64,000 nucleotides of DNA, from assembly GCF_026339875.1 (NCBI RefSeq), contig NZ_JAPEPZ010000001.1, forward strand, positions 7,998,001-8,062,000, given 5' to 3'. Position 1 is the stretch's first letter; every line of letters starts with the position of its first letter. Positions 1 to 64,000 of the stretch are shown here, in pieces. The stretch comes from Streptomyces sp. NBC_01571 (GTDB lineage Bacteria > Actinomycetota > Actinomycetes > Streptomycetales > Streptomycetaceae). A program made the translations under genes and the position numbers. The notes under the pieces are model-generated. The model was not told where the DNA came from. It worked only from the letters and a program-made list of their open reading frames with translations, and made no database searches.

Positions 1-1
1 T

Positions 2-70
2 GCCATCAACAGCGGCCAGGCCCCGGGGGACGAGCCCTACGCCGAACCCCGCGACACCCGCAAGCTCTGA
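2..70 (+). CDS. C-terminal end of an unidentified protein (partial)
   Basis: The first 22 codons visible read in frame to a TGA at 68-70, with a polar tail (GDEPYAEPRDTRKL). Only the tail is inside the window, so the family cannot be named. Codon usage (G/C in third positions) fits a real gene entering from the left. Confidence 0.5.
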   Translation, partial: AINSGQAPGDEPYAEPRDTRKL

Positions 71-180
71 TCACGACCGGCACTTCGGTGCGGCGCTTGA
101 ATCGCTGTCGGGACGCGAGCCGAACGCGGTGGTGGGCCGCCGGTCGAGGGCGTCATGGTGACCGGGCGGCGGCAGGTGCG

Positions 181-348
181 TCAGTGGGCCGGACGCTGGC
201 GGTGCAGTACCGATCTCACGGCGAGATAGAGCACATCGGCGATGAGGAGCAGTACGCCGGCGGAGAGCAGGTAGAGCATGCCTTCAGTGGTCGCGCCGAC
301 GACGACCAGCGCGATCGCGGCGAGTAGCAGGAAGTAGAAGAGGATCAT
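181..348 (-). CDS. Small two-helix membrane protein (55 aa)
   Basis: From the ATG at 348 the product is almost entirely two hydrophobic stretches (about residues 2-18 and 24-46, starting MILFYFLLLAAIALVVVGA) followed by a short basic tail (RSVLHRQRPAH). This is the layout of the tiny hydrophobic proteins common in Streptomyces; no enzymatic motif is present. The reading frame stays open upstream to 531, but that extension is only a translation of a 7-bp tandem repeat, so the ATG directly before the first helix is the better start. Function is unknown; a cell-envelope role is inferred from topology alone. Confidence 0.6.
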   Translation of the reverse strand: MILFYFLLLAAIALVVVGATTEGMLYLLSAGVLLLIADVLYLAVRSVLHRQRPAH

Positions 349-397
349 GGCGTGATGCCTCGGTTCGCGTGCGGGAGGGCGCGGCTGGGTGATCGTG

Positions 398-467
<70 letters not shown>

Positions 468-765
468 GTTGCCGTGGTCGGCGGCGAGCGGCTTGCGAGG
501 ACGCGCGGCTACAAGGCGATGCCAGTGACATCCGGTACGTCCCGCGATCCGGTGGGGGATCGTGGCATTTCCAGAGTAGATCTCCTCTTCGTGTGGAGCG
601 TGTCCATCTGGACGGCCTGGCAGTCCCTCGGCAGCCGGCAGATGAGGGTCTCCGCTCTCCTCTCCACCGGCTTCACCACGGTCCGCCGGGGCCCGTGCCG
701 AAAGTGGGTGGTTGGGACTCTGTGGCCCGTGTTTCTATTCCGGTGTGAACATCGAGAGCTCCGGA
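468..765. other. Intergenic stretch without a recognisable gene
   Basis: Between the heptamer array and the acetyltransferase start no frame shows a recognisable protein or convincing codon bias. The segment should hold promoters for the two diverging genes, but no clear hexamers can be assigned. Confidence 0.4.
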
Positions 766-1290
766 ATGTCTGATGAGAGGCCGGGTCTCTGCGTCCGGCA
801 GAGGGCTGATGGCGATGTCGAGGAGTGCGTGCGGGTTCTCGCGGAGGTCCATCAGCTCGACGGCTATCCGGTGAACTGGCCTGATCAGCCCGGCGAGTGG
901 CTGTCACGCGGTCCGCTGCTGGGCTCCTGGGTCGTCGAACTCGAAGGCCGCCTGGTCGGGCATGTCAGTTTGTCGCAGAGCGGCGAAGGCGATCTGGCCC
1001 CGATGCTGTGGAGCGAGCGGAACGGGGCGACGCGGGGGATGACCGCCGTGGTCGGCAGACTGTTCGTTGCCCCGCAGGCGAGGGGACATCGGATCGGCGC
1101 GCTGCTGATCGGCCAAGCAGTGGACGAAGCGCGGCGTCGCGGGCTGCACCCGGTGCTCGACGTCGTCACCTCCGACACTGCCGCGGCAGCCTTGTACGAG
1201 CGGCTGGGCTGGGAGCTGATGGCCACGGTCGAGCAGGAGTGGAGCCCGCACCAGACGGTGGCGGTTCGTTGTTACGCAGCGCCCTGCTGA
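766..1290 (+). CDS. GNAT-family N-acetyltransferase (174 aa)
   Basis: The protein shows the GNAT fold order: an N-terminal strand-helix segment (VRQRADGDVEECVRVLAEVH), a central beta sheet, then motif A for acetyl-CoA binding (RLFVAPQARGHRIGALLI, with the Q/R-x-x-G-x-G/A pyrophosphate loop) and motif B ending in AALYERLGWE. Its length is normal for a single GNAT domain. It should transfer an acetyl group from acetyl-CoA to an amine; the substrate cannot be told from sequence. The ATG at 766 is preferred to an in-frame start at 712 because the domain begins immediately after it. It stands alone, with CsbD downstream under its own promoter. Confidence 0.85.
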   Translation: MSDERPGLCVRQRADGDVEECVRVLAEVHQLDGYPVNWPDQPGEWLSRGPLLGSWVVELEGRLVGHVSLSQSGEGDLAPMLWSERNGATRGMTAVVGRLFVAPQARGHRIGALLIGQAVDEARRRGLHPVLDVVTSDTAAAALYERLGWELMATVEQEWSPHQTVAVRCYAAPC

Positions 1291-1449
1291 CGTGACCAGT
1301 CCAGTGCTCGCCGATCCGGGCCTGGGTGAGTTCGTCGACGCCACCAGGTGCCGAGCGCTTCGACCGGCCTGGGGGCGATCTCCACGCTTGCGGATCTTAT
1401 GCATCTTTTAAATGGGTCAGGCGGCGGAAGTCCCGGCGGCAACCTTTGC

Positions 1450-1473
1450 GTTTGAAAATGGACTATGGGGTTA
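1450..1473 (+). promoter_or_regulatory. SigB-like promoter GTTT-N14-GGGTTA before csbD-1
   Basis: GTTT at 1450-1453 and GGGTTA at 1468-1473 are separated by 14 bp, matching the GNNT-N14-16-GGGTA/T pattern known for Streptomyces SigB-family stress promoters. It lies 47 bp upstream of the csbD-1 start. The second CsbD gene has the same architecture at 9239-9262. Confidence 0.55.
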
Positions 1474-1519
1474 CTCGAGGAAAACAAATCGTTTTCGAGC
1501 GAGACAGGGGTGAGTTGTC

Positions 1520-1678
1520 GTGGCGGGCAAGGGAGATCAGGCCAAGGGCAAGGTGAAGAAGGTCGTCGGTGGTGCGGTCGGCAACGAGTCCCTGAAGGCC
1601 AAGGGAAAGGCCGAAGAGCGCAAGGGCGACCTGCGCGCGGCCAAGGAGAAGGCCAAGGATGCGATCAAGCCCAAGTAG
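1520..1678 (+). CDS. CsbD-family stress-response protein (52 aa)
   Basis: A short, highly charged Lys/Ala/Gly-rich protein (GKGDQAKGKVKKVVGGAVGN, then KGDLRAAKEKAKDAIKPK at the end) with the pattern of CsbD proteins, which in Bacillus and actinobacteria belong to the general stress regulon; their biochemical role is not established. The GTG at 1520 follows AGGGG at 1506-1510 and matches the start of its paralogue at 9309. The two copies are near-identical over the central and C-terminal parts. A SigB-like promoter lies upstream and a hairpin terminator follows at 1691-1725. Confidence 0.8.
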   Translation: MAGKGDQAKGKVKKVVGGAVGNESLKAKGKAEERKGDLRAAKEKAKDAIKPK

Positions 1679-1690
1679 GGCGCACCACTT

Positions 1691-1725
1691 CTGATCCCGG
1701 CGGCCCGTTGGCCGACCGGGATCAG
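1691..1725 (+). terminator. Hairpin terminator after csbD-1
   Basis: CTGATCCCGG (1691-1700) pairs with CCGGGATCAG (1716-1725), and the loop can itself pair (GGCC/GGCC). It starts 13 bp after the stop codon. Confidence 0.7.
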
Positions 1726-1822
1726 TGCTGTTCGGTACCCGCGACGCGCCCCCGCCCGCAGCTGAACCGACGCGCCGCACCGCCTTGCCGCCCTCTCGCA
1801 ACGGGCGCTCACCGGCGCACGA

Positions 1823-1861
1823 GAAGTGGGGCCCCCGGAGAAGCTCCGGGGGCCCCACTTC
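1823..1861. terminator. Strong bidirectional terminator, 18-bp perfect stem
   Basis: Positions 1823-1840 and 1844-1861 are perfect 18-bp complements separated by 3 nt (AAG). It sits between the convergent csbD-1 (+) and PRC-barrel gene (-), 17 bp past the end of the latter. Confidence 0.85.
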
Positions 1862-1877
1862 TGGGATGGCGCCGAGG

Positions 1878-2231
1878 TCACACGCCTCGGTGGTTCTGGT
1901 AGTAGCCGCCGACCTGCTCGTGGTAGCCCGCGTCGCCGACGTGCTTGTCCTTGTCGAACTCGGGGGAGTCCTTGATCTGGTCCTTGGTGAGATCGACGTA
2001 GATCTTCCGTTCGGCCTGGTCGACCGTCCGAACGGTGCCGGCCGGCAGCAGCACGTGCTTACCGAAGATCCACACGCCGGTGTCGACGACGAGGTACGAG
2101 GAGTTGACGTCGTCCGAGTGCTTGTCGACCTTGCCGATGCTGCCGTCGGTGGCCTCGACCTTGTAGCCGATCAGGTCGGTGCCCGCGGTGTGGCCGGTGG
2201 TCGGCTGGTAGCCCCAGATATTGTCACTCAT
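1878..2231 (-). CDS. PRC-barrel domain protein (117 aa)
   Basis: A PRC-barrel-like beta domain covers roughly residues 15-80 (TDLIGYKVEATDGSIGKV, then SSYLVVDTGVWIFGKHVLLP), followed by a charged tail (KDQIKDSPEFDKDK) and a Gly/Tyr/His-rich C-terminus. PRC-barrel proteins bind RNA or act as assembly modules; this stand-alone type is common in actinobacteria and often stress-linked, but its function is unknown. The ATG at 2231 is preceded by GAGGGAG. Neighbouring CsbD suggests a stress setting (inference). Confidence 0.75.
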   Translation of the reverse strand: MSDNIWGYQPTTGHTAGTDLIGYKVEATDGSIGKVDKHSDDVNSSYLVVDTGVWIFGKHVLLPAGTVRTVDQAERKIYVDLTKDQIKDSPEFDKDKHVGDAGYHEQVGGYYQNHRGV

Positions 2232-2266
2232 AAAGAACGGCTCCCTCATCGAGATTCAGTGCTGCC

Positions 2267-2318
2267 CACGGTCGAACCGTGGGGAATTTTGCGGGATCGG
2301 CGAATTCGGCGAATTCGG
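2267..2318. promoter_or_regulatory. Palindrome and tandem 9-mer upstream of the PRC-barrel gene
   Basis: CACGGT-CGA-ACCGTG (2267-2281) is a perfect 6-bp inverted repeat 36 bp upstream of the start, and CGAATTCGG is repeated in tandem at 2301-2318. Either could be a regulator site; no sigma-factor hexamers are clear. Confidence 0.3.
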
Positions 2319-2512
2319 TGACGTTCCCTCAGAAAACCGAGTGCCCCGGTTCCTGGAGCCCACACATTCGTACGGCGAAAATGTCCGGGTGGTCGGAGGA
2401 GGGGTGCCGGACGCCCTGCCTCCTGGTGTCACGGTCACCCCGGCCATGACCTCCGAGTTCCCCGAGTCGACAGAATCACCACTTTCGTCACCGCGGTGAT
2501 TCCGAGGCGCGA

Positions 2513-2554
2513 CACGGGTGGGCCCCGACGCCTCGGCGTCGGGGCCCACCCGTG
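2513..2554. terminator. Very strong hairpin, 20-bp perfect stem
   Basis: 2513-2532 and 2535-2554 are exact complements with a 2-nt loop (TC). It lies just beyond the 3' end of the IS5-type transposase remnant. Confidence 0.8.
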
Positions 2555-2576
2555 CGAATGCCCTGCTCGGGATCGT

Positions 2577-3237
2577 TTACCAGCGGTACCAGCGGTACCA
2601 GCGGCCACGCTTACTGCCGCTCGCCGTAGGACGGATCACAAATCCGAGGACCCACGCGAACTTGATGCTGTCGTAGCCCCGGTCGAGGTTGACGTTCACG
2701 GTGTCCGGCAGCATGCCGACCTGCTCCTGCGCGGCGTCCAGGGTCAGTCCGAGCAGTGGCGAGTCATGCCTATTGGCCCCCTCGGAGACGATCCCCAGCG
2801 GGACGCCGCGGGCGTCGCAGGCGGCGGAGCGCTTCAGCCCCTGCTTGCCCCGGTCGACCGGCGAGCGGCCGGCCTTCTCCCCGCCGGACGGGGCCTTGGT
2901 GATGCGGCCGTCCACCGAGATCTCGCCAAGGTCGAGGCCGATCATCCGGTCGTAGGCGTTCGGGGCGAGCGTGCAGCGCTTTTGAAATCCCCTGCTGGGA
3001 CCACTCTTTGAGTCGTCGGCGGATGGTGCGGTCCGAGCATCCGGGCGTGGAGATCCGCTCGTGTGACGATGACGGGGTTCGGCGACTTGCGCAGCAGCGG
3101 GAGGAAGGCGTGCGTGACGCGTACGATCCCGACGACGTTCACGTCGAGCACGGCGCTCACGTCGGCTCCCGGACGGGGCGCAGCGCGGCGAACTGGTCCC
3201 ACAAGCGTTCGAGCAGGCAAGCTGGCAGCGCGGGCAC
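2577..3237 (-). pseudogene. IS5-family transposase remnant, interrupted and frameshifted
   Basis: Read leftwards from a GTG at 3237, the start VPALPACLLERLWDQFAALR is typical of Streptomyces IS5-type DDE transposases. It breaks at about 3167, where 103 bp of foreign sequence (3064-3166) replaces the expected region. The transposase resumes with a helix-turn-helix (GCSDRTIRRRLKEW), shifts frame near 2950, and continues as IGLDLGEISVDG and SPVDRGKQGLKRS to LDRGYDS. First and second catalytic-type Asp contexts are visible, but the C-terminal Glu region is lost; the end is a degenerate repeat (RWYRWYRW). It is non-functional. Confidence 0.8.
3064..3166. repeat. 103-bp copy of the SDR gene inside the transposase remnant
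   Basis: 3064-3166 matches 3633-3735 in the SDR gene at 102 of 103 positions (T at 3122 versus C at 3691) in the same orientation. It replaces transposase sequence, so it is a secondary insertion or gene-conversion tract, not part of the IS. Confidence 0.9.
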
Positions 3238-3327
3238 GGCCGTCCTTCGTGATCACTCTGCGCAGAGATTAGGAGCGTGAGGTATGCGCAGGGCGGCGGG
3301 TCGACCGACCCTGAGCTCAGGGCAGGT

Positions 3328-4020
3328 TCACCACGGGAGGTTCCCGGATCGGTCGATGAACTGTCCCGTCGGCCCGTCCGGGCCGATCGTCGCGAGGGCC
3401 ACGATGGACTCTGCGCCGTCGGCGACGCTGTCTCCGAGGCCGCCGGTGAAGTCGGTCGCGGTCTGCCCGGGGTCTGCGGCGTTGACCTTCACGTCCTTCA
3501 GTTCCTTGGCGTACTGCGTCGTGAGCATCGTGACCGCGGCCTTCGAGGCGCTGTAGAGGGGCAGGGCATACCGCGACTCGATCCGCGCCGGGTCCTGGGT
3601 CATGCCGAAGGAGCCCATCCCGCTGGACACGTTGACGATGACGGGGTTCGGCGACTTGCGCAGCAGCGGGAGGAAGGCGTGCGTGACGCGCACGATCCCG
3701 ACGACGTTCACGTCGAGCACGGCGCTCACGTCGGCCGCGGTGTACTCCTCGACGGGGCCGACCTTGCCGAGGACGCCGGCGTTGTTGACCAGGACGTCGA
3801 TCGTTCCCTCATGCGCGGCGACATCCGCGGCCGCGGCCTGGACCGAGGCGTCGTCGGTCACGTCGATCTGAACGAACCGGGCGCCGAGCGACTCGGCCGC
3901 GGCCCGACCGCGCTCGCGGTGGCGGGCACCGAGGAGGACGGTGTGCCCCGCCTCGACGAGGCGACGAGCGGTTTCAAAACCGAGGGACTTGTTGGCCCCG
4001 GTGATGAATGTGGTGGTCAT
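3328..4020 (-). CDS. Short-chain dehydrogenase/reductase (230 aa)
   Basis: A classical SDR with an N-terminal nucleotide-binding loop TGANKSLG (residues 7-14), the NNAG structural motif at 79-82 and the catalytic pair Y156-x-x-x-K160 (LYSASKAA). It should catalyse NAD(P)-dependent oxidoreduction of an alcohol/carbonyl substrate that cannot be named. The ATG at 4020 is preceded by an excellent AGGAGG (CCAGGAGGAGCCAGC). It lies downstream of, and in the same direction as, an HTH regulator; its promoter segment is duplicated in inverted orientation on the far side of that regulator. Part of its coding sequence is also copied into the IS remnant at 3064-3166. Confidence 0.88.
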   Translation of the reverse strand: MTTTFITGANKSLGFETARRLVEAGHTVLLGARHRERGRAAAESLGARFVQIDVTDDASVQAAAADVAAHEGTIDVLVNNAGVLGKVGPVEEYTAADVSAVLDVNVVGIVRVTHAFLPLLRKSPNPVIVNVSSGMGSFGMTQDPARIESRYALPLYSASKAAVTMLTTQYAKELKDVKVNAADPGQTATDFTGGLGDSVADGAESIVALATIGPDGPTGQFIDRSGNLPW

Positions 4021-4139
4021 GCTGGCTCCTCCTGGTCCGAACGGCACGGTCGTGCGCTGTTCACGCACTCCATGCTGGGTTCCCGGGAGGGTTGGCGGGA
4101 GCTACGGAACTTCCTGGTACCGCGCGTACCACCCAGCAG
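4012..4139 (-). repeat. SDR promoter segment, inverted copy A
   Basis: This about 128-bp segment, from the first codons of the SDR gene back through its ribosome site and upstream region, is about 80% identical to 5034-5161 on the opposite strand. It carries the imperfect palindrome GGTACCGCGCGTACC (around 4116-4131). It probably contains the promoter and operator of the SDR gene. Confidence 0.75.
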
Positions 4140-4172
4140 CCTGGTCCACCGGACGAGGCGGAACGAGGGCCT

Positions 4173-5006
4173 TCATTTCTGAGGAGACATCCTCTGGACC
4201 CCAATGGCCGCAAGGAATTCGAGTTTGCTGCGGGCGTCGGTACCTGGCTGCGGCGTGTACACCACGAGTCGGAGGTTCGTGTCCTGGGTGTTGAGGATGT
4301 CGGAGTTCATGGCGATGTCTCCGACATCCGGGTGCTGGACGAGTTTGTGCGCACTCTGGTGACCGCCCACCGCTCGGCGGCTCCACAACTCGCAGAACCG
4401 TGGGCTGAGGTTCAGCCTCGATACCAACGCCGCGAGGTCGGGATCGTCGGGGTACCGGCTCGTCGTCGCGCGCAGGTCGGCGACGAGGGACTCCTCGAAC
4501 GCCGCCCGCTCGGCCGCTGCCTGCCGGACCCGGGGCAGCTCACCCAGGAACTGCCAGACCAGGACGTTGCGATCTCCCACACCGCGGACCGTGGGATCGC
4601 CGAACGTGGCCGCGAACAGCGGATTCCAGTGCAGCAACTGCCAGGTGGCGTCGTAGATCGCCAGCGGGTTGCCGGCGAGCTGGTCCACGATCCGGTACAG
4701 GCTCCCCGGGATCATTCGCGGAACCCGGGTCGGATCCGCTGCATGACCGGCCATGCGCAAAAGGTGAGCATGCTCGTCGTCGGACAGGTGCAGGGCGCGG
4801 GCCAGGGCCGAGCAGACCTGCGCCGAGGGCGTCGCCACCCGTCCCTGCTCCAGCCGGACCACGTACTCGACCGAGATGCCGGCCAGCGTTGCCAGCTCCG
4901 TGCGTCGCAGACCGGGGACCCGACGGGGTGAGCGGTGTGCGAAGCCCACCGTCACGGGGTCCAGCCGGTCCCGCCACGCACGCAGCGCGGCGCCGAGTTG
5001 ATCCAT
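4173..5006 (-). CDS. XRE/HTH transcriptional regulator with MmyB-like ligand domain (277 aa)
   Basis: An N-terminal helix-turn-helix (RVPGLRRTELATLAGISVEY, followed by VVRLEQGR) is joined to a roughly 180-residue C-terminal domain resembling the MmyB-like ligand-binding domain (LYRIVDQLAGNPLAIYDATW, WNPLFAATFGDP). This architecture is very common in Streptomyces, and such regulators usually control an adjacent SDR or reductase gene. The ATG at 5006 has GGGAGG 9 nt upstream; an ATG at 5015 is too close to it. Similar palindrome-bearing segments flank both the SDR start and this gene's upstream side, so autoregulation together with SDR control is likely (inference). Confidence 0.85.
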   Translation of the reverse strand: MDQLGAALRAWRDRLDPVTVGFAHRSPRRVPGLRRTELATLAGISVEYVVRLEQGRVATPSAQVCSALARALHLSDDEHAHLLRMAGHAADPTRVPRMIPGSLYRIVDQLAGNPLAIYDATWQLLHWNPLFAATFGDPTVRGVGDRNVLVWQFLGELPRVRQAAAERAAFEESLVADLRATTSRYPDDPDLAALVSRLNLSPRFCELWSRRAVGGHQSAHKLVQHPDVGDIAMNSDILNTQDTNLRLVVYTPQPGTDARSKLEFLAAIGVQRMSPQK

Positions 5007-5033
5007 GCACACCATCCTCCCGCACACCCTGCC

Positions 5034-5161
5034 CCGCTGGGTGGTGCGCGCTGTACCACGAAGCCCCGTAGCTCCCGCCGACGCTCCCCGGGGCTCAGTG
5101 TCGAGTCGTGAACGGCGCACAACGATGCTGTTCGGAGTCAGGAGGAGCAAGCATGACCACC
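5034..5161 (+). repeat. SDR promoter segment, inverted copy B
   Basis: Opposite-strand match to 4012-4139, including an AGGAGG site and the ATGACCACCAC start at 5153, with an equivalent palindrome GTGGTRC..GCACCAC (around 5041-5059). In this copy the segment points right, divergent from the regulator gene. Confidence 0.75.
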
Positions 5162-5255
5162 ACGTCGAACCACTACGTCACCGTTGCCTGCTCTGCATCC
5201 TCCCCCACACCCGATGCCTATTGCCGGTCGTTCTTAGCCTGGGGTTTTCGCGAGG
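5153..5255 (+). pseudogene. Truncated gene start behind promoter copy B
   Basis: An ATG at 5153 with a good ribosome site opens a frame (MTTTSNHYVTVACSAS and on to FLAWGFREV) that runs straight into the MITE at 5256. Beyond the first four residues it does not resemble the SDR. It contains a TTA codon at about 5234, rare in Streptomyces. It is probably the 5' stub of a lost gene. Confidence 0.45.
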
Positions 5256-5416
5256 TGGGCTGTCCCGTAATCCCCGGCGGGCGCACGACGACAGTTACGG
5301 CACCTCGCCGCGTTGCCGGATCGCCCGGATACGCCCAGTACGAGGACGACCCTCCGCCTTGCGGTGCACCGCATCCGACGCCGCGCGCTGATCCACCGGG
5401 GATTACGGACAGCCCT
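5256..5416. mobile_element. MITE copy 1 (161 bp)
   Basis: Terminal inverted repeats begin GGGCTGTCCCGTAATCCCCGG and end with its complement, with one G lost near the right end. It is the most diverged of three copies in the window (others at 22842 and 40738) and lies between a gene stub and an IS1380-type transposase fragment. It encodes nothing recognisable and would depend on a transposase supplied elsewhere. Confidence 0.85.
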
Positions 5417-5690
5417 CAGCGGTCGCGCTGGGCGGGGACTGCCTGCCTGATGTCGGGATGCTGCGGGCCGAGCCCGGCGTGTTCGGCCCGGTGGCCTCCG
5501 ACCCGACCGTCTCCCGCCTCATCGACACCCTGGCCGCGGCCGGCCCGAAGGCCCTGACCACGATCCGATCAGCACGAGCCGAAGGGCGCAAACGCGTCTG
5601 GAAGTTGGCCGGGGGATCGTCGCCGGACACCAGCGGACAGGTGACCGTGGACCTGGACGGGGTGCTGGTGTTGGCCCACTACGAGTCCAG
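5417..5690 (+). pseudogene. IS1380-family transposase fragment
   Basis: In frame from the MITE edge: SAVALGGDCLPDVGML, then PGVFGPVASDPTVSRLID and a segment ending VTVDLDGVLVLAHYES. This is the N-terminal third of IS1380-type transposases, including the first catalytic Asp context (VDLDG). The 5' end is missing at the MITE and the similarity stops near 5690, after which the frame reads unrelated sequence to a stop at 5727. It is non-functional. Confidence 0.75.
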
Positions 5691-5716
5691 GTTCGATAGG
5701 AAGCCGTCTGCGAATG

Positions 5717-6243
5717 TCAGGGACTGACGGCAGCCTTGAGAAGCAACTCGCAGAGCTCGCCGGGCATGGTGACCATACAGTCGTGGCCGGTCGGCAGTTC
5801 CCACACCCGCGCCGGAGAACCGTTGGGCTGGACCGCGGGGACGGGCGGCAGAGTGAAGCCTTCCGCGTTCCCGCCGTCACAGCGGATGTGGGTGTGCGGG
5901 ATCGCGTTCGCAGCCGGGTTGTCCAGCCGGACCGGTTGCTGGACGCAGCGCACCGGGTGATCCGAGACCACCGTGCGCAGCCACGCGACATCGGCCGGGT
6001 CCGTCACTCCGAACAGGCCGAGCGGGGGCGGCTGTTCCGGGGGCGGCGGAATGAGCCGCGGGCTATCGGATTCCGCGGCCAGGTCGATCAGGCCCTGCAG
6101 TTCGGGCAGGGTGTCGACCGGGGTCTCGCCGTCCTGCGGAACCATCGAGTCGACCTACACCAGGTGCGCGATCCGGTCCGGCACCTGGTTGGCCGCGGAC
6201 GTGATGACCGCCCCCGCGTAGCTGTGCCCCACGAGCACGCTTT
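5717..6243 (-). pseudogene. Alpha/beta hydrolase (esterase-like), truncated with in-frame stop
   Basis: Reading leftwards from about 6243: VLVGHSYAGAVITSAANQVP (nucleophile elbow G-H-S-Y-A-G), then RIAHLV followed by an in-frame TAG at 6155-6157, then VDSMVPQDGETP and a continuous C-terminal half including HTHIRCDGG and the conserved PTGHDCMVTMP region that supplies the catalytic His. The N-terminal part before the elbow is missing. The stop codon plus the missing N-terminus make this a recent pseudogene. It is divergent from the HxlR regulator, the usual partner arrangement. Confidence 0.75.
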
Positions 6244-6301
6244 CTCAGGGCGTCGAGGCATCGAGATATACGGAGTAAAACAGCGGTTACCATTCGCATC
6301 C

Positions 6302-6320
6302 CGGTTCCCTTTGGGAACCG
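6302..6320. promoter_or_regulatory. Perfect palindrome CGGTTCCC-TTT-GGGAACCG
   Basis: An 8-bp perfect inverted repeat with a 3-nt spacer lies in the relatively AT-rich gap between the hydrolase remnant and hxlR; a further GGTTCCCT half-site occurs at about 6374-6381, just before the hxlR ribosome site. It is the best candidate for the operator of the adjacent HxlR-type regulator. Confidence 0.55.
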
Positions 6321-6394
6321 CAATCATCATGGTGTGCCCGAAACGGGCCGGGCAATAGGGCACTTTTCGGTGCCATGGTTCCCTGGAGGTAACG

Positions 6395-6805
6395 ATGACC
6401 GTGACGGACAGTGAGTCAATTCCGGAGCAGCAGGACGCGAGTCGGCTCCGCGTCGTCCTCGCCATGGTCGGGGACAAGTGGTCGCTTCTGGTCGTGTGCA
6501 ACCTGAAAGAAGGGCCGCGGCGCTTCTCCGAACTCAAGCGCACCATCGACGGGATCAGTCAGCGCATGCTCACCGTCACCGTGCGCAATCTGGAACGGGA
6601 CGGCATCCTGACCCGCACCGTCCACAACGTCATGCCGCCCCATGTCAGCTACGCGCTCACCCCGATGGGCAGCACGCTTTGCGAAGCCGCCTTGCCCCTC
6701 CTGGAGTGGACTGCCGAGCACCTGGCGCTCATCGACGACGCCCGCGCGGAATACGACACTCGCGCCGACACCCCGCCCGCCGGGTCTGTCGGGAATCACA
6801 CCTGA
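6395..6805 (+). CDS. HxlR-family transcriptional regulator (136 aa)
   Basis: A winged-helix protein with the full HxlR signature: VVLAMVGDKWSLLVVCNL, GPRRFSELKRTIDGISQRML, the recognition helix TVTVRNLERDGILTRTV and the wing VSYALTPMGSTL. HxlR proteins sense redox state or aldehydes and control neighbouring reductase or hydrolase genes. No cysteine lies in the N-terminal sensing region; the Cys in VVCNL and LCEA are internal. The start has a strong GGAGG at -9. Its divergent neighbour is a dead hydrolase, so the local target may be lost. Confidence 0.88.
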   Translation: MTVTDSESIPEQQDASRLRVVLAMVGDKWSLLVVCNLKEGPRRFSELKRTIDGISQRMLTVTVRNLERDGILTRTVHNVMPPHVSYALTPMGSTLCEAALPLLEWTAEHLALIDDARAEYDTRADTPPAGSVGNHT

Positions 6806-6821
6806 TTCCACGACGAGCGGG

Positions 6822-7146
6822 CGCTGCGCCCTCCGCTGCTGCTGCAGGGCGACGGCCGGAGGCATCCCGGTGATCGAGTCGGCATCGGGGGCGCCGGCCT
6901 GGTCGATCAGACGCCTGGCATACGGAGCCACCGAGTCCAAGGAGCGCCGCTGCGAATCCGCGTAGAGGGTGGTGCCGAAGGCGAGGGAAGACTTGCCCGA
7001 CCCCGAGACGCCGGTGAAGACAGCGTTGCGTCGCGCGGGACCGTCAGGTCCACGTCCTTGAGATTGTGCTCGTGAGCGCACATCACCCGGACGTCGGCCT
7101 GGACGGGCGAGGGCTTCTGGGGAGCGGGCGCTGCTGCGTCGGTCAT
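6822..7146 (-). pseudogene. UvrA-like ATPase, 5' fragment with frameshift
   Basis: An intact start (MTDAAAPAPQKPSPVQADVR, then EHNLKDVDLTVPRD) loses frame near 7030; a second frame resumes with [18 protein letters not shown] (Walker A), [19 protein letters not shown] and [13 protein letters not shown], then the match ends at about 6822. These are the first 100 or so residues of a UvrA2-type drug-resistance ATPase closely resembling the complete gene at 53377. The remaining 700 residues are absent, so no function is expected. Confidence 0.8.
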
Positions 7147-7374
7147 CCCTCAAAGCCAACAACGCGCGGACCTGCCCAGATGGAGATAACGTGCTTGGCC
7201 GGGGGCGTGGCGCGCAGCGTTAGTGCGATGGCACGCGGGCATAGAGGGTCCGAATTCCGGCATGCATACGTTGGGCGGCAGCCCTACGTTGGGAAAGCCG
7301 AGATCGCAAAGCCACCGAAATGACCGCCGGCATTTGCACGGCCGAGTCGCCCTGGATCAGCAGAGGAGATTGTC

Positions 7375-8568
7375 ATGGCAAGCAGCAACCGCGCCGTCGT
7401 CTTCCAGAACCCGAGAGACATGCGCGTCGAGTCCCTCGACTTCCCGAAGCTTCAGATGCCGAACGGGAAAAAGGCCCCGCATGGCGCCATTCTCAGAATG
7501 GTCGCCACCAACATCTGCGGTAGCGACCTGCACATCTACCGCGGGTCCTTCCCGGTGCCCCAGGGCATGGTGATGGGGCACGAGATGACCGGGGAGGTCA
7601 TCGAGGTCGGCCCCGACGTCGAGTTCCTCAGTGAGGGCGACCTCGTCTCCGTCCCGTTCAACGTCGCCTGCGGCCGATGTCGCAACTGCAGGGCGCGCCG
7701 GACCGACGTCTGCGAGACCACGAACCCTAAGGTGGCCTGCGGAGCGTACGGCTTCAACCTGGGCGACTGGGCCGGCGGCCAGGCCGAGTACCTGTTCGTC
7801 CCGTACGCCGACTTCCAGCTCCTGCGCTTCCCTGACAGGGACCAGGCCATGGCGAAGATCCGTGACCTGGCGGTGCTCTCGGACATCCTGCCCACCGCGT
7901 TCCACGGTCTCATGGAGGCCGGTGCCAAGCCGGGCTCGACCGTGTACATCGCCGGCGCCGGCCCGGTCGGCCGCTGCGCCGCGGCAGCGGCGCGCCTCCT
8001 CGGGGCGTCCTGCATCATCGTCGGCGACTACAACAAGGACCGCCTGGAGCTGGTGAAGAAGAACGGCTGCGAGACGATCGACCTGAGCCAGGACGCAGCG
8101 CTCACCGACCAGATCGAGGCCATCCTGGGCGAACCCATGGTCGACTGCGCAGTCGACTACGTCGGCACCGAGGCACACGGCATCGGCCGCGAGGCCGAGG
8201 ACATGGACCCGGCCTACGCCATCAACCAGGTGATCGACGCCACCCGCGCGGGCGGAGCCACCGGAGTCATCGGCGTCTACGGCCCCGACCCGCTCGCGAA
8301 GTCGAAGGCCGAGCAAGAGGGAACGTACCCGATCGACTTCGGCAAGGCCTGGATCAAGTCGCCGCGGATCGCCGCCGGGCAGGCACCGATCATGCACTAC
8401 AACCGCGAGCTGATGATGGCGATCCTGTGGGACCGCATGCCCTACTTGAGCGCCATGCTCAACACGAAGGTGATCAGCCTCGACGACGCCCCCGACGCCT
8501 ACGCGACCTTCGACACGGGCGTGCCCCTCAAGTTCATCATCGACCCCCACGGCCTCATTCCCGCCTGA
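7375..8568 (+). CDS. fdhA: Glutathione-independent formaldehyde dehydrogenase (397 aa)
   Basis: A zinc-dependent medium-chain dehydrogenase that oxidises formaldehyde to formate with NAD without a thiol cofactor. Catalytic-zinc ligands are in NICGSD (C48) and GHE (H69/E70); four structural-zinc cysteines are C99, C102, C105 and C113 (CGRCRNCRARRTDVC). The Rossmann loop is GAGPVG (194-199). The long insertion (KVACGAYGFNLGDWAGGQAE) and 397-aa length match the Pseudomonas putida type rather than ordinary alcohol dehydrogenases. The ATG follows AGAGGAGATTGTC. A second, more distant paralogue lies at 59291. Downstream is a truncated AraC regulator that may once have controlled it (inference). Confidence 0.88.
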   Translation: MASSNRAVVFQNPRDMRVESLDFPKLQMPNGKKAPHGAILRMVATNICGSDLHIYRGSFPVPQGMVMGHEMTGEVIEVGPDVEFLSEGDLVSVPFNVACGRCRNCRARRTDVCETTNPKVACGAYGFNLGDWAGGQAEYLFVPYADFQLLRFPDRDQAMAKIRDLAVLSDILPTAFHGLMEAGAKPGSTVYIAGAGPVGRCAAAAARLLGASCIIVGDYNKDRLELVKKNGCETIDLSQDAALTDQIEAILGEPMVDCAVDYVGTEAHGIGREAEDMDPAYAINQVIDATRAGGATGVIGVYGPDPLAKSKAEQEGTYPIDFGKAWIKSPRIAAGQAPIMHYNRELMMAILWDRMPYLSAMLNTKVISLDDAPDAYATFDTGVPLKFIIDPHGLIPA

Positions 8569-8712
8569 GGCCCGCCCTCCCCGGCCCGCAGTCCCCGTTC
8601 GGGGAGGCTGCGGGCCGGACCCCTGCCTTGCCGACGCATCGGTCGGCGAAAGGCCCGGGAAGATCCCTGCGGCGTACGCCGGGACAGGACGCCGTGAGCC
8701 TCGGGCAGATTC

Positions 8713-9198
8713 GTGAACCTCGCGCAGCGCGAGGACGGGGACCGCCTCGGCGCGCACCGCCTCGAGTCCAGGCATCCGCGCTGGGAGCATCGCTCATCGG
8801 CCTCCTCGCCCGGTCAGTGTGGGATGTCCGAGTCGCTGCGTCGCGGCGAGGCGCCGGCCTGCATGCGCGCGCATCTGGCGGACCCCGACCTGGACCCCGA
8901 GGGCATCGCCGCGGGCCTGCACGTCTCCCGCCGCACCCTGTTCCGCCTCTTCGAGCGCACGAGCGAGTCCGCCATGGCGCGCCTGCGCTCCCTGCGGCTC
9001 GAGCGCGCCCGGCTGATGCTGCGGACGCATCCGGGCAAGCAGATCTCCACGATCGCGCTGGAGACGGGTTTCTCCAGCGCGATGCAGCTCTACCGCGCCT
9101 TCCGCGCTGTGACTGGCATGACCCCCAGCGAGTACCGGGAGGCTGGCGTCGCGGCGGTTCCTCAAACTGACCATGTAGACACGGTCTTAGACGGGTGA
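8713..9198 (+). pseudogene. AraC-type DNA-binding domain, N-terminus degraded
   Basis: From about 8824 the product carries a normal AraC C-terminal double helix-turn-helix: ADPDLDPEGIAAGLHVSRRT and ISTIALETGFSSAMQLYRAF, ending in GMTPSEYRE. Before that the same frame is not AraC-like, whereas another frame (ALGASLIGLLARS, near 8785-8820) resembles the end of an AraC-binding-like N-terminal domain, suggesting a frameshift. A GTG at 8713 opens the surviving frame. The effector domain is missing, so it is probably a pseudogene; a short DNA-binding protein cannot be excluded. Confidence 0.6.
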
Positions 9199-9238
9199 GG
9201 GCCACGTAAGTCCCGTGAGTCCGTGGGGCAGCCCGCCG

Positions 9239-9262
9239 GTTTGAGGGTGGAATCCGGGGTGA
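9239..9262 (+). promoter_or_regulatory. SigB-like promoter GTTT-N14-GGGTGA before csbD-2
   Basis: GTTT at 9239-9242 and GGGTGA at 9257-9262 are spaced by 14 bp, as in csbD-1 (1450-1473). Both genes also share a leader resembling TTTCGAGYGAGACAGGG before the ribosome site. Confidence 0.5.
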
Positions 9263-9308
9263 CACGGAGGAGCGAACCTATTTCGAGTGAGACAGGGTGT
9301 GAGTGGTT

Positions 9309-9485
9309 GTGGCTGCGGACGAGAAGGCTCAGGCCAAGGGCGAGCAGGCCGAGGGCAAGGTCAAGAAGGTCGTCGGTGGTGCGGTCGGCAACGAGTCCCT
9401 GAAGGCTGAGGGGCACACCGAGGAGTCCAAGGGTGACCTGCGCGCGGCCAAGGAAAAGGCCAAGGACGCCATCAAGCCCAAGTAG
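9309..9485 (+). CDS. CsbD-family stress-response protein, second copy (58 aa)
   Basis: Paralogue of the protein at 1520: the core KVKKVVGGAVGNESLKA and the end GDLRAAKEKAKDAIKPK are the same, with a longer N-terminus (AADEKAQAKGEQAEG). The GTG at 9309 aligns with the start of csbD-1 when the leaders are matched; a GTG at 9303 is an alternative. It has its own SigB-like promoter and a hairpin terminator, so it is a monocistronic general-stress-type gene (inference from the promoter). CsbD biochemical function is unknown. Confidence 0.8.
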   Translation: MAADEKAQAKGEQAEGKVKKVVGGAVGNESLKAEGHTEESKGDLRAAKEKAKDAIKPK

Positions 9486-9499
9486 GCGCACGACTCCTG

Positions 9500-9528
9500 A
9501 TCCCGGCAGCCGTCACGGCTGCCGGGAT
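9500..9528 (+). terminator. Hairpin terminator after csbD-2
   Basis: ATCCCGGCAGCCG (9500-9512) and CGGCTGCCGGGAT (9516-9528) are perfect 13-bp complements with a 3-nt loop, 14 bp past the stop. Confidence 0.75.
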
Positions 9529-9773
9529 TCGTGCTGCTCCGCACGCGACGCGGCGTTGGGCACAAGGTCTCGCGCTCGGCTCTCTCGGGCCGCCCAGGGA
9601 AATGGCCGGCTGGGGCGGGGCCCGGTGGCATAGGCCTGTCGACTGGGGGCACATGAAGTCCTGCCTGACGCCGGCTCGGTGCTGAGTGCGGTGCCAGATG
9701 GCATACATGCGACCTGTTTCTCGCGGTGTCGGTCAGCTGTCACGCGAGCTGTGTTCTGGGGAGAGGAACCATC

Positions 9774-10019
9774 ATGATCCTTCCGGCGGAGAGGGAACTG
9801 CGCGCGGTACTGGCCCGGTTCGCGCAGACGCGCATCGATCACGATGTCCGCCCCACCGGCCGTACCAGCCGGGCACTGGACGACGTGACGTACACGCTGT
9901 GCGTGATGACCGGGGCCCGGACGGCGGAGCAGGCTCTGCTGGCAGCGGACGCCCTGCTGGAGCGGTACGGCACCGACCGTGAGGGCGGCACGCAGGCGGA
10001 CGAGACGCTGGCCGCGTAG
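9774..10019 (+). CDS. DUF5133-like small protein (81 aa)
   Basis: The pattern of an N-terminal helix (RELRAVLARFAQTRIDHD), then ALDDVTYTLCVMTGARTAEQ and AADALLERYG is that of Streptomyces DUF5133 proteins (YTLCV.TG.R core). No catalytic motif or membrane segment is visible; function is unknown, though such genes often accompany regulators and stress genes. The ATG is preceded by GGGGAGAGGAACC. Confidence 0.65.
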   Translation: MILPAERELRAVLARFAQTRIDHDVRPTGRTSRALDDVTYTLCVMTGARTAEQALLAADALLERYGTDREGGTQADETLAA

Positions 10020-10819
10020 CAGCGGTAGCTGTTGGCAGGGCAAGCGGTTGGGCGCGCTCCTGCGAAGCCATCACCAACTCCGCCGCCCCGGAACCGAACC
10101 GGGCGCCGGAACCGTGAAGGCCTCCGCCGCCATGGGGGAGCCCGCAGGCCGTGAGAACCAGCGCCATCGCCGTCATCGCAGCGGGTGCTCAATTCTGAAC
10201 AGGCGGTCGGACAGGCTCTTTTGACCACCGTGTGGGTCTTCGGCGCGGTCGCGGCGGCCGCGATGTCGGCCGTCGCGTCGGGCCGCAGCTGACGGCTCCG
10301 CGTGATGGCGTACTTCGCTCCAAGTCGGTGCGCGGGACGAATCGCGCGGCGAGATCGTCCGGGCCGGGGGAGCCTGGGGCGGGGGAGCCTGGGGCGCGGC
10401 TCTGCCGGAACGCGGCATCCTGCCCCTTCTCCGTGAGGCACACGCCCATCCTGGCGCGGCCTCGTACGACCACCCCGTCAGCCGTATTCCGCTGCCCGGC
10501 CAAAGCCGTCCGGGCTTCAGCGGTCCGGACGGTGGCCCGGCCGCAGGACCCGGGTTCACGGGACCGGATTTCACCAGCCCCGACTTCGGGAGACGGACGT
10601 GCCCACCGCGCTCTCCCGGGTGCAGGAGGCACCACCCCGCAGCCGGACCGACCACCCTTTCGACGCGAGGGGGAGCCCGTGCGGAGAAGGAGACCAGGGC
10701 CACCCCCACACCCACGTGAACACCAGCGGTGATCACGATCAGTGATCTCCCGGGATGCGCGGACCTGAAGTGGCTGCTTCGCTGATGAGGCCCGCTCTCC
10801 CGTTCACAAAGGAGTGACC
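10020..10819. other. 800-bp stretch with no convincing gene
   Basis: No frame gives a complete recognisable protein. A possible 32-residue peptide with one hydrophobic helix (LLTTVWVFGAVAAAAMSAVA) ends at about 10290, and a minus-strand fragment near 10440 reads VCLTEKGQDAAF, reminiscent of a winged-helix regulator. A 15-bp tandem (GGGGGAGCCTGGGGC, two copies) sits at about 10369-10398. The stretch is probably decayed sequence. Confidence 0.4.
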
Positions 10820-11008
10820 ATGAGCGCAACAGACCCGTCCCGCGACTCTGCCCAGCAGATGCGTCAGAAGGCCCAGAAGATGGAAGAGGCCGCCCAGAGC
10901 GCCTCCGACCCCCAGGAGCGCGAGAAGCTGCAGGCCAAGGCCCGCAAGCTGCGCGAGCAGAGCCAGCAGCAGGGCGGTGCGTCCGAGGGTCTTGACCCCA
11001 TGATCTGA
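10820..11008 (+). CDS. DUF6381-like small coiled-coil protein (62 aa)
   Basis: A charged, helical protein: SRDSAQQMRQKAQKMEEAAQ, SDPQEREKLQAKARKLREQS. The regular Q/K/E/A heptads predict a single amphipathic helix or coiled coil, the pattern of Streptomyces DUF6381 proteins. No function is known. The ATG at 10820 has AAAGGAG 5 nt upstream; the GTG at 10814 overlaps that ribosome site and is rejected. A strong terminator follows. Confidence 0.7.
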   Translation: MSATDPSRDSAQQMRQKAQKMEEAAQSASDPQEREKLQAKARKLREQSQQQGGASEGLDPMI

Positions 11009-11026
11009 CACCACCCCCGCACGAAA

Positions 11027-11073
11027 CCGGCCGGCAGGACGTCGCGTATCCCCCGCGACGGACTGCCGGCCGG
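11027..11073 (+). terminator. Long hairpin terminator after the DUF6381-like gene
   Basis: CCGGCCGGCA-GGAC-GTCGCG (11027-11046) pairs with CGCGAC-GGAC-TGCCGGCCGG (11054-11073) apart from a small internal loop. Confidence 0.7.
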
Positions 11074-11099
11074 CCCGCGTAACGGCCGTGCGCCGTGTC

Positions 11100-11279
11100 C
11101 GTCTCCGCCGACTCCGTCCCCACGACGCTCGTTCGTCATGCCACAGGTACCTGGCCGACAGCCGCGTGCCGGGTCACGTCCTCGCCCGGTGGGCAGGACA
11201 CACGAATGTGAAGACCACCGGGGAGTGGTGCGTGAAGGCGGTGGTGAACGTGAAGGCGGGCGTGGAGGATCGTCACTGA
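11100..11279 (+). pseudogene. Tyrosine recombinase (integrase) C-terminal fragment, catalytic Tyr replaced
   Basis: The frame reads PHDARSSCHRYLADSRVPGH and VLARWAGHTNVKTTGEWCVK. This is the end of a phage-type integrase: box II HxxR (HDAR) and the GHxxxxTT helix are present, but the Tyr of the usual WYVK-type motif is Cys (EWCVK). Everything before box II is missing. It marks an old integration event; no att site is recognisable because there is no tRNA nearby. Confidence 0.65.
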
Positions 11280-11613
11280 GCCGCCCCACGGAATGGCCCG
11301 CACGGCGTTGCGACGGGGGGCAGGCGTGAGCCACGCGGTCCGGCTACGGCCGAGTCTTCTACCGGGGGAGGACGGATCTTTCACCGTGTGGTGTTCAAGC
11401 CGCTGGTGGGGGAGATTCCGGAAGGTTTCCAGGTGGGTCGTGTCGAGCCGCGTCGGTGCCCTCACAATCGATGCTGGAACCCGAACCATCCGGAACCCGA
11501 ACCATCCGGAAGCCGTGACCGAGGAGGAATCCCTTGCCCGTAGGAACTGGGAAAAGACCCGGCAGGTTCGCCCCGGCGACGTGAGACTTCGTGAACATGA
11601 GAGGGTCTGACGG
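11280..11613. other. Upstream region of pcaL; 16-bp tandem duplication
   Basis: No gene is recognised. GGAACCCGAACCATCC is exactly duplicated at 11476-11491 and 11492-11507. The segment should include the pcaL promoter, but no hexamers can be named with confidence. Confidence 0.4.
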
Positions 11614-12912
11614 GTGAGCGAGACACCACCGAACACCCTGCAATACCGCTTTGACGGGCCGGAAGACGCCCCGGTCCTGATCCTGGGCCCCTCACTGGGT
11701 ACCACCTGGCACATGTGGGACCGGCAGATCCCCGAGCTGGCGAAGAACTGGCGGATCTTCCGCTTCGACCTGCCGGGCCACGGCGGGGCCCCCGCCTATC
11801 CCGCGGGTTCGTTCGCCGAACTCGCGGGGCGGCTGCTCGCCACACTCGACGGGCTCGGGGTGCAGCGCTTCGGCTACGCGGGCTGCGCGTTCGGCGGGGC
11901 CCTCGGGATCCAACTGGCCCTGCGCCACCCGGAGCGGATCGCCTCCCTCGCGGTGATCGCCGCCTCGCCCCGCTTCGGATCGGCCGACGAGTTCCGCCAG
12001 CGCGGCGTGATCGTGCGGACCAACGGACTCGACCCCATCGCCCGCACCTCGCCCGAGCGCTGGTTCACGGGCGGGTTCGCCGCGGCCCAGCCGGCCATCA
12101 CCGAGTGGGCCGTGCAGATGGTGCGCACCACCGACCCCGGGTGCTACATCGCCGCCTGCGAGGCGCTCGCCGCGTTCGACATACGGGCCGAACTGGGCCG
12201 GATCGGTGTCCCCACCCTCGTGCTCGTGGGCTCCGACGACCAGGTCACCGGGCCCGCCGAGGCCCGCACACTGGTCGCCGGGATCCCGGACGCCCGGCTC
12301 GCGGTCGTGCCCGGTGCCTCGCACCTGGTCCCGGTGGAGCAGCCCGCCGCGGTCACCGACCTGCTGGTACGGCACTTCTCCACCGCCTGGCAACCCGCCT
12401 ACGACTCGTCGACCGGCCAGGTGGCGATCCCGGCGGCCCCGGTGAAGCCGGCGCTCACCACGCCCCCGCCCCTCGCGCCCGTCGCCGAGATCGCCCCGCC
12501 CGTCCTCGCCCAGCCCGGGATCCTGGGCAGGCCCGACCCGTACGACGCGGGGATCAAGGTCCGCCGCGAGGTGCTCGGCGACGCGCACGTCGACCGGGCG
12601 CTGGCCTCGGCGGACGCCTTCTCCACGGACTTCCAGGAGTTCGTCACCCGATACGCCTGGGGCGAGATCTGGGACCGGCCGGGCCTCGACCGGCGCTCGC
12701 GCAGCTGTGTCACGCTCACCGCGCTGGTCGCGGGCGGCCACCTCGACGAACTCGCCTTTCACACCCGTGCCGCCCTCCGCAACGGCCTCACCCCGGTCGA
12801 GATCAAGGAAGTGCTCCTCCAGGCGGCGGTGTACTGCGGTGTCCCGGCCGCGAACAGCGCTTTCAGGGTGGCGCAGGCGGTGATCCGGGAGGAGACCACG
12901 CCCCAGGAGTGA
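11614..12912 (+). CDS. pcaL: Fused 3-oxoadipate enol-lactonase / 4-carboxymuconolactone decarboxylase (432 aa)
   Basis: Residues about 10-265 are an alpha/beta hydrolase (PcaD), and about 305-430 a carboxymuconolactone decarboxylase (PcaC: VRREVLGDAHVDRALA, then SCVTLTALVAGGHLDELAFH). They are joined by a Pro/Ala-rich linker. The fusion catalyses two consecutive steps of the protocatechuate branch of the beta-ketoadipate pathway and is known in actinobacteria. Oddity: the nucleophile elbow reads G90-C-A-F-G94, with Ala at the usual Ser position; Asp (GSDDQ) and His (GASHLVP) regions remain. The GTG start follows GAGAGGG. No other pca genes lie in the window. Confidence 0.9.
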   Translation: MSETPPNTLQYRFDGPEDAPVLILGPSLGTTWHMWDRQIPELAKNWRIFRFDLPGHGGAPAYPAGSFAELAGRLLATLDGLGVQRFGYAGCAFGGALGIQLALRHPERIASLAVIAASPRFGSADEFRQRGVIVRTNGLDPIARTSPERWFTGGFAAAQPAITEWAVQMVRTTDPGCYIAACEALAAFDIRAELGRIGVPTLVLVGSDDQVTGPAEARTLVAGIPDARLAVVPGASHLVPVEQPAAVTDLLVRHFSTAWQPAYDSSTGQVAIPAAPVKPALTTPPPLAPVAEIAPPVLAQPGILGRPDPYDAGIKVRREVLGDAHVDRALASADAFSTDFQEFVTRYAWGEIWDRPGLDRRSRSCVTLTALVAGGHLDELAFHTRAALRNGLTPVEIKEVLLQAAVYCGVPAANSAFRVAQAVIREETTPQE

Positions 12913-12979
12913 TCATCCTGGCAGTGGAAGCACCAGGCTGAGCAGGCCACGGGCCGCCCGGCGGGGGCAGGATGGGTCC

Positions 12980-13615
12980 ATGAAGCTCACGAAGAAGTCG
13001 CATGCCTGCATCCGTCTGGAGAAGGACGGGCGCGCGCTCGTCATCGACCCGGGCGTCTTCAGCGAGGAGGACGCGGCCGTCGGCGCGGACGCGATCCTGA
13101 TCACGCACGAGCACCCCGACCACTTCGACGAGGAGCGGCTGCGGGCCGGCCTGGAGGCGGCCCCCGCGGCCGAGGTCTGGACCCTGAAGTCGGTCGCGGA
13201 CCGGCTCTCCGCCGCCTTCCCGGGCCGGGTGCACACCGTCGGCCACGGCGACACGTTCACCGCCGCGGGCTTCGATGTCCAGGTGCACGGCGAACTGCAC
13301 GCCGTGATCCACCCGGACATCCCGCGCATCACGAACGTCGGCTATCTCGTCGACGGCGGCCGCGTCTTCCACCCGGGCGACGCCCTCACCGTCCCCGACC
13401 TGCCGGTCGAGACGCTGATGCTCCCGGTGATGGCCCCGTGGAACAAGATCGCCGAGGTCATCGAGTACGTCCGCGAGGTCAAGCCCCAGCGCGCGTACGA
13501 CATCCACGACGCCCTGCTCACGGATCTCGCCCGCCCGATCTACGACCACCAGATCGGCGCCCTGGGCGGCGCCGAGCACCTGCGGCTCGCGCCGGGGACG
13601 TCGGCGGAGGTCTGA
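12980..13615 (+). CDS. MBL-fold metal-dependent hydrolase (211 aa)
   Basis: A UlaG-like metallo-beta-lactamase fold protein with the metal-binding signature T-H43-E-H45-P-D47-H48, a later His (HAVIHPDIP), and Asp/His ligands in FHPGDALTVPD and YDIHDALL. Family members hydrolyse phosphoesters, lactones or related bonds; the substrate is not evident. The ATG at 12980 follows GGGGGCAGGATGGGTCC, with no clear ribosome site. It is 67 bp behind pcaL in the same direction but is probably independent. Confidence 0.8.
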   Translation: MKLTKKSHACIRLEKDGRALVIDPGVFSEEDAAVGADAILITHEHPDHFDEERLRAGLEAAPAAEVWTLKSVADRLSAAFPGRVHTVGHGDTFTAAGFDVQVHGELHAVIHPDIPRITNVGYLVDGGRVFHPGDALTVPDLPVETLMLPVMAPWNKIAEVIEYVREVKPQRAYDIHDALLTDLARPIYDHQIGALGGAEHLRLAPGTSAEV

Positions 13616-13685
13616 GCGCGGGGCGGGTCCGGCCGGAGCGGGCCGCGGGGACCCGTTGTCGTACCCGCCCGGTAGGTTGTCGGGT

Positions 13686-14465
13686 ATGCGCATCGCGACC
13701 TGGAACGTGAACTCGATCACCGCCCGCCTCCCCAGGCTGCTGGCCTGGCTGGAGAGCAGCGGCACGGACGTGCTGTGCCTCCAGGAGGCCAAGGTCGCCG
13801 CCGAGCAGTTCCCCGTCGACGAGCTGCGCGAGCTGGGCTACGAGGCGGCCGTGCACGCGACCGGCCGGTGGAACGGCGTGGCGGTGCTCTCGCGCGTAGG
13901 CCTGGAGGACGTCGTCAGGGGACTGCCGGGCGGCCCCGGCTATGAGGGCGTCGAAGAACCCCGGGCCGTCTCCGCGACCTGCGGCCCGGTCCGCGTCTGG
14001 TCGGTGTACGTGCCGAACGGCCGCGAGGTGGGCCACCCCCACTACGCGTACAAACTCCAGTGGTTCGAGGCCCTCAAGGCGGCGGTCGCGGGCGACGCGG
14101 CGGGCAGCAGGCCGTTCGCCGTCCTCGGGGACTACAACGTGGCGCCGACGGACGACGACGTCTGGGACATCTCCCTGTTCGACGGTGCCACGCACGTCAC
14201 CCCGGCCGAGCGCGCCGCCCTGACCTCGCTGCGCGAGACGGGCCTGTCGGACGTGGTCCCTCGCCCCCTCAAGTACGACCACCCGTTCACCTACTGGGAC
14301 TACCGCCAGCTCGGCTTCCCCAAGAACCGGGGCATGCGCATCGACCTGGTGTACGGCAACGAGGCGTTCTCCAAAGCCGTCGGCGACGCGTACGTCGACC
14401 GTGAGGAGCGCAAGGGCAAGGGGGCCTCGGACCACGCGCCCGTCGTGGTGGACCTCGACGTGTGA
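13686..14465 (+). CDS. xthA: Exodeoxyribonuclease III (259 aa)
   Basis: A DNA-repair AP endonuclease/3'-5' exonuclease of the EEP superfamily. Metal and catalytic residues are visible: N7 in TWNVNS, E34 in CLQEAK, the GDYNVAP loop and the terminal SDHAPVVVDL. The length is standard. The ATG at 13686 lies 7 nt after TAGGTT (13673-13678), a good -10 hexamer, and there is no Shine-Dalgarno, so the message is probably leaderless. An upstream in-frame start at 13656 is not supported by family alignment. Confidence 0.92.
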   Translation: MRIATWNVNSITARLPRLLAWLESSGTDVLCLQEAKVAAEQFPVDELRELGYEAAVHATGRWNGVAVLSRVGLEDVVRGLPGGPGYEGVEEPRAVSATCGPVRVWSVYVPNGREVGHPHYAYKLQWFEALKAAVAGDAAGSRPFAVLGDYNVAPTDDDVWDISLFDGATHVTPAERAALTSLRETGLSDVVPRPLKYDHPFTYWDYRQLGFPKNRGMRIDLVYGNEAFSKAVGDAYVDREERKGKGASDHAPVVVDLDV

Positions 14466-14539
14466 CCCGCGCGGACGGGCGGGTGCGTTCCGGGGCGCGC
14501 CTGTGGTGTGTCGGACGGAGGGAATGACACGCTGGGCGT

Positions 14540-14980
14540 ATGAACATCCCTTTTTTGGGCACCTGGCGCAAGAAGCACGGTCTCGCCTTCGGGGTGGCCG
14601 TGTTCACCGAAGGCGACCACGATCCGGCGGGTATCGCCGAACTCCTCGCCGAGTGCGAGCTGCTGCGCTCGCAGGCGCATCAGGCGGGTGTCGAACTCGA
14701 CGACTCCGCCACCTCCTTGGAGGCGCTGGACCAGCTGCTGCCGCGCTGGCGCGACGACGAGGAGAGCCTGCCCTGGCTCGGCAACGACGCGGGCCTCTAC
14801 CTCGGTTCGGTCATCGTGCGCACGGTCTCCGGCGCTGCCTGGGAGATCTGGCCCAACGGCCAGCCGGTCGTACGACTGACCTCCGGCCGCGAGATCGACG
14901 TCGTCGCCTCCGGTCACACCTGGGCCTCCAGCGGTGCTCCCGAGCTGTCCCAGCTGTACGCGGAGGTGTCGGAGGGGTGA
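14540..14980 (+). CDS. Conserved Streptomyces protein, DUF6278-like (146 aa)
   Basis: A soluble protein beginning MNIPFLGTWRKKHGLAFGVA, with a helical segment (AELLAECELLRSQA), a Trp-rich middle (LPRWRDDEESLPWLGNDAGL) and a beta-rich C-terminal half (WEIWPNGQPVVRLTSGREID). It resembles the DUF6278 proteins seen next to xthA-type genes in Streptomyces; no catalytic motif is evident. Family assignment is from memory of the pattern and moderately certain. Confidence 0.6.
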   Translation: MNIPFLGTWRKKHGLAFGVAVFTEGDHDPAGIAELLAECELLRSQAHQAGVELDDSATSLEALDQLLPRWRDDEESLPWLGNDAGLYLGSVIVRTVSGAAWEIWPNGQPVVRLTSGREIDVVASGHTWASSGAPELSQLYAEVSEG

Positions 14981-15138
14981 CCCGGCGGCTGCCGTTCCCC
15001 TCCCGAACCGGCGCGCTGTAAACCTGAAACTTGATAAATACGGCTAATGCCCGAAAAGTGCGTGTCGCGCATTGAGCGTCATCTTGCCCGGATAGTTTGC
15101 GGCAACTGCGACACAGCTGAGAGTGGGTAGGGCCGGGC

Positions 15139-15882
15139 ATGGCTGTCGATCCTCTGATCGAACTGCAGGGCGTGAACAAGTACTTCGGCGAGCTGCATGT
15201 CCTGCAGGACATCGACCTCACCGTCGCCAAGGGGGAGGTGGTCGTCGTCATCGGCCCGTCGGGGTCGGGCAAGTCGACGCTGTGCCGAACGATCAACCGG
15301 CTGGAGACCGTCCAGTCGGGGGTCATCAGGCTGGACGGCCGGCCGCTGCCGGACGAGGGCAGGGCGCTCGCCGGGCTCCGTGCCGAGGTCGGGATGGTCT
15401 TCCAGTCCTTCAACCTCTTCGCGCACAAGACGGTCCTGCAGAACGTCTCGCTCGCCCAGATCAAGGTCCGCGGCCGCAAGAAGGAGGAGGCGGACCGGCG
15501 CTCCCGTGAACTCCTGGACCGCGTGGGCCTCGCCGCGCAGGCCCCCAAGTATCCGGCACAGCTCTCCGGCGGCCAGCAACAGCGCGTCGCCATCGCCCGC
15601 GCCCTCGCCATGGACCCCAAGGCACTGCTGTTCGACGAACCGACGTCGGCCCTCGACCCGGAGATGATCAACGAGGTGCTGGAGGTCATGCAGCAGCTCG
15701 CGCGCGACGGCATGACCATGGTCGTCGTCACCCACGAGATGGGCTTCGCGCGCTCCGCCGCCAACCGTGTCGTCTTCATGTCCGACGGCCGCATCGTCGA
15801 GGACCGCGCCCCCGAGGAGTTCTTCACCAACCCGCGCAGCGACCGCGCCAAGGACTTCCTCTCCAAGATCCTCAAGCACTGA
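15139..15882 (+). CDS. gluA: Glutamate/polar amino-acid ABC transporter ATP-binding protein (247 aa)
   Basis: The cytoplasmic ATPase that powers uptake through GluC/GluD. Walker A is GPSGSGKST (39-47), the Q-loop lies in FQSFNLFAH, the ABC signature is LSGGQ (142-146) and Walker B is LLFDEPTSALD (about 163-173), followed by the H-loop VVTHEM. The length is typical of the HisP/GlnQ/GluA family. It is the first gene of a four-gene set in the order ATPase, binding protein, permease, permease, as in the Corynebacterium gluABCD locus. The about 120-bp AT-richer region upstream presumably holds the promoter. Confidence 0.92.
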   Translation: MAVDPLIELQGVNKYFGELHVLQDIDLTVAKGEVVVVIGPSGSGKSTLCRTINRLETVQSGVIRLDGRPLPDEGRALAGLRAEVGMVFQSFNLFAHKTVLQNVSLAQIKVRGRKKEEADRRSRELLDRVGLAAQAPKYPAQLSGGQQQRVAIARALAMDPKALLFDEPTSALDPEMINEVLEVMQQLARDGMTMVVVTHEMGFARSAANRVVFMSDGRIVEDRAPEEFFTNPRSDRAKDFLSKILKH

Positions 15883-15898
15883 GCGGGGAGTGCACCGC

Positions 15899-16816
15899 AT
15901 GTTCCGTACCACACGTGTGCGCCTCGCCCTGGTGGCGATCACCGCGCTGCTCGCCACCGTCTCCGGCTGCGGCAAGGAGGGCAGCCCGCCCACCAAGGGA
16001 CCGGCCGCCGAGAAGCTGCCCACCTACGAGGTCGCGAAGGGCTTCGAGCTCCCCGACTCGCCCACCTGGGAACGGGCGCGGAAGCGCGGCTACTTGAACG
16101 TCGGCGTCAAGGAGGACCAGCCGTACCTGGGCGAGAGGGACCCGGCGACCGGCACGTACGCCGGCTTCGACATCGAGATCGCCAGGATGATGGCGGCCTC
16201 ACTCGGCTTCGACCCGAAGACCGTCAACTTCAGGACGGTCGCCTCGGCCAACCGCGAAACCGCCCTGCAGAACGGCCAGATCGACTACTACGTCGGCACC
16301 TACACCATCAACGACCTGCGCAAGAGGCTCGTCGGCTTCGCGGGCCCGTACTACATGGCCGGCCAGTCCCTGCTGGTCCGCAGGGACGAGAACGACATCC
16401 ACGGACCCCAGGACCTGGCCGGCAAACGCGTCTGCTCGGCGGCCGGTTCGACGCCGTACCAGCGCATCAGAACGGACTACCCGAGGGCCACACTCGTCGC
16501 CTACGACACCTACTCGGTCTGCGTCGACAACCTGCTCACCTACCAGGTCGACGCCGTCACCACCGACGACGCGATCCTGATCGGCTACGCGGCGAAGGTC
16601 CCCGACGAACTCAAGGTCGTCGGCAAGCCGTTCTCCAAGGAGCCCTACGGCATCGGTGTCCCGCGCGGGGACAACGCGTTGCGCTACGCACTCGACGACG
16701 CGCTGGAGGCCCGGGAGAAGAACGGCGACTGGAAGAGGGCGTACGAGGCGACGCTCGGGCTCTCCGGAGTACCCGCGCCCGCCCCGCCCGCCATCGACCG
16801 CTACCCGGCGAGCTGA
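15899..16816 (+). CDS. gluB: Glutamate ABC transporter solute-binding lipoprotein (305 aa)
   Basis: A type II signal peptide with lipobox V-S-G-C24 gives a membrane-anchored extracellular binding protein. The family-3 SBP fold is clear: GYLNVGVKEDQPYLGERDPA, YAGFDIEIARMMA, VVGKPFSKEPYGIGV. It captures glutamate or a related acidic/polar amino acid and delivers it to GluCD. The ATG at 15899 has GGGGAG 9 nt upstream; a GTG at 15890 is an alternative. The start is 16 bp after gluA. Confidence 0.92.
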   Translation: MFRTTRVRLALVAITALLATVSGCGKEGSPPTKGPAAEKLPTYEVAKGFELPDSPTWERARKRGYLNVGVKEDQPYLGERDPATGTYAGFDIEIARMMAASLGFDPKTVNFRTVASANRETALQNGQIDYYVGTYTINDLRKRLVGFAGPYYMAGQSLLVRRDENDIHGPQDLAGKRVCSAAGSTPYQRIRTDYPRATLVAYDTYSVCVDNLLTYQVDAVTTDDAILIGYAAKVPDELKVVGKPFSKEPYGIGVPRGDNALRYALDDALEAREKNGDWKRAYEATLGLSGVPAPAPPAIDRYPAS

Positions 16817-16827
16817 ACGAGGCCGAC

Positions 16828-17472
16828 GTGAACGTACTGACAGACAACTTCTCCACCTTCGCCGAGGGCTTCCTCGGCACGGTCGAACTCACCGTCTACG
16901 CATCGGTGCTGGCGCTTCTGCTGGGCTTCCTGATGGCCTCGTTCAGGGTCGCGCCGGTCGCCTCCCTGCGGGTCCTCGGCACGGCCTGGGTGGCCGTGCT
17001 GCGCAACACCCCGCTCACTCTGCTGTTCTTCGCGGTCCTGCTCGGCCTGCCGCGCTTCGGACTCGTGCTGCCCTTCCAGGTGTTCGCGGTCCTGGCACTC
17101 GGCTGCTACACCTCGGCGTTCATCTGCGAGGCGCTGCGGGCCGGCATCAACACCGTGCCCAGGGAACAGGGCGAGGCGGCCCGCAGCCTCGGCATGACGT
17201 TCCGGCAGACGCTCTCGCTCGTGGTCCTGCCGCAGGCCTTCCGCTCCGTGATCCCGCCGATCGGCTCCACCCTCATCGCGCTCGCCAAGAACTCCGCCAT
17301 CGCCGGGGCGTTCAGCGTCACCGAACTGCTCGGCACCTACAAGACCCTCAGCGAGCTCGGCTACAACATCGTCTGGACCTTCGTCTGGATCGCCGTCGGG
17401 TACCTGATCATCACCCTCGCCATCAGCGCGATCTTCAATGTCCTCGAAAAGCGCTGGGGAGTCGCCCGATGA
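16828..17472 (+). CDS. gluC: Glutamate ABC transporter permease GluC (214 aa)
   Basis: A HisM-type inner-membrane permease with about five hydrophobic segments and the conserved EAA loop (LRAGINTVPREQGEAARSLG) that contacts the ATPase. The GTG start is 11 bp after gluB, and its TGA overlaps the gluD ATG (ATGA), indicating translational coupling. With GluD it forms the transport channel. Confidence 0.92.
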   Translation: MNVLTDNFSTFAEGFLGTVELTVYASVLALLLGFLMASFRVAPVASLRVLGTAWVAVLRNTPLTLLFFAVLLGLPRFGLVLPFQVFAVLALGCYTSAFICEALRAGINTVPREQGEAARSLGMTFRQTLSLVVLPQAFRSVIPPIGSTLIALAKNSAIAGAFSVTELLGTYKTLSELGYNIVWTFVWIAVGYLIITLAISAIFNVLEKRWGVAR

Positions 17473-18407
17473 CCGCCACCGCCCCTCGGTCACCCGCCCA
17501 CCGGCCCAGGGCCCGCCGGTCCACCGGTCAGCGGTCCACCGCCCTCTACGACGTCCCCGGGCCGAGGACCCGGCAACGGCACCGCATGTACGGGGTCGTG
17601 TCCACCGTCCTGATCCTCGCCCTGATCGGCTGGGTCCTCTATCTCCTGTTCGACACCGGCCAGTTCACGCACACCAAGTGGATGCCCTTCGAGTACAAGG
17701 GCATCCAGGAACTTCTGCTGCGGGGACTGGGCAACACGCTCAAGGCCTTCGCGCTGGCCGCCGTGTTCTCGCTGGCGCTGGGCGCGGTGCTCGCCACGGG
17801 ACGCCTCTCCGACCATGGCCCGGTGCGCTGGATCTCGACACTGGTCGTCGAGTTCTTCCGCGCCATGCCCGTGCTGGTGATGATCTTCTTCATCTTCGTG
17901 GCGCTGAAGGTGCAGCCGCTGCCCGCGCTGGTGGCGGGACTGACGCTCTACAACGGCTCGGTGCTCGCCGAGGTCTTCCGCTCCGGCGTCAACTCCGTCG
18001 ACCGCGGGCAGCGGGAGGCCGCGTTCGCGCTCGGCATGCGCAAGACCCAGGTCATGTCCCATGTCCTCGTACCGCAGGCCGTACGGGCCATGCTGCCCGC
18101 CATCATCAGCCAGCTGGTGGTGGCGTTGAAGGACACCTCGCTCGGTTTTCTCATCACCTATGAGGAGTTCCTCCACGCCGGGAAACTGATCGCGTCCAAC
18201 CTCGACTACGATTTGCCGTTCATCCCCGTGGTGATGGTGATCTCGCCGATCTACATCGGGATGTGCATGCTGCTCTCCTGGTTCGCCCAGCGGGTGTCCC
18301 GGTGGGAGCGGCGCAGTCCCAAGACCGAGGCCGTGAAGGTGGCACCGGCCGAACCAGGGACGCTGCTGCCGGGTGGGGGGCTTCCCCCCACCGCCCCGAG
18401 ACCGTAG
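17469..18407 (+). CDS. gluD: Glutamate ABC transporter permease GluD (312 aa)
   Basis: The second permease subunit, with a long basic N-terminal tail (about 55 residues, Arg/Pro-rich) before the first membrane helix and the EAA loop (FRSGVNSVDRGQREAAFALG). The extra N-terminal tail and a Pro-rich C-terminal tail (PKTEAVKVAPAEPG) are typical of GluD. The ATG overlaps the gluC stop. A terminator-like hairpin lies inside the last codons. Confidence 0.92.
   Translation: MTATAPRSPAHRPRARRSTGQRSTALYDVPGPRTRQRHRMYGVVSTVLILALIGWVLYLLFDTGQFTHTKWMPFEYKGIQELLLRGLGNTLKAFALAAVFSLALGAVLATGRLSDHGPVRWISTLVVEFFRAMPVLVMIFFIFVALKVQPLPALVAGLTLYNGSVLAEVFRSGVNSVDRGQREAAFALGMRKTQVMSHVLVPQAVRAMLPAIISQLVVALKDTSLGFLITYEEFLHAGKLIASNLDYDLPFIPVVMVISPIYIGMCMLLSWFAQRVSRWERRSPKTEAVKVAPAEPGTLLPGGGLPPTAPRP
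18372..18392 (+). terminator. Hairpin inside the gluD 3' end
   Basis: GGTGGGGGG (18372-18380) and CCCCCCACC (18384-18392) are perfect 9-bp complements with a 3-nt loop, just upstream of the gluD stop and between convergent genes. It is a likely gluABCD terminator. Confidence 0.6.
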
Positions 18408-18455
18408 GGGGAGCAGCAGCTCACAGGGCCAGACCCGGCCGGCGGCAGCCGGAGA

Positions 18456-20024
18456 TCACTGCTCGCGCAGGGGAATCGACACGTAGGACGGGTCGTTCGC
18501 CGGTGAGGAGAAGGTCAGCTGCGCGCCGGACGGGTTGTGCTCGATGTAGAGCGGGTCGACCGTGTCGACGACCAGGGCGAGCCGGTGCCCTGCCGGGACG
18601 TCGTAGGCCGTGGAGTACAGGTCCAGGTCGACGCCGAACGGCTTGCCGGGCGTCTGCCCGTGGAAGGTGTACGGCGCGTTGCTGACCAGCTTGCCGAGGC
18701 CGAGCGGCCCCACGTCGTAGAGATAGGCGACGAGGGTGCCGCTCTCCTTGGTCGGGGTGAGGGTGGTGTGCAGCCGGGCGGTGCCGCGCACCTGCTGGGC
18801 GCTCGCGTACCGCTCCGACTGCCAGACGGCCGCCCAGCGGCGCGGCAGCAGCGGGATGGCGGCCGTCGGGGGGACCCGCGCCAGCTGGTCCAGGACGCTG
18901 GAGAGGAAGATGATCCCGCCGTCCGCGCCCGAGTCGACGTTCGTGTGGATCGTGGTGGTGCCCGCCAGCGCGATCTTCCTCGTGGTGGCGCCGACCGACT
19001 TCCAGTCCGGGTAGCCCTCGTAGCCGCCGGTGGAGCGGGACTTGAGCTGGACCGGCTGCTCGCGGTCGATTCCGTTGTCCTCGCCCCTGAGGTAGTGGTC
19101 GAACCAGCGGCCGGTGTCCGTCCACACGTCGTTGGGGACACCGAACAGACCGGGCAGCTCGGCGGTGGCGTGGTCGCCGGGGCGGAACTCCAGACGCTTG
19201 GGTCCGGTCAGCTCCTCGTAGAAGCGGGCGTACTGGTTGGGCGGGAAGATCGTGTCGCCCCAGGCGTTGGCCATGAAGACGGCCGGCCTGTTCTTGTCGA
19301 GCTGGTCGACGTAGGTCTCGGGGGAACGTTTCCTCCCCCAGGCGATCATCTCCTGTTCCTTCGAGAGGTCCGAGGAGAAGAAGCCCTCCAGGGTCTGACG
19401 GAGTTCGGCGCTGGGGCGGCCGGTGAGGGCGCCGACGCCGCCGAGCAGCGCGGTGGCCTGGCTGTGCTGGGTGCGGCCCGAGTAGATCGAGTCGATGAGA
19501 TCGGCCCAGCCGCTGAGCGCGGCGACCGCCTTGATCCGCTTGTCGTGCTCGGCGGCCAGCAGGCTGATCCCGGCGCCGTACGAGACACCGGCCACACCGA
19601 TCCGCCGCGCGTCGGCGGGGGTGTTGGCGAGCGCCCAGTCGATCACTTTGGAGGTGTCGGCCACGTCGGGCGGCCCCGCCACTTCTATCTCGCCGCCGGA
19701 CTGCCAGAAGCCGCGGACGTTGTAACCGACCACCACGTAGCCGGAGTCGGCGAGTCTCCGGGCCTGCGCGAGGTACTCGACCTGGGGCAGACCCCAGCTC
19801 GTGGGCAGCACGATGAGCGGGTAGGTGCGGGTGCCGTCGGCGTCCGAGGGGGTGACGACGTTGCCCTTGAGAACCGTGCCACCGTCCCCGGTGATGTCGA
19901 CGAAGCGGACGCCGCCCGTGGCCGCCCGGGCGGTGGGGGCGAGCCCGAGGGTGCCGCCGGTGATCAGGGCCGCCGAGACGGCACCCACGGCGGTCGTGCG
20001 CAGGGCATGGCGATGGAGTCCCAC
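18456..20024 (-). CDS. Secreted CocE/NonD (S15) family hydrolase (522 aa)
   Basis: An exported serine hydrolase resembling X-Pro dipeptidyl-peptidases and acyl hydrolases. The N-terminus is a signal peptide (MGLHRHALRTTAVGAVSAAL, Ala-x-Ala cleavage near residue 35). The nucleophile elbow is GVSYGAG, an Asp lies in ANAWGDTIFP and the His in RPGDHATAELPG. The C-terminal jelly-roll domain (TARLHTTLTPTKESGTLVAY) is that of the S15 family. The substrate is unknown. Divergent GTAA-rich sequence upstream may be an operator. Confidence 0.8.
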   Translation of the reverse strand: MGLHRHALRTTAVGAVSAALITGGTLGLAPTARAATGGVRFVDITGDGGTVLKGNVVTPSDADGTRTYPLIVLPTSWGLPQVEYLAQARRLADSGYVVVGYNVRGFWQSGGEIEVAGPPDVADTSKVIDWALANTPADARRIGVAGVSYGAGISLLAAEHDKRIKAVAALSGWADLIDSIYSGRTQHSQATALLGGVGALTGRPSAELRQTLEGFFSSDLSKEQEMIAWGRKRSPETYVDQLDKNRPAVFMANAWGDTIFPPNQYARFYEELTGPKRLEFRPGDHATAELPGLFGVPNDVWTDTGRWFDHYLRGEDNGIDREQPVQLKSRSTGGYEGYPDWKSVGATTRKIALAGTTTIHTNVDSGADGGIIFLSSVLDQLARVPPTAAIPLLPRRWAAVWQSERYASAQQVRGTARLHTTLTPTKESGTLVAYLYDVGPLGLGKLVSNAPYTFHGQTPGKPFGVDLDLYSTAYDVPAGHRLALVVDTVDPLYIEHNPSGAQLTFSSPANDPSYVSIPLREQ

Positions 20025-20060
20025 GGGCCACTCCTCACTCGTGTCGGTGGAAAGTGACCC

Positions 20061-20115
20061 GACGGTAACCTCGCGCGCTTACCGGAAGTAACCCGTCGGT
20101 AAGTTACGCGCGGGT
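20061..20115. promoter_or_regulatory. Cluster of CGGTAA/GTAAC motifs upstream of the S15 hydrolase
   Basis: Within 55 bp there are CGGTAACC (20063), an inverted pair TTACCG (20079-20084) / CGGTAA (20097-20102), GAAGTAACCCG and CGGGTAA (20111). The density and symmetry suggest a TetR-type operator overlapping the hydrolase promoter. Confidence 0.45.
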
Positions 20116-20118
20116 AAA

Positions 20119-20141
20119 GGTTCCGGGAAGGTGCCGGAACC
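20119..20141 (-). terminator. Hairpin at the end of the membrane-anchored protein gene
   Basis: GGTTCCGG (20119-20126) and CCGGAACC (20134-20141) form an 8-bp perfect stem with a 7-nt loop, abutting the stop codon. Confidence 0.5.
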
Positions 20142-20917
20142 TACGAGGCGCGGTGCGAGCTGCGTGCCGGTGCCGGTGCCGGTGCCGGCGTGGGCGCGGG
20201 CGGCGGGGTCCTGGCGGCGCGGGTCACGTCCGCGACGACTTCGACCACATCGGGGCCGTAGGCCTGCGAGTTCACCACCTTCAGGAGCAGGACGAAGGAG
20301 TTCCCACCGTGTTTGCGCGCCAGGCGCTCGTGGTTGCGGGCGAGGTAGCGGGTCGCCGCCTGGTTGGTGATCGCGCGCTGGCCGCAGAAGAGGAACACCG
20401 GACGCGTCCCGCGCTCCTGGCCCGCGACCAGCCGGGCGAGGATCACGTACTCGCCCTTGCCCGACTCCAGGAGGTAGCGCTCGCTGCCGATCTGGAACGC
20501 GCCGCGGTTCGGGCCCGGTTCCGAGTCGACGTTCACGTCGACGCCCGGCAGCAGCGAGTGCAGATGCGCCGCCATCCGCCGGTTGGACGAGGGGCCTCCC
20601 ACGCAGAACTCCGTTCGCTCCCCGAAACCCTGCTGCGTCGCGTCGTGCGCGATAACCTGGGCATGCGCGCCGCAGTCCTTGATCAGGGCGGACAGTTCGA
20701 GCAACGCGAACACGTCGTGCCGCATCACGGTGAGCTCCGGGCCGCCCGCCTCCCGGTTGACCACCAGCAGCGACTCGGAGTTGTCGGGCAGTCCGAAGAA
20801 CGCCTGCTTGCGCCGGAGTCTGCGCTTCCACAGGTACGTACGGGCGAGCCAGCCGAGGGTGGCACTGACGCCTGCCGCCAGCACGCCGAGGACGATGTTG
20901 CGCACGTCGTCATTCAT
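20141..20917 (-). CDS. Membrane-anchored protein with unassigned alpha/beta domain (258 aa)
   Basis: One N-terminal membrane helix (IVLGVLAAGVSATLGWLA), a basic patch (WKRRLRRKQ), then a roughly 190-residue cytoplasmic-looking alpha/beta domain with conserved-looking blocks: SLLVVNREAGGPELTVMRHD, ALLELSALIKDCGA, TEFCVGGPSSNRRMA, VFLFCGQRAITNQAA. The C-VGGP-SN block suggests a Rossmann-like ligand-binding loop, but I cannot place it in a named family. The C-terminus is a run of Ala-Pro from a GTGCCG tandem repeat. The protein type appears widespread in Streptomyces (recollection). Divergent from ggt. Confidence 0.6.
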   Translation of the reverse strand: MNDDVRNIVLGVLAAGVSATLGWLARTYLWKRRLRRKQAFFGLPDNSESLLVVNREAGGPELTVMRHDVFALLELSALIKDCGAHAQVIAHDATQQGFGERTEFCVGGPSSNRRMAAHLHSLLPGVDVNVDSEPGPNRGAFQIGSERYLLESGKGEYVILARLVAGQERGTRPVFLFCGQRAITNQAATRYLARNHERLARKHGGNSFVLLLKVVNSQAYGPDVVEVVADVTRAARTPPPAPTPAPAPAPARSSHRAS

Positions 20918-21021
20918 GGGCGCGCATGCTAGCCGGAATGCGCAACGGTGTTCGAGGGGGTCCTGACGGAAGGGTGGAGGTGCGGTTACGCTGCGCGGAC
21001 GGCTGTTGACTGGAGGTACGG

Positions 21022-22842
21022 ATGCGTCGCCCTGTTGCGCGGAATCTGGCGGTCTTGGCGGTTTCGGCCGCGGTGGTCTCGGTCGGTGCGGCCGCGCCTC
21101 CCGGCGCCGGGAAGGCGACCGTGTCCGCCGTCGGCGGCGCGTCGCCGAAGGTGCCGGTCGCCGTCGGGTACGGCGGCGCCGTGGCGAGCGTCGACGCCGA
21201 CGCCTCCGCCGCGGGTATAGAGGTCCTCAGGAAGGGCGGCAACGCGGTGGACGCGGCGGTCGCCACGGCCGCGGCCCTCGGTGTCACCGAGCCCTACTCC
21301 TCCGGCGTGGGCGGAGGCGGCTACTTCGTCTACTACGACGCCAAGTCCCGTACGGTGCACACGATCGACGGCCGTGAGACGGCGCCGCTGAGCGCCGACT
21401 CGGGGCTGTTCCTGGAGAACGGCAAGCCGCTCGCCTTCGCGGACGCCGTCACCAGCGGACTGAGCGTCGGTACGCCGGGCACGCCCGCGACCTGGCAGAC
21501 GGCGCTGGACAGCTGGGGCAGCAGGCGGCTGAGCAGCGTCCTCAAGCCCGCGGAACGGATCGCGCGCGACGGCTTCACGGTCGACGCGACCTTCCGCTCC
21601 CAGACGGAGTCCAACGAGGCCCGCTTCAGGAACTTCCCGGACACCGCCAAGCTGTTCCTGCCCGGCGGCTCGCTCCCGGCGGTCGGCTCGACCTTCACCA
21701 ACCCCGACCTCGCCCGCACCTACGAGGAGTTGGGTCGCAAGGGCGTCGGCGCGATCTACCACGGCGACCTCGGCGAGGACATCGTCGCCACCGTGAACAA
21801 GCCGCCGGTGGAGACCGGTTCCGGCTACAACGCCCGGCCCGGAAAGCTGTCGCTCAGGGACCTGGCCGCCTACCGGGCGAAGAAGCAGGCGCCGACGGAG
21901 ACGGCGTACCGCGGCCGGAAGGTCTACACGATCGCGCCCTCCTCGTCCGGTGGCACGACGGTCGGCGAGGCCCTCAACATCCTGGAGCGGACCGACCTCT
22001 CCAAGGCGAGCGACGTGCAGTACCTGCACCACTACATCGAGGCCAGCCGGATCGCATTCGCCGACCGGGGGCGCTGGGTCGGCGACCCGGCCTTCGAGCA
22101 CGTACCCACGAAGGAACTGCTGTCGCAGAAGTACGCCGACTCCCGCGCGTGCCTCGTCAAGGACGACGCGGTGCTGACCAGTCCGCTCGCGCCGGGCGAC
22201 CCGCGCCACCCGGCGGCCTGCTCCACCGCGGGGACCGCCGCCCCGACGACGTACGAGGGTGAGAACACCACGCACCTCACGGTCGCCGACAAGTGGGGTG
22301 ACGTCGTCTCGTACACGCTGACCATCGAGCAGACCGGCGGCAGCGGCATCACCGTCCCGGGCCGCGGCTTCCTCCTCAACAACGAGTTGACGGACTTCTC
22401 CTTCACCCCGGCCAGTCCGGCCGTGCACGACCCGAACCTGCCCGGCCCCGGCAAGCGGCCGCGCTCGTCGATCTCGCCGACGATCGTGCTGGACCGGCAC
22501 GACCAGCCGGTGGTGGCGCTCGGTTCGCCGGGCGGCGCCACCATCATCACCACCGTGCTGCAGACGCTCACCGGATTCCTGGACCGCGGGCTGCCGCTCG
22601 TCGACGCGATCGCCGCGCCGCGGGCCAGCCAGCGCAACGCGGCACAGACGGAACTCGAACCGGGCCTGTACGACAGCGCGCTCAGGACCCGGCTGGAGGC
22701 GCTCGGACACTCCTTCAAGCCCAACCCCGAGATCGGCGCGGCGACGGGCGTCCAGCGCCTTCCGAACGGCAAGTGGCTGGCCGCGGCGGAGACGGTACGG
22801 CGCGGGGGCGGATCGGCGATGGTGGTGCGTCCCGCGTCCTAA
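21022..22842 (+). CDS. ggt: Gamma-glutamyltransferase (606 aa)
   Basis: A secreted Ntn-hydrolase that cleaves glutathione and other gamma-glutamyl compounds. The N-terminus is an export signal (NLAVLAVSAAVVSVGAAAPP). The autoprocessing site and nucleophile is T416 in ENTTHLTVAD; the substrate-binding GSPGGATI and RSSISPTIV motifs are present. The large-subunit start AAGIEVLRKGGNAVDAAVAT is typical. The ATG at 21022 is preceded by CTGGAGG. Its TAA stop is formed with the first base of MITE copy 2, which begins at 22842. Confidence 0.93.
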   Translation: MRRPVARNLAVLAVSAAVVSVGAAAPPGAGKATVSAVGGASPKVPVAVGYGGAVASVDADASAAGIEVLRKGGNAVDAAVATAAALGVTEPYSSGVGGGGYFVYYDAKSRTVHTIDGRETAPLSADSGLFLENGKPLAFADAVTSGLSVGTPGTPATWQTALDSWGSRRLSSVLKPAERIARDGFTVDATFRSQTESNEARFRNFPDTAKLFLPGGSLPAVGSTFTNPDLARTYEELGRKGVGAIYHGDLGEDIVATVNKPPVETGSGYNARPGKLSLRDLAAYRAKKQAPTETAYRGRKVYTIAPSSSGGTTVGEALNILERTDLSKASDVQYLHHYIEASRIAFADRGRWVGDPAFEHVPTKELLSQKYADSRACLVKDDAVLTSPLAPGDPRHPAACSTAGTAAPTTYEGENTTHLTVADKWGDVVSYTLTIEQTGGSGITVPGRGFLLNNELTDFSFTPASPAVHDPNLPGPGKRPRSSISPTIVLDRHDQPVVALGSPGGATIITTVLQTLTGFLDRGLPLVDAIAAPRASQRNAAQTELEPGLYDSALRTRLEALGHSFKPNPEIGAATGVQRLPNGKWLAAAETVRRGGGSAMVVRPAS

Positions 22843-23003
22843 GGGCTGTCCCGTGATCCCCGGCGGGCGCACGACGACAGCCACGGCACCTCGCCGCGTT
22901 GTCGGATCGCCCGAATACGCCCAGCATGAGGACGACCCTCCGCCTTGCGATGCACCGCATCCGACGCCGCGCGCTGATCCACCGGGGATTACGGGACAGC
23001 CCT
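22842..23003. mobile_element. MITE copy 2 (162 bp), flanked by TA
   Basis: Inverted termini AGGGCTGTCCCGTGATCCCC and its near-complement bound the element; TA dinucleotides lie on both sides (22840-22841 and 23004-23005), indicating a TA target duplication. It differs from copy 3 at only four positions. No coding capacity is evident. It sits directly on the ggt stop codon. Confidence 0.88.
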
Positions 23004-23058
23004 TAAGCGCCGCGGCAGGCCGACGGACGGATCGCGCGGCCCGGCCGGGCGTGAGCGG

Positions 23059-23088
23059 GTGAACGGCGCGGGACGCCGCGCCGTTCAC
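23059..23088 (-). terminator. Hairpin terminator after map
   Basis: GTGAACGGCGCG (23059-23070) and CGCGCCGTTCAC (23077-23088) form a perfect 12-bp stem with a 6-nt loop, 24 bp beyond the map stop. Confidence 0.7.
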
Positions 23089-23111
23089 GGCACGCTGGCG
23101 CGGGCCCGGTG

Positions 23112-23879
23112 TCAGCGCGCCGTCAGGACGCGGGGCCCCGAGTCCGTGATGGCCACCGTGTGCTCGGCGTGGGCCGCGCGGGAGCCGTCGTCCGTACGCA
23201 GGGTCCAGCCGTCGGGCGCCGCGTGGAAGCCGTCGGTGCCGCCGCCGATGAGCATGGGCTCGATGGCGAGGACCATGCCGTGGCGCAGCGGCAGGCCGCG
23301 GCCGGGACGCCCCTCGTTGGGAACGGGCGGGTCCTCGTGCATACGGCGGCCCACGCCGTGGCCGCCGAAGCCGTCCGGGATGCCGTACCCCGCCGCGCGG
23401 CAGACCGTGCCGACGGCGTGCGCGATGTCCCCGATGCGGTTGCCGACGACGGCCGCCGCGATGCCCGCCGCGAGGGCGCGGTCGGCGGTCTCGACCAGGC
23501 GGACGTCGGCGGCGCGCGGCCGGCCGACGACGAAGCTGATCGCCGAGTCGCCGACCCAGCCGCCCAGTTCGGCACCGAAGTCGATGGAGACCAGGTCTCC
23601 GTCGCGCAGCCGGTAGCCGGTGGGGATGCCGTGCACGATCGCGTCGTTCACGGAGGCGCAGATGACCGCGGGGAACGGGGTGGGTGCGAATGAGGGGCGG
23701 TAGCCGAGGAAGGGGGAGCCGGCGCCCGCGTCACGCAGTACCTGGTGGGCGACCTCGTCCAGCTCCAGCAGGGAGACGCCCACGGCGGCCGCTTCCCGCA
23801 CGGCCGTGAGCGCCCTGCCCACGACCTGTCCCGCCTCGTGCATCGCGTCGATCGATGTGTCCGTCTTGAGTTCCACCAT
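23112..23879 (-). CDS. map: Type I methionine aminopeptidase (255 aa)
   Basis: Removes the initiator Met from nascent proteins using a dinuclear metal site. All five ligands are visible: D100, D111, H174, E207 and E239 (SIDFG, GDSA, GGHGVG, IEPM, AEHTV). The N-terminal region lacks a zinc-finger extension, as in short actinobacterial forms. It is divergent from a small XRE gene with which it shares a 32-bp control region; its -10 (TATAGT) lies 7 nt before the ATG, so translation is probably leaderless. This is likely a secondary, XRE-controlled map rather than the secY-linked housekeeping one. Confidence 0.9.
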   Translation of the reverse strand: MVELKTDTSIDAMHEAGQVVGRALTAVREAAAVGVSLLELDEVAHQVLRDAGAGSPFLGYRPSFAPTPFPAVICASVNDAIVHGIPTGYRLRDGDLVSIDFGAELGGWVGDSAISFVVGRPRAADVRLVETADRALAAGIAAAVVGNRIGDIAHAVGTVCRAAGYGIPDGFGGHGVGRRMHEDPPVPNEGRPGRGLPLRHGMVLAIEPMLIGGGTDGFHAAPDGWTLRTDDGSRAAHAEHTVAITDSGPRVLTAR

Positions 23880-23911
23880 GCCAATTACTATACCGGTATT
23901 AGAATGGGCTC
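23880..23911. promoter_or_regulatory. Overlapping divergent leaderless promoters with palindrome
   Basis: The palindrome ATACCGGTAT (23890-23899) is flanked by TAGAAT (23900-23905), 6 nt before the xre ATG, and by ACTATA (23887-23892, TATAGT on the other strand), 7 nt before the map ATG. One bound regulator could cover both -10 boxes. Confidence 0.65.
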
Positions 23912-24184
23912 ATGGTGCGTACCCCGCTGACCCCCGAAGAGCGCGAACGCGGCGAGCGTCTCGGGCAGTTGCTGCGTGAGGCCCGCGGCGTCCGGAGCAT
24001 GGTGGAGGTCGCGGCGACCGCCGGGATCTCGGCCGAGACCCTGCGCAAGATCGAGACCGGCCGGGCTCCCACTCCCGCCTTCTTCACCGTGGCGGCGCTG
24101 GCGAGGGCGCTCGGGCTGTCCATGGACGACCTCGATCACCGGACTCCGCTCCCGGCCCGAAAACTCCCCGTAGCCGTTCCGTAA
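23912..24184 (+). CDS. XRE-family HTH regulator (90 aa)
   Basis: A compact single-domain protein: RLGQLLREARGVRSMVEVAA, GISAETLRKIETGRAPTPAF, AALARALGLSMDDL is a complete HTH_3 domain with the IETGR recognition-helix end. There is no ligand domain. Divergence from map and the shared palindrome make it the likely repressor of both genes (inference). The ATG is 6 nt from a -10 hexamer without a Shine-Dalgarno. Confidence 0.87.
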   Translation: MVRTPLTPEERERGERLGQLLREARGVRSMVEVAATAGISAETLRKIETGRAPTPAFFTVAALARALGLSMDDLDHRTPLPARKLPVAVP

Positions 24185-24240
24185 CACGGAGGGTGTTTTC
24201 TACCGGACCGGAGTACTCCAGTCGGGTGGGGGGTTGCGTG

Positions 24241-26196
24241 ATGGCTGTGGATCAACTCCCCGGCGAGGTGCGGGAGTTCGCGTGCTATCTGGACGGGCTG
24301 ATGCGGCGGCTCGACCAGGGCGGCGGCTGGTGCGGGGTGTTCTGGCAGCGTGACCCCGACGGAATGCGGGCCTGCCTGGACGGCTGGGAGGTGCCTCCCT
24401 GGGACGTGGTCGAGGCGCTCCTGCAGGACCTCGGCGCGGAGTACGGCGGCGGGGCCGCGGCGCAGGAGGCCCCGCGGGCCCGCTCGCTGCACGGCGCCTC
24501 GCTCGCCGCGTTCGACGCCCGGCCCGGCGGGCGCGACGCGCTCGGCGACCGTCTCGACGTGATGCTCCGCGAACAGCGCTACGCGGCGGAACGCCGGACC
24601 GAGCTGAACCGGCTGCTGGGGGAGGCCGCCACCCCGCAGGACGCCGACTCGGTCCGGCTGGACCTGGCCTGGGCCCGGGACGACCACGAGCGGGCCACGG
24701 CCCGCTGTGTCGAACTCCGCCACCGCATGGAAGACCTCGACCGGCGCGCCCTGCGTACCCACGCATCGGGCGCGCTCGGCTTTTCGGGGGCCGCCGGGGG
24801 CGTACCCCGGGCGTCGGACGGCGGTGAGCGCGGGAACCGCGCGGGCGAGACGTGGGCCGAGGGCGGATGGGCCGAGGCCACGGGGACCGCGCCCACGGGG
24901 ACCGCGCCCACGGGGACCGCGCCCACGGGGACCGCGCCCACGGGGACGGCGCCCACGGGGACGGCGGCCGGCCACCGTGCGGCCGTTCCCGGGCGGACGG
25001 GACGACGCTCGCCGTTCGCGGACCCCTCGGCGCCGGCTCGGCCCGAGACCGCCGATCCGGGCCCGTACGACCCGTCGGCTCCGGTGCCGGGCCCCGAATC
25101 CTTCACCCGCACCGGTCCCGGCGTGCCAGGCGCCTCGTCCGCTCCGAGCCGTCCTGCCGCTGCCGCGCCCGCCGGACCCGGTGGGCACGGCGACGCCTTC
25201 GGTCCTGGGGGTCACGGCGCCCGGGACGACGCGCGCGACGCCGGCCGGCCCGGGTCCGGTGAGGCCCTCGCGGAGGCCGGCGCCGCTGTGCGCGGGGACG
25301 GCCCCGGGCCCGGCGCTCCCGCTTCCGGCCCCGGGCACGACGGGTACGACCCCGGCTCCCGGCCGGAGGCCGCCTCCGGCGCCGTACGGCCCCACGACGG
25401 GCCCCCGACGCCGGGCTCGGGGTCCGCGGCCCCCGAGCCCGCCCCGGCCCCCAGACAGCGCTTCAGGCGCCGTCCCCGGGGAAGCGCGCGGTTCGCCGGG
25501 ATGATGGAGGCCGACGCGGCCCCCGTGCCCGCCCCCGGGACGCCCGCGCCGCTGCCCGCCGGCCCGGCCGCGCCGAACCGCCGTACGTCCCGCGGCGCGC
25601 GTTTCGCCGGGGCCGCAGAGGAGCGGGCGGAGCCACGGACGGAGCCCCGGGCGGAGCCCCTGGACGGGGACGCCCGGCGAGCCACCGTGGAAACCGTCCG
25701 GACACTGGTCCGACTGCGTGCCGAGGGCCGCAGTGGCGAGGCGCACGCCGCACTCGTCGAGGCCGCGTACTGGCCCGCCGCCCGCTTCCCCCTGCTCGCC
25801 GCCGAGTTGCACGACGCGGGCCTCGACGCGGACTGGGCCACCCTGCTGTGGGAGGCCGCCTCGCTCCCCGCGGACCGGCTGGTCGCCGCGTCCGACGCGC
25901 TCGTCGCGGCCGGCCGCACCACCGACGGACAGCAGATGCTGCGCCAGGGCGTCGGCCGCCCCGCACCGGAGATCGGGGCCGCCGTGCTCGGCCTCGCCGA
26001 CGAGGGCCGCAGCCGCGAGATCCGCGCACTGCTCGACGCCTATGTACGGGTCCGTGCCCCGGAGGAGGCCGCCCGCAGCGCGGAGAGCGATCCGGCGCGG
26101 CTCGTGCCGCTCCTGCTGGACGCCGCCCGGGGAATCTCGGAGGAACGCCACTGGGACCTGGTGCACGCCCTTCGGGTGGCGGGCTTCGCCGCCTGA
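24241..26196 (+). CDS. Large Ala/Pro/Gly-rich conserved actinobacterial protein (651 aa)
   Basis: Three parts are visible. Residues 1-165 form a charged helical region (VREFACYLDGLMRRLDQGGG, LDLAWARDDHERATARCVEL) with coiled-coil character. Residues about 190-450 are low-complexity Pro/Gly/Ala, including a TGTAP repeat encoded by six 15-bp units at 24880-24969. The last 170 residues are alpha-helical repeats (AHAALVEAAYWPAARFPLLA, LLWEAASLPADRLVAASDAL) resembling a scaffold. No enzymatic motif is seen. The ATG at 24241 (or GTG 24238) is chosen because the conserved part starts there. Confidence 0.6.
   Translation: MAVDQLPGEVREFACYLDGLMRRLDQGGGWCGVFWQRDPDGMRACLDGWEVPPWDVVEALLQDLGAEYGGGAAAQEAPRARSLHGASLAAFDARPGGRDALGDRLDVMLREQRYAAERRTELNRLLGEAATPQDADSVRLDLAWARDDHERATARCVELRHRMEDLDRRALRTHASGALGFSGAAGGVPRASDGGERGNRAGETWAEGGWAEATGTAPTGTAPTGTAPTGTAPTGTAPTGTAAGHRAAVPGRTGRRSPFADPSAPARPETADPGPYDPSAPVPGPESFTRTGPGVPGASSAPSRPAAAAPAGPGGHGDAFGPGGHGARDDARDAGRPGSGEALAEAGAAVRGDGPGPGAPASGPGHDGYDPGSRPEAASGAVRPHDGPPTPGSGSAAPEPAPAPRQRFRRRPRGSARFAGMMEADAAPVPAPGTPAPLPAGPAAPNRRTSRGARFAGAAEERAEPRTEPRAEPLDGDARRATVETVRTLVRLRAEGRSGEAHAALVEAAYWPAARFPLLAAELHDAGLDADWATLLWEAASLPADRLVAASDALVAAGRTTDGQQMLRQGVGRPAPEIGAAVLGLADEGRSREIRALLDAYVRVRAPEEAARSAESDPARLVPLLLDAARGISEERHWDLVHALRVAGFAA
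24880..24969 (+). repeat. Six tandem 15-bp units in coding sequence
   Basis: ACGGGGACCGCGCCC is repeated four times exactly and twice with small changes, encoding TGTAP. Because 15 is a multiple of 3, copy-number changes would keep the frame. Confidence 0.9.
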
Positions 26197-26282
26197 GTCA
26201 CCCGGGCGGCCCACAGCCCGGTCAGCCTCTCACCCGCAGGGGTGTGAAACGTGATCGACTCAGCGGGTTAACCCCGATGGTC

Positions 26283-26349
26283 TTGGCAAGGCTGTCCAGG
26301 GGGCTTACTTTCGAGCCTCTACCGCCTTTGTCTACGGGCGTAGAGGCTC
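26283..26349 (+). promoter_or_regulatory. Promoter and operator of the pyrimidine/hydantoin cluster
   Basis: TTGGCA (26283-26288) and TACTTT (26306-26311) are spaced by 17 bp, a good vegetative-type promoter. The predicted start point falls in a perfect inverted repeat GAGCCTCTAC (26313-26322) / GTAGAGGCTC (26340-26349). A protein bound there, or the hairpin in the RNA leader, could control the operon. Confidence 0.6.
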
Positions 26350-26376
26350 TCTGACGTCCCGTCGAAGGAGCAGCTC

Positions 26377-27219
26377 ATGGCCAACGTCGTACGCGCCGCT
26401 CTGGTCCAGGCGACCTGGACCGGCGACACCGCATCCATGGTCGCCAAGCACGAGGAGCACGCCCGCGAGGCGGCCCGGCAGGGCGCGAAGGTGATCGGCT
26501 TCCAGGAAGTCTTCAACGCCCCCTACTTCTGCCAGGTCCAGGAGCCCGAGCACTACCGCTGGGCGGAGCCCGTGCCCGACGGGCCCACGGTGACCCGCAT
26601 GCGGGAACTCGCCCGCGAGACCGGCATGGTCATCGTCGTGCCCGTCTTCGAGGTCGAGCAGTCCGGCTTCTACTTCAACACCGCGGCCGTGATCGACGCC
26701 GACGGCACCTTCCTCGGCAAGTACCGCAAGCACCACATCCCCCAGGTCAAGGGCTTCTGGGAGAAGTACTACTTCAAACCGGGCAACCTCGGCTGGCCCG
26801 TCTTCGACACCGCGGTCGGCCGGATCGGGGTCTACATCTGCTACGACCGCCACTTCCCCGAGGGCTGGCGCCAACTCGGCCTCAACGGCGCCCAGCTCGT
26901 CTACAACCCCTCCGCCACCTCCCGCGGTCTCTCCGCCTACCTCTGGCAGCTGGAGCAGCCCGCCGCGGCCGTCGCCAACGAGTACTTCATCGCCGCGATC
27001 AACCGGGTCGGGCAGGAGGAGTACGGGGACAACGACTTCTACGGCACCTCGTACTTCGTCGACCCGCGGGGGCAGTTCGTGGGGGAGACCGCCGGCGACA
27101 AGGCCGAGGAACTCGTGGTCCGGGACCTCGACTTCGACCTGATCGAGGAGGTGCGTCAGCAGTGGGCGTTCTACCGCGACCGCCGGCCCGACGCGTACGA
27201 GGGGCTGGTGCAGCCGTGA
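26377..27219 (+). CDS. Nitrilase-fold amidohydrolase, probable beta-ureidopropionase, copy 1 (280 aa)
   Basis: Carries the nitrilase triad E44 (GFQEVFNAPYF), K118 (GKYRKHHIPQ) and C155 (VYICYDRHFPEG). In the reductive pyrimidine pathway this family hydrolyses N-carbamoyl-beta-alanine to beta-alanine, CO2 and ammonia. It heads the cluster behind a clear promoter/operator, with GAAGGAG before the ATG, and overlaps the aminotransferase start by GTGA. A paralogue of identical length lies at 30231; the division of labour between them is not evident. Confidence 0.85.
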   Translation: MANVVRAALVQATWTGDTASMVAKHEEHAREAARQGAKVIGFQEVFNAPYFCQVQEPEHYRWAEPVPDGPTVTRMRELARETGMVIVVPVFEVEQSGFYFNTAAVIDADGTFLGKYRKHHIPQVKGFWEKYYFKPGNLGWPVFDTAVGRIGVYICYDRHFPEGWRQLGLNGAQLVYNPSATSRGLSAYLWQLEQPAAAVANEYFIAAINRVGQEEYGDNDFYGTSYFVDPRGQFVGETAGDKAEELVVRDLDFDLIEEVRQQWAFYRDRRPDAYEGLVQP

Positions 27220-28499
27220 GCGACCTGTACGCACGGCACAAGGCGGTCCTGCCCGACTGGCTCGCCCTCTACTACCAGGACCCGCTGGAGATCACCCACG
27301 GCGAGGGCCGCCACGTCTGGGACGCCGACGGCAACAAGTACCTGGACTTCTTCGGCGGCATCCTGACGACGATGACCGCGCACGCGCTGCCCGAGGTGAC
27401 CAAGGCCGTCAGTGAGCAGGCCGGGCGGATCATCCACTCCTCCACGCTCTACCTCAACCGGCCGATGGTCGAACTCGCCGAGCGCATCGTCCAGTTGTCC
27501 GGCATCCCGGACGCCCGCGTCTTCTTCACCACCTCCGGCACCGAGGCCAACGACACGGCGCTGCTGCTCGCCACCGCCCACCGGCGCAGCAACCAGATCC
27601 TGGCGATGCGCAACAGCTACCACGGCCGCTCGTTCAGCGCGGTCGGCATCACCGGCAACAAGGGCTGGTCGCCGACCTCGCTCTCCCCGCTGCAGACGCT
27701 GTACGTCCACGGCGGTGTCCGCACCCGCGGTCCCTACGCCGGCCTGTCCGACACCGAGTTCATCTCGGCCTGCGTCGAGGACCTCAGGGACCTGCTCGGC
27801 CATGTCCGGCCGCCCGCGGCCCTGATCGCCGAACCCGTCCAGGGCGTCGGCGGCTTCACGATCCCGCCCGACGGCCTCTACGCGGCCTTCCGCGAGGTCC
27901 TCGACGAGCACGGCATCCTCTGGATCGCCGACGAGGTGCAGACCGGCTGGGGGCGCACCGGCGAGCACTTCTGGGGCTGGCAGGCCCACGACGCCGCGGG
28001 CCCGCCGGACATGCTGACCTTCGCCAAGGGCATCGGCAACGGCATGTCCATCGGCGGCGTCGTCGCCCGAGCCGAGATCATGAACTGCCTGGACTCGAAC
28101 TCCATCTCGACCTTCGGCGGCTCACCGGTCACGATGGCGGCGGGGCTGGCGAACCTCACCTACCTCCTCGAACACGACCTCCAGGGCAACGCCCGGCGCG
28201 TCGGCGGTCTGCTCATCGAGCGGCTGCGGGCGATCGCCGCACAGGTCGACGGCGTACGCGAGGTCCGCGGTCGCGGGCTGATGATCGGCGTCGAACTGGT
28301 GAAGCCCGGCACCGACGAGGCGCATCCCGAGGGCGCCGCCGCCGTGCTCGAAGCGGCCCGCGAGGAAGGCCTGCTGATCGGCAAGGGCGGCGGTCACGAC
28401 ACCAGCGTGCTGCGCATCGCGCCGCCACTGTCCCTCACCGTCGCGGAGGCGGAGGAGGGTGCGGCGATCCTCGATCGCGCGCTGAGGTGCACCCGGTAA
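27216..28499 (+). CDS. Class III PLP-dependent aminotransferase (427 aa)
   Basis: The class-III fold is clear: SGTEANDTALLLATAHRRSN, NSYHGRSFSAVG, the Asp that holds the PLP ring nitrogen (WIADEVQTGWGRTG) and the Schiff-base Lys (LTFAKGIGNGMSIGG). In this setting it would transaminate beta-alanine or beta-aminoisobutyrate released by the upstream amidohydrolase, giving a semialdehyde (inference from context). The GTG start overlaps the preceding stop (GTGA). Confidence 0.87.
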   Translation: MSDLYARHKAVLPDWLALYYQDPLEITHGEGRHVWDADGNKYLDFFGGILTTMTAHALPEVTKAVSEQAGRIIHSSTLYLNRPMVELAERIVQLSGIPDARVFFTTSGTEANDTALLLATAHRRSNQILAMRNSYHGRSFSAVGITGNKGWSPTSLSPLQTLYVHGGVRTRGPYAGLSDTEFISACVEDLRDLLGHVRPPAALIAEPVQGVGGFTIPPDGLYAAFREVLDEHGILWIADEVQTGWGRTGEHFWGWQAHDAAGPPDMLTFAKGIGNGMSIGGVVARAEIMNCLDSNSISTFGGSPVTMAAGLANLTYLLEHDLQGNARRVGGLLIERLRAIAAQVDGVREVRGRGLMIGVELVKPGTDEAHPEGAAAVLEAAREEGLLIGKGGGHDTSVLRIAPPLSLTVAEAEEGAAILDRALRCTR

Positions 28500-28525
28500 G
28501 AGAACCTGAGCAAGGGAACGTCGCC

Positions 28526-30085
28526 ATGACCACCGCCTTGGACACCGCCCTGTCGGTACGCCAGGTCCTCACCCTGGAACGGGTGCTCGCCGGAGAGCCC
28601 GAGGTGGTGGCGGGCGCGGGCCACCTCGACCGGCCCGTGCGCTGGGTGCACGTGGCGGAGGCCGCCGACGTGGGCGTGATGCTCAGAGGCGGTGAAATGG
28701 TGCTGACCACCGGTGTGTTGCTGGCCGGCGACCCGGACGCGCAGGCCGAGTACATCCGTTCGCTGCACCGCGCGGAGGCCGCGGCCGTCGTCCTCGGGCT
28801 CGGCCGGGCCTTCCCCGCACCGCCGGACGTGATGCGCCGGGCCGCCGAGCGGTGCGGGCTGCCCATGGTCGTGCTGCACCGCCCGTTCCCCTTCGCCGAG
28901 TTGACGGAAGAGGTGCAGTCCCGGCTGGTCTCCAGCAAGTTCGCGGCCGTGAGCCTCTCCGAGTCGGTACGCACCGCGCTCACCGGCCTCATCACCTCGG
29001 GCGCCCCCATGCAGCGGATCCTCGACGAGATCGCGGGCCACGCGGCCTGCCCCGTCGTCGTCACCAACCTCGCCCACCGGGTCCTCGCCACGGCGGGGGA
29101 GCGGTCCGCGGTGGACGATGTGCTGCGCGACTGGGAGCGCATCGCCCGGCAGGCGGGCGGCAGCGAGGGCGACGGGTGGATCCGGGCCGAGCTGGGCGGC
29201 CGGGGCGAGCGCTGGGGCCGCATCGTGCTGTGCGGTCACCGCGGCGCCCCGGTGACCGGGCGGCTGCTCGCCGACCGGGCCGCCGAGGCCCTGGTCCTGC
29301 ACCGGATGCTCGCCGGCTCCGCGCACACCTGGGAGGAGGAGTCCGCGCAGAGCCTGCTCACCGACCTCGTGAGCGGGGTCGTACCGGCGCGGCAGCTCCT
29401 CCCGCGAGCGCGCGCCGCCGGGCTGCCCGTGAACCGGCGGTCCTTCGTGCCGCTGGCCGTCCGGAACGGCGACCCGGCCCAACTGGACCGGGTGCTCAGG
29501 CTGCTCGGCCTGTCCGGACTCGTCGCCGAACTCGCCGACGGGGCCACCGCCGTACTGCTGAGCCTCGCCCGGGACCAGGACGCCGAGGCGCTGGCCGCGC
29601 ACTTCGCCACCCGGCTGCGCCACGAGACCGGCGCCCCCGCGACCGTGGCGGCCGCCTCCGCACGCCACGCCTGGGACGACGTCCCCGGCGGCCTGCGGGA
29701 GGCCCTGCACGTCGCCGAGGCCGCCGCCGACACTCCCGTCGGCCAGGAGGACCACCCGGTGCTCGTACGGCTGCGTGACGTCCATCTGCGCGGTCTGGTC
29801 CGGCTGCTCAGGGACGACCCGCACGTCCAGTCCTTCGCCGAACGGGAGCTGGACGGGCTGCTGTGCGGGGCCGACGCGGAGTCGGAGCTGCTGCCCGTGC
29901 TGCGTACGTATCTCGCGACGGGCCGCAACAAGTCCCGCACCGCGCGGCTCCACCACGTCAGCAGGCCCGCGCTCTACCGCCGGCTGGAGGCGATAGAGGC
30001 ACGCCTCGCCGTGAACCTCGACGACTTCGAACAGGCGGCCTCCGTGCACATCGCGCTGCTCGCGCACGACGCCCAACAACGGTGA
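28526..30085 (+). CDS. PucR-family transcriptional regulator (519 aa)
   Basis: The N-terminal PucR domain (VRQVLTLERVLAGEPEVVAG, then WVHVAEAADVGVMLRGGEMV) senses a purine/pyrimidine-type metabolite. A GGDEF-like central domain follows, and the C-terminal HTH_30 (TYLATGRNKSRTARLHHVSR, ALYRRLEAIEARLAV) binds DNA. It lies 26 bp after the aminotransferase and before the second half of the cluster, so it most likely controls both transcription units, via the inverted repeat at 26313 and the repeats at 30126-30175 (inference). Confidence 0.88.
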   Translation: MTTALDTALSVRQVLTLERVLAGEPEVVAGAGHLDRPVRWVHVAEAADVGVMLRGGEMVLTTGVLLAGDPDAQAEYIRSLHRAEAAAVVLGLGRAFPAPPDVMRRAAERCGLPMVVLHRPFPFAELTEEVQSRLVSSKFAAVSLSESVRTALTGLITSGAPMQRILDEIAGHAACPVVVTNLAHRVLATAGERSAVDDVLRDWERIARQAGGSEGDGWIRAELGGRGERWGRIVLCGHRGAPVTGRLLADRAAEALVLHRMLAGSAHTWEEESAQSLLTDLVSGVVPARQLLPRARAAGLPVNRRSFVPLAVRNGDPAQLDRVLRLLGLSGLVAELADGATAVLLSLARDQDAEALAAHFATRLRHETGAPATVAAASARHAWDDVPGGLREALHVAEAAADTPVGQEDHPVLVRLRDVHLRGLVRLLRDDPHVQSFAERELDGLLCGADAESELLPVLRTYLATGRNKSRTARLHHVSRPALYRRLEAIEARLAVNLDDFEQAASVHIALLAHDAQQR

Positions 30086-30125
30086 AACACCGGATGACTC
30101 AGGTGAAACATGCGACGACGCGGGG

Positions 30126-30201
30126 GTGACACCGTGGAACGGCAACGCACCTCAGACGTGACACGGTGCACCTCAAAGCCGCCTGCCGGGCTTTCTAGGC
30201 T
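30126..30201 (+). promoter_or_regulatory. Repeats and -10 box upstream of the second half of the cluster
   Basis: GTGACACSGTG occurs at 30126-30136 and 30158-30168, and GCACCTCA at 30147-30154 and 30168-30175, the latter spaced by 21 bp, two helical turns. TAGGCT (30196-30201) is a plausible -10. This fits a PucR-bound promoter for the next gene. Confidence 0.45.
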
Positions 30202-30230
30202 CCTCGCACACCGAGCGACCGGAGGTCCCG

Positions 30231-31073
30231 ATGAGCAGAGTGATCCGCGCCGCCGTCTTCCAGACCGCCTGGACCGGCGACAAGGAGTCGATGATCCAGG
30301 TCCACGAGCAGGCGGCCCGAGACGCCGCCGCGCAGGGCGCACAGGTCCTGTGTTTCCAGGAGCTCTTCTACGGGCCCTACTTCTGCCAGGTCCAGGACAA
30401 GGCGTTCTACGAGTACGCCGAACAGATCCCCGAGGGCCCGATCGTCCGGCGCTTCCAGGCACTCGCCGAGGAACTGGGCATCGTCCTCGTCCTGCCGATG
30501 TACGAGGAGGAGCAGCCCGGAGTCCTGTACAACACCGCGGCGGTGATCGACGCCGACGGCTCCTACCTGGGCAAGTACCGCAAGACCCACATCCCGCAGG
30601 TCGAGGGGTTCTGGGAGAAGTTCTACTTCCGGCCGGGCAACTCGGGCTGGCCGGTCTTCGACACCGCCGTCGGCAGGATCGGTGTCTACATCTGCTACGA
30701 CCGGCACTTCCCGGAGGGCTGGCGCGCGCTGGGCCTCGCGGGTGCCGAGATCGTCTTCAACCCCTCGGCCACCTCGCGCGGCCTCTCCGGCTACCTGTGG
30801 CAGCTGGAACAGCCGGCCGCGGCCGTCGCCAACGAGTACTTCGTGGGCGCGATCAACCGGGTGGGCGTCGAGGAGTACGGCGACAACGACTTCTACGGGA
30901 CGAGCTACTTCGTCGACCCGGAGGCCCAGTTCGTCGGCGAGGTGGCGAGCGACAAGGAGACCGAACTCGTCGTCCGCGACCTGGACATGGCCAAGCTCCG
31001 CGAGGTGCGCGACCGGTGGCAGTTCTACCGGGACCGCGCCCCGGGGGCGTACGGGCCGCTGACGGCTCCCTGA
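30231..31073 (+). CDS. Nitrilase-fold amidohydrolase, probable beta-ureidopropionase, copy 2 (280 aa)
   Basis: The triad E44 (CFQELFYGPYF), K118 (GKYRKTHIPQ) and C155 (VYICYDRHFPEG) sits at the same positions as in the copy at 26377, and the C-terminal halves are nearly the same (SATSRGLS.YLWQLEQPAAAV). It sits next to dihydropyrimidinase, the usual gene partner of beta-ureidopropionase, so this copy is the better candidate for the classical N-carbamoyl-beta-alanine hydrolase. The start has CCGGAGGTCCCG. A strong hairpin follows at 31087. Confidence 0.87.
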   Translation: MSRVIRAAVFQTAWTGDKESMIQVHEQAARDAAAQGAQVLCFQELFYGPYFCQVQDKAFYEYAEQIPEGPIVRRFQALAEELGIVLVLPMYEEEQPGVLYNTAAVIDADGSYLGKYRKTHIPQVEGFWEKFYFRPGNSGWPVFDTAVGRIGVYICYDRHFPEGWRALGLAGAEIVFNPSATSRGLSGYLWQLEQPAAAVANEYFVGAINRVGVEEYGDNDFYGTSYFVDPEAQFVGEVASDKETELVVRDLDMAKLREVRDRWQFYRDRAPGAYGPLTAP

Positions 31074-31086
31074 CGGACGGCCCCTG

Positions 31087-31116
31087 GTGGGCCCGGCCGG
31101 CGGGGGCCGGGCCCAC
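31087..31116 (+). terminator. 12-bp hairpin between amidohydrolase and dihydropyrimidinase
   Basis: GTGGGCCCGGCC (31087-31098) and GGCCGGGCCCAC (31105-31116) are perfect complements. It may terminate or attenuate transcription before the dihydropyrimidinase gene. Confidence 0.6.
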
Positions 31117-31221
31117 GGGCCCTCCTTCCCCACAGGCCTCCCCGGAGGAAACAGCGTTGACCCCAGTCCCTGACAGCTTCGGAATTCCCCCAGTGCACGC
31201 ACGACCGGAAGGAGAGGGAGC

Positions 31222-32622
31222 ATGAGCCGTACCGTCATCCGCGGTGGCCTCGTCATCACCGCGTCCGACGAGATGCACGCCGACGTCCTGATCGAGGACG
31301 GCCGGGTCGTCGCGCTCGCCGCGTCCGGCACCCCGACGGCCGAGTCGTGGACGGCCGAGCGGACCATCGACGCCGCGGGGAAGTACGTCATCCCGGGCGG
31401 CGTCGACGCCCACACCCACATGGAGCTGCCGTTCGGCGGCACCTTCGCCTCCGACACCTTCGAGACGGGCACCAGGGCGGCGGCCTGGGGCGGCACCACC
31501 ACCATCGTCGACTTCGCGGTGCAGAGCGTCGGCCACTCGCTGCGCGAGGGCCTCGACGCCTGGAACGCCAAGGCCGACGGCCAGTGCGCCATCGACTACG
31601 CCTTCCACATGATCGTCTCGGACGTCAACCAGGACACGCTGAAGGAGATGGACCTGCTGGTCCAGGAGGGCGTCACCTCCTTCAAGCAGTTCATGGCCTA
31701 CCCCGGCGTCTTCTACAGCGACGACGGCCAGATCCTGCGCGCCATGCAGCGCTCCGCCGAGAACGGCGGCCTGATCATGATGCACGCCGAGAACGGCATC
31801 GCGATCGACGTGCTCGTCGAGCAGGCGCTGGCCCGGGGCGAGACCGACCCGCGCTTCCACGGCGAGGTCCGCAAGGCGCTTCTGGAGGCCGAGGCCACCC
31901 ACCGCGCCATCAAGCTCGCGCAGGTCGCGGGGGCACCGCTGTACGTCGTGCACGTCTCGGCGCAGGAGGCGGTCGCCGAGCTGGCGCGGGCGCGCGACGA
32001 GGGCCTGAACGTGTTCGGCGAGACCTGCCCGCAGTACCTGTTCCTGTCCACGGACAACCTGGCCGAGCCCGACTTCGAGGGCTCGAAGTACGTGTGCAGC
32101 ACCCCGCTGCGACCCGAGGAGCACCAGGCCGCGCTCTGGCGGGGCCTGCGCACCAACGATCTCCAGGTGGTGTCGACGGACCACTGCCCCTTCTGCTTCG
32201 TGGGCCAGAAGGAGCTCGGCCGCGGCGACTTCTCGAAGATCCCCAACGGCCTGCCCGGCGTCGAGAACCGCATGGACCTGCTGCACCAGGCCGTCGTTGA
32301 CGGACACCTCTCCCGCCGCCGCTGGATCGAGATCGCCTGCGCGACCCCGGCCCGGATGTTCGGCCTGTACCCGAAGAAGGGCACCATCGCGCCGGGCGCC
32401 GACGCCGACATCGTCATCTACGACCCGCACGCCGAGCAGGTCATGTCCGTCGAGACGCACCACATGAACGTCGACTACTCGGCGTACGAGGGCAAGCGTG
32501 TCACCGGCCGCGTCGAGTCCGTGCTCTCGCGCGGCGAACCGGTCATCACCGAGCGGGAGTTCACCGGACGCGCCGGGCACGGCGTCTACACCCCCCGCTC
32601 CACCTGTCAGTACCTTCTCTGA
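31222..32622 (+). CDS. hydA: Dihydropyrimidinase / D-hydantoinase (466 aa)
   Basis: A cyclic amidohydrolase that opens dihydrouracil, dihydrothymine or hydantoin rings to N-carbamoyl amino acids. Metal ligands H64 and H66 lie in VDAHTHME, the carbamylated Lys is K155 (GVTSFKQFM), later His ligands are in MMHAENG and VVHVSAQE, and the Asp in VSTDHCPF. The length is typical. It is preceded by GGAAGGAGAGGGAGC. Its product feeds the two amidohydrolases upstream. Confidence 0.92.
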   Translation: MSRTVIRGGLVITASDEMHADVLIEDGRVVALAASGTPTAESWTAERTIDAAGKYVIPGGVDAHTHMELPFGGTFASDTFETGTRAAAWGGTTTIVDFAVQSVGHSLREGLDAWNAKADGQCAIDYAFHMIVSDVNQDTLKEMDLLVQEGVTSFKQFMAYPGVFYSDDGQILRAMQRSAENGGLIMMHAENGIAIDVLVEQALARGETDPRFHGEVRKALLEAEATHRAIKLAQVAGAPLYVVHVSAQEAVAELARARDEGLNVFGETCPQYLFLSTDNLAEPDFEGSKYVCSTPLRPEEHQAALWRGLRTNDLQVVSTDHCPFCFVGQKELGRGDFSKIPNGLPGVENRMDLLHQAVVDGHLSRRRWIEIACATPARMFGLYPKKGTIAPGADADIVIYDPHAEQVMSVETHHMNVDYSAYEGKRVTGRVESVLSRGEPVITEREFTGRAGHGVYTPRSTCQYLL

Positions 32623-32640
32623 GTGCCTAGGAGTGGCGCC

Positions 32641-33663
32641 ATGGACTTCGGACTCGTCCTGCAGACCGACCCCCCGGCCTCCCGCGTCATCGAGCTGATG
32701 AAGCGGGCCGAGGGCAACGGCTTCACGTACGGCTGGACCTTCGACTCCGCCGTGCTGTGGCAGGAACCCTTCGTGATCTACAGTCAGATCCTCGCGAACA
32801 CCGAGAAGTTGACGGTCGGACCGATGGTCACCAACCCGGGAACCCGTACCTGGGAGGTCACCGCCTCCACCTTCGCGACACTCAACGACATGTACGGCAA
32901 CCGCACGGTGTGCGGCATCGGACGGGGCGACTCGGCGATGCGCGTCGCCGGACGCAAGCCGAACACGCTCGCCCGGATCAGCGGCGCGATGAAGGTCATC
33001 CGGGCGCTCGGCCGAGGCGAGGAGGCCGACCTCGGCGGCACGGTCGTCAAGTTCCCCTGGGTCAGGCCCGGTGCCGAACTCCCGGTGTGGATGGCCGCGT
33101 ACGGCCCCAAGGCACTGAAGATGACCGGTGAGGAGGCCGACGGCTTCATCCTCCAGCTCGCCGACCTCTATCTGACGGAGTACATGGTCAAGGCGGTGAA
33201 GACCGCGGCGGCCGAGGCGGGCCGGGACCCGTCCGAGGTCACGATCTGTGTGGCCGCGCCCGCCTACGTCACCGAGGACGACTCACCGGAGGCGATCGCC
33301 CACGCCCGCGAGCAATGCCGCTGGTTCGGCGGCATGGTCGGCAATCACGTCGCCGACCTCGTCTCCAAGTACGGCGAGCACTCCGCCGCGGTGCCCGAGG
33401 AACTCACCGACTACATCAAGGCCCGCGAGGGGTACGACTACTCCCACCACGGACGCAGCGACAACCCCGACACCAGGTTCGTGCCCGACGAGATCGTCGA
33501 CCGGTTCTGTCTGATCGGCACGGCCGAGCAGCACGTCGAGAAGCTGAACGCGCTGCGCGAGCTGGGCGTCGACCAGTTCGCCCTGTACGACATGCACGAC
33601 GCGCAGGAGGCCACCATCGACGCGTACGGGTCGAAGGTCATCCCGGCCGTCAACGGCCGATGA
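32641..33663 (+). CDS. LLM-class flavin/F420-dependent oxidoreductase, TIGR03842 type (340 aa)
   Basis: A luciferase-like TIM-barrel protein (MDFGLVLQTDPPASRVIELM, GPMVTNPGTRTWEVTASTFA, VCGIGRGDSAMRVAG, VWMAAYGPKALKMTGEEADG). This subgroup is expected to use coenzyme F420 and is repeatedly found beside dihydropyrimidinase genes. Its place between dihydropyrimidinase and the permease suggests a redox step on the ring substrate, possibly replacing the missing dihydropyrimidine dehydrogenase (inference). The start follows TAGGAGTGGCGCC. Confidence 0.85.
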   Translation: MDFGLVLQTDPPASRVIELMKRAEGNGFTYGWTFDSAVLWQEPFVIYSQILANTEKLTVGPMVTNPGTRTWEVTASTFATLNDMYGNRTVCGIGRGDSAMRVAGRKPNTLARISGAMKVIRALGRGEEADLGGTVVKFPWVRPGAELPVWMAAYGPKALKMTGEEADGFILQLADLYLTEYMVKAVKTAAAEAGRDPSEVTICVAAPAYVTEDDSPEAIAHAREQCRWFGGMVGNHVADLVSKYGEHSAAVPEELTDYIKAREGYDYSHHGRSDNPDTRFVPDEIVDRFCLIGTAEQHVEKLNALRELGVDQFALYDMHDAQEATIDAYGSKVIPAVNGR

Positions 33664-33741
33664 CCAGCTGAAGGACGGTCGGACAAGGGGTCGTCGAGGC
33701 ACCGCGCCGCTCGCCCGCCGACCCCGCCGCTCCCAGTACCT

Positions 33742-33767
33742 CCCCTTCCCGCCGTCCCGGGAAGGGG
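33742..33767 (+). terminator. 10-bp hairpin before the NCS1 permease
   Basis: CCCCTTCCCG (33742-33751) and CGGGAAGGGG (33758-33767) are perfect complements with a 6-nt loop in the 186-bp gap after the LLM gene. Confidence 0.5.
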
Positions 33768-33849
33768 ACCAGGGCGCTCTCCCCGCGCACCCCCCCATGA
33801 CGCCACCCGCACGGCCTTTCCCGACACTCCTCACCTGATTGGCCTGCCC

Positions 33850-35376
33850 ATGATCGAGCCCGTCCCCACCGACAGCCCACCGGCCGCCCAGGTCACGCTC
33901 CCCGACGGCCGGGTGGAGATCGCCCCCGACGCTACGGCTCCCACCGGTCCCTACGCCAACGAGGACCTGCTGCCGGTCCCGGTCGCCAGACGGACCTGGA
34001 CCACGTACAACTTCTCGGCGCTCTGGGTCGGCATGGCCCACAACACCGCCTCCTGGACCCTGGCATCCGGTCTGATAGCCGTGGGCATGGACTGGAAACA
34101 GGCCGTGTTCACCATCGCGCTGGCCAACCTGATCGTGCTGGTCCCGATGCTGCTCACCGGGCACGCGGGACCCAAGTACGGCATCCCCTTCCCGGTCTTC
34201 GCCCGCGCCTCCTTCGGGGTCCGCGGCGCCAACCTCCCTGCCGTGGTGCGGGCGTTGGTGGCCTGTGGGTGGTTCGGCATCCAGACCTGGATCGGCGGCG
34301 AGGCGATCTACTTCCTCGCCGGGAAGCTCTTCGGCGACAGCTGGGCGAACGCCTCGCACCTCGGCGGCTACGCCTGGACGATGTGGGTGTCCTTCGCGAT
34401 CTTCTGGGTGCTCCAGGTCGCGATCATCTACCGGGGCATGGAGACGATCCGCCGCTTCGAGAACTGGGCGGCGCCCTTCGTGCTCGTCGGCGCCGGGGTC
34501 ATGCTGTGGTGGATGAGCAGCAAGGCGGGCGGCTTCGGCCCGTTGCTCGACCAGCCCTCCAAGCTCGGCTGGGGCGGCGCCTTCTGGAAACTGTTCTGGC
34601 CGTCGCTCATGGGCATGATCGGCTTCTGGTCCACCCTGTCGCTGAACATCCCCGACTTCACCCGCTACGGCAGGAGCCAGAAGGCGCAGACCTGGGGCCA
34701 GGCGCTCGGCCTGCCCACCACGATGACGCTCTTCGCCTTCCTGTCCGTCATGGTCACCTCGGGATCGCAGGCCGTGTACGGCGAGGCGATCTGGGACCCG
34801 GTCAAGCTGGCGGCCAAGACGGACAACGTCGCCGGCATCGTCTTCGCGCTGGTCACCGTGCTGGTCGCGACCCTGTCCGTGAACATCGCGGCCAACCTGG
34901 TCTCCCCGGCCTTCGACTTCTCCAACATCGCGCCCAGGAGGATCAGTTTCCGGGCCGGCGCCATGACCACCTGCGTCCTCGGTGTGCTGATCTTCCCCTG
35001 GAAGCTGTACTCCGACCCGCAGGGCTACATCTTCACCTGGCTCGGCCTGGTCGGCGGTCTGCTCGGCACGGTCGCCGGCATCCTGATCGCCGACTACTGG
35101 ATCCTGCGCCGCACCCGGCTCGACCTCACCGACCTGTACCGCACCGGCGGACGCTACTGGTACGCCGGCGGCTGGAACTGGCGGGCCGTCGTCGCCTTCG
35201 TCACCGGCGGTGTCCTGGCCGTCGGCGGCGCCGACCTCCACCCGCTGATCGACGGGCGCCCGATCCCGGCGCTGTCGTCGCTCGCCGACTACGGCTGGGC
35301 GGTGGGTCTGGGGACGTCGCTGGTGCTCTACACCGGTCTGATGCTGCTGCGGGGCCGGCCGGAGGCCGCCGCCTGA
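33850..35376 (+). CDS. NCS1-family nucleobase/hydantoin:cation symporter (508 aa)
   Basis: A 12-helix transporter with the NCS1 hallmarks: the TM1 loop LWVGMAHNTASWTLASGLIA, the cation-site region of TM8 and the strongly conserved NIPDFTRYGRSQKAQTWGQA. Members import uracil, allantoin, hydantoins or cytosine. Its position at the end of the cluster makes it the uptake system for the ring substrate degraded by the upstream enzymes (inference). Confidence 0.9.
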   Translation: MIEPVPTDSPPAAQVTLPDGRVEIAPDATAPTGPYANEDLLPVPVARRTWTTYNFSALWVGMAHNTASWTLASGLIAVGMDWKQAVFTIALANLIVLVPMLLTGHAGPKYGIPFPVFARASFGVRGANLPAVVRALVACGWFGIQTWIGGEAIYFLAGKLFGDSWANASHLGGYAWTMWVSFAIFWVLQVAIIYRGMETIRRFENWAAPFVLVGAGVMLWWMSSKAGGFGPLLDQPSKLGWGGAFWKLFWPSLMGMIGFWSTLSLNIPDFTRYGRSQKAQTWGQALGLPTTMTLFAFLSVMVTSGSQAVYGEAIWDPVKLAAKTDNVAGIVFALVTVLVATLSVNIAANLVSPAFDFSNIAPRRISFRAGAMTTCVLGVLIFPWKLYSDPQGYIFTWLGLVGGLLGTVAGILIADYWILRRTRLDLTDLYRTGGRYWYAGGWNWRAVVAFVTGGVLAVGGADLHPLIDGRPIPALSSLADYGWAVGLGTSLVLYTGLMLLRGRPEAAA

Positions 35377-35401
35377 ACCACGGCCGCGCGAGGGAGGACG
35401 G

Positions 35402-36073
35402 TCAGCTCTTCCGGCCGTTCTCCAGCGTGGCCACCACTTCCTTCGCGGCCTTGATGGCGCCCTTGTTGATCTCGTCGGTGCTGGGCGCCTTCTTCGTCTC
35501 GAAGTCGCTTCCGTTGTAGGTGACGGCCACCAGCGCGTTGGACACGCGGGCGATCACCACACCCTCGCGGGTCTGCTGCTTGTCCTCGGTGGTGAGGTTC
35601 ACGACGGAGTAGCCCCCGTCGCCGAGGCCGGGCACCGTGCCCCCGCCGCTCTTCTTCGTCACACGCTCCTGGTAGGACTTCTGCGCCGCCGCGTCCGAGC
35701 TCATGATCTCGTAGGACACGTCGAGCCAGCGGTAGTCGAACCCCTTGAGCGCGTTCCAGGAGCAGGTGCGGCGTACGGACCTGTCGGTCGAGGCGATCTC
35801 CTGGCCGGCCGTCTTGGTGCCCGGGACCAGAGACGTGATCGTCTTGGTCGTGACGCTGGTGCACGGCGCGGGCGCGGCCGTGTACGTCTTCGCGACCGCC
35901 GTCGTCGACGGCTGGGTGGGGCTCTGGGTGTCCTGGGCCGACTTGTGCTCGGCCCCGGTCGGAGTCGTGGGCGACGAGGACGAACCGGACGACATGACCC
36001 AGCCCGTGCAGGCGAGCACGGCGACCGGCAGCAGGCGCGCGGTGAGGGCGAGCGGCAGAGGAAGAGAACGCAC
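35402..36073 (-). CDS. Predicted lipoprotein, DUF3558-like (223 aa)
   Basis: From the GTG at 36073: basic start, hydrophobic core (LPLALTARLLPVAVLAC) with a lipobox VLAC, then a Ser/Thr/Pro-rich linker and a compact beta domain with two cysteines (APCTSVTTK and RRTCSWN). The arrangement resembles DUF3558 lipoproteins of actinobacteria, whose role is unknown. A longer frame opens upstream at 36136, but it would bury the signal peptide. Convergent with the NCS1 gene. Confidence 0.65.
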   Translation of the reverse strand: MRSLPLPLALTARLLPVAVLACTGWVMSSGSSSSPTTPTGAEHKSAQDTQSPTQPSTTAVAKTYTAAPAPCTSVTTKTITSLVPGTKTAGQEIASTDRSVRRTCSWNALKGFDYRWLDVSYEIMSSDAAAQKSYQERVTKKSGGGTVPGLGDGGYSVVNLTTEDKQQTREGVVIARVSNALVAVTYNGSDFETKKAPSTDEINKGAIKAAKEVVATLENGRKS

Positions 36074-36194
36074 GGCGCACTTCTCGTGGGGGACGGTGCG
36101 GAGGAGTCCGCACTGCGGACGGGACGACAGTGTCACATGACTCTCTGTGGGGCGGAAGGGCGAACTCGTTCCGTGCCTGTGCGGTGACTGTGGT

Positions 36195-37028
36195 TCACGG
36201 CCGGACGCCAGGGCTCCACTTCGCCGTCACCCGCCACACCGCCGCCCGCAGTCGCACGCCACGATCCGTCTCATAAGGGCGCAAAGTGTCCTCCAGGATC
36301 TTGCGAGTGGCCATGTCGACCACCCGTCCGGGCGTACGCGAGAGGACGAAGCCGACGGCGTCGGCCGCGTCCCGCCCCCACACCGTCTCCGTGCCGACCG
36401 GCGTCACACTCACCTCATCCCATCCGTCCAGCACCTCGCGGATGTGCGCCGGGTCGGACAGGGAGGCCATCGCGGTCTGCGCCGCTACGGTGTGGCTGTC
36501 CGGCGCGTCGAGGAACTTCGCGAAGAGACTCAGGGCGCGCGACTCCTCCAGATGCGGGCCGGCCGGCTGCGGGCAGACGAACGCGAGGCGCCCTCCCGGT
36601 CGCAACGCCCGTGCCAGGTTCCGGAACGCGGCCGCGTGGTCGGCGAAGAACATCACCCCGCCCCGGCTGATCACCACGTCGTATCCGGCGGCCGGGAAGC
36701 GGTGGGTCTGGGCGTCGCCGAGTTCGTACGCGACGTTGGTGACGCCCTCCGCGGCGGTGGCCGCCCGCGCCCGGTCCAGCAGCGGCGCCGAGATGTCGAC
36801 GCCGACGGCATGCCCGTGCGCGGCCAGCCGGCCCGCGGTCCTGGTCGTCGCCCCGGCCCCGCAGCCGACGTCCAGGACACGGTCGCCCGCGGCGATCGCG
36901 GCACCCTCGAAGAGCGCGTCGTCGAGACCCGACACCAGGGCGTCGTAGCGGGCGTGGTGGGTGGCCCAGTGGCTGCCGAGAGGCCCGTTCCACACCTGCG
37001 CCTGCACGGAGTTGGCGATCCGCGTCAT
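36195..37028 (-). CDS. Class I SAM-dependent methyltransferase (277 aa)
   Basis: The SAM-binding motif I is VLDVGCGAGATT, with the motif-I acidic loop in VGVDISAPLLDRA and motif III in RALRPGGRLAFV. The substrate domain is small, as in type 11/25 methyltransferases. The ATG at 37028 overlaps the stop of the upstream AhpD-like gene (ATGA), so the two are co-translated. The methyl acceptor is unknown. Confidence 0.85.
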   Translation of the reverse strand: MTRIANSVQAQVWNGPLGSHWATHHARYDALVSGLDDALFEGAAIAAGDRVLDVGCGAGATTRTAGRLAAHGHAVGVDISAPLLDRARAATAAEGVTNVAYELGDAQTHRFPAAGYDVVISRGGVMFFADHAAAFRNLARALRPGGRLAFVCPQPAGPHLEESRALSLFAKFLDAPDSHTVAAQTAMASLSDPAHIREVLDGWDEVSVTPVGTETVWGRDAADAVGFVLSRTPGRVVDMATRKILEDTLRPYETDRGVRLRAAVWRVTAKWSPGVRP

Positions 37029-38050
37029 GAGGCCTCCCTCGCCGTGCGCACGGGCAGCGCGCTCTCGATCCGGTCCACGGCGGCGAACGCGCCGTACGCG
37101 ACAAGTCGCACCAGACAGGCGTCGGTCCGGTCGGGGGTGCGCCACGCCGCCACGTCCTCCTCCGTGATCCGGTACGGCGCGAGCGCGGCCAGCAGCGCCA
37201 GGCGAGCCCCGGGGCGGCCACGGCCGGGAATCCCGTCCCACGCGAGCGGCGGATGGGCGCCGTCCCAGGCGCCGAGCGTCTCCCGTACGAGGGTCCGGTC
37301 GGCGGCGTCGAGAAGTCCCCCGCCCTCGCCGGCCGCGGCGCGCAGCGCGGCGTAGGCGGGGCCGACGGTGGTCGCGCCCGCCCAGTCCGGGCCGGGACCC
37401 GCGTGGTCGAGGAGGGGCAGACCGGCACCGTCGAGGAGGGTCAGACCCGCGCCCGGGGCGGGGTGGCGGCGCACCGTCCGGGACAGGGACCGGCCGCCCA
37501 GGCTCCGTACGGCCCGGAACCGCTGGACGTTGCCCGGCAGCAACTGCTCGGTCAGCAGCGCCGACACCACACGGTTGATGAAGTGGAAGGCGAGGGCGGT
37601 GCCGATGTACGCGGGGGCGTGCGCGGCGGGGAAGGGGTACGGAGTCAGCTCCGGTGCCCCGGGGATCCGGGTCGCCCTGCCCCACGCCAGCACCTGCGCC
37701 TGCTGCTCGTCGGCGGGCGTCTCACCACGGGCCACCCTCTCCGCGAGCGCGTGGTCGCCGGTCGCGTGCAGCAGCATCCGGTGCGCGTCCACGCAGAACG
37801 GGCACCGATTGGCCTCCGACACCCCGAGCGCCGCGAGTTCCTTCCCGGTCCTGCCGCCGTCGCCCGCGATCAGCGACTCACGCATCAGCGCCCAGGCGGA
37901 GGCCATGATCCCGGGCGTGGAGGACAGCACGACGAAGGTGGACGCCCGCGTGATGCCGAAGTCCCTGGCGAGCTGGGAGTAGACGGCGCGGACGGGCCCG
38001 ACGGCGGTCGCGGGCTCGGGTGGAGTGGTGTGGCGGTAGGGACTGGACAC
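37025..38050 (-). CDS. AhpD-like / carboxymuconolactone decarboxylase family protein (341 aa)
   Basis: The N-terminal half carries the AhpD redox motif R-C83-P-F-C86-V-D-A-H90, expected to act as a peroxidase or disulfide reductase. The C-terminal half (residues about 150-341) is an extra helical region not found in short AhpD proteins. The GTG at 38050 has GGGAGG upstream. It heads a two-gene operon with the methyltransferase and is divergent from a two-component system that probably regulates it (inference). Confidence 0.78.
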   Translation of the reverse strand: MSSPYRHTTPPEPATAVGPVRAVYSQLARDFGITRASTFVVLSSTPGIMASAWALMRESLIAGDGGRTGKELAALGVSEANRCPFCVDAHRMLLHATGDHALAERVARGETPADEQQAQVLAWGRATRIPGAPELTPYPFPAAHAPAYIGTALAFHFINRVVSALLTEQLLPGNVQRFRAVRSLGGRSLSRTVRRHPAPGAGLTLLDGAGLPLLDHAGPGPDWAGATTVGPAYAALRAAAGEGGGLLDAADRTLVRETLGAWDGAHPPLAWDGIPGRGRPGARLALLAALAPYRITEEDVAAWRTPDRTDACLVRLVAYGAFAAVDRIESALPVRTAREAS

Positions 38051-38265
38051 GGGGTTCGCCTCCCGGTGGGTGAGGTGCGGTGCGCCGACGGCCACCGACA
38101 GGGCAACCCTGGTCCACAGGGGGGTGCGCGGGCGTCGTACGGCCGAAGGCACTCCGGGCTACCCCAGTCGGTCCGGGCGCGGCCCGGCCTACTCCGCCAG
38201 GAGTAGTCCGCGCGCCCTCCACAGGTCTGACGCGACCGGCCGAACAGCCGTCTATCGTGCGGGAC
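38051..38265. promoter_or_regulatory. Divergent promoter region, leaderless -10 for the kinase gene
   Basis: TATCGT (38253-38258) lies 7 nt before the kinase ATG with no Shine-Dalgarno, suggesting a leaderless kinase mRNA. The 215-bp gap must also carry the promoter of the leftward operon; no clear operator repeat was found. Confidence 0.4.
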
Positions 38266-39378
38266 ATGACGCTGGACCGGGCCACGCGCCGACAGCTCGC
38301 CGACACCGCCCTCGCGCTCGTCGTCGGCGCCCTCGTCATGACCGCGGCCGCCTTCGACGACGGCACCGCCCCCGCCGACTACGCCCTCATGGCCCTCGCC
38401 TCCCTGGCCCTCGCGGCCTACCGCCGGGCACCGCGCGAGGTCCTCGCGATCAGTACGGTCACCACGACGGCGTACGTACTGCACGCACACCCCGGGCCCC
38501 TCGCCGCCCTGCCCGTCCTGGGCGCCGTCCACACGGCCGCGCGCGCCGGCCACCGAGGCGTGGCCGCGCTCGCGAGTGCCGTGTTCCTGGCCGGCTTCGT
38601 CGCGACGGGCCCCACCCGGCAGGAGATCGTCGAACGAACCCTCCTGCTGGCGGGCTGGTTCCTGTGCGCCCTGGTGACGGGCCTCGCCGACCGCAACTGG
38701 CAGGCGTATCTGCGCCAGACCGAACAGCGCGCGCTGGAGGCGGAACGCACCCGCGAGGAGGCCGCCCTGCGCCGGGCGGGCGAGGAACGGCTGCGGATCG
38801 CACGTGAGTTGCACGACTCGCTCACCCACAGCATCTCGATCGTCAAACTCCAGGCCGGAGTCGCCGTCCACCTCGCCCGAAAACGCGGCGAGGAGGTACC
38901 GCCCGCGCTGCTCGCCATCCAGGCGGCGGGCGGCGAGGCGATGCGCGAACTGCGCGCCACGCTCGAGGTGTTGCGCACCGACGAGCCGACCGGCACCCCC
39001 GCGCTGCTCGTGGAGCGGGCCCGCGCCGCGGGGCTCGCCGTCGAGCTGTCGGTCAGCGGCGACGAACGACCGCTGACGGCGACGGTGGACCGCACCGCCT
39101 ACCGCATCGTCCAGGAGGCGCTGACCAACGCCGCGCGCCACGCGGGCCCGGCCGAGGTGACCGTCCGGCTCGACTACTCGGCGGCCGAGCTGGCGATCTC
39201 CGTGGACGACGACGGCGGCGCCGACCCGTCCCGCCCGCCCGAGCCCGGTATCGGTCTCACCGGCATGCGGGAACGCGTCACGGCGCTCGGCGGCACCCTG
39301 CGTGCCGCCCCACGCGTCGGGGGCGGCTTCTCCGTCCACGCCCAACTGCCCCTGGGAACACCGGAGGACGTGTCGTGA
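38266..39378 (+). CDS. NarL-type sensor histidine kinase (370 aa)
   Basis: Four to five N-terminal membrane helices (residues about 12-140) are followed by a HisKA_3 domain with phospho-accepting H183 (RIARELHDSLTHSISIVKLQ) and an HATPase domain with the N box (VQEALTNAARHAG) and G box (GIGLTGMRERV). It phosphorylates the downstream regulator, which it overlaps by GTGA. The signal is unknown; the absence of a large extracellular domain suggests intramembrane sensing (inference). Confidence 0.9.
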   Translation: MTLDRATRRQLADTALALVVGALVMTAAAFDDGTAPADYALMALASLALAAYRRAPREVLAISTVTTTAYVLHAHPGPLAALPVLGAVHTAARAGHRGVAALASAVFLAGFVATGPTRQEIVERTLLLAGWFLCALVTGLADRNWQAYLRQTEQRALEAERTREEAALRRAGEERLRIARELHDSLTHSISIVKLQAGVAVHLARKRGEEVPPALLAIQAAGGEAMRELRATLEVLRTDEPTGTPALLVERARAAGLAVELSVSGDERPLTATVDRTAYRIVQEALTNAARHAGPAEVTVRLDYSAAELAISVDDDGGADPSRPPEPGIGLTGMRERVTALGGTLRAAPRVGGGFSVHAQLPLGTPEDVS

Positions 39379-40055
39379 TCAGGGTCGCGCTCGTCGACGA
39401 CCAGGCCCTGATGCGCGCCGGATTCCGCGCCCTGCTGGACGCCGAGGACGACATCGAGGTGGTGGGCGAGGCCGCCGACGGGCAGCAGGGGCTCGCGCTG
39501 GTGCGCGCCCGGCGGCCGGACGTCGCCCTCGTCGACGTGCAGATGCCGGTGATGTCGGGCATCGAGGCGACCCGGCGGATCGCCGCCGACCCGCAACTGT
39601 CCGCCGTACGCGTCCTCATCCTCACCAACTACGGCCTGGACGAGTACGTCTTCGAGGCACTGCGGGCCGGGGCGAGCGGTTTCCTGCTCAAGGACACCGA
39701 GCCCGCCGACCTCCTCCAGGCCATCGAGGTCGTCGCACACGGAGAGGCGCTGCTGTCCCCGTCCGTGACCCGCACGCTGATCGGCGAGTTCGTGTCCCGT
39801 CCCCCGGACCGGGCCACCGCGCCGGGCCTGGAGTGCCTCACCCGCCGCGAACGCGAGGTCACCGCGCTCGCCGCGCGCGGCCTCAGCAACGAGGAGATCG
39901 CCGCGCACATGGTCATCAGCCCGTTCACGGCCAAGACGCACATCAGCCGCGCCATGACCAAGCTGGGCGCCCGCGACCGGGCCCAACTGGTCGTGTTCGC
40001 CTACGAGTCGGGGCTGGTGACGGCCAGAGGCGGCACCCAGTGGGGCGTGCGATGA
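39375..40055 (+). CDS. NarL/LuxR-type response regulator (226 aa)
   Basis: The receiver domain has the acidic pocket (LVDDQ), the phospho-acceptor D54 in ALVDVQMP and the conserved Lys in GFLLKDTEP. The C-terminal LuxR helix-turn-helix is LTRREREVTALAARGLSNEE followed by FTAKTHISRAMTKLG. It is the partner of the kinase at 38266, with translational coupling. Likely targets are the divergent AhpD-like operon and its own promoter (inference). Confidence 0.92.
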   Translation: MIRVALVDDQALMRAGFRALLDAEDDIEVVGEAADGQQGLALVRARRPDVALVDVQMPVMSGIEATRRIAADPQLSAVRVLILTNYGLDEYVFEALRAGASGFLLKDTEPADLLQAIEVVAHGEALLSPSVTRTLIGEFVSRPPDRATAPGLECLTRREREVTALAARGLSNEEIAAHMVISPFTAKTHISRAMTKLGARDRAQLVVFAYESGLVTARGGTQWGVR

Positions 40056-40062
40056 TCGGCGG

Positions 40063-40641
40063 ATGACCGTGCCGTGCCCGGGACCGCCGTGCCCGAGACC
40101 TCTTCGTAGCGCCGTCCTCGCCGGTGCGCTGGCGCTCGCCGTGAGCGGCTGCGGCTTCTTCACCGAGCCGGACCACAGACCCGCGCCCGCCCCCTCGCCC
40201 GCCGTCGCGGTCCCGCCGGCCGTCGACTGCCCGCCCGCCGGAGTACGCGTCGACGCCGGCCGTGTCGACGGGGCCATGGGACTGCGGGCGATGACCCTCA
40301 CCCTCACCAACTGTTCCGAGCGGCCGTACCGGGTGGACGGCTACCCCTCCGTCCGTGTCCTCGACGAGAAGGGCACCCCGCTCACCGGCGTGCGCACCGT
40401 CCGGGGCACCGACAAGGTCCCCATGGCCCCGGAGGACCCCGGGGCCGAGCCGTTCACCCTGGACCCGGGCGAGAGCGCGCAGGCGGCCCTGTACTGGCGG
40501 ATGGCGGCCGAGAACGGTACGTACCTCCGGGTCGTCCCGCAGAAGGGACGCGCCGCGGTGAACGTACGGCCACCGGAGACCCTGGACATCGGACCCGAGA
40601 ACACGCTCGGCACCACGGCGTGGGCGGCGTCGCCGTCCTGA
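40063..40641 (+). CDS. DUF4232 lipoprotein (192 aa)
   Basis: Signal peptide with lipobox A-V-S-G-C30, then a Pro/Ala linker and a beta-sandwich typical of DUF4232 (GAMGLRAMTLTLTNCSERPY, VDGYPSVRVLDEKGTPL, AALYWRMA). Two cysteines (VDCPP, TNCSE) could form a disulfide. Such lipoproteins are abundant in Streptomyces and of unknown function. It lies 7 bp after the response regulator and may be co-transcribed. Confidence 0.82.
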   Translation: MTVPCPGPPCPRPLRSAVLAGALALAVSGCGFFTEPDHRPAPAPSPAVAVPPAVDCPPAGVRVDAGRVDGAMGLRAMTLTLTNCSERPYRVDGYPSVRVLDEKGTPLTGVRTVRGTDKVPMAPEDPGAEPFTLDPGESAQAALYWRMAAENGTYLRVVPQKGRAAVNVRPPETLDIGPENTLGTTAWAASPS

Positions 40642-40737
40642 CAGCTTCCCGTCCGGCAGTTCCAGTTCCTGACAGCTCCTGGTCCGGCCGACTTCCGGTC
40701 CGCCGGCTCCCGGTCCGGCCACGGGACCCTGTTCCCA

Positions 40738-40899
40738 AGGGCTGTCCCGTGATCCCCGGCGGGCGCACGACGACAGCTACGGCACCTCGCCGCGTTGTCG
40801 GATCGCCCGAATACGCCCAGTATGAGGACGACCCTCCGCCTTGCGATGCACCGCATCTGACGCCGCGCGCTGATCCACCGGGGATCACGGGACAGCCCT
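40738..40899. mobile_element. MITE copy 3 (162 bp)
   Basis: Perfect 22-bp terminal inverted repeats (AGGGCTGTCCCGTGATCCCC plus GG). The flanks are CA on the left and TA on the right (40900-40901). It is 97-98% identical to copy 2. The right end supplies the last base of the lplA stop codon. Confidence 0.9.
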
Positions 40900-41963
40900 T
40901 AGGGCACCCGGGCCGTCCACTCGGCCGACCCGAACTTCGAGCGCGCCAGCTCCTCGGCGCGGGCCAGTTCCGCGGGTGTCACCCCGCCGTCCGTGAGCCC
41001 GTAGCGGCCGCGGAAGGAGTCGATCATCCGCCCGATGACCTGCTCGCGGGCGAGCCCCGTCTGCCGGCGCAGCGGATCCACCCGCTTCTTCGCGCTCCTG
41101 GTGCCCTTGTCGGAGAGCTTCTCCCGGCCGATACGCAGCACTTCGAGCATCTTGTCGGCGTCGATGTCGTACGACATGGTCACGTGGTGGAGCACGGCAC
41201 CGGCGCCGCCGCCCGGACCGACCACCCGCTTCTGGGCGGCTCCCGCGATCTTCCCCTGCTCCGTCGCGATGTCGTTCAAGGGCTGGTACCAGGCCCTGAT
41301 CCCCATGTCCCCGAGCGCGCCGAGCACCCAGTCGTCGAGATAGGCGTAGCTGTCCTGGAACGACAGGCCCTGGACGAGCGCCTCCGGCACCGAGAGTGAG
41401 TAGGTGATGGTGTTGCCCGGCTCCACGAACATCGCCCCGCCACCGGAGATCCGGCGCACCACCTCGATGCCGTGGCGCGCGGCACCCTCGGGGTCGACCT
41501 CGTTGCGCAGCGACTGGAAGCTGCCGATGATCACGGAGGGGGCACCCCACTCCCACACGCGCAGCGTCGGCGGGCGGCGGCCCGCGGCGACCTCCGCGGT
41601 CAGCACCTCGTCCAGGGCCATGTGCAGCGCGGGGGACTGCGGCCCCTCGTGGATCAGCTGCCAGTCGTAGTCCGTCCAGTCGGTGGCGTGCGCGAGCGCC
41701 CTGCGCACCGCGATCCCGATGCCTTCCGAGGTCAGGCCGTACATGACCGTGCCCACGGGCAGCGCGGCGTCGACACGGGCCGCCAGGCCCGCCGCGTCGG
41801 TGTCGGCGGGAGCGCCGTCCAGCGCGTGGTTCACGGCGTCCAGCGCCTCGTCCGGTTCGAGGAAGAAATCGCCCGCCACGCGCGCGTGGCGCAGCTCCCC
41901 GTCCTCGACGTCCAGGTCCACCACGACGAGCTTGCCGCCGGGGATCTTGTACTCACCGTGCAC
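40899..41963 (-). CDS. lplA: Lipoate-protein ligase A with N-terminal accessory domain (354 aa)
   Basis: Attaches free lipoate to the E2/GcvH lipoyl domains. The N-terminal 85 residues resemble the small accessory domain known as LplB or the Lip_prot_lig C-domain (GGKLVVVDLDVEDGELRHAR, GDFFLEPDEALDAVNHAL), here placed before rather than after the catalytic domain. The ligase core has RRISGGGAMFVEPGNTITYS and the Lys region KIAGAAQKRVV. The GTG at 41963 follows GGAGG. The stop codon is completed by MITE copy 3. Confidence 0.87.
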   Translation of the reverse strand: MHGEYKIPGGKLVVVDLDVEDGELRHARVAGDFFLEPDEALDAVNHALDGAPADTDAAGLAARVDAALPVGTVMYGLTSEGIGIAVRRALAHATDWTDYDWQLIHEGPQSPALHMALDEVLTAEVAAGRRPPTLRVWEWGAPSVIIGSFQSLRNEVDPEGAARHGIEVVRRISGGGAMFVEPGNTITYSLSVPEALVQGLSFQDSYAYLDDWVLGALGDMGIRAWYQPLNDIATEQGKIAGAAQKRVVGPGGGAGAVLHHVTMSYDIDADKMLEVLRIGREKLSDKGTRSAKKRVDPLRRQTGLAREQVIGRMIDSFRGRYGLTDGGVTPAELARAEELARSKFGSAEWTARVP

Positions 41964-42375
41964 CGATCCGCCTCCGTTCGTTCCACCGGCACCAACGCCG
42001 ACCTGCGGTGATTGATTCCGGTCGGTCAAGGGGGCGGTGCGTGGCGCGTTGTCGGGACGGGGCGCCCTGCCCTCCGGGGGATCGCGAGTGCCCTGGTCGG
42101 GCCCGAGGCTGATCGTTCCGCACAGCGAGGCGACACGGCATGTTCACGACCCGACCGACTCTCCAGGGCACCGTCGGCACGGAGGGGCCTCGGCGGACGG
42201 CTCGCTCGACTGCGGCTGCGGCTTCGGGGTGGCGAGGAGTGGCTCCAGGAAGAAGCCCGTGGGGCGACGGCAGAACCTGGCCACGGCGCTTGCCGGTAGG
42301 CCATCGCCCGGCCGCGGTGCCGGATGGCTGCCCGGGACCGCGGTGTTCGCGTCTCAGCCGCTGCTCTCGGTGCTT
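41964..42375. other. Gene-poor stretch with a possible gamma-glutamyltransferase start
   Basis: At 42140 a frame with GAGG upstream begins MFTTRPTLQGTVG, the standard opening of the cytoplasmic gamma-glutamyltransferase-like family, but similarity ends after about 13 codons. The rest shows no recognisable protein. It is probably debris of a deleted gene next to the heat-shock island. Confidence 0.35.
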
Positions 42376-42666
42376 TCACTCGTCTCGCTGATCAATGTCC
42401 TTGCTCTTCACACCGGGGAGTTCGATCTCTGTGTGGAACGCGTCCTCGGACTCCGGCACGTCCGCGAGAGGCGTCCACGCGCCCGCCGGTGTCGCGCCCA
42501 CCGCCGACTCCAGCAGGCCGCTCATCTGGTCGAGCGGTTCGTCGAACTCGACCAGGGGACCGAGGGGGCGGGTGCCCGGACGGGCCTTTCCCGCAGACCG
42601 CCACCGCGGTGGCACCGGACGGGCCGGCCACCGCCCTCGCCTCGTTCTTCCCCCTCGTGGTCTCAT
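42376..42666 (-). pseudogene. Hsp20/alpha-crystallin small heat-shock protein, truncated
   Basis: Reading leftwards: LVEFDEPLDQMSGLLESAVG, GAWTPLADVPESEDAFHTEI, ELPGVKSKDID is the N-terminus and first strands of an Hsp20 as found in Streptomyces heat-shock clusters. After KDID the sequence reads QRDE and stops, so the alpha-crystallin domain is almost entirely gone. The ATG at 42666 may be the original start, though the first 35 residues are Arg-rich and could be out of frame. A chaperone remnant, it lies downstream of clpB-trx. Confidence 0.7.
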
Positions 42667-42679
42667 CGCCCGCCATTCG

Positions 42680-44494
42680 TCATGCGAGCCATGCGGACTC
42701 CTTGTGACGTAGGCGTGGGGAGACGTCCGAGCCGCCCGCGGCAGCGGACGTGCCCGTGGTGCCGGGTGCGGCCGAGTGCCCCAGGTGCCGGTGCACGAAG
42801 TGGATGGCCATCGCCCCCTCACCGGCCGCCGAGGCCACCCGCTTCACCGAGCCGCTACGGACGTCCCCTACCGCGAAGACCCCGGGCAGGTTGGTCTCCA
42901 GGGGCATGCACGAGCGCCCGCGGCCGTGCCACACCTCGGGGTAGGCGCAGGCCTCCTGGGCCTCCGGGCCGGTGAGGACGAAGCCGCGGGAGTCGAGGGC
43001 GGTGATGCCGGCGAGCCACTCGGTGTGGGGGTCGGCGCCGGTGAAGACGAACAGGCTCCGTACCGCGAGTCGGTGGTGTACGCCCGTGCGGTTGTCGACC
43101 ACGTCGAGCTCCTCCAGCACCTCCTGGCCGATGACCTCGGTGACCTCGCTGTGCAGCATGACCTCCACCCGCGGATGGCGCTCGACCTGGTCGATCAGGT
43201 AGCGGGACATGCTGGCCTCAAGGCTGGGTCCTCGGACCAGCAGGTGCACCTTCGGCGCGTACCCGGCGAGGAACAGCACCGCCTGGCCCGCAGAGTTGCC
43301 TCCGCCGACGACGGCCACCGGGTCGGTGCGGCACTGCTTGGCCTCGTAGAAGGTCGCCGAGTAGTGGACGCTCGTTCCCTCCAGACGTTCGATACCGGGC
43401 ACCTGGAGCCGGCGGTAGCGGGCACCCGTGGCCAGGACGACGGCGCGGGCGGCGATCTCGCTGCCGTCGGCGAACGCCACCACGTAGTGGTCCTCGTCCT
43501 TGGGGTGGAGACCGGTCGCCTCCACCGGAATGCTGATCCTGGCGCCGAACTTGTCGGCCTGGAGCACGGCGCGTTCGGTCAGTTCGGCGCCGGAGATGCC
43601 GGCAGGGAAGCCGAGCAGATTCTCGATGCGGGACGACGTGCCGGCCTGGCCGCCGGTGGCCATCGCCTCCACCACGGTGGTGCTCAGGCCCTCGGAGGCG
43701 GCGTACACCGCGGCAGCGAGGCCGGCGGGTCCGGAGCCGACGATGAGGACGTCGCCGTGACGGTTTCCGGCGGGCAGTGACGGCAGGCCGATGAGCCGGG
43801 CCAGTTCCGCGTTGCCGGGGTTGCGCAACAGGGTGGTGTCCCGCCAGATGACTAGCGGTGTCTCCTCCGGGCCGACGCCGAAGCGGCGCAGCAACTCCTC
43901 TGCCTCCTCGTCGGTCTCCAGGTCGATCCAGCGGTGCGGCAGCCGGTTGCGGACGGCGAACTCGCGCAGCCGCCGGGTGTCGGGCGAGTAGCGCGAGCCG
44001 ATGATGCGGAAGCCGGCGCCCTGTCCGACGAGCAGCGCGCGACGGCCCAGACAGGCGCGCAGCACGACGTCCCCGATGGTGGAGTCCTGGGACACCAGGT
44101 GGCGCAACTGGTCCAGGGAGACGACGAGGACCTCGCCCGGCTCCCTGGCGACAGCGGTGTAGAAGGCCACCTGTCCGTGCAGCAGCCCGAGTTCGCCGAT
44201 GAAGCGGCCGGGGCCGTGCACGCGCAGCAGGCGCTCCTCGGGAGTGCCGTAGTCCTCGACGACGGCGACGGTACCGCTGAGGACGACGAAGAACGTCTCG
44301 CAGCGCTCCCCCTCCCGGAGCAGCACGTCGTTCGGAGCCATGCTCCGGCGTTGCCCGTGCTCCGCCAGACGTGCTATCTGGTCCTCCGTAAGGCGCGGAT
44401 ACGCGCCGCAGGCGTCCGGGGTCTCCCAGAAGACCGCCTCGCCCGCTTCCTCCGGCACCGGTTCGCCGCCCGGCAACGACTGGTCGCCGGACAT
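42680..44494 (-). CDS. Cyclic-nucleotide-binding domain fused to thioredoxin-reductase-like flavoprotein (604 aa)
   Basis: Order: cNMP/Crp-type sensor domain (residues about 45-160; LLREGERCETFFVVLSGTVA), a degenerate thioredoxin/glutaredoxin-like segment (about 170-250), then an FAD/NAD(P)H oxidoreductase (VLIVGSGPAGLAAAVYAASE, VVGGGNSAGQAVLFL, VFAVGDVRSGSVKRV). The redox CxxC of true thioredoxin reductases is absent: the corresponding place reads SVHYSATFYEAKQC. It therefore probably reduces another partner or uses another electron route. The ATG overlaps the stop of the UBP gene (TGATG). Last gene of the clpB operon. Confidence 0.88.
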   Translation of the reverse strand: MSGDQSLPGGEPVPEEAGEAVFWETPDACGAYPRLTEDQIARLAEHGQRRSMAPNDVLLREGERCETFFVVLSGTVAVVEDYGTPEERLLRVHGPGRFIGELGLLHGQVAFYTAVAREPGEVLVVSLDQLRHLVSQDSTIGDVVLRACLGRRALLVGQGAGFRIIGSRYSPDTRRLREFAVRNRLPHRWIDLETDEEAEELLRRFGVGPEETPLVIWRDTTLLRNPGNAELARLIGLPSLPAGNRHGDVLIVGSGPAGLAAAVYAASEGLSTTVVEAMATGGQAGTSSRIENLLGFPAGISGAELTERAVLQADKFGARISIPVEATGLHPKDEDHYVVAFADGSEIAARAVVLATGARYRRLQVPGIERLEGTSVHYSATFYEAKQCRTDPVAVVGGGNSAGQAVLFLAGYAPKVHLLVRGPSLEASMSRYLIDQVERHPRVEVMLHSEVTEVIGQEVLEELDVVDNRTGVHHRLAVRSLFVFTGADPHTEWLAGITALDSRGFVLTGPEAQEACAYPEVWHGRGRSCMPLETNLPGVFAVGDVRSGSVKRVASAAGEGAMAIHFVHRHLGHSAAPGTTGTSAAAGGSDVSPRLRHKESAWLA

Positions 44495-44757
44495 CAGACG
44501 AACGCCTCGTGAACGTAGCACCAGCGCCAATCCTCGCCGGGCTGGAACGACTGCACGATCGGATGGGCGTCGGCAGCCGCGTGCCTACGCGCGTGCTTGT
44601 TCGGCGAGGAGTCGCAGCAGCCGACGTGCCCGCAGGTCAGGCAGAGCCTCAGGTGGACCCACGGGGAGCCGAGCAGCAGACACTCCTGACACCCTTCTGG
44701 GGTCAGCGGCTGGACCAGCCGGACAAGGGCGAGGTGGGGGTCTGCGTGCAGGGTCAT
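44494..44757 (-). CDS. UBP-type zinc-finger protein (87 aa)
   Basis: A stand-alone zf-UBP domain with the expected Cys/His ligands: GCQECLLLG, LCLTCGHVGCCD, KHARRHAAADAHPIVQSF, WRWCYVHE. In eukaryotes the domain binds ubiquitin C-termini; bacteria lack ubiquitin, and in actinobacteria it recurs beside thioredoxin and flavoprotein genes. The ATG at 44757 is 9 nt from GGAAGG; a GTG at 44766, overlapping the thioredoxin stop, is possible. Its operon position suggests a redox or protein-quality role (inference). Confidence 0.8.
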   Translation of the reverse strand: MTLHADPHLALVRLVQPLTPEGCQECLLLGSPWVHLRLCLTCGHVGCCDSSPNKHARRHAAADAHPIVQSFQPGEDWRWCYVHEAFV

Positions 44758-44762
44758 CCGGA

Positions 44763-45205
44763 TCACCCTTCCCGGGCCGTGATCGACTGTTCCACCCACT
44801 GGCGCAGAGCGGGGGCGGGCGCCGCCCCCGCCTGCCGGGCGACCGTCTCGCCCTGGTCGAGGACGATCAGTGTCGGTACCGCCTGGACCTTGAAACGCTG
44901 CGACAGCCGCGGGTTCTTGTCGACGTCGACCTTGACGAGTTTGATTCGGCCGGCGAGATCGGTTGCGACCTTCTCCAGCGCGGGGCTGACCATGCGGCAG
45001 GGGCCGCACCAGGTGGCCCACAGGTCGACCACGACGGGGACGTCGGCCCGCTCGGCGACCTCGGTGAAGTCGTCGTCGCCCGCGTCCACCATCCACGGTA
45101 GGGGCTGCTCGCAGTGGCCGCACTTGGGGCGGCCCTCCGCGGCCACGGGCACTCGGTTGGTGCGCCCGCAGTTCGGACAAGTGACGGTCGTCGCCTGCAT
45201 CGTGC

Positions 45206-45209
<4 letters not shown>
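44763..45209 (-). CDS. trxC: Thioredoxin with N-terminal zinc ribbon, Trx2/TrxC type (148 aa)
   Basis: An N-terminal zinc ribbon (C11, C14, C30, C33) is followed by a canonical thioredoxin domain with W67-C-G-P-C71 and the cis-Pro loop VQAVPTLIV. Trx2-type proteins resist oxidation and are stress-induced in other bacteria. The ATG overlaps the clpB stop (ATGA), so it is translated with the disaggregase. It is a plausible electron donor for refolding chemistry in the same operon. Confidence 0.9.
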
Positions 45210-47848
<2,639 letters not shown>

Positions 47849-47899
47849 GGGGGTGTTTCACTCCTCGTGCCGCGGCCGCGCGGGGCGGCTTCGAGCAGG

Positions 47900-48020
47900 C
47901 TGTCGGGTCGAGCAGGTCGAGCACCACGCCGATGGACGCGTAGGTGAGGCGGAGTCCGGTGCGCAGCCGCTGGATGCGGGCGACAACCGCGACGCCGCGG
48001 GGCACCTGGTGTTCGACCCC
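47900..48020 (-). pseudogene. Chaperone-modulator (CbpM/MerR-like) C-terminal fragment
   Basis: Reading leftwards: VPRGVAVVARIQRLRTGLRL, TYASIGVVLDLLD. This matches the helical end of the small CbpM modulators that follow dnaJ/cbpA genes in chaperone islands (R-x-x-R-L-R-x-x-L-x-L.Y-x-x-x-x-x-x-x-L-L pattern). The N-terminal part is lost and the end is altered. It lies immediately upstream of clpB in the position expected for an ancestral dnaJ-cbpM-clpB arrangement. Confidence 0.5.
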
Positions 48021-48389
48021 ACGGCCCCGGCGGCTGGAGGCTCTCGAGCACTTCCACTCCCCAGGGTGGCGAACCGGGTGGCTCCACGCCTGCGCCTGGC
48101 GAGTCAGGAATGCACGAGTCCGGTCGCCCCACGAGTACGAGAGAAAAAATCCAGACATCTCGGATAAGTCGGGCACGGAGCGGGTACACGAATCACCGCT
48201 CGCCTCCCTGAAGGCTCAGGGAGAACGGAGTGATCGCATGGCCGGCGGTCGGACGCACAGCCCGTACCACCGCTGCCCTGACCGGGCGGGCAGCCCTTCG
48301 CGGGGCAGCGCCCGGTGGCACACCAAGGCCGCGCGCGGACAGCCACGCCCACCCGCTCGCGCCCCAGCCGACCATGACCCCCGCGACCT
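48021..48389. other. Gap upstream of clpB without a recognised gene
   Basis: Neither strand gives a recognisable product. Probably deleted chaperone sequence on one side and the lost 5' end of the GAF/PucR pseudogene on the other. Confidence 0.4.
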
Positions 48390-49560
48390 GATGGTGCTTC
48401 CCGCACCCTGTTCGACACCCCGGACGAAGACGAGATCCTGCGACTGGCCATGGACCACATCGCCGCCGCGGGCCATACCGGGCCGAGGCCGGATATCTCA
48501 AGGTGGGCGGCGACCTGGTCCCCAGCCCGGGGAACGGACAGAAGCATGCCTCGGCCGTGGGCCGGAGGGTGCGGCAGCCGGCTGGGCAGGACGGCCCTGC
48601 GACCGTACCCGGCAGGCCCTGGGGCCGGGCCCTGGGGCTGCGCGGACTTGAGGGACTCCACGGCTACCTCGTGGTGACGTCCCGCTCCCGGCGGCCGAGC
48701 GATCCCTGCTCGCCACACTCGTCCGGCACACCGCTGCCGCACTGTCAGTCGCCTTCGCACACCGCCGCCGACGCGAGGACGCGCCGGAGCTGCAGCGACT
48801 GAGAGGCGAACGCACAGCCCTCCAGCGGCAGCTGATCCGTGTCGGGGCCGAGCTGGGGTACCAGCGAGCCGTTCACGCGCTCATGGCCGACGTCGCTGCC
48901 TCGAGCGGCACCGAGGAAGCCATCACCCGCGCACTGCACAGGCTCACTGGACTTCCCGCGCTGGTCGAGGACCGCTTCGGTCGGTTGAGGTCCTGGACCG
49001 GCCCCAGCCGCCCCGACCCCTATCCCGAACCGGACCCCGTGCGCCACGCCGAAATGCTGCACGCCGTCGCCTGTCAAGCCGGGCCGGTGCGGATAAAGGA
49101 CCGGCTGATCACCCTGGTCCGCCCGCACGGCGAGATCCTGGGCGTGCCGGCCCTGGTCGATGTCCGGGGCGAGGCCGACGAGCACACCGTGCTCGCGCTG
49201 GAACACGCCGCCGCGTCGCTCGCGCCGGAGCTGACGCACCTGCGCGATCTGGCCGAGGTGGAGCTGAGGCTGCACCGCGAGCTCGTCGACGACCTCGTGG
49301 CAGGGACGGACGAGGCGAGCGCCTACGCCCGGTCCGAGGCAGTGGGACACGACCTGCACCGCAGCCACTACATCGTCGTGGTGCAGTGGGCCGAACAGGA
49401 CTGCGGACGATTCCTTCGCGCAGACCGTGGGACGGGCGGCCTTTCGTGCGATCGGTGTCCGCAGCAGGTGGGCGGGCTGCCCTGTTACCTGCAGGGGGTG
49501 GGTGGCCCAGCCTCGAAGGGGCAGAGAAGGTGTCCGACGCCGCCTACGGACGACGGCAGC
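48390..49560 (+). pseudogene. GAF/PucR-family regulator, multiply frameshifted and truncated
   Basis: Pieces of one ancestral protein appear in order in different frames: LFDTPDEDEILRLAMDHIAA (about 48410-48470, GAF start), GLRGLEGLHGYLVVTS (about 48635-48680, GAF end), AAERSLLATLVRHTAAALSV to HALMADVAASSGTEEAITRA (48690-48930), LHRELVDDLVAGTDEASAYA (about 49270-49330), then DDSFAQTVGRAAFRAIG in another frame (about 49408). The C-terminal HTH is absent. At least three frameshifts make it non-functional. Confidence 0.7.
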
Positions 49561-49655
49561 CTGAGCGTCAGCGATGCTGCGGCAGATGTCGCGGCCGGAG
49601 CGAGCGCAGGGGGCCGGACACCACCGATGGGAGACGCCCGGGCCGCGGCCCGGCG

Positions 49656-50546
49656 TCACAGGGCGATGACGTGGAGGTCGACCAGGTCGAGCAGCGCCCG
49701 CAGGGCCGAACTGGGCCGCCGGGTCGACGACGTGCCGAGATGCATGCTCCAGCGGAGCATGGTGCCGTCGACGTCCAGGACGTGCAGGCCGGGGGTGCGG
49801 GCAACGGCGAACGCGGGCAGGAAGGCGATGCCCAGACCGTGCCGGACCAGTGCCGCCCCCATGTCGATGTCGGGCACTTCCAGTGCCACCCGGCGTCCGA
49901 CGCCCGCCACCGCGAACGCCCGGTCGACCACCTCGCGGTTGCCGTAGCCCGGCGGGAAGTCCACGAAGGGCTCACCCGCGAGGTCCGCAAGTGCCACCTC
50001 CCCCCGCTGCGCGAGCGGATGAGCGGCGCTCACCACCAGGACGAGCGGCACCGTGGCCAGCTCCCGTGCGTCGATCCCGGCGGGTTTGTGCTCGGGCAGC
50101 GACAGGAAGGCCACGTCCAGGTCCCCGCTGAGCAGTGCGTGCGCCAGTCCCGCCGATCCGGTCGTCGCCAGCCGCAGTCGGACGTCGATCGCCGGATGCC
50201 GCGCGTGCAGCTGTCCGAGGAGCGCGGGCAGGTCCACCACCTCGACCGAGGCCATGGCGCCCACATTCACCGTGCCGTGCAACGTGTCCTGTGCGTCGCG
50301 CACGGCGTCCTGGGCCACCTGGGCGGCGTGCAGGGTGGCCCGAGCCTCCGGCAGCAGCGCCGCGCCCGCCCCGGTGAGCCGGACCTGCTGCGACGTGCGC
50401 TCGAACAGCGCGCAACCGAGCTCGCGCTCCAGGGAGCGGATCGCGGCGGACACCCCGGACTGCACCACGTGCAGCCGCCGGGCGGCACGCGTGAAACTGA
50501 GCTCCTCGGCGACCGCGATGAAGTGCTCCAGCTGACGTAGCTCCAC
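49656..50546 (-). CDS. LysR-family transcriptional regulator (296 aa)
   Basis: N-terminal winged helix (LRQLEHFIAVAEELSFTRAA, LHVVQSGVSAAIRSLERELG) and a C-terminal substrate-binding-protein fold (residues about 90-290) that binds an inducer. The GTG at 50546 begins VELRQLEHF, the canonical LysR opening; no Shine-Dalgarno is evident. It is divergent from an MFS exporter only 45 bp away, the classical layout for LysR control of a neighbour. Confidence 0.88.
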   Translation of the reverse strand: MELRQLEHFIAVAEELSFTRAARRLHVVQSGVSAAIRSLERELGCALFERTSQQVRLTGAGAALLPEARATLHAAQVAQDAVRDAQDTLHGTVNVGAMASVEVVDLPALLGQLHARHPAIDVRLRLATTGSAGLAHALLSGDLDVAFLSLPEHKPAGIDARELATVPLVLVVSAAHPLAQRGEVALADLAGEPFVDFPPGYGNREVVDRAFAVAGVGRRVALEVPDIDMGAALVRHGLGIAFLPAFAVARTPGLHVLDVDGTMLRWSMHLGTSSTRRPSSALRALLDLVDLHVIAL

Positions 50547-50591
50547 ACGAGAAGTATCACTCACATTGCTCGAGCCCAGCAAAAACATTCG

Positions 50592-52010
50592 TTGGCACTG
50601 ATCCCGGCTGGTGAGGAAGATGGAAAACGCCATCCACTTCCGCCCGAGGAGGGGTTACCCCTGCCTGCCGTTCCGACGCCGCTGAGCCGTCCCACCCCCG
50701 ACGCTCCCGACGACCCGACCCTTCCGATCCATCCGATCCCAGCACCCGCTCCCGCCGGCCTGCCGCCTCGCGCCCCCGCCCTGCGCCGTGCCTCGCACAC
50801 GACCGGCTTCTGGTTCGTGGCGGTGGCCTTCACCGTGCTGATGGCCTTCGGTACCGCGCCCACCCCGCTGTGGCCGCTGTACGAGGCCCGGGACCACTTC
50901 GGCGCGACCACGGTCACGGTGGCGTACGCGTCGATGGTCGTGGGAGCAGCGGCCGCCTTCCTCGGACTGGGACACCTGTCGGACCGGCTCGGCCGCCGGC
51001 GCGTCATCGTCCCGGCGCTGCTGGTCGGCATCGTCGCGTCGGTCGTACTGATCCTGTGGCGGGACCTGCCGGGGCTGATCGCGGGCAGGATACTGAACGG
51101 TGTCGGACTGGGGCTGATGGCCTCGACCGCGACGACGTACCTGCACGACCTCCACCACGAGGCCCGTCCGGAACGGACGGGTTCGGTGCTGCCCGGCATC
51201 GTGGCCACCGCCGCCAACCTCGGCGGCCTGGCCTCGGGGCCCCTGGTCGCCGGAGCCGCCGCGCAGTGGCTTCCCGCGCCCCTGATCACCACCCAGGCGA
51301 TCTTCACGCTCGCCATGGCAGTGTGCCTGGTGCTGGTGCTGTCCACCCCGGAGACCGTGGACCTGGAGCTGCCCGTGTCCGCACCGTCCAGCAGGTTCGT
51401 CCTGCGCCCCGGCGGCGGGCGGACGTTCGGCGCGGCCGGAGCGCTGGGCGCCTTCGCCTTCGCGATCCTCGGGCTGATCTCCTCCCTCGGGGCGAGCGTG
51501 CTCCATGGCACTCTGCACACCGACTCGCACCTCGTGGTCGGCCTGGCGGCCTTCCTCATGTTCGGTTCCGCTGCGGCCGCCCAGCTGGTGCTGGGGCGCC
51601 TCCCACTGCCCCGGGTCCTGACCGTGGGGGCAGTGGTCTTCCCGGTCGGCCTGGTCCTGTGCGCCGTCGCCCTCTACCACCCGGCGCTCTGGCTCTACCT
51701 GGTCGCCGTGTCCCTGTCGGGAGCCGGCTCCGGGCTGCTGTTCAAGGGAGGCGTCGAACGTGCCGTTTCCGTGGCCGAGCCCGCCTCGCGCGCGGGGGTC
51801 CTCGCCGTGTTCTTCGTCGTCGCGTACCTGGGAATGGGCCTGCCCTCGGTCCTGTTCAGCATCGCCCTGCGGCATTTCGCCGTGCAGACCGCGATGATCG
51901 GCTTCGCGGCGGTCCTCTCCTGTGGCGCCGTCGTGTCGGTCGCCGTCGCGTTGCGCGACCGCGCACCCGGTCCCGGCACGCTCTCCGCGCGGTCCGCTCG
52001 CCCCTCCTGA
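50592..52010 (+). CDS. MFS transporter (472 aa)
   Basis: A 12-helix major-facilitator protein after a Pro-rich, probably cytoplasmic N-terminal stretch of about 65 residues; the MFS loop 2-3 motif is GHLSDRLGRRRVIVPALLVG. The substrate is unknown (drug/metabolite exporter or importer). The TTG at 50592 is the leftmost start in frame, but it lies only 45 bp from the LysR start, so a start inside the Pro-rich segment is quite possible. Probable LysR target. Confidence 0.8.
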   Translation: MALIPAGEEDGKRHPLPPEEGLPLPAVPTPLSRPTPDAPDDPTLPIHPIPAPAPAGLPPRAPALRRASHTTGFWFVAVAFTVLMAFGTAPTPLWPLYEARDHFGATTVTVAYASMVVGAAAAFLGLGHLSDRLGRRRVIVPALLVGIVASVVLILWRDLPGLIAGRILNGVGLGLMASTATTYLHDLHHEARPERTGSVLPGIVATAANLGGLASGPLVAGAAAQWLPAPLITTQAIFTLAMAVCLVLVLSTPETVDLELPVSAPSSRFVLRPGGGRTFGAAGALGAFAFAILGLISSLGASVLHGTLHTDSHLVVGLAAFLMFGSAAAAQLVLGRLPLPRVLTVGAVVFPVGLVLCAVALYHPALWLYLVAVSLSGAGSGLLFKGGVERAVSVAEPASRAGVLAVFFVVAYLGMGLPSVLFSIALRHFAVQTAMIGFAAVLSCGAVVSVAVALRDRAPGPGTLSARSARPS

Positions 52011-52112
52011 CCTCCCCGCGGCGCATGCGACACCGGTTGTCTGGGAGGCGTGGACCCGGGGTACTCGTCCCGGGCGCGCGTGACACGGATCCGCGGCAGA
52101 CGGGAGGCCGAG

Positions 52113-52958
52113 ATGTCTGTGGAATCGGCCAGAACGATCGCGCTCCCCTCCGGAGAGGAGATCGCGGCGCTCGGACAGGGCACCTGGTACCTGGGCGAGG
52201 AACCGGCCCGGCGTGAACAGGAGATCGCCGCGCTGCGGCTGGGCGTGGACCTGGGCATGACCGTCGTGGACACGGCGGAGATGTACGGCGACGGCGCAGC
52301 CGAGGAGCTCGTCGGGGAGGCGCTGCGGGGACGCCGGGAGGAGGTCTTCCTCGTCAGCAAGGTGCTGCCCGGCCACGCCGACCGGAAGGGCACCGTCGCC
52401 GCCTGCGAGGGCAGCCTGCGGCGGCTCCGTGCGGAACGGCTGGACCTCTACCTGCTGCACTGGCGGGGACGGTGGCCCCTCGAGGAGACCCTTGCGGGAT
52501 TCACCGACCTGATGGAGGCGGAGAAGATCCGTTACTGGGGCGTGAGCAATCTGGACGTCGCCGACATGGCCGAGCTGACCGCCCTTCCCGGCGGCGACGC
52601 GGTGGCCGTCGACCAGGTGCTGTACAACCTCTCCCGGCGCGGCGTCGAGTGGGATCTGCTCCCCTGGTGCCGTGAGGCCGGGGTGACGGTCATGGCCTAC
52701 TCCCCGATCGAGCAGGGGCGGCTGCTGAAGTTCGAGGCTCTGGGTGCCGTGGCCCGGGCCCTCGGAGCCACGCCGGTCCAGGTGGCACTGGCCTGGGTGC
52801 TGGCACAGGGGGCGGCCGCGATCCCGCGTTCCGGATCGCCCGACCACGTTCGGGAGATCCGCGGCGCGGTGGACCTCCACCTTCCCGCCGAGGCGCTCGA
52901 GGCCCTCGACGAGGCGTTCCCGCCGCCCAGCGGGCCCACGCCCCTGGAGATGCTCTGA
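52113..52958 (+). CDS. Aldo/keto reductase (281 aa)
   Basis: A TIM-barrel NADPH-dependent carbonyl reductase. The tetrad is visible: Asp/Tyr in VVDTAEMYGDG, Lys in VFLVSKVLP, His in YLLHWRGR; the cofactor end is AIPRSGSPDHVREI. This DUF4440-free, approximately 280-aa form is typical of the YeaE/AKR group. CGGGAGG precedes the ATG. It follows the MFS gene by 102 bp and may be part of the same LysR-controlled unit (inference). Confidence 0.88.
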   Translation: MSVESARTIALPSGEEIAALGQGTWYLGEEPARREQEIAALRLGVDLGMTVVDTAEMYGDGAAEELVGEALRGRREEVFLVSKVLPGHADRKGTVAACEGSLRRLRAERLDLYLLHWRGRWPLEETLAGFTDLMEAEKIRYWGVSNLDVADMAELTALPGGDAVAVDQVLYNLSRRGVEWDLLPWCREAGVTVMAYSPIEQGRLLKFEALGAVARALGATPVQVALAWVLAQGAAAIPRSGSPDHVREIRGAVDLHLPAEALEALDEAFPPPSGPTPLEML

Positions 52959-53376
52959 AGGAGCTGAAAGGATGGCGCGCCCCCACCCGCTCACGTCGGC
53001 TCACGTCCGCAGGGCCCCGCTCCGCGCCACCCCGGGCACGGCGACGAGATCGATCGGCCGCAGCCCCGCTTCTGCTCGACCTCGTCACCGTGATCACTGT
53101 GTTCATGGGCATCACTGCCTCTGCGCCGCGCTGTTCCTGCGCGTCCGTGTGACTGCGGCGTTCCTACACCGCCGGCGGCGAAGGCCCCGGGAAGGGTGGT
53201 CTCCGGCAGCAACGCCACCAGCAACGCCACCCTGTCGGCATCCGCAACAGCGGCGTGTGCGCCGCTTCAAGGCGTGTGTCGAAAATGGATCCGGGCCACT
53301 CAGGACGCTCGTGTGAGCGAGGCCCGGTGACGGCGCCTGTCGCGCGGTTCCCGGCGAGATCAGGTAATCAGGAACG
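52959..53376. other. Intergenic stretch before the UvrA-like gene
   Basis: No frame shows a convincing gene; GC is high but third-position bias is not sustained. It presumably contains the uvrA-like promoter. Confidence 0.4.
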
Positions 53377-55845
53377 GTGAACAAGGACGCGACCGACCCC
53401 TTCGTGCATGTCCGGGGCGCCAGTGAGAACAACCTGCGGAACATCGATGTCGACGTTCCGCGCGACGCGATGGTCGCCTTCACCGGCGTCTCCGGTTCGG
53501 GCAAGTCCTCGCTCGCCTTCGGCACGCTCTACGCGGAGGCCCAGCGGCGCTACTTCGAGTCCGTGGCACCGTACGCCCGAAGGCTGTTGCAACAGGTCGG
53601 CGCACCACACGTGCAGGAAATCACCGGACTGCCACCGGCCGTGGCCCTGCAGCAGCGGCGCGGGTCGCCCAGCTCGCGCTCGACGGTCGGCACCATCACC
53701 ACGCTGTCCAATCTGCTGCGCATGCTGTACTCCCGCGCCGGCACCTATCCGCCCGGGGCCACACGGCTGGAGGCCGAGTCGTTCTCACCCAACACCGCGG
53801 CCGGCGCCTGCCCGGAGTGCCACGGACTGGGCGTCGTGCACGACGTCGCCGAGGACCTGCTCGTCCCGGACCCCTCGCTGAGCATCCGCGAGGGGGCGAT
53901 CGCCGCCTGGCCGGGCGCCTGGCAGGGCGCCAACCTGCGCAGTGTCGTGAACGGCCTGGGGATCGACATCGACCGACCGTGGCGCAGGCTCAGGAAGAAG
54001 GACCGGGACTGGCTGCTGTACACGGACGAGCAGCCCTCCGTGTACATCGAGCCGGAGGAGGACCGCGTCGACTACGGCTACCAGGGCAAGTTCTGGAGCG
54101 CCCGCAAGCACGTCATGCACGTCCTCGCCGACTCCAAGAGCGAGAAGATGCGCGAACGGGCGCTCCGGTTCGTCAGGAGTGTGCCCTGCCCCGAGTGTCA
54201 CGGCAGCGGACTGCGGCCCGAGGCGCTCGCCGTGACCTTCGCCGGACGTTCCATCGCCGAGATCAACGCGATGCCGCTCACCGAGGTCGTGGCGCTCCTG
54301 CGGCCCGTCGCGGGGCGGTCCGAGGCCGACGCCACCACGTCGACCGCCCGATCCGGGGAGACGACCGAGGTCGCGGTCCGGATCTGCGGCGATCTGGTCG
54401 CGCGGGTCGACGTACTGCTCGACCTGGGCCTCGGATATCTCAGCCTCGGGCGCCGCTCGACGACCCTGTCGCCCGGCGAGGCGCAGCGCCTGCGCATCGC
54501 CACCCAGCTGCGCTCGGGGCTCTTCGGCGTCGTCTACGTCCTCGACGAACCCTCTGCGGGCCTGCACCCGGCTGACGCGGAACCGCTGCTGGACGTGCTG
54601 GACCGCCTCAAGGCGGCGGGCAACTCGCTGTTCGTCGTGGAGCACGACATGGACGTCGTACGGCGGGCGGACTGGGTGGTCGACATCGGCCCCGGCGCGG
54701 GTGAGGGCGGCGGACGCGTGCTGTACAGCGGCCCGGTCGCCGGTCTTGAGCGGGTCGCGGAGTCGGCCACGAGCCAGTACCTGTTCGGGCGTGCCCAGCC
54801 GCTCGATCACCGCCCGCGCACACCGCACGGCTGGCTGCACCTGAGCGGCGTCTCCCGGCACAATCTGCACGACGTGTCCGTCGACGTACCGCTCTGTGTA
54901 CTGACGGCGGTGACGGGCGTGTCCGGTTCCGGAAAGTCGACGCTGGTGACGCAGGTGCTCGCCGAGGTCGTCCGCGGCCACCTCGGACTCGCACCCGAGG
55001 AGCCCGACGAGGCGCAACTGGAGGTCGACGTCCAGGACGCGTCGGGGGTCGAGTCGTTCGACCGGCTGGTCCGGGTCGACCAACGGCCCATCGGCCGAAC
55101 TCCCCGGTCCAACCTGGCCACGTACACGGGGATGTTCGACGCGGTGCGCAAGCTGTACGCGGCGACGGACGAGGCCAGGGCGCGCGGCTACTCGGCCGGC
55201 CGGTTCTCCTTCAACGTGCCCGAAGGGCGGTGCGAGACCTGCCAGGGCGAAGGATTCGTCGCGGTGGAACTGCTGTTCCTGCCCGGCACCTACGCGCCGT
55301 GCCCGACCTGCCAGGGCGCCCGGTACAACGCCGAAACGCTGGAAGTCACCTACCGCGGCAAGAACATCGCGGAAGTACTGGCGCTGTCCGTCGACGCCGC
55401 CGCCAAGTTCCTGTCCGCCGTCCCGGCCGCCTCCCGCAGTCTGGAGACGTTGCGCGAGGTGGGACTGGGGTACCTGCGGCTGGGCCAGCCCGCGACGGAA
55501 CTCAGCGGGGGTGAGGCGCAACGCATCAAACTGGCCACCGAACTCCAGCGAGCCCGCCGCGGGCACGCGCTCTACCTGCTCGACGAGCCGACGGCGGGGC
55601 TGCACCCCTCGGACATCGCGCTGCTGCTGCGACAGCTGCACCGGCTCGTCGACGCCGGCAACACGGTCGTCCTCGTCGAGCACGACCTGGACACGATCGC
55701 CACCGCGGACTGGGTGATCGACCTCGGGCCGGGCGGCGGCGACGCGGGCGGGCGCGTGGTCGCGGCGGGCCCGCCGGCCAAGGTGGCGAGGGCCCGCCGC
55801 AGCGTCACCGCGCCCTATCTCGCGGCCCGGCTCGCGCGCTCCTGA
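53377..55845 (+). CDS. UvrA2-like ABC-type ATPase (822 aa)
   Basis: A twin-ABC protein of the UvrA superfamily: Walker A near residues 37-44 ([14 protein letters not shown]) and again near 515 ([15 protein letters not shown]), two signature loops ([30 protein letters not shown]), and zinc-binding CxxC pairs ([32 protein letters not shown]). At 822 aa it is shorter than UvrA (about 950) and lacks much of the UvrB-binding insert, placing it with UvrA2/DrrC proteins linked to DNA-binding drug tolerance. It has a GTG start. A frameshifted N-terminal copy of the same family lies at 6822-7146. Confidence 0.88.
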
Positions 55846-55974
55846 CGACGGCGCGAGGGGCTGAGCACCCGTCAGCCGGGTCCGGGGCGCAGGGTCGCGC
55901 GCGTCGCCATGCTGCGTTCCAGCTGGTGGCGGATACCGCTCGCGAGGTGCCCCGCGCGGGTCCGTTCCGCGCGG

Positions 55975-56538
55975 TCAGCTGGGCATGGGGTGGTGCGCCC
56001 GGGCGAACTGTTCCACGATGGCGGCGCAGAAGGCGGGCAGGTCGGCAGGGCTGCGGCTGGTGACCAACTGTCCGTCGACGACCACCTCCTGGTCGACGAC
56101 CTCCGCGCCGGCGTTGCGCAGGTCCGTGCGGATGCTGGGCCAGGACGTCAGACGGCGGCCGCGCACGGCGTCGGCTTCCACCAGGGTCCACGGGCCGTGG
56201 CAGATCGATGCGACCGGTTTCCCGCTGGCCATGAAGTCCTTGACGAACTGCACCGCGTCGCGGTCCATGCGCAGTTGGTCGGGGTTCATGGTGCCGCCGG
56301 GCAGGAGAAGGGCGTGGTAGTCGTCGACGGAGGCGTCGGCGACCAGGCGGTCCACGGGGAAGGTTCCGGCCGCGTTGAGGTCGAACTGGCGGGCCTGGAT
56401 CTCGCCGGGGTGGAGCGAGACGATCTCGGTCTTCGCGCCTGCGCCCTGCAGCGCACCGCGCGGTTGGTCGAGTTCCACGCGCTCGACGCCGTCGGTGGCC
56501 AGAATCCCCACCCGCATCCCCTGGAGTTCCTGTGTCAT
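55975..56538 (-). CDS. DJ-1/PfpI family protein (187 aa)
   Basis: A flavodoxin-like fold with the nucleophilic elbow SIC113-H114-GPWTL and an upstream acidic residue (ATDGVERVEL), as in PfpI/YhbO proteins, which are proposed to repair glycated proteins or degrade damaged ones. The length is standard. The ATG at 56538 follows AGGGAGCTTTACC. It lies beside stress-type genes (UvrA2-like, DUF1931), without an obvious operon. Confidence 0.88.
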   Translation of the reverse strand: MTQELQGMRVGILATDGVERVELDQPRGALQGAGAKTEIVSLHPGEIQARQFDLNAAGTFPVDRLVADASVDDYHALLLPGGTMNPDQLRMDRDAVQFVKDFMASGKPVASICHGPWTLVEADAVRGRRLTSWPSIRTDLRNAGAEVVDQEVVVDGQLVTSRSPADLPAFCAAIVEQFARAHHPMPS

Positions 56539-56610
56539 GGTAAAGCTCCCTTCACGAGTCGCTGGTTGTGACGTGAGCGGTAGGGACACCCGGCCACTAG
56601 GGCGCGACCG

Positions 56611-57060
56611 CTACAGCAGCCGGTCGAACACCGCGGTCACGCCCTCCCAGTGACTGGTCTGCGGGTTCTTGACATCCGGATACATGATTTTGAACGTCTC
56701 CGCGAGGGCGACGCTGAGACCGCCGATGATCTCGGGGTAGCGCTCTTCGGTCTCCTGGGTGGGTGTCCTGTCGAGGGGAGGATGCGCGGCGAGCTGTTCC
56801 AGGATCGGCTTCAGCTCGACCTCCTCGTCGAGCCGCCGGAACCGGTGGATGCTCTCCTGGAGGCCCTTGGTCATCGGTAGATCCCACGGTTCGACGGTAT
56901 CCCTGCCGTTGGCCTTGGCCGACGCCTGGCCGGCGACCAGGAGGTCGTAGAGCTTGGCGTCGACGAAGTCGCCGTACCGCTTCAGGTCGTTCTTGTCCAC
57001 GTCGAGGCTTGCGGCGGCGCGGAAGAACCTCTCGAACTTCGACACACCCATCACGGTCAT
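56611..57060 (-). CDS. DUF1931 histone-fold protein (149 aa)
   Basis: The sequence GVSKFERFFRAAASLDVDKN, LKRYGDFVDAKLYDLLVAGQ, GRDTVEPWDLPMTKGLQESI is characteristic of DUF1931, a family whose structure (Aquifex member) contains a doubled histone fold. A DNA- or protein-binding role is possible but unproven. Two close ATGs (57060 and 57051) are available; 57060 is used because GGAGGCGAGAGGG lies just upstream. Same direction as the DJ-1 gene, 72 bp before it, so co-transcription is possible. Confidence 0.82.
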   Translation of the reverse strand: MTVMGVSKFERFFRAAASLDVDKNDLKRYGDFVDAKLYDLLVAGQASAKANGRDTVEPWDLPMTKGLQESIHRFRRLDEEVELKPILEQLAAHPPLDRTPTQETEERYPEIIGGLSVALAETFKIMYPDVKNPQTSHWEGVTAVFDRLL

Positions 57061-57880
57061 GCCCTCTCGCCTCCTCACCGGAACGGACGGCGTCGCTCCT
57101 GCCCGCGCCGCCATCGGCTGTTACCCGGTCGAGATTCGCAGAGCCCCCCGCTGAGCGCCTCCGCACCCCAGGCCGAAAAGGGGTGCCCCCTCTTCCCCTG
57201 GCAGAGCAGCATGAAGTGCGCAGGCATCCGTCGGCCAGCCGTGCGGCCGTCCGTCGGCAGGAGACTGCACGGCGTTGTCACGTCTCGCATTGCTGACCAG
57301 ACGACACGACCAGCCCGGAGGAGCGGGACCGTACAGGGCACCCAGCCGGGACTGGAACAAGGCCGGCCTCGGCGCAGGGGCCGGTCTGAAGAGTAGGCAG
57401 CGGCAGCCGTTCTTCTCCGGACTGCGAGGTGACTCATGAGACAGCGGCGACCGAGCTGCCCCACTTGCCGCCAGGCCATCGACGTGTTTCCCGCGAAACG
57501 ATCCACGCAAGGCTGGGTGAAACGACCCCATGCGTGCGCACGCAAGGTAGGGCGCCGGCCTCTGGCCTCCTGGGGCCCGAAGCTCGAGGACGGCTGGGAT
57601 GAAGGCGTGGCGACCGTGAGGGAGGCCCTTGGCTGCGCGCCGCACACCGGGACCGGTCACGGCGCGTCGGCCGGTCGGAAGAGGCGGCCGGACGGGCTGG
57701 TCGCGGTGGCGCGCGCAACGTGGCCCGGTGGTGGAGCACGCCCCGCGCGGGGAGGACGAGGAGATCCGACCGTACCGCCCGCACCTGTCGGCAGGGGCCA
57801 GCGTGTCACGCGGCGTCGGCGATACCTCGGGGGCATCCTGTGGGCACGGGCGGTCGGGGGGCAGCCGACGAGAAGGAGTC
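57061..57880. other. 820-bp stretch without a convincing gene
   Basis: Open frames exist on both strands but none resembles a known family or keeps Streptomyces codon bias. One plus-strand frame at 57436 has a CPTCRQAID motif at its start but is otherwise Arg/Gly-rich. No terminator or repeat of note. Confidence 0.4.
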
Positions 57881-59002
57881 ATGCGGGTGTCGTCTCAGGG
57901 CGTTACGGTCGTGGCTCTCCTGGCGGATCCCGACGCGCCCACGGAGATCGCGCAGCGCATTGCCCGGGTACTTCCCACTCGGCTCGCCGACAAGTCAGGC
58001 CAGGGGCGGAAGTTCGACGTCGAGGTGGTCAGTGAGCCCTTCACCGCAGGGACCGATGACCCGCCCACCTTGATGCGCCGGATCATGGACCGCGGAAGAG
58101 CGGAGAGTTGGGACATCGTCGTGGCCCTCACCGACCTTCCGCTGCACTCACACGGGCGCAAGCTCGTGGTGGATCTGAGCCACGAGCACGGCTTGGCGCT
58201 GCTGTCCCTTCCTCCGCTGGGGGGCTTGCGTCTGCAGACGAGGGCCCGGCGGGCCGTGGAAGAAGCCGTGCTCAGCTTGGCGGGCCTGCGGGCCACCGGG
58301 GCTGAGGGACCTCCACAGAGTCAGCCGCTCCTGGGGCCTTTCGTCAGTCGTCTCGCGCCTGTTCACCCGGGCCACGTCGGTGAGGAGGAGACCGCTGATC
58401 TCCGGTACGTCGTCAGCGGACCGCGCGGTTACCTGAGGGTGCTCGTCGGTATGGTTCGCGCCAACCGGCCGTGGCGCTTGGTGCCGGGCCTGTCGAAAGC
58501 CCTGGCGGCCGCACTCGCCACGGGAGCGGTCGCCACCGTGAACTCCACCATCTGGAGCCTGGCCGAGTCCCTGAGCGCGCCACGCCTCGTGATCGCCACG
58601 GTCGGGTCTGTCGCGCTCATGGTCGGCTGGCTGATCGTCGACGCGCAGCTGTGGCATCGATCAACAGAGGTCTCGCCGGAGGCGAGGCAGAGGGCGAGGC
58701 TCTACAACGCCTCGACGGTCATGACCGTGGGTATCGGGGTGCTCGTCTGCTACGGCGGTTTGATCGTCATCAACTTGGCGTGGGCTCTGTTCATCATCAA
58801 CGGCCGAGTGTTCGCTTCCGTGACACACACCCCGCTGCACGCCGCGGAATACATGACGTTGTCATGGTTCGTGGCTTCGGTCGCCACCGTGGGTGGCGCG
58901 CTGGGATCAGGCCTGGAGAGCGACGAGGCGATCCGGGCAGCCGCCTACTCCAAGCGCGAACAGGAACGTCGCCACATGCTCCAGGACGACCACGATGACT
59001 AG
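57881..59002 (+). CDS. Polytopic membrane protein of unknown function (373 aa)
   Basis: A soluble N-terminal part (residues about 1-190; VVALLADPDAPTEIAQRIAR, SWDIVVALTDLPLHSHGRKL) is followed by four hydrophobic helices (around 205-345, e.g. VGSVALMVGWLIVDAQLW and VGIGVLVCYGGLIVINLAWA) and a charged C-terminal tail (KREQERRHMLQDDHDD). The N-terminal alpha/beta pattern recurs in actinobacterial membrane proteins of unknown role. The ATG has AGAAGGAG 6 nt upstream; a longer in-frame extension is low-complexity and rejected. Confidence 0.65.
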   Translation: MRVSSQGVTVVALLADPDAPTEIAQRIARVLPTRLADKSGQGRKFDVEVVSEPFTAGTDDPPTLMRRIMDRGRAESWDIVVALTDLPLHSHGRKLVVDLSHEHGLALLSLPPLGGLRLQTRARRAVEEAVLSLAGLRATGAEGPPQSQPLLGPFVSRLAPVHPGHVGEEETADLRYVVSGPRGYLRVLVGMVRANRPWRLVPGLSKALAAALATGAVATVNSTIWSLAESLSAPRLVIATVGSVALMVGWLIVDAQLWHRSTEVSPEARQRARLYNASTVMTVGIGVLVCYGGLIVINLAWALFIINGRVFASVTHTPLHAAEYMTLSWFVASVATVGGALGSGLESDEAIRAAAYSKREQERRHMLQDDHDD

Positions 59003-59290
59003 CTGGTAAGGTGAGTTGGAGATGCGTCGTTGAGTGGTGGTCGTCCGAGTCCGAAGCGTGCGTGGCCGATTCACGTCGAGGGCCCACGGGGATTCGGACG
59101 GTATGCCACCGGAGCGCCGGGACTCCGCCTGACGGCGGTGGCACCGCCTTTCCGCCTGGACCGGGTGACCCTCCCCAGAGGCATGCCGGAGCCACGGAGT
59201 CCGTCGCACCCACTCCCCGGAGTCAGGCTCCTTACGCCGTCTCCATCCCCTGCCGTGCTGCGGTCATGCCGCGGCACAAAGGAAGCCATC

Positions 59291-60466
59291 ATGAAAGCAG
59301 CGGTATACGAAGGCCCGCGAACGGTCACCGTGAAGGACGTACCGGACGCGAAGATCGAACACCCATGCGACATCATCGTCAAGATCACCACTACCAATAT
59401 CTGCGGTTCGGACCTGCACATGTACGAGGGCCGAACCTCGTTCGAGTCCGGCCGCACCCTGGGACACGAGAATCTGGGGCAGGTCGTGGAGGTCGGCTCG
59501 GCTGTCCGCAAGGTCCAGGTCGGCCAGTATGTGGTCCTGCCCTTCAACATCGCCTGCGGCTTCTGCAAGCAGTGCGAGCGGGGTCTCACCAATTACTGTC
59601 TGACCATGCAGCCGGAACCGGCCCTCGCCGGAGCCGCCTACGGATTCGCCGACATGGGCCCCTACCAGGGCGGCCAGGCGGAACTGCTGCGCGTGCCCTA
59701 CGGCGACTTCAACGCGCTGCGTCTGGGTGAGGACGCCGCCGAGCGGCAGACCGACTATGTGATGCTCGCCGACATCTTCCCCACCGGCTATCACGCCACC
59801 GAGATGGCCCACGTCAAGCCGGGCGACCAGACGATCGTCTTCGGAGCCGGTCCCGTCGGGCTGATGGCGGCTTACTCGGCCCTCCTCAAGGGCGCCGGCC
59901 GCGTCTGGGTAGCCGACTACCAGCCCGACCGGCTGCGCAAGGCGGAGGAGATCGGGGCCATCCCGATCAACACCGCCGAGCAGAAGCCGGCGGAGGTCGT
60001 CAAGGAGGCCACCCTCGGTCTGGGCGCCGACAACGGCTGTGAGTGCGTCGGCTACCAGGCACACGACCCCGAGGGACACGAGGACGCCAGTCTCACGCTC
60101 AACGGACTGATCGACTCGGTCAGGTTCACGGGCGACATCGGTGTGGTGGGCGTGTTCCTGCCGGAGGACCCCGGCGGTGCCGAGGCCCAGGGGGAGCTGG
60201 AGGCGCACGGCAAGGTTCCGATCGACTTCGGCATGATGTGGTTCAAGGGCCAGCACATGGGCACCGGGCAGGCGCCGGTGAAGAGGTACAACCGGGCGCT
60301 GCGGGACCTGATCGCCGGCGGGAAGGCGAAGCCGAGCTTCGTCGTCTCCCACGAACTCGGCCTGGACGAGGCCCCCACCGCCTACGAGCACTTCGACGCC
60401 CGTGACGAGGGCTGGACCAAGGTGGTCCTGCATCCGAACGGACACGGGAACGGTCACAAGCGGTAA
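59291..60466 (+). CDS. Zinc-dependent dehydrogenase, formaldehyde-dehydrogenase-like (391 aa)
   Basis: A second glutathione-independent FDH-type enzyme: catalytic zinc C38 (NICGSD), H59/E60 (GHE); structural zinc C89, C92, C95, C103; Rossmann loop GAGPVG; and the long insert AGAAYGFADMGPYQGGQAEL found in the fdhA group. It differs clearly from the copy at 7375, so its substrate may be another aldehyde or alcohol. AAAGGAAGCCATC precedes the ATG. Monocistronic. Confidence 0.82.
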   Translation: MKAAVYEGPRTVTVKDVPDAKIEHPCDIIVKITTTNICGSDLHMYEGRTSFESGRTLGHENLGQVVEVGSAVRKVQVGQYVVLPFNIACGFCKQCERGLTNYCLTMQPEPALAGAAYGFADMGPYQGGQAELLRVPYGDFNALRLGEDAAERQTDYVMLADIFPTGYHATEMAHVKPGDQTIVFGAGPVGLMAAYSALLKGAGRVWVADYQPDRLRKAEEIGAIPINTAEQKPAEVVKEATLGLGADNGCECVGYQAHDPEGHEDASLTLNGLIDSVRFTGDIGVVGVFLPEDPGGAEAQGELEAHGKVPIDFGMMWFKGQHMGTGQAPVKRYNRALRDLIAGGKAKPSFVVSHELGLDEAPTAYEHFDARDEGWTKVVLHPNGHGNGHKR

Positions 60467-60694
60467 GAGACCCGGGGCCGCCGTCCCGCCTGTTCCTCCC
60501 GGGCCGGTCCGGGAGACGGGCGGCGTTCTGCCCGTCCCCCGGCCGGAGCTGTGGGCAATCGCCCGCGCTCCGGTCGGACCTGAACCAACGAGTCTGTTCG
60601 CGCGGGGCGTGTGGGAGGCTTCCTTGGCCGACGGCTGCCGCACCTCAACCAGGCCGACGCGACCCGGCAGGGTGTTCCGACTAGGCTCACGCCC

Positions 60695-62878
60695 GTGACG
60701 TGGCTGCGGGCCTTCGGGGAGGTCGTGCGATCCGGGCTCACGATCGAGGAGACGCGGCTGGAGCCCCTGCTCGCGCTGCGCACGGCAGTTGGGGTGGCGA
60801 TCGTCGTCGGACCGACTCTGTGGCTGGTCTCCCCTGCGTATGCCGCGTCCGCCGCCCTCGGTGCCTACTCCGCGGGTGGGGCCACCTTCCAGCGCACCTG
60901 GCGGCCACGCAAGGTGATCGCGCTCGGCGCGGGCGTGGGTCTGGCGCTCAGCACCTTCGTGGGCTACCTGGCGGCGGGGCGGCTCGTGACGTTCCTCCCG
61001 CTGCTGGCCGTATGGGCCTTTGCCGCGGGGATGGCGTGGGCCCTCGGATCGACCGCTGGGATCGTCGCAGCGACGACGGTCGGCAGCATGCTGGTGACCA
61101 TCACCCTTCCCACGAGCGTCGGGCGAGCCCTGGAGCACGCGGGGGTCATCGCACTCGGGGGCGTGGCGCAGGCCCTGCTGATCCTGCTGTTCCCGATCCG
61201 CCGTTGGGGGGCGCATCGTGACGCGCTCGCCGACGCCCTGGCCGCCGTGGCGGACTACGCCCGCCGGCTGCGGCACGACCCGACCGCCCCGTTCGACCCG
61301 GAACCGTTGATGACGGCCCGGGACGCGGCCGCCGTGACGCCATCACAGGCCCGCACCCGTCCCCCCGTCCTGCACGGCCCCCGGGGACTCGCCGAGCGCA
61401 TTCGGCCGGTCGTCGCCGCACTCGCCGACCCGGACGTCGGCGCCCCGGCGGAGGGCCCCGGGCGGGACCGCGCGCGGGAGTTGCTCGACGCGGCCGCCGA
61501 CGTCCTGGATGCGGCCGCCCGTGCGATCCGCCGCGGCACTCCCGCCGAGGTGCCGCCCAGGAGCACGGACGTCCTGCGCGTCGACGAGGAGCACGAGGTG
61601 CTGGAGGGGCCCGCGCGGCAGGCCGCCGAGCGGCTCGTGGAACTGCTCGGCGAGGCGTTGGAGATCGCCGGGAGCGGCGGCGAGCGCGGGAGGACGCCCA
61701 CGCCGCCCGGCCCCGCGGACGCCCAGTTCCTGGTACGCCCGACAATGTTCCGGCTGGTCCCGGTCGTCGTCCGGGCGGTCCGCCGTGAGCTCCGCCGGGA
61801 CTCGCCGGTGTTCCGGCACGCCGTCCGCGTGGCGGCGGTGGCCACGCTGGGCTATCTGATCGCCGCCCGGCTCCCCCTGGGCCACGGCTACTGGGCGCCC
61901 ATCGCCTCGGTGATGGTGATGCGGCCGGACTTCCACCGGACGTACGCGCGTGCGGTGGCCCGTTTCGCCGGGACCCTGGCGGGGGTCGCGCTCGCCACCG
62001 GGATGGTGCGGGCCCTGGGCCCGGACGCCCATGTGTCCGGCGCGCTGGCGGTGGTCTCGGCAGGTCTGTCGTACACGCTGATCCGTACCGGCTACGCCTA
62101 CTCCCAGTGCTTCACTGCCGCGTACGTCGTCTTCCTGCTCGGCATGGGCGGCCAGGCATGGGAGCAGACGGTCCCGGAGCGGGTGGTGCTCACCCTGCTC
62201 GGTGGGGCCCTGGCGATGCTGGCGTACGCGGTGTTCCCCGCATGGGAGACACCCCGGCTGCCGGGCCGGCTTGCGGACTGGCTCGCCGCCAACGGCCGGT
62301 ACGCGGCCGCGGTGCTCCGCAGCTACGCCGAACCGACCCGGGAGCATCACGCCGACATGCGCAGGGCACTGCTGGCGAGCAGGGAGGCGCGTGCCGCCTG
62401 GCAGGAGGCGTACGACAGGGCAAGGCAGGAACCGGGGCGCCCCAGGGGTCTGACGTCGCGCGAGGTGGAGGAGGCGCAGGAGGCGCTCAAGGGGTTCGGC
62501 CGGGCGGCGATGCTCATGGAGAGCCACGTCCCGCGGGCCGACAGCCGTTTCGTCCCCGAGGCGGAGCGGTTCGCCGACGCCCTGGAGGCGGACACCGCGC
62601 AGGCGGCAGCCGACGTGCGCGAGCACAGGAATCCGGACTGGGGGCGCGTGCAGGAGGCGCTCCACGCGTGGGAGGGCGCCGCCGCCGGGGACCGGAGCCC
62701 GGTGGTGCGGCGCGGGGCGGAACTGCAGAAGCGGGCCTTGGAGGACCTCGCGACAGCCGTGAGCCGCACACCCCTGGAACGGGACGTCTGTTCTGCTCGC
62801 GAGGAGCAGCGGGTGCGGGCGGCCGTGGCGGCGGAGGGTGACGGATCAGGAACCGCGCCCGCGCACCGGGGTGGGTGA
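60695..62878 (+). CDS. FUSC-family integral membrane protein (727 aa)
   Basis: Two hydrophobic blocks, each of about five to six helices (residues about 25-160 and 385-540), separated by a 200-residue cytoplasmic loop, with a charged C-terminal helical domain. This is the FUSC/aromatic-acid-exporter (AaeB/YccS) layout (FRHAVRVAAVATLGYLIAAR, GHGYWAPIASVMVMRPDFHR). It probably exports small organic acids or drugs. The GTG at 60695 is 7 nt after TAGGCT, a -10 hexamer, and lacks a Shine-Dalgarno, so a leaderless start is likely; an upstream in-frame start at 60611 is not supported. Confidence 0.82.
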   Translation: MTWLRAFGEVVRSGLTIEETRLEPLLALRTAVGVAIVVGPTLWLVSPAYAASAALGAYSAGGATFQRTWRPRKVIALGAGVGLALSTFVGYLAAGRLVTFLPLLAVWAFAAGMAWALGSTAGIVAATTVGSMLVTITLPTSVGRALEHAGVIALGGVAQALLILLFPIRRWGAHRDALADALAAVADYARRLRHDPTAPFDPEPLMTARDAAAVTPSQARTRPPVLHGPRGLAERIRPVVAALADPDVGAPAEGPGRDRARELLDAAADVLDAAARAIRRGTPAEVPPRSTDVLRVDEEHEVLEGPARQAAERLVELLGEALEIAGSGGERGRTPTPPGPADAQFLVRPTMFRLVPVVVRAVRRELRRDSPVFRHAVRVAAVATLGYLIAARLPLGHGYWAPIASVMVMRPDFHRTYARAVARFAGTLAGVALATGMVRALGPDAHVSGALAVVSAGLSYTLIRTGYAYSQCFTAAYVVFLLGMGGQAWEQTVPERVVLTLLGGALAMLAYAVFPAWETPRLPGRLADWLAANGRYAAAVLRSYAEPTREHHADMRRALLASREARAAWQEAYDRARQEPGRPRGLTSREVEEAQEALKGFGRAAMLMESHVPRADSRFVPEAERFADALEADTAQAAADVREHRNPDWGRVQEALHAWEGAAAGDRSPVVRRGAELQKRALEDLATAVSRTPLERDVCSAREEQRVRAAVAAEGDGSGTAPAHRGG

Positions 62879-63575
62879 CGACTCCGGCGACAGGGCGCGC
62901 CGCGCCTCCTGCAGGGGAGCCGTTGCCGGCGGCTGGTGCCACAGCCCCTTGCGAGGTCTCGGGCCACGGCCGGGACGCGTCAGTGAACGACGACACCACC
63001 CGGCCTTGCGGAATCTCTTCGGGGCCGTCGTCTCCGGCAGGCGGCATCGCGCTGGGGTCAGGTGGCCCGCCACACATCCGTCCGGCCACCCCGGTCCGCC
63101 TGTCTGCCGCGTCTCTCCCGCGTCCGTGCCCGGCTTTGGTGAGCGGGCGGCGCGTACCGGTCGGGGGACCCGAGTCGTGACGGCGTCGGGCTTCCGCCGA
63201 TCCGGTACTGCGCGGACGTGCAGGCCGGACCCGCGGGGCGTGGCTTCACGAACCTTCATCTTCTCCTCTACGTCTTCACATGGTGCGGCGGCCCGCTGAT
63301 GCCGAGCCGTACTGCGGTGAAAAGGATCACGTTCGCCGCGTTGACCTGCCACTTTCGGCGTCTGTGGTGGCGATTCGCCTGTGGTGCGAGGGCACGGGGC
63401 GGGCTGCGGATGACTCATACGCTGTTCGGAGTGAGACTCGGCCGGGGGGCGGGTTGCCAGCGGAAGGCACGGTGCAGGATGGTTGCCGCAGGGCAACAAT
63501 TCTTCGACCGGATGAGGTGAGGGGTTCGCGTAGCGGGCCTTCCTGTTTGTGACTTCCACCCAGCACGGACATGCC
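62879..63575. other. About 700-bp stretch without a convincing gene
   Basis: Frames here are short and without family resemblance. The last 250 bp are less GC-biased and should contain the promoter of the PAS/SpoIIE-type gene. Confidence 0.4.
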
Positions 63576-64000
63576 GTGAGCGCTGTTGCTCCGGCCCACG
63601 AGGCATTCACGTCGGTGCCCCACCCAGTTCTGGTCGTGGACGGCGCCGGCGTCGTATGTCACGTCAACCCGCAGGCGGCTGCGCTCTTTCCCAGCCTCTG
63701 CCGCGGTACTGCTCTTTCGGACGGCGTTCCGGCCTGGCTGGCGAACGCCCACGCCCGCCGGACGGCCGACAGGCGCCAGGGCGACACTGCTGCCGTCCCG
63801 GGGCTGGTGGGGGAGCGGAGCTTCGAGGCGCATCCGACCGTGCAAGATGACGGGAACGTGGTGTGGTGGCTGGTGGACGACACCGATCACCGGCTGGCCC
63901 GCGAGGCGCTGCGGGAGGAACGCGAACGCACAGCGTTTCTCACCGAGGCGTCCAACACGTTGCTGTCGTCACTGAATCTGGAGCGGTGCATGGACGTGAC
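63576..64000 (+). CDS. PAS-domain regulator, probable SpoIIE/PP2C-type phosphatase (partial)
   Basis: The frame stays open to the window edge (141 codons): a PAS-like domain (VPHPVLVVDGAGVVCHVNPQ, DGNVVWWLVDDTDHRLAREA) followed by the linker EERERTAFLTEASNTLLSSL and NLERCMDV, which in Streptomyces precedes a GAF domain and a SpoIIE-type protein phosphatase. These act on anti-sigma-antagonist proteins in stress sigma networks (family knowledge). Only the N-terminus is visible, so the phosphatase domain is inferred. The start is uncertain: GTG at 63576 or GTG at 63549. Confidence 0.6.
   Translation, partial: MSAVAPAHEAFTSVPHPVLVVDGAGVVCHVNPQAAALFPSLCRGTALSDGVPAWLANAHARRTADRRQGDTAAVPGLVGERSFEAHPTVQDDGNVVWWLVDDTDHRLAREALREERERTAFLTEASNTLLSSLNLERCMDV

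Follow-up and report, generated by a model that had tools for sequence, protein, structure and literature searches.

A Streptomyces MITE that rebuilds the stop codons in which it lies and carries a conserved hairpin core

How can a mobile element lie exactly on the stop codon of a gene and leave that gene with a stop? The question is raised by a non-coding 162-bp MITE found in Streptomyces, of which the window, the whole stretch of 64,000 nucleotides of Streptomyces sp. NBC_01571 that was analyzed, holds three copies (Table 1). Two of these three are placed exactly in a stop codon. The TAA of ggt takes its final A from the first base of copy 2, and the TAA of lplA takes its final base from the complement of the terminal T of copy 3. 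Re-measurement returned what a sequence-only reading of this DNA had reported, namely the placement of both copies on these stops, TA on both sides of copy 2 and four mismatches between the copies over 162 positions (at positions 41, 84, 121 and 149). Copy 1 shows 86% identity over a 169-nt repeat, and no gene was called adjoining it in its 3.2-kb locus. The repeat is not a chance match, since BLAST with the 162-bp unit finds 57 matches across the 11.54-Mb genome, some of them between the two ends of a single copy, and the 30 best cover 130 to 162 of its 162 positions.

Table 1. MITE copies, their parts and their host genes in the window
Feature	Positions	Length	Strand	Remarks
MITE copy 1	5257..5416		.	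ends decayed; TA duplication not recognisable
ggt, gamma-glutamyltranspeptidase gene	21022..22842		+	Pfam G_glu_transpept; stop TAA at 22840-22842
Left TA of target duplication, copy 2	22840..22841			with base 22842 forms the ggt stop TAA
MITE copy 2	22842..23003	162 bp	.
Left terminal inverted repeat, copy 2	22842..22863		+	AGGGCTGTCCCGTGATCCCCGG
Structured core, copy 2	22865..22979	115 nt	-	conserved; covarying hairpin and G-U pairs on minus strand
Right terminal inverted repeat, copy 2	22982..23003		-
Right TA of target duplication, copy 2	23004..23005
MITE copy 3	40738..40899	162 bp	.	CA left flank, TA right flank
Structured core, copy 3	40761..40875		-	conserved
lplA, lipoate-protein ligase gene	40899..42029		-	Pfam LplA-B_cat; stop TAA at 40899-40901

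The junctions of the element follow the consensus CTA/AGGG...CCCT/TAG, which corresponds to a target CTAG with duplication of the TA. In the main cluster of a larger set, the left flank is CTA in 112 of 163 cases and the right flank TAG in 122 of 163. The TA target with a 2-bp duplication that had been read from copy 2 is thereby extended, by junctions and empty sites together, to CTAG as the target in full. At seven filled sites, 22 sequences of relatives all lack the element (no match longer than 19 nt), and 21 of these carry a stop at the same column (14 TAG, 7 TGA), the remaining one having its stop one codon later. The element therefore entered pre-existing stops, as had been supposed. 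The rebuilt stop that had been proposed for ggt and lplA is likewise borne out: the element ends in A, its sister families in G, and TA plus this A gives TAA at the junction. Since a terminal A or G completes a stop right there, an element that lands in a TAG or TAA stop leaves the protein unchanged.

It is very probable that the element is an IS5-moved MITE that is silent in stops at CTAG, is selected out of genes, occurs in stops in excess and has a conserved hairpin as its core. Junctions and empty sites show that this non-autonomous element inserts at CTAG and duplicates the TA, and any frame with this TA at codon positions 1-2 terminates directly at the junction, in TAA (or TAG). In a stop, such an insertion is silent even for two convergent genes with stops in one CTAG, as was shown. 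Insertions in genes would be removed by selection, to judge from their absence. The further excess of copies in stops most likely arises because the host gene comes to depend on the terminal base, whereby that end is guarded from decay and deletion.

The partner of the MITE was sought among longer elements that carry its end sequence (AGGGCTGTCCCGT). Full-length elements with these ends are L147, L186 and L214, flanked by CTA and TAG, and L396, which lies in this genome and has the flanks CCA and TAG; further apparent long elements (L130, L135, L152, L169, L171, L229 and L248) were rejected as MITEs or adjoining stretches in which an end matched by chance. Only L186 has an open transposase reading frame; this frame is shifted in L214 and L396, and in L147 its second half alone is seen in one frame. 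The L186 transposase, the sole protein scanned, hits PF01609, PF13359 and PF13613 (DDE_Tnp_1, DDE_Tnp_4 and HTH_Tnp_4) above the Pfam cut-off, and scores 117.2 bits with the NCBIfam IS5 model NF033581, below its curated cut-off of 140. The MITE has its ends in common with a full-length element encoding an IS5-type transposase and duplicates a short stretch of a preferred target, and these shared ends suggest that it may be mobilised in trans by IS5-type transposases. The sequence-only reading had left the choice between the IS630/Tc and IS5 groups. An IS630/Tc1-mariner MITE would account for the TA duplication and the CTAG-like target, but the same-ended element encodes an IS5-type transposase without a DDE_3 hit in the Pfam/NCBIfam profile scan. 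We consider this origin ruled out, with next to no probability left to it. REP and REPIN elements have a RAYT (Y1) partner and are not known to duplicate their target, nor are REPs known to have terminal repeats with a TA duplication; here, TA is duplicated and the partner found is of the DDE type.

Among known systems, the IS5 family resembles the MITE in the ends shared with the IS5-type transposase elements and in the target, IS5 itself using YTAR, most often CTAG (PMC5493358). IS5 differs by a reported 4-bp duplication, compared to 2 bp here. In addition, nothing in L147, L186 or L214 matches the core of the MITE, which is common to many end types. The pneumococcal RUP, like other bacterial MITEs below 200 bp, resembles it in being short and non-coding with TA at its ends and in its presumed movement in trans by an IS; yet RUP is tied to IS630-Spn1, and the accessible part of its description makes no mention of stop rebuilding (PMC2229807). 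REPs also form hairpins near gene 3' ends, and ribosome stalling is reported for those that lie 15 nt or less from a stop (PMC12306157), whereas the hairpin of the Streptomyces MITE begins inside the stop codon. The Haloquadratum SMRs, whose type A is about 110 bp long with inverted ends, many copies and a target preference, show no target duplication, and type A favours other mobile elements as targets (PMC3119063). For ISLxc2 (IS481 family) and ISLxx4, a CTAG target is tied to a stop codon, but there the element's own gene stops in the target (PMC2516522), while here the host gene stops in the element. Among the open-licence papers covered, none was found to describe this MITE or a bacterial MITE that rebuilds stops, and the available part of PMC4681348 holds nothing on this MITE.

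The expectation that copies are enriched at stops was confirmed against random CTAG sites in three samples, with genes called by a home-made codon-usage finder. In this genome, stops hold 18 of 28 elements versus 26 of 101 CTAG sites; the counts are 18 of 41 versus 17 of 88 for 13 other genomes and 23 of 77 versus 19 of 126 for named loci (combined Mantel-Haenszel odds ratio 3.2, p 1.7e-7; 2.6, p 2.3e-5 against non-genic CTAG only). Three of the 59 stop copies create a stop absent from the reconstructed site, which gives a strict count of 56/146. For this genome, the end search recognised 28 of the 30 longest copies, and 19 of these 30 abut a stop; under a null trained differently, 22 of 95 CTAG sites were stops. 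The 20-kb sample was reduced from 43 to 41 elements by removing L308 17688 and L329 5930 (low score, 6 mismatches), which are included in its Fisher tests and excluded from the Mantel-Haenszel tests. The named sample, drawn by a pattern demanding one intact TAA end, comprises 77 elements from 120 loci with copies less than 700 bp from a locus edge excluded (22/72 in a stricter pass). Within genes there are 0 of 146 elements versus 48 of 315 CTAG sites (p 4e-9). Part of the excess at stops is explained by CTAG itself often being a stop (26/101 in this genome) together with the absence from genes; an approximately two-fold excess over intergenic CTAG is left, which may reflect longer survival or target choice.

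That CTAG choice and loss within genes suffice, stops offering no further advantage, is possible, though less likely than not. The frequency of stops among CTAG sites in all three samples and the lack of elements within genes speak for such a passive filter, as do the excess over convergent-gap CTAG, which is not significant alone (1.9, p 0.07), and the 20-kb loci picked by an RNA model, where no stop excess is seen (other-end elements 5/14, main ends 0/2, CTAG 14/51). The 45 other-end elements of the RNA-model set include three apparent decayed main-type copies (L021, L030 and L088), L021 being also in the first sample. However, stops exceed divergent-gap (2.7, p 9e-4) and co-directional-gap CTAG (2.3, p 0.002). 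Intergenic elements show no shortage in divergent gaps (0.93, p 0.46), so that promoter loss does not account for the remaining excess and was dropped as its cause. The excess over all intergenic classes would also follow if the transposase favoured gene 3' ends or stop surroundings beyond CTAG, in line with stops shared by two convergent genes (7/191 elements versus 3/410 CTAG sites, p 0.014, with one stop-less element counted twice and CTAG at element junctions included in the 410); yet survival accounts for the same data, and we think such a preference unlikely. Very unlikely, in our judgement, is a domesticated 3'-end signal, in which the hairpin would be kept at gene ends because it terminates transcription in both directions or stabilises mRNA 3' ends. 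Each strand does have a better fold than its shuffled versions (z -8.0 and -9.9), but no T-run follows the hairpin in copies 2 and 3, core orientation has no link to host gene direction (28 versus 34, six elements without core hit left out), 15 of 146 elements versus 28 of 315 CTAG sites lie in convergent gaps, and the element is missing from every relative at the seven filled sites.

The preferred reading, in which stop copies are silent and in excess, is complemented by the upkeep of the rebuilt stops. The stop at the gene-side junction is kept in 59 of 59 copies, compared to 42 of 53 at their far ends (Fisher p 1.5e-4), and the rebuilt stop is therefore under purifying selection. Junctions of copies not at stops keep it in 145 of 180 cases (p 2e-5 against the gene side), and TGA versus CAA changes number 7:0 on the gene side and 17:25 elsewhere (p 0.004). 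This protection of the junction is shown statistically; a longer survival of stop copies would be its presumable consequence.

The approximately 115-nt core recurs between at least 10 different inverted-repeat pairs, and forms a covarying hairpin with compensatory change at 19 of 36 pairs in an alignment of 41 of the 51 non-redundant cores (the ten left out being mostly the lowest-scoring). With all 51 aligned, the same kind of fold is found, with 33 pairs and 94 of 1,676 cells unpaired. A known Rfam family was rejected, as covariance models gave no match across the window at gathering score and none for 22800-23050 with E values of up to 1. It is quite conceivable, though short of probable, that the hairpin owes its covariation to arm-to-arm (quasipalindrome) correction in replication, an established mutation process, with the fold unselected. 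Such correction would also hold both terminal repeats alike as they change, and is consistent with the milder G-U bias in the element ends (103:58) and the weak preference for G-U over A-C when counted by pair at commonest-Watson-Crick pairs (14:6, p 0.12). It should, however, remove G-U and A-C equally, whereas one strand has 268 G-U versus 24 A-C cells, G-U is the commonest state of seven predicted pairs, A-C occurs in 0 of 6 opposed columns of symmetric loops, and the consensus fold is -39.0 on the minus (hairpin) strand compared to -4.5 on the other. The core may act in folded form, as an RNA or as a single strand.

For the ends, either a full swap or gradual change may have taken place (44 of 67 inner branches open); L109, in this genome, is a candidate full-length partner of another end type, with the ends GGCCGGTTCGTTTGGATCAC. 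As to vehicles, no match was found among 50,697 phage records. The MITE end sequence occurs in six IMG/VR contigs, one of which (L253) also has the core, and 51 Streptomyces plasmid records match. Tentatively, and with more doubt than confidence, the core can be modeled as a selfish RNA, or a single strand, whose folded form has passed among several IS5-type transposases as it gained or evolved new matching, purine-first ends. If so, these ends would make landing in a stop silent, and the conserved unit, or chassis, would be the fold and not the ends.

In summary, the element provides a base-level view of how the target of a transposon, combined with its terminal base, renders insertion in the last codon of a gene silent, whereby the host gene becomes dependent on a single transposon base. 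The occurrence of one covarying core between many ends poses the question why a fold is kept in a non-coding element while its ends change.

The 162-bp repeat is present in three copies in the window (see table), the two copies at ggt and lplA differing at 4 positions. Across the genome (11.54 Mb, 15 contigs) it yields 57 BLAST matches, a number that includes cases where the two ends of a single copy match each other, and coverage among the best 30 ranges from 130 positions to the full 162. The termini are 22-bp inverted repeats beginning AGGGCTGTCCCGT, and the junction consensus from the alignment, CTA/AGGG...CCCT/TAG, therefore identifies the target as CTAG with TA duplicated. The element is matched at E <= 0.001 in 113 of 150 genomes of the genus Streptomyces, the window's own genome counted, and in 51 plasmid records, all from Streptomyces. 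In the phage collection no record matches it; six IMG/VR contigs contain the end sequence, one of which (L253, viral collection) holds the core with one element end. As single observations, locus L366 carries a pair of copies approximately 1 kb apart, and at locus L142 the end sequence turns up under the label Bacillus sp. MCCB 382, in a contig where it may reflect contamination or chance.

Coordinates of the repeat copies, the two genes ending at them and further repeated stretches in the window
Feature	Position	Strand	Remarks
ggt	21022-22842		Pfam G_glu_transpept; stop TAA, TA from the target and last A from the element
lplA	40899-42029	minus	LplA-B_cat; stop TAA built likewise at copy 40738-40899
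162-bp repeat	22842-23003		copy at ggt
162-bp repeat	40738-40899		copy at lplA
162-bp repeat, decayed	5257-5416		third copy
155-nt stretches	1525-1679 and 9332-9486		88% alike; read as short lysine-rich frames, presumably CsbD-like
103-nt direct repeat	3064-3166 and 3633-3735		99% alike; spacing 569 bp
Tandem repeat, 15-bp unit	24835-24969		unit ACGGGGACCGCGCCC; within ORF 24193-26196
Tandem repeat, 7-bp unit	384-474		unit GCGGGAT

The sequence-only reading had seen that copies sit in stop codons, and correctly so: the TAA of both ggt and lplA is completed by an element base. It also made genome-wide enrichment at stops decisive, and such an excess was found. With genes called by a purpose-written finder based on codon usage, 18/28 copies of the window's genome, drawn from a single BLAST search, abut exactly on a called stop, compared to 26/101 CTAG sites in a 560-kb sample of it. 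For 13 other genomes, covered by 20-kb loci with elements drawn from the best hits and two spurious calls removed, the numbers are 18/41 copies and 17/88 CTAG sites. A pattern scan of named loci, which required one intact TAA end, gave 23/77 against 19/126 among the matches listed. Pooling the three samples gives an odds ratio of 3.2 (p 1.7e-7) when every CTAG site serves as reference and of 2.6 (p 2.3e-5) when only those outside genes do. In addition, a surviving end lies at a called stop in at least three of 12 remnant or weak-match loci (L031, L033, L034). Some elements even serve two convergent genes, one per end: 7/191 (a total in which one element without a stop is counted twice) versus 3/410 shared-stop CTAG sites, those at element junctions included (p 0.014).

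The target stop was also expected to exist before insertion, and relatives with empty sites bear this out. For ten filled sites the flanks were joined and used to query 31 genomes; 20 stretches were then fetched, two further loci came from the query itself, and alignment across the gene end was achieved for 22 sequences from seven sites. By BLAST, the element has no match longer than 19 nt in these 22 loci. A stop occupies the same column in 21 of the 22 (TAG in 14, TGA in 7), the remaining ggt sequence ending one codon later; for lplA (n=5) there are four TAG and one TGA, for ggt (n=6) four TAG, one TGA and the later stop. The stop therefore predates insertion and protein length is unchanged. 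The flanks of site L019 are far apart in the relative G013, so this site may have undergone rearrangement too. Three of 59 stop copies (L333, L141, L148) create a stop that the reconstructed site is without.

The rebuilt stop is retained on the gene side. For 146 elements the triplet running from flank into element was taken at both ends, the gene end being judged from the reconstructed empty site. All 59 gene-side triplets (56 copies, three having a gene at both ends) are stops, 52 TAA and 7 TGA, compared to 42/53 far-side triplets of the same copies (p 1.5e-4) and 145/180 triplets of copies away from stops (p 2e-5). Where TA is altered, the gene side has TGA 7 times and CAA never, versus 17 and 25 times elsewhere (p 0.004).

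The selective reason suggested for this distribution may hold in part. None of the 146 elements lies inside a called gene, compared to 48/315 CTAG sites (p 4e-9), so loss from genes is one component. The excess of stops is nevertheless 2.7-fold over divergent (p 9e-4), 2.3-fold over co-directional (p 0.002) and 1.9-fold over convergent gaps (p 0.07), which leaves an about two-fold excess beyond target choice and loss from genes. Promoter loss does not account for the remainder, since intergenic elements show no shortage of divergent gaps (0.93, p 0.46). Longer survival of copies on which a gene depends would yield the residual pattern, and a transposase preference would do so equally.

Among at least 120 loci with the end sequence, L147, L186 and L214 contain elements of 1.2-1.5 kb that share these ends and have CTA/TAG flanks, candidates for the mover. 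The open frame of L186 encodes a protein matching DDE_Tnp_1, DDE_Tnp_4 and HTH_Tnp_4, and the NCBIfam IS5 model under its cut-off; in L147 only the second half lies in one frame. The window's own genome has a 1,511-bp relative, L396 (flanks CCA/TAG), with a shifted transposase frame as in L214, its other relatives there being pieces.

The core is predicted to form one long hairpin on the strand opposite the ggt copy. Across 41 of 51 non-redundant cores (ten, mostly low-scoring, left out), 19 of 36 predicted pairs show compensatory change, 95.1% of cells pair versus 89.6% when shuffled (0/500 shuffles as high), and 70 cells are changed on both sides versus 16.4; slid versions of the fold reach 28-54% pairing. 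The consensus fold of all 51 cores has -39.0 kcal/mol on the hairpin strand versus -4.5 on the opposite one. The hairpin strand has 268 G-U cells versus 24 A-C, G-U being the commonest state at seven predicted pairs. Because the predicted fold itself favours G-U, six opposed columns in symmetric loops were examined too; A-C is the commonest state at none. At pairs where Watson-Crick is commonest the bias is weaker, with 68 cells against 23 and 14 pairs against 6 (p 0.12); a milder bias of the same sign is seen in the terminal repeats (103 against 58). The core shows no preferred orientation towards the host gene (28 versus 34), and known RNA families give no match to it. Taken together, we regard the hairpin as a real fold. 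GC-rich inserts of approximately 30-60 nt occur within the core of L140, L143, L145, L177, L191 and L357, hairpin-like in several copies, e.g., TCCCCCAAGCTCTTCGAGCAGGGGGGACCCCCA in L140.

The core, a middle part of 117 bp (positions 23-139), occurs between quite different ends in other genomes. The loci compared hold 237 core-bearing elements, chiefly 159-166 bp long and in majority with CTA and TAG as flanks. Nearly all have A or G as their terminal base, which makes the rebuilt stop TAA or TAG. Clear inverted ends in 219 form 19 clusters at 72% identity, some of them mis-set ends, with at least ten real. Mean identity among 16 representatives is 0.82 in the inner part of the core versus 0.41 over the first 16 end bases. 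In a tree built from 79 cores, including 35 main-type ones picked among the non-redundant, end types cluster (16 changes versus a minimum of 10, shuffled 41.6), suggesting that ends and core were mostly inherited together, though 44 of the tree's 67 inner branches are left open. Other-end elements lie at stops in 23/45 cases versus 14/51 CTAG sites (p 0.015), and show no excess (5/14) in the 20-kb loci for which the RNA model was the sole basis of selection. One hybrid (L161:5495-5656) has two end types, one on each side of a single core, between CTA and TAG. A DUF4096 insertion sequence of the window's genome (L109:1202-2355, ends GGCCGGTTCGTTTGGATCAC) has ends resembling one of the other end types and sits at a called stop codon. 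Of 119 genomes from the order, 93 give a match to the core covariance model, 7 of them outside the genus. More surprising than the stop-codon observation is this core, which is conserved and covaries although it sits between many different ends.
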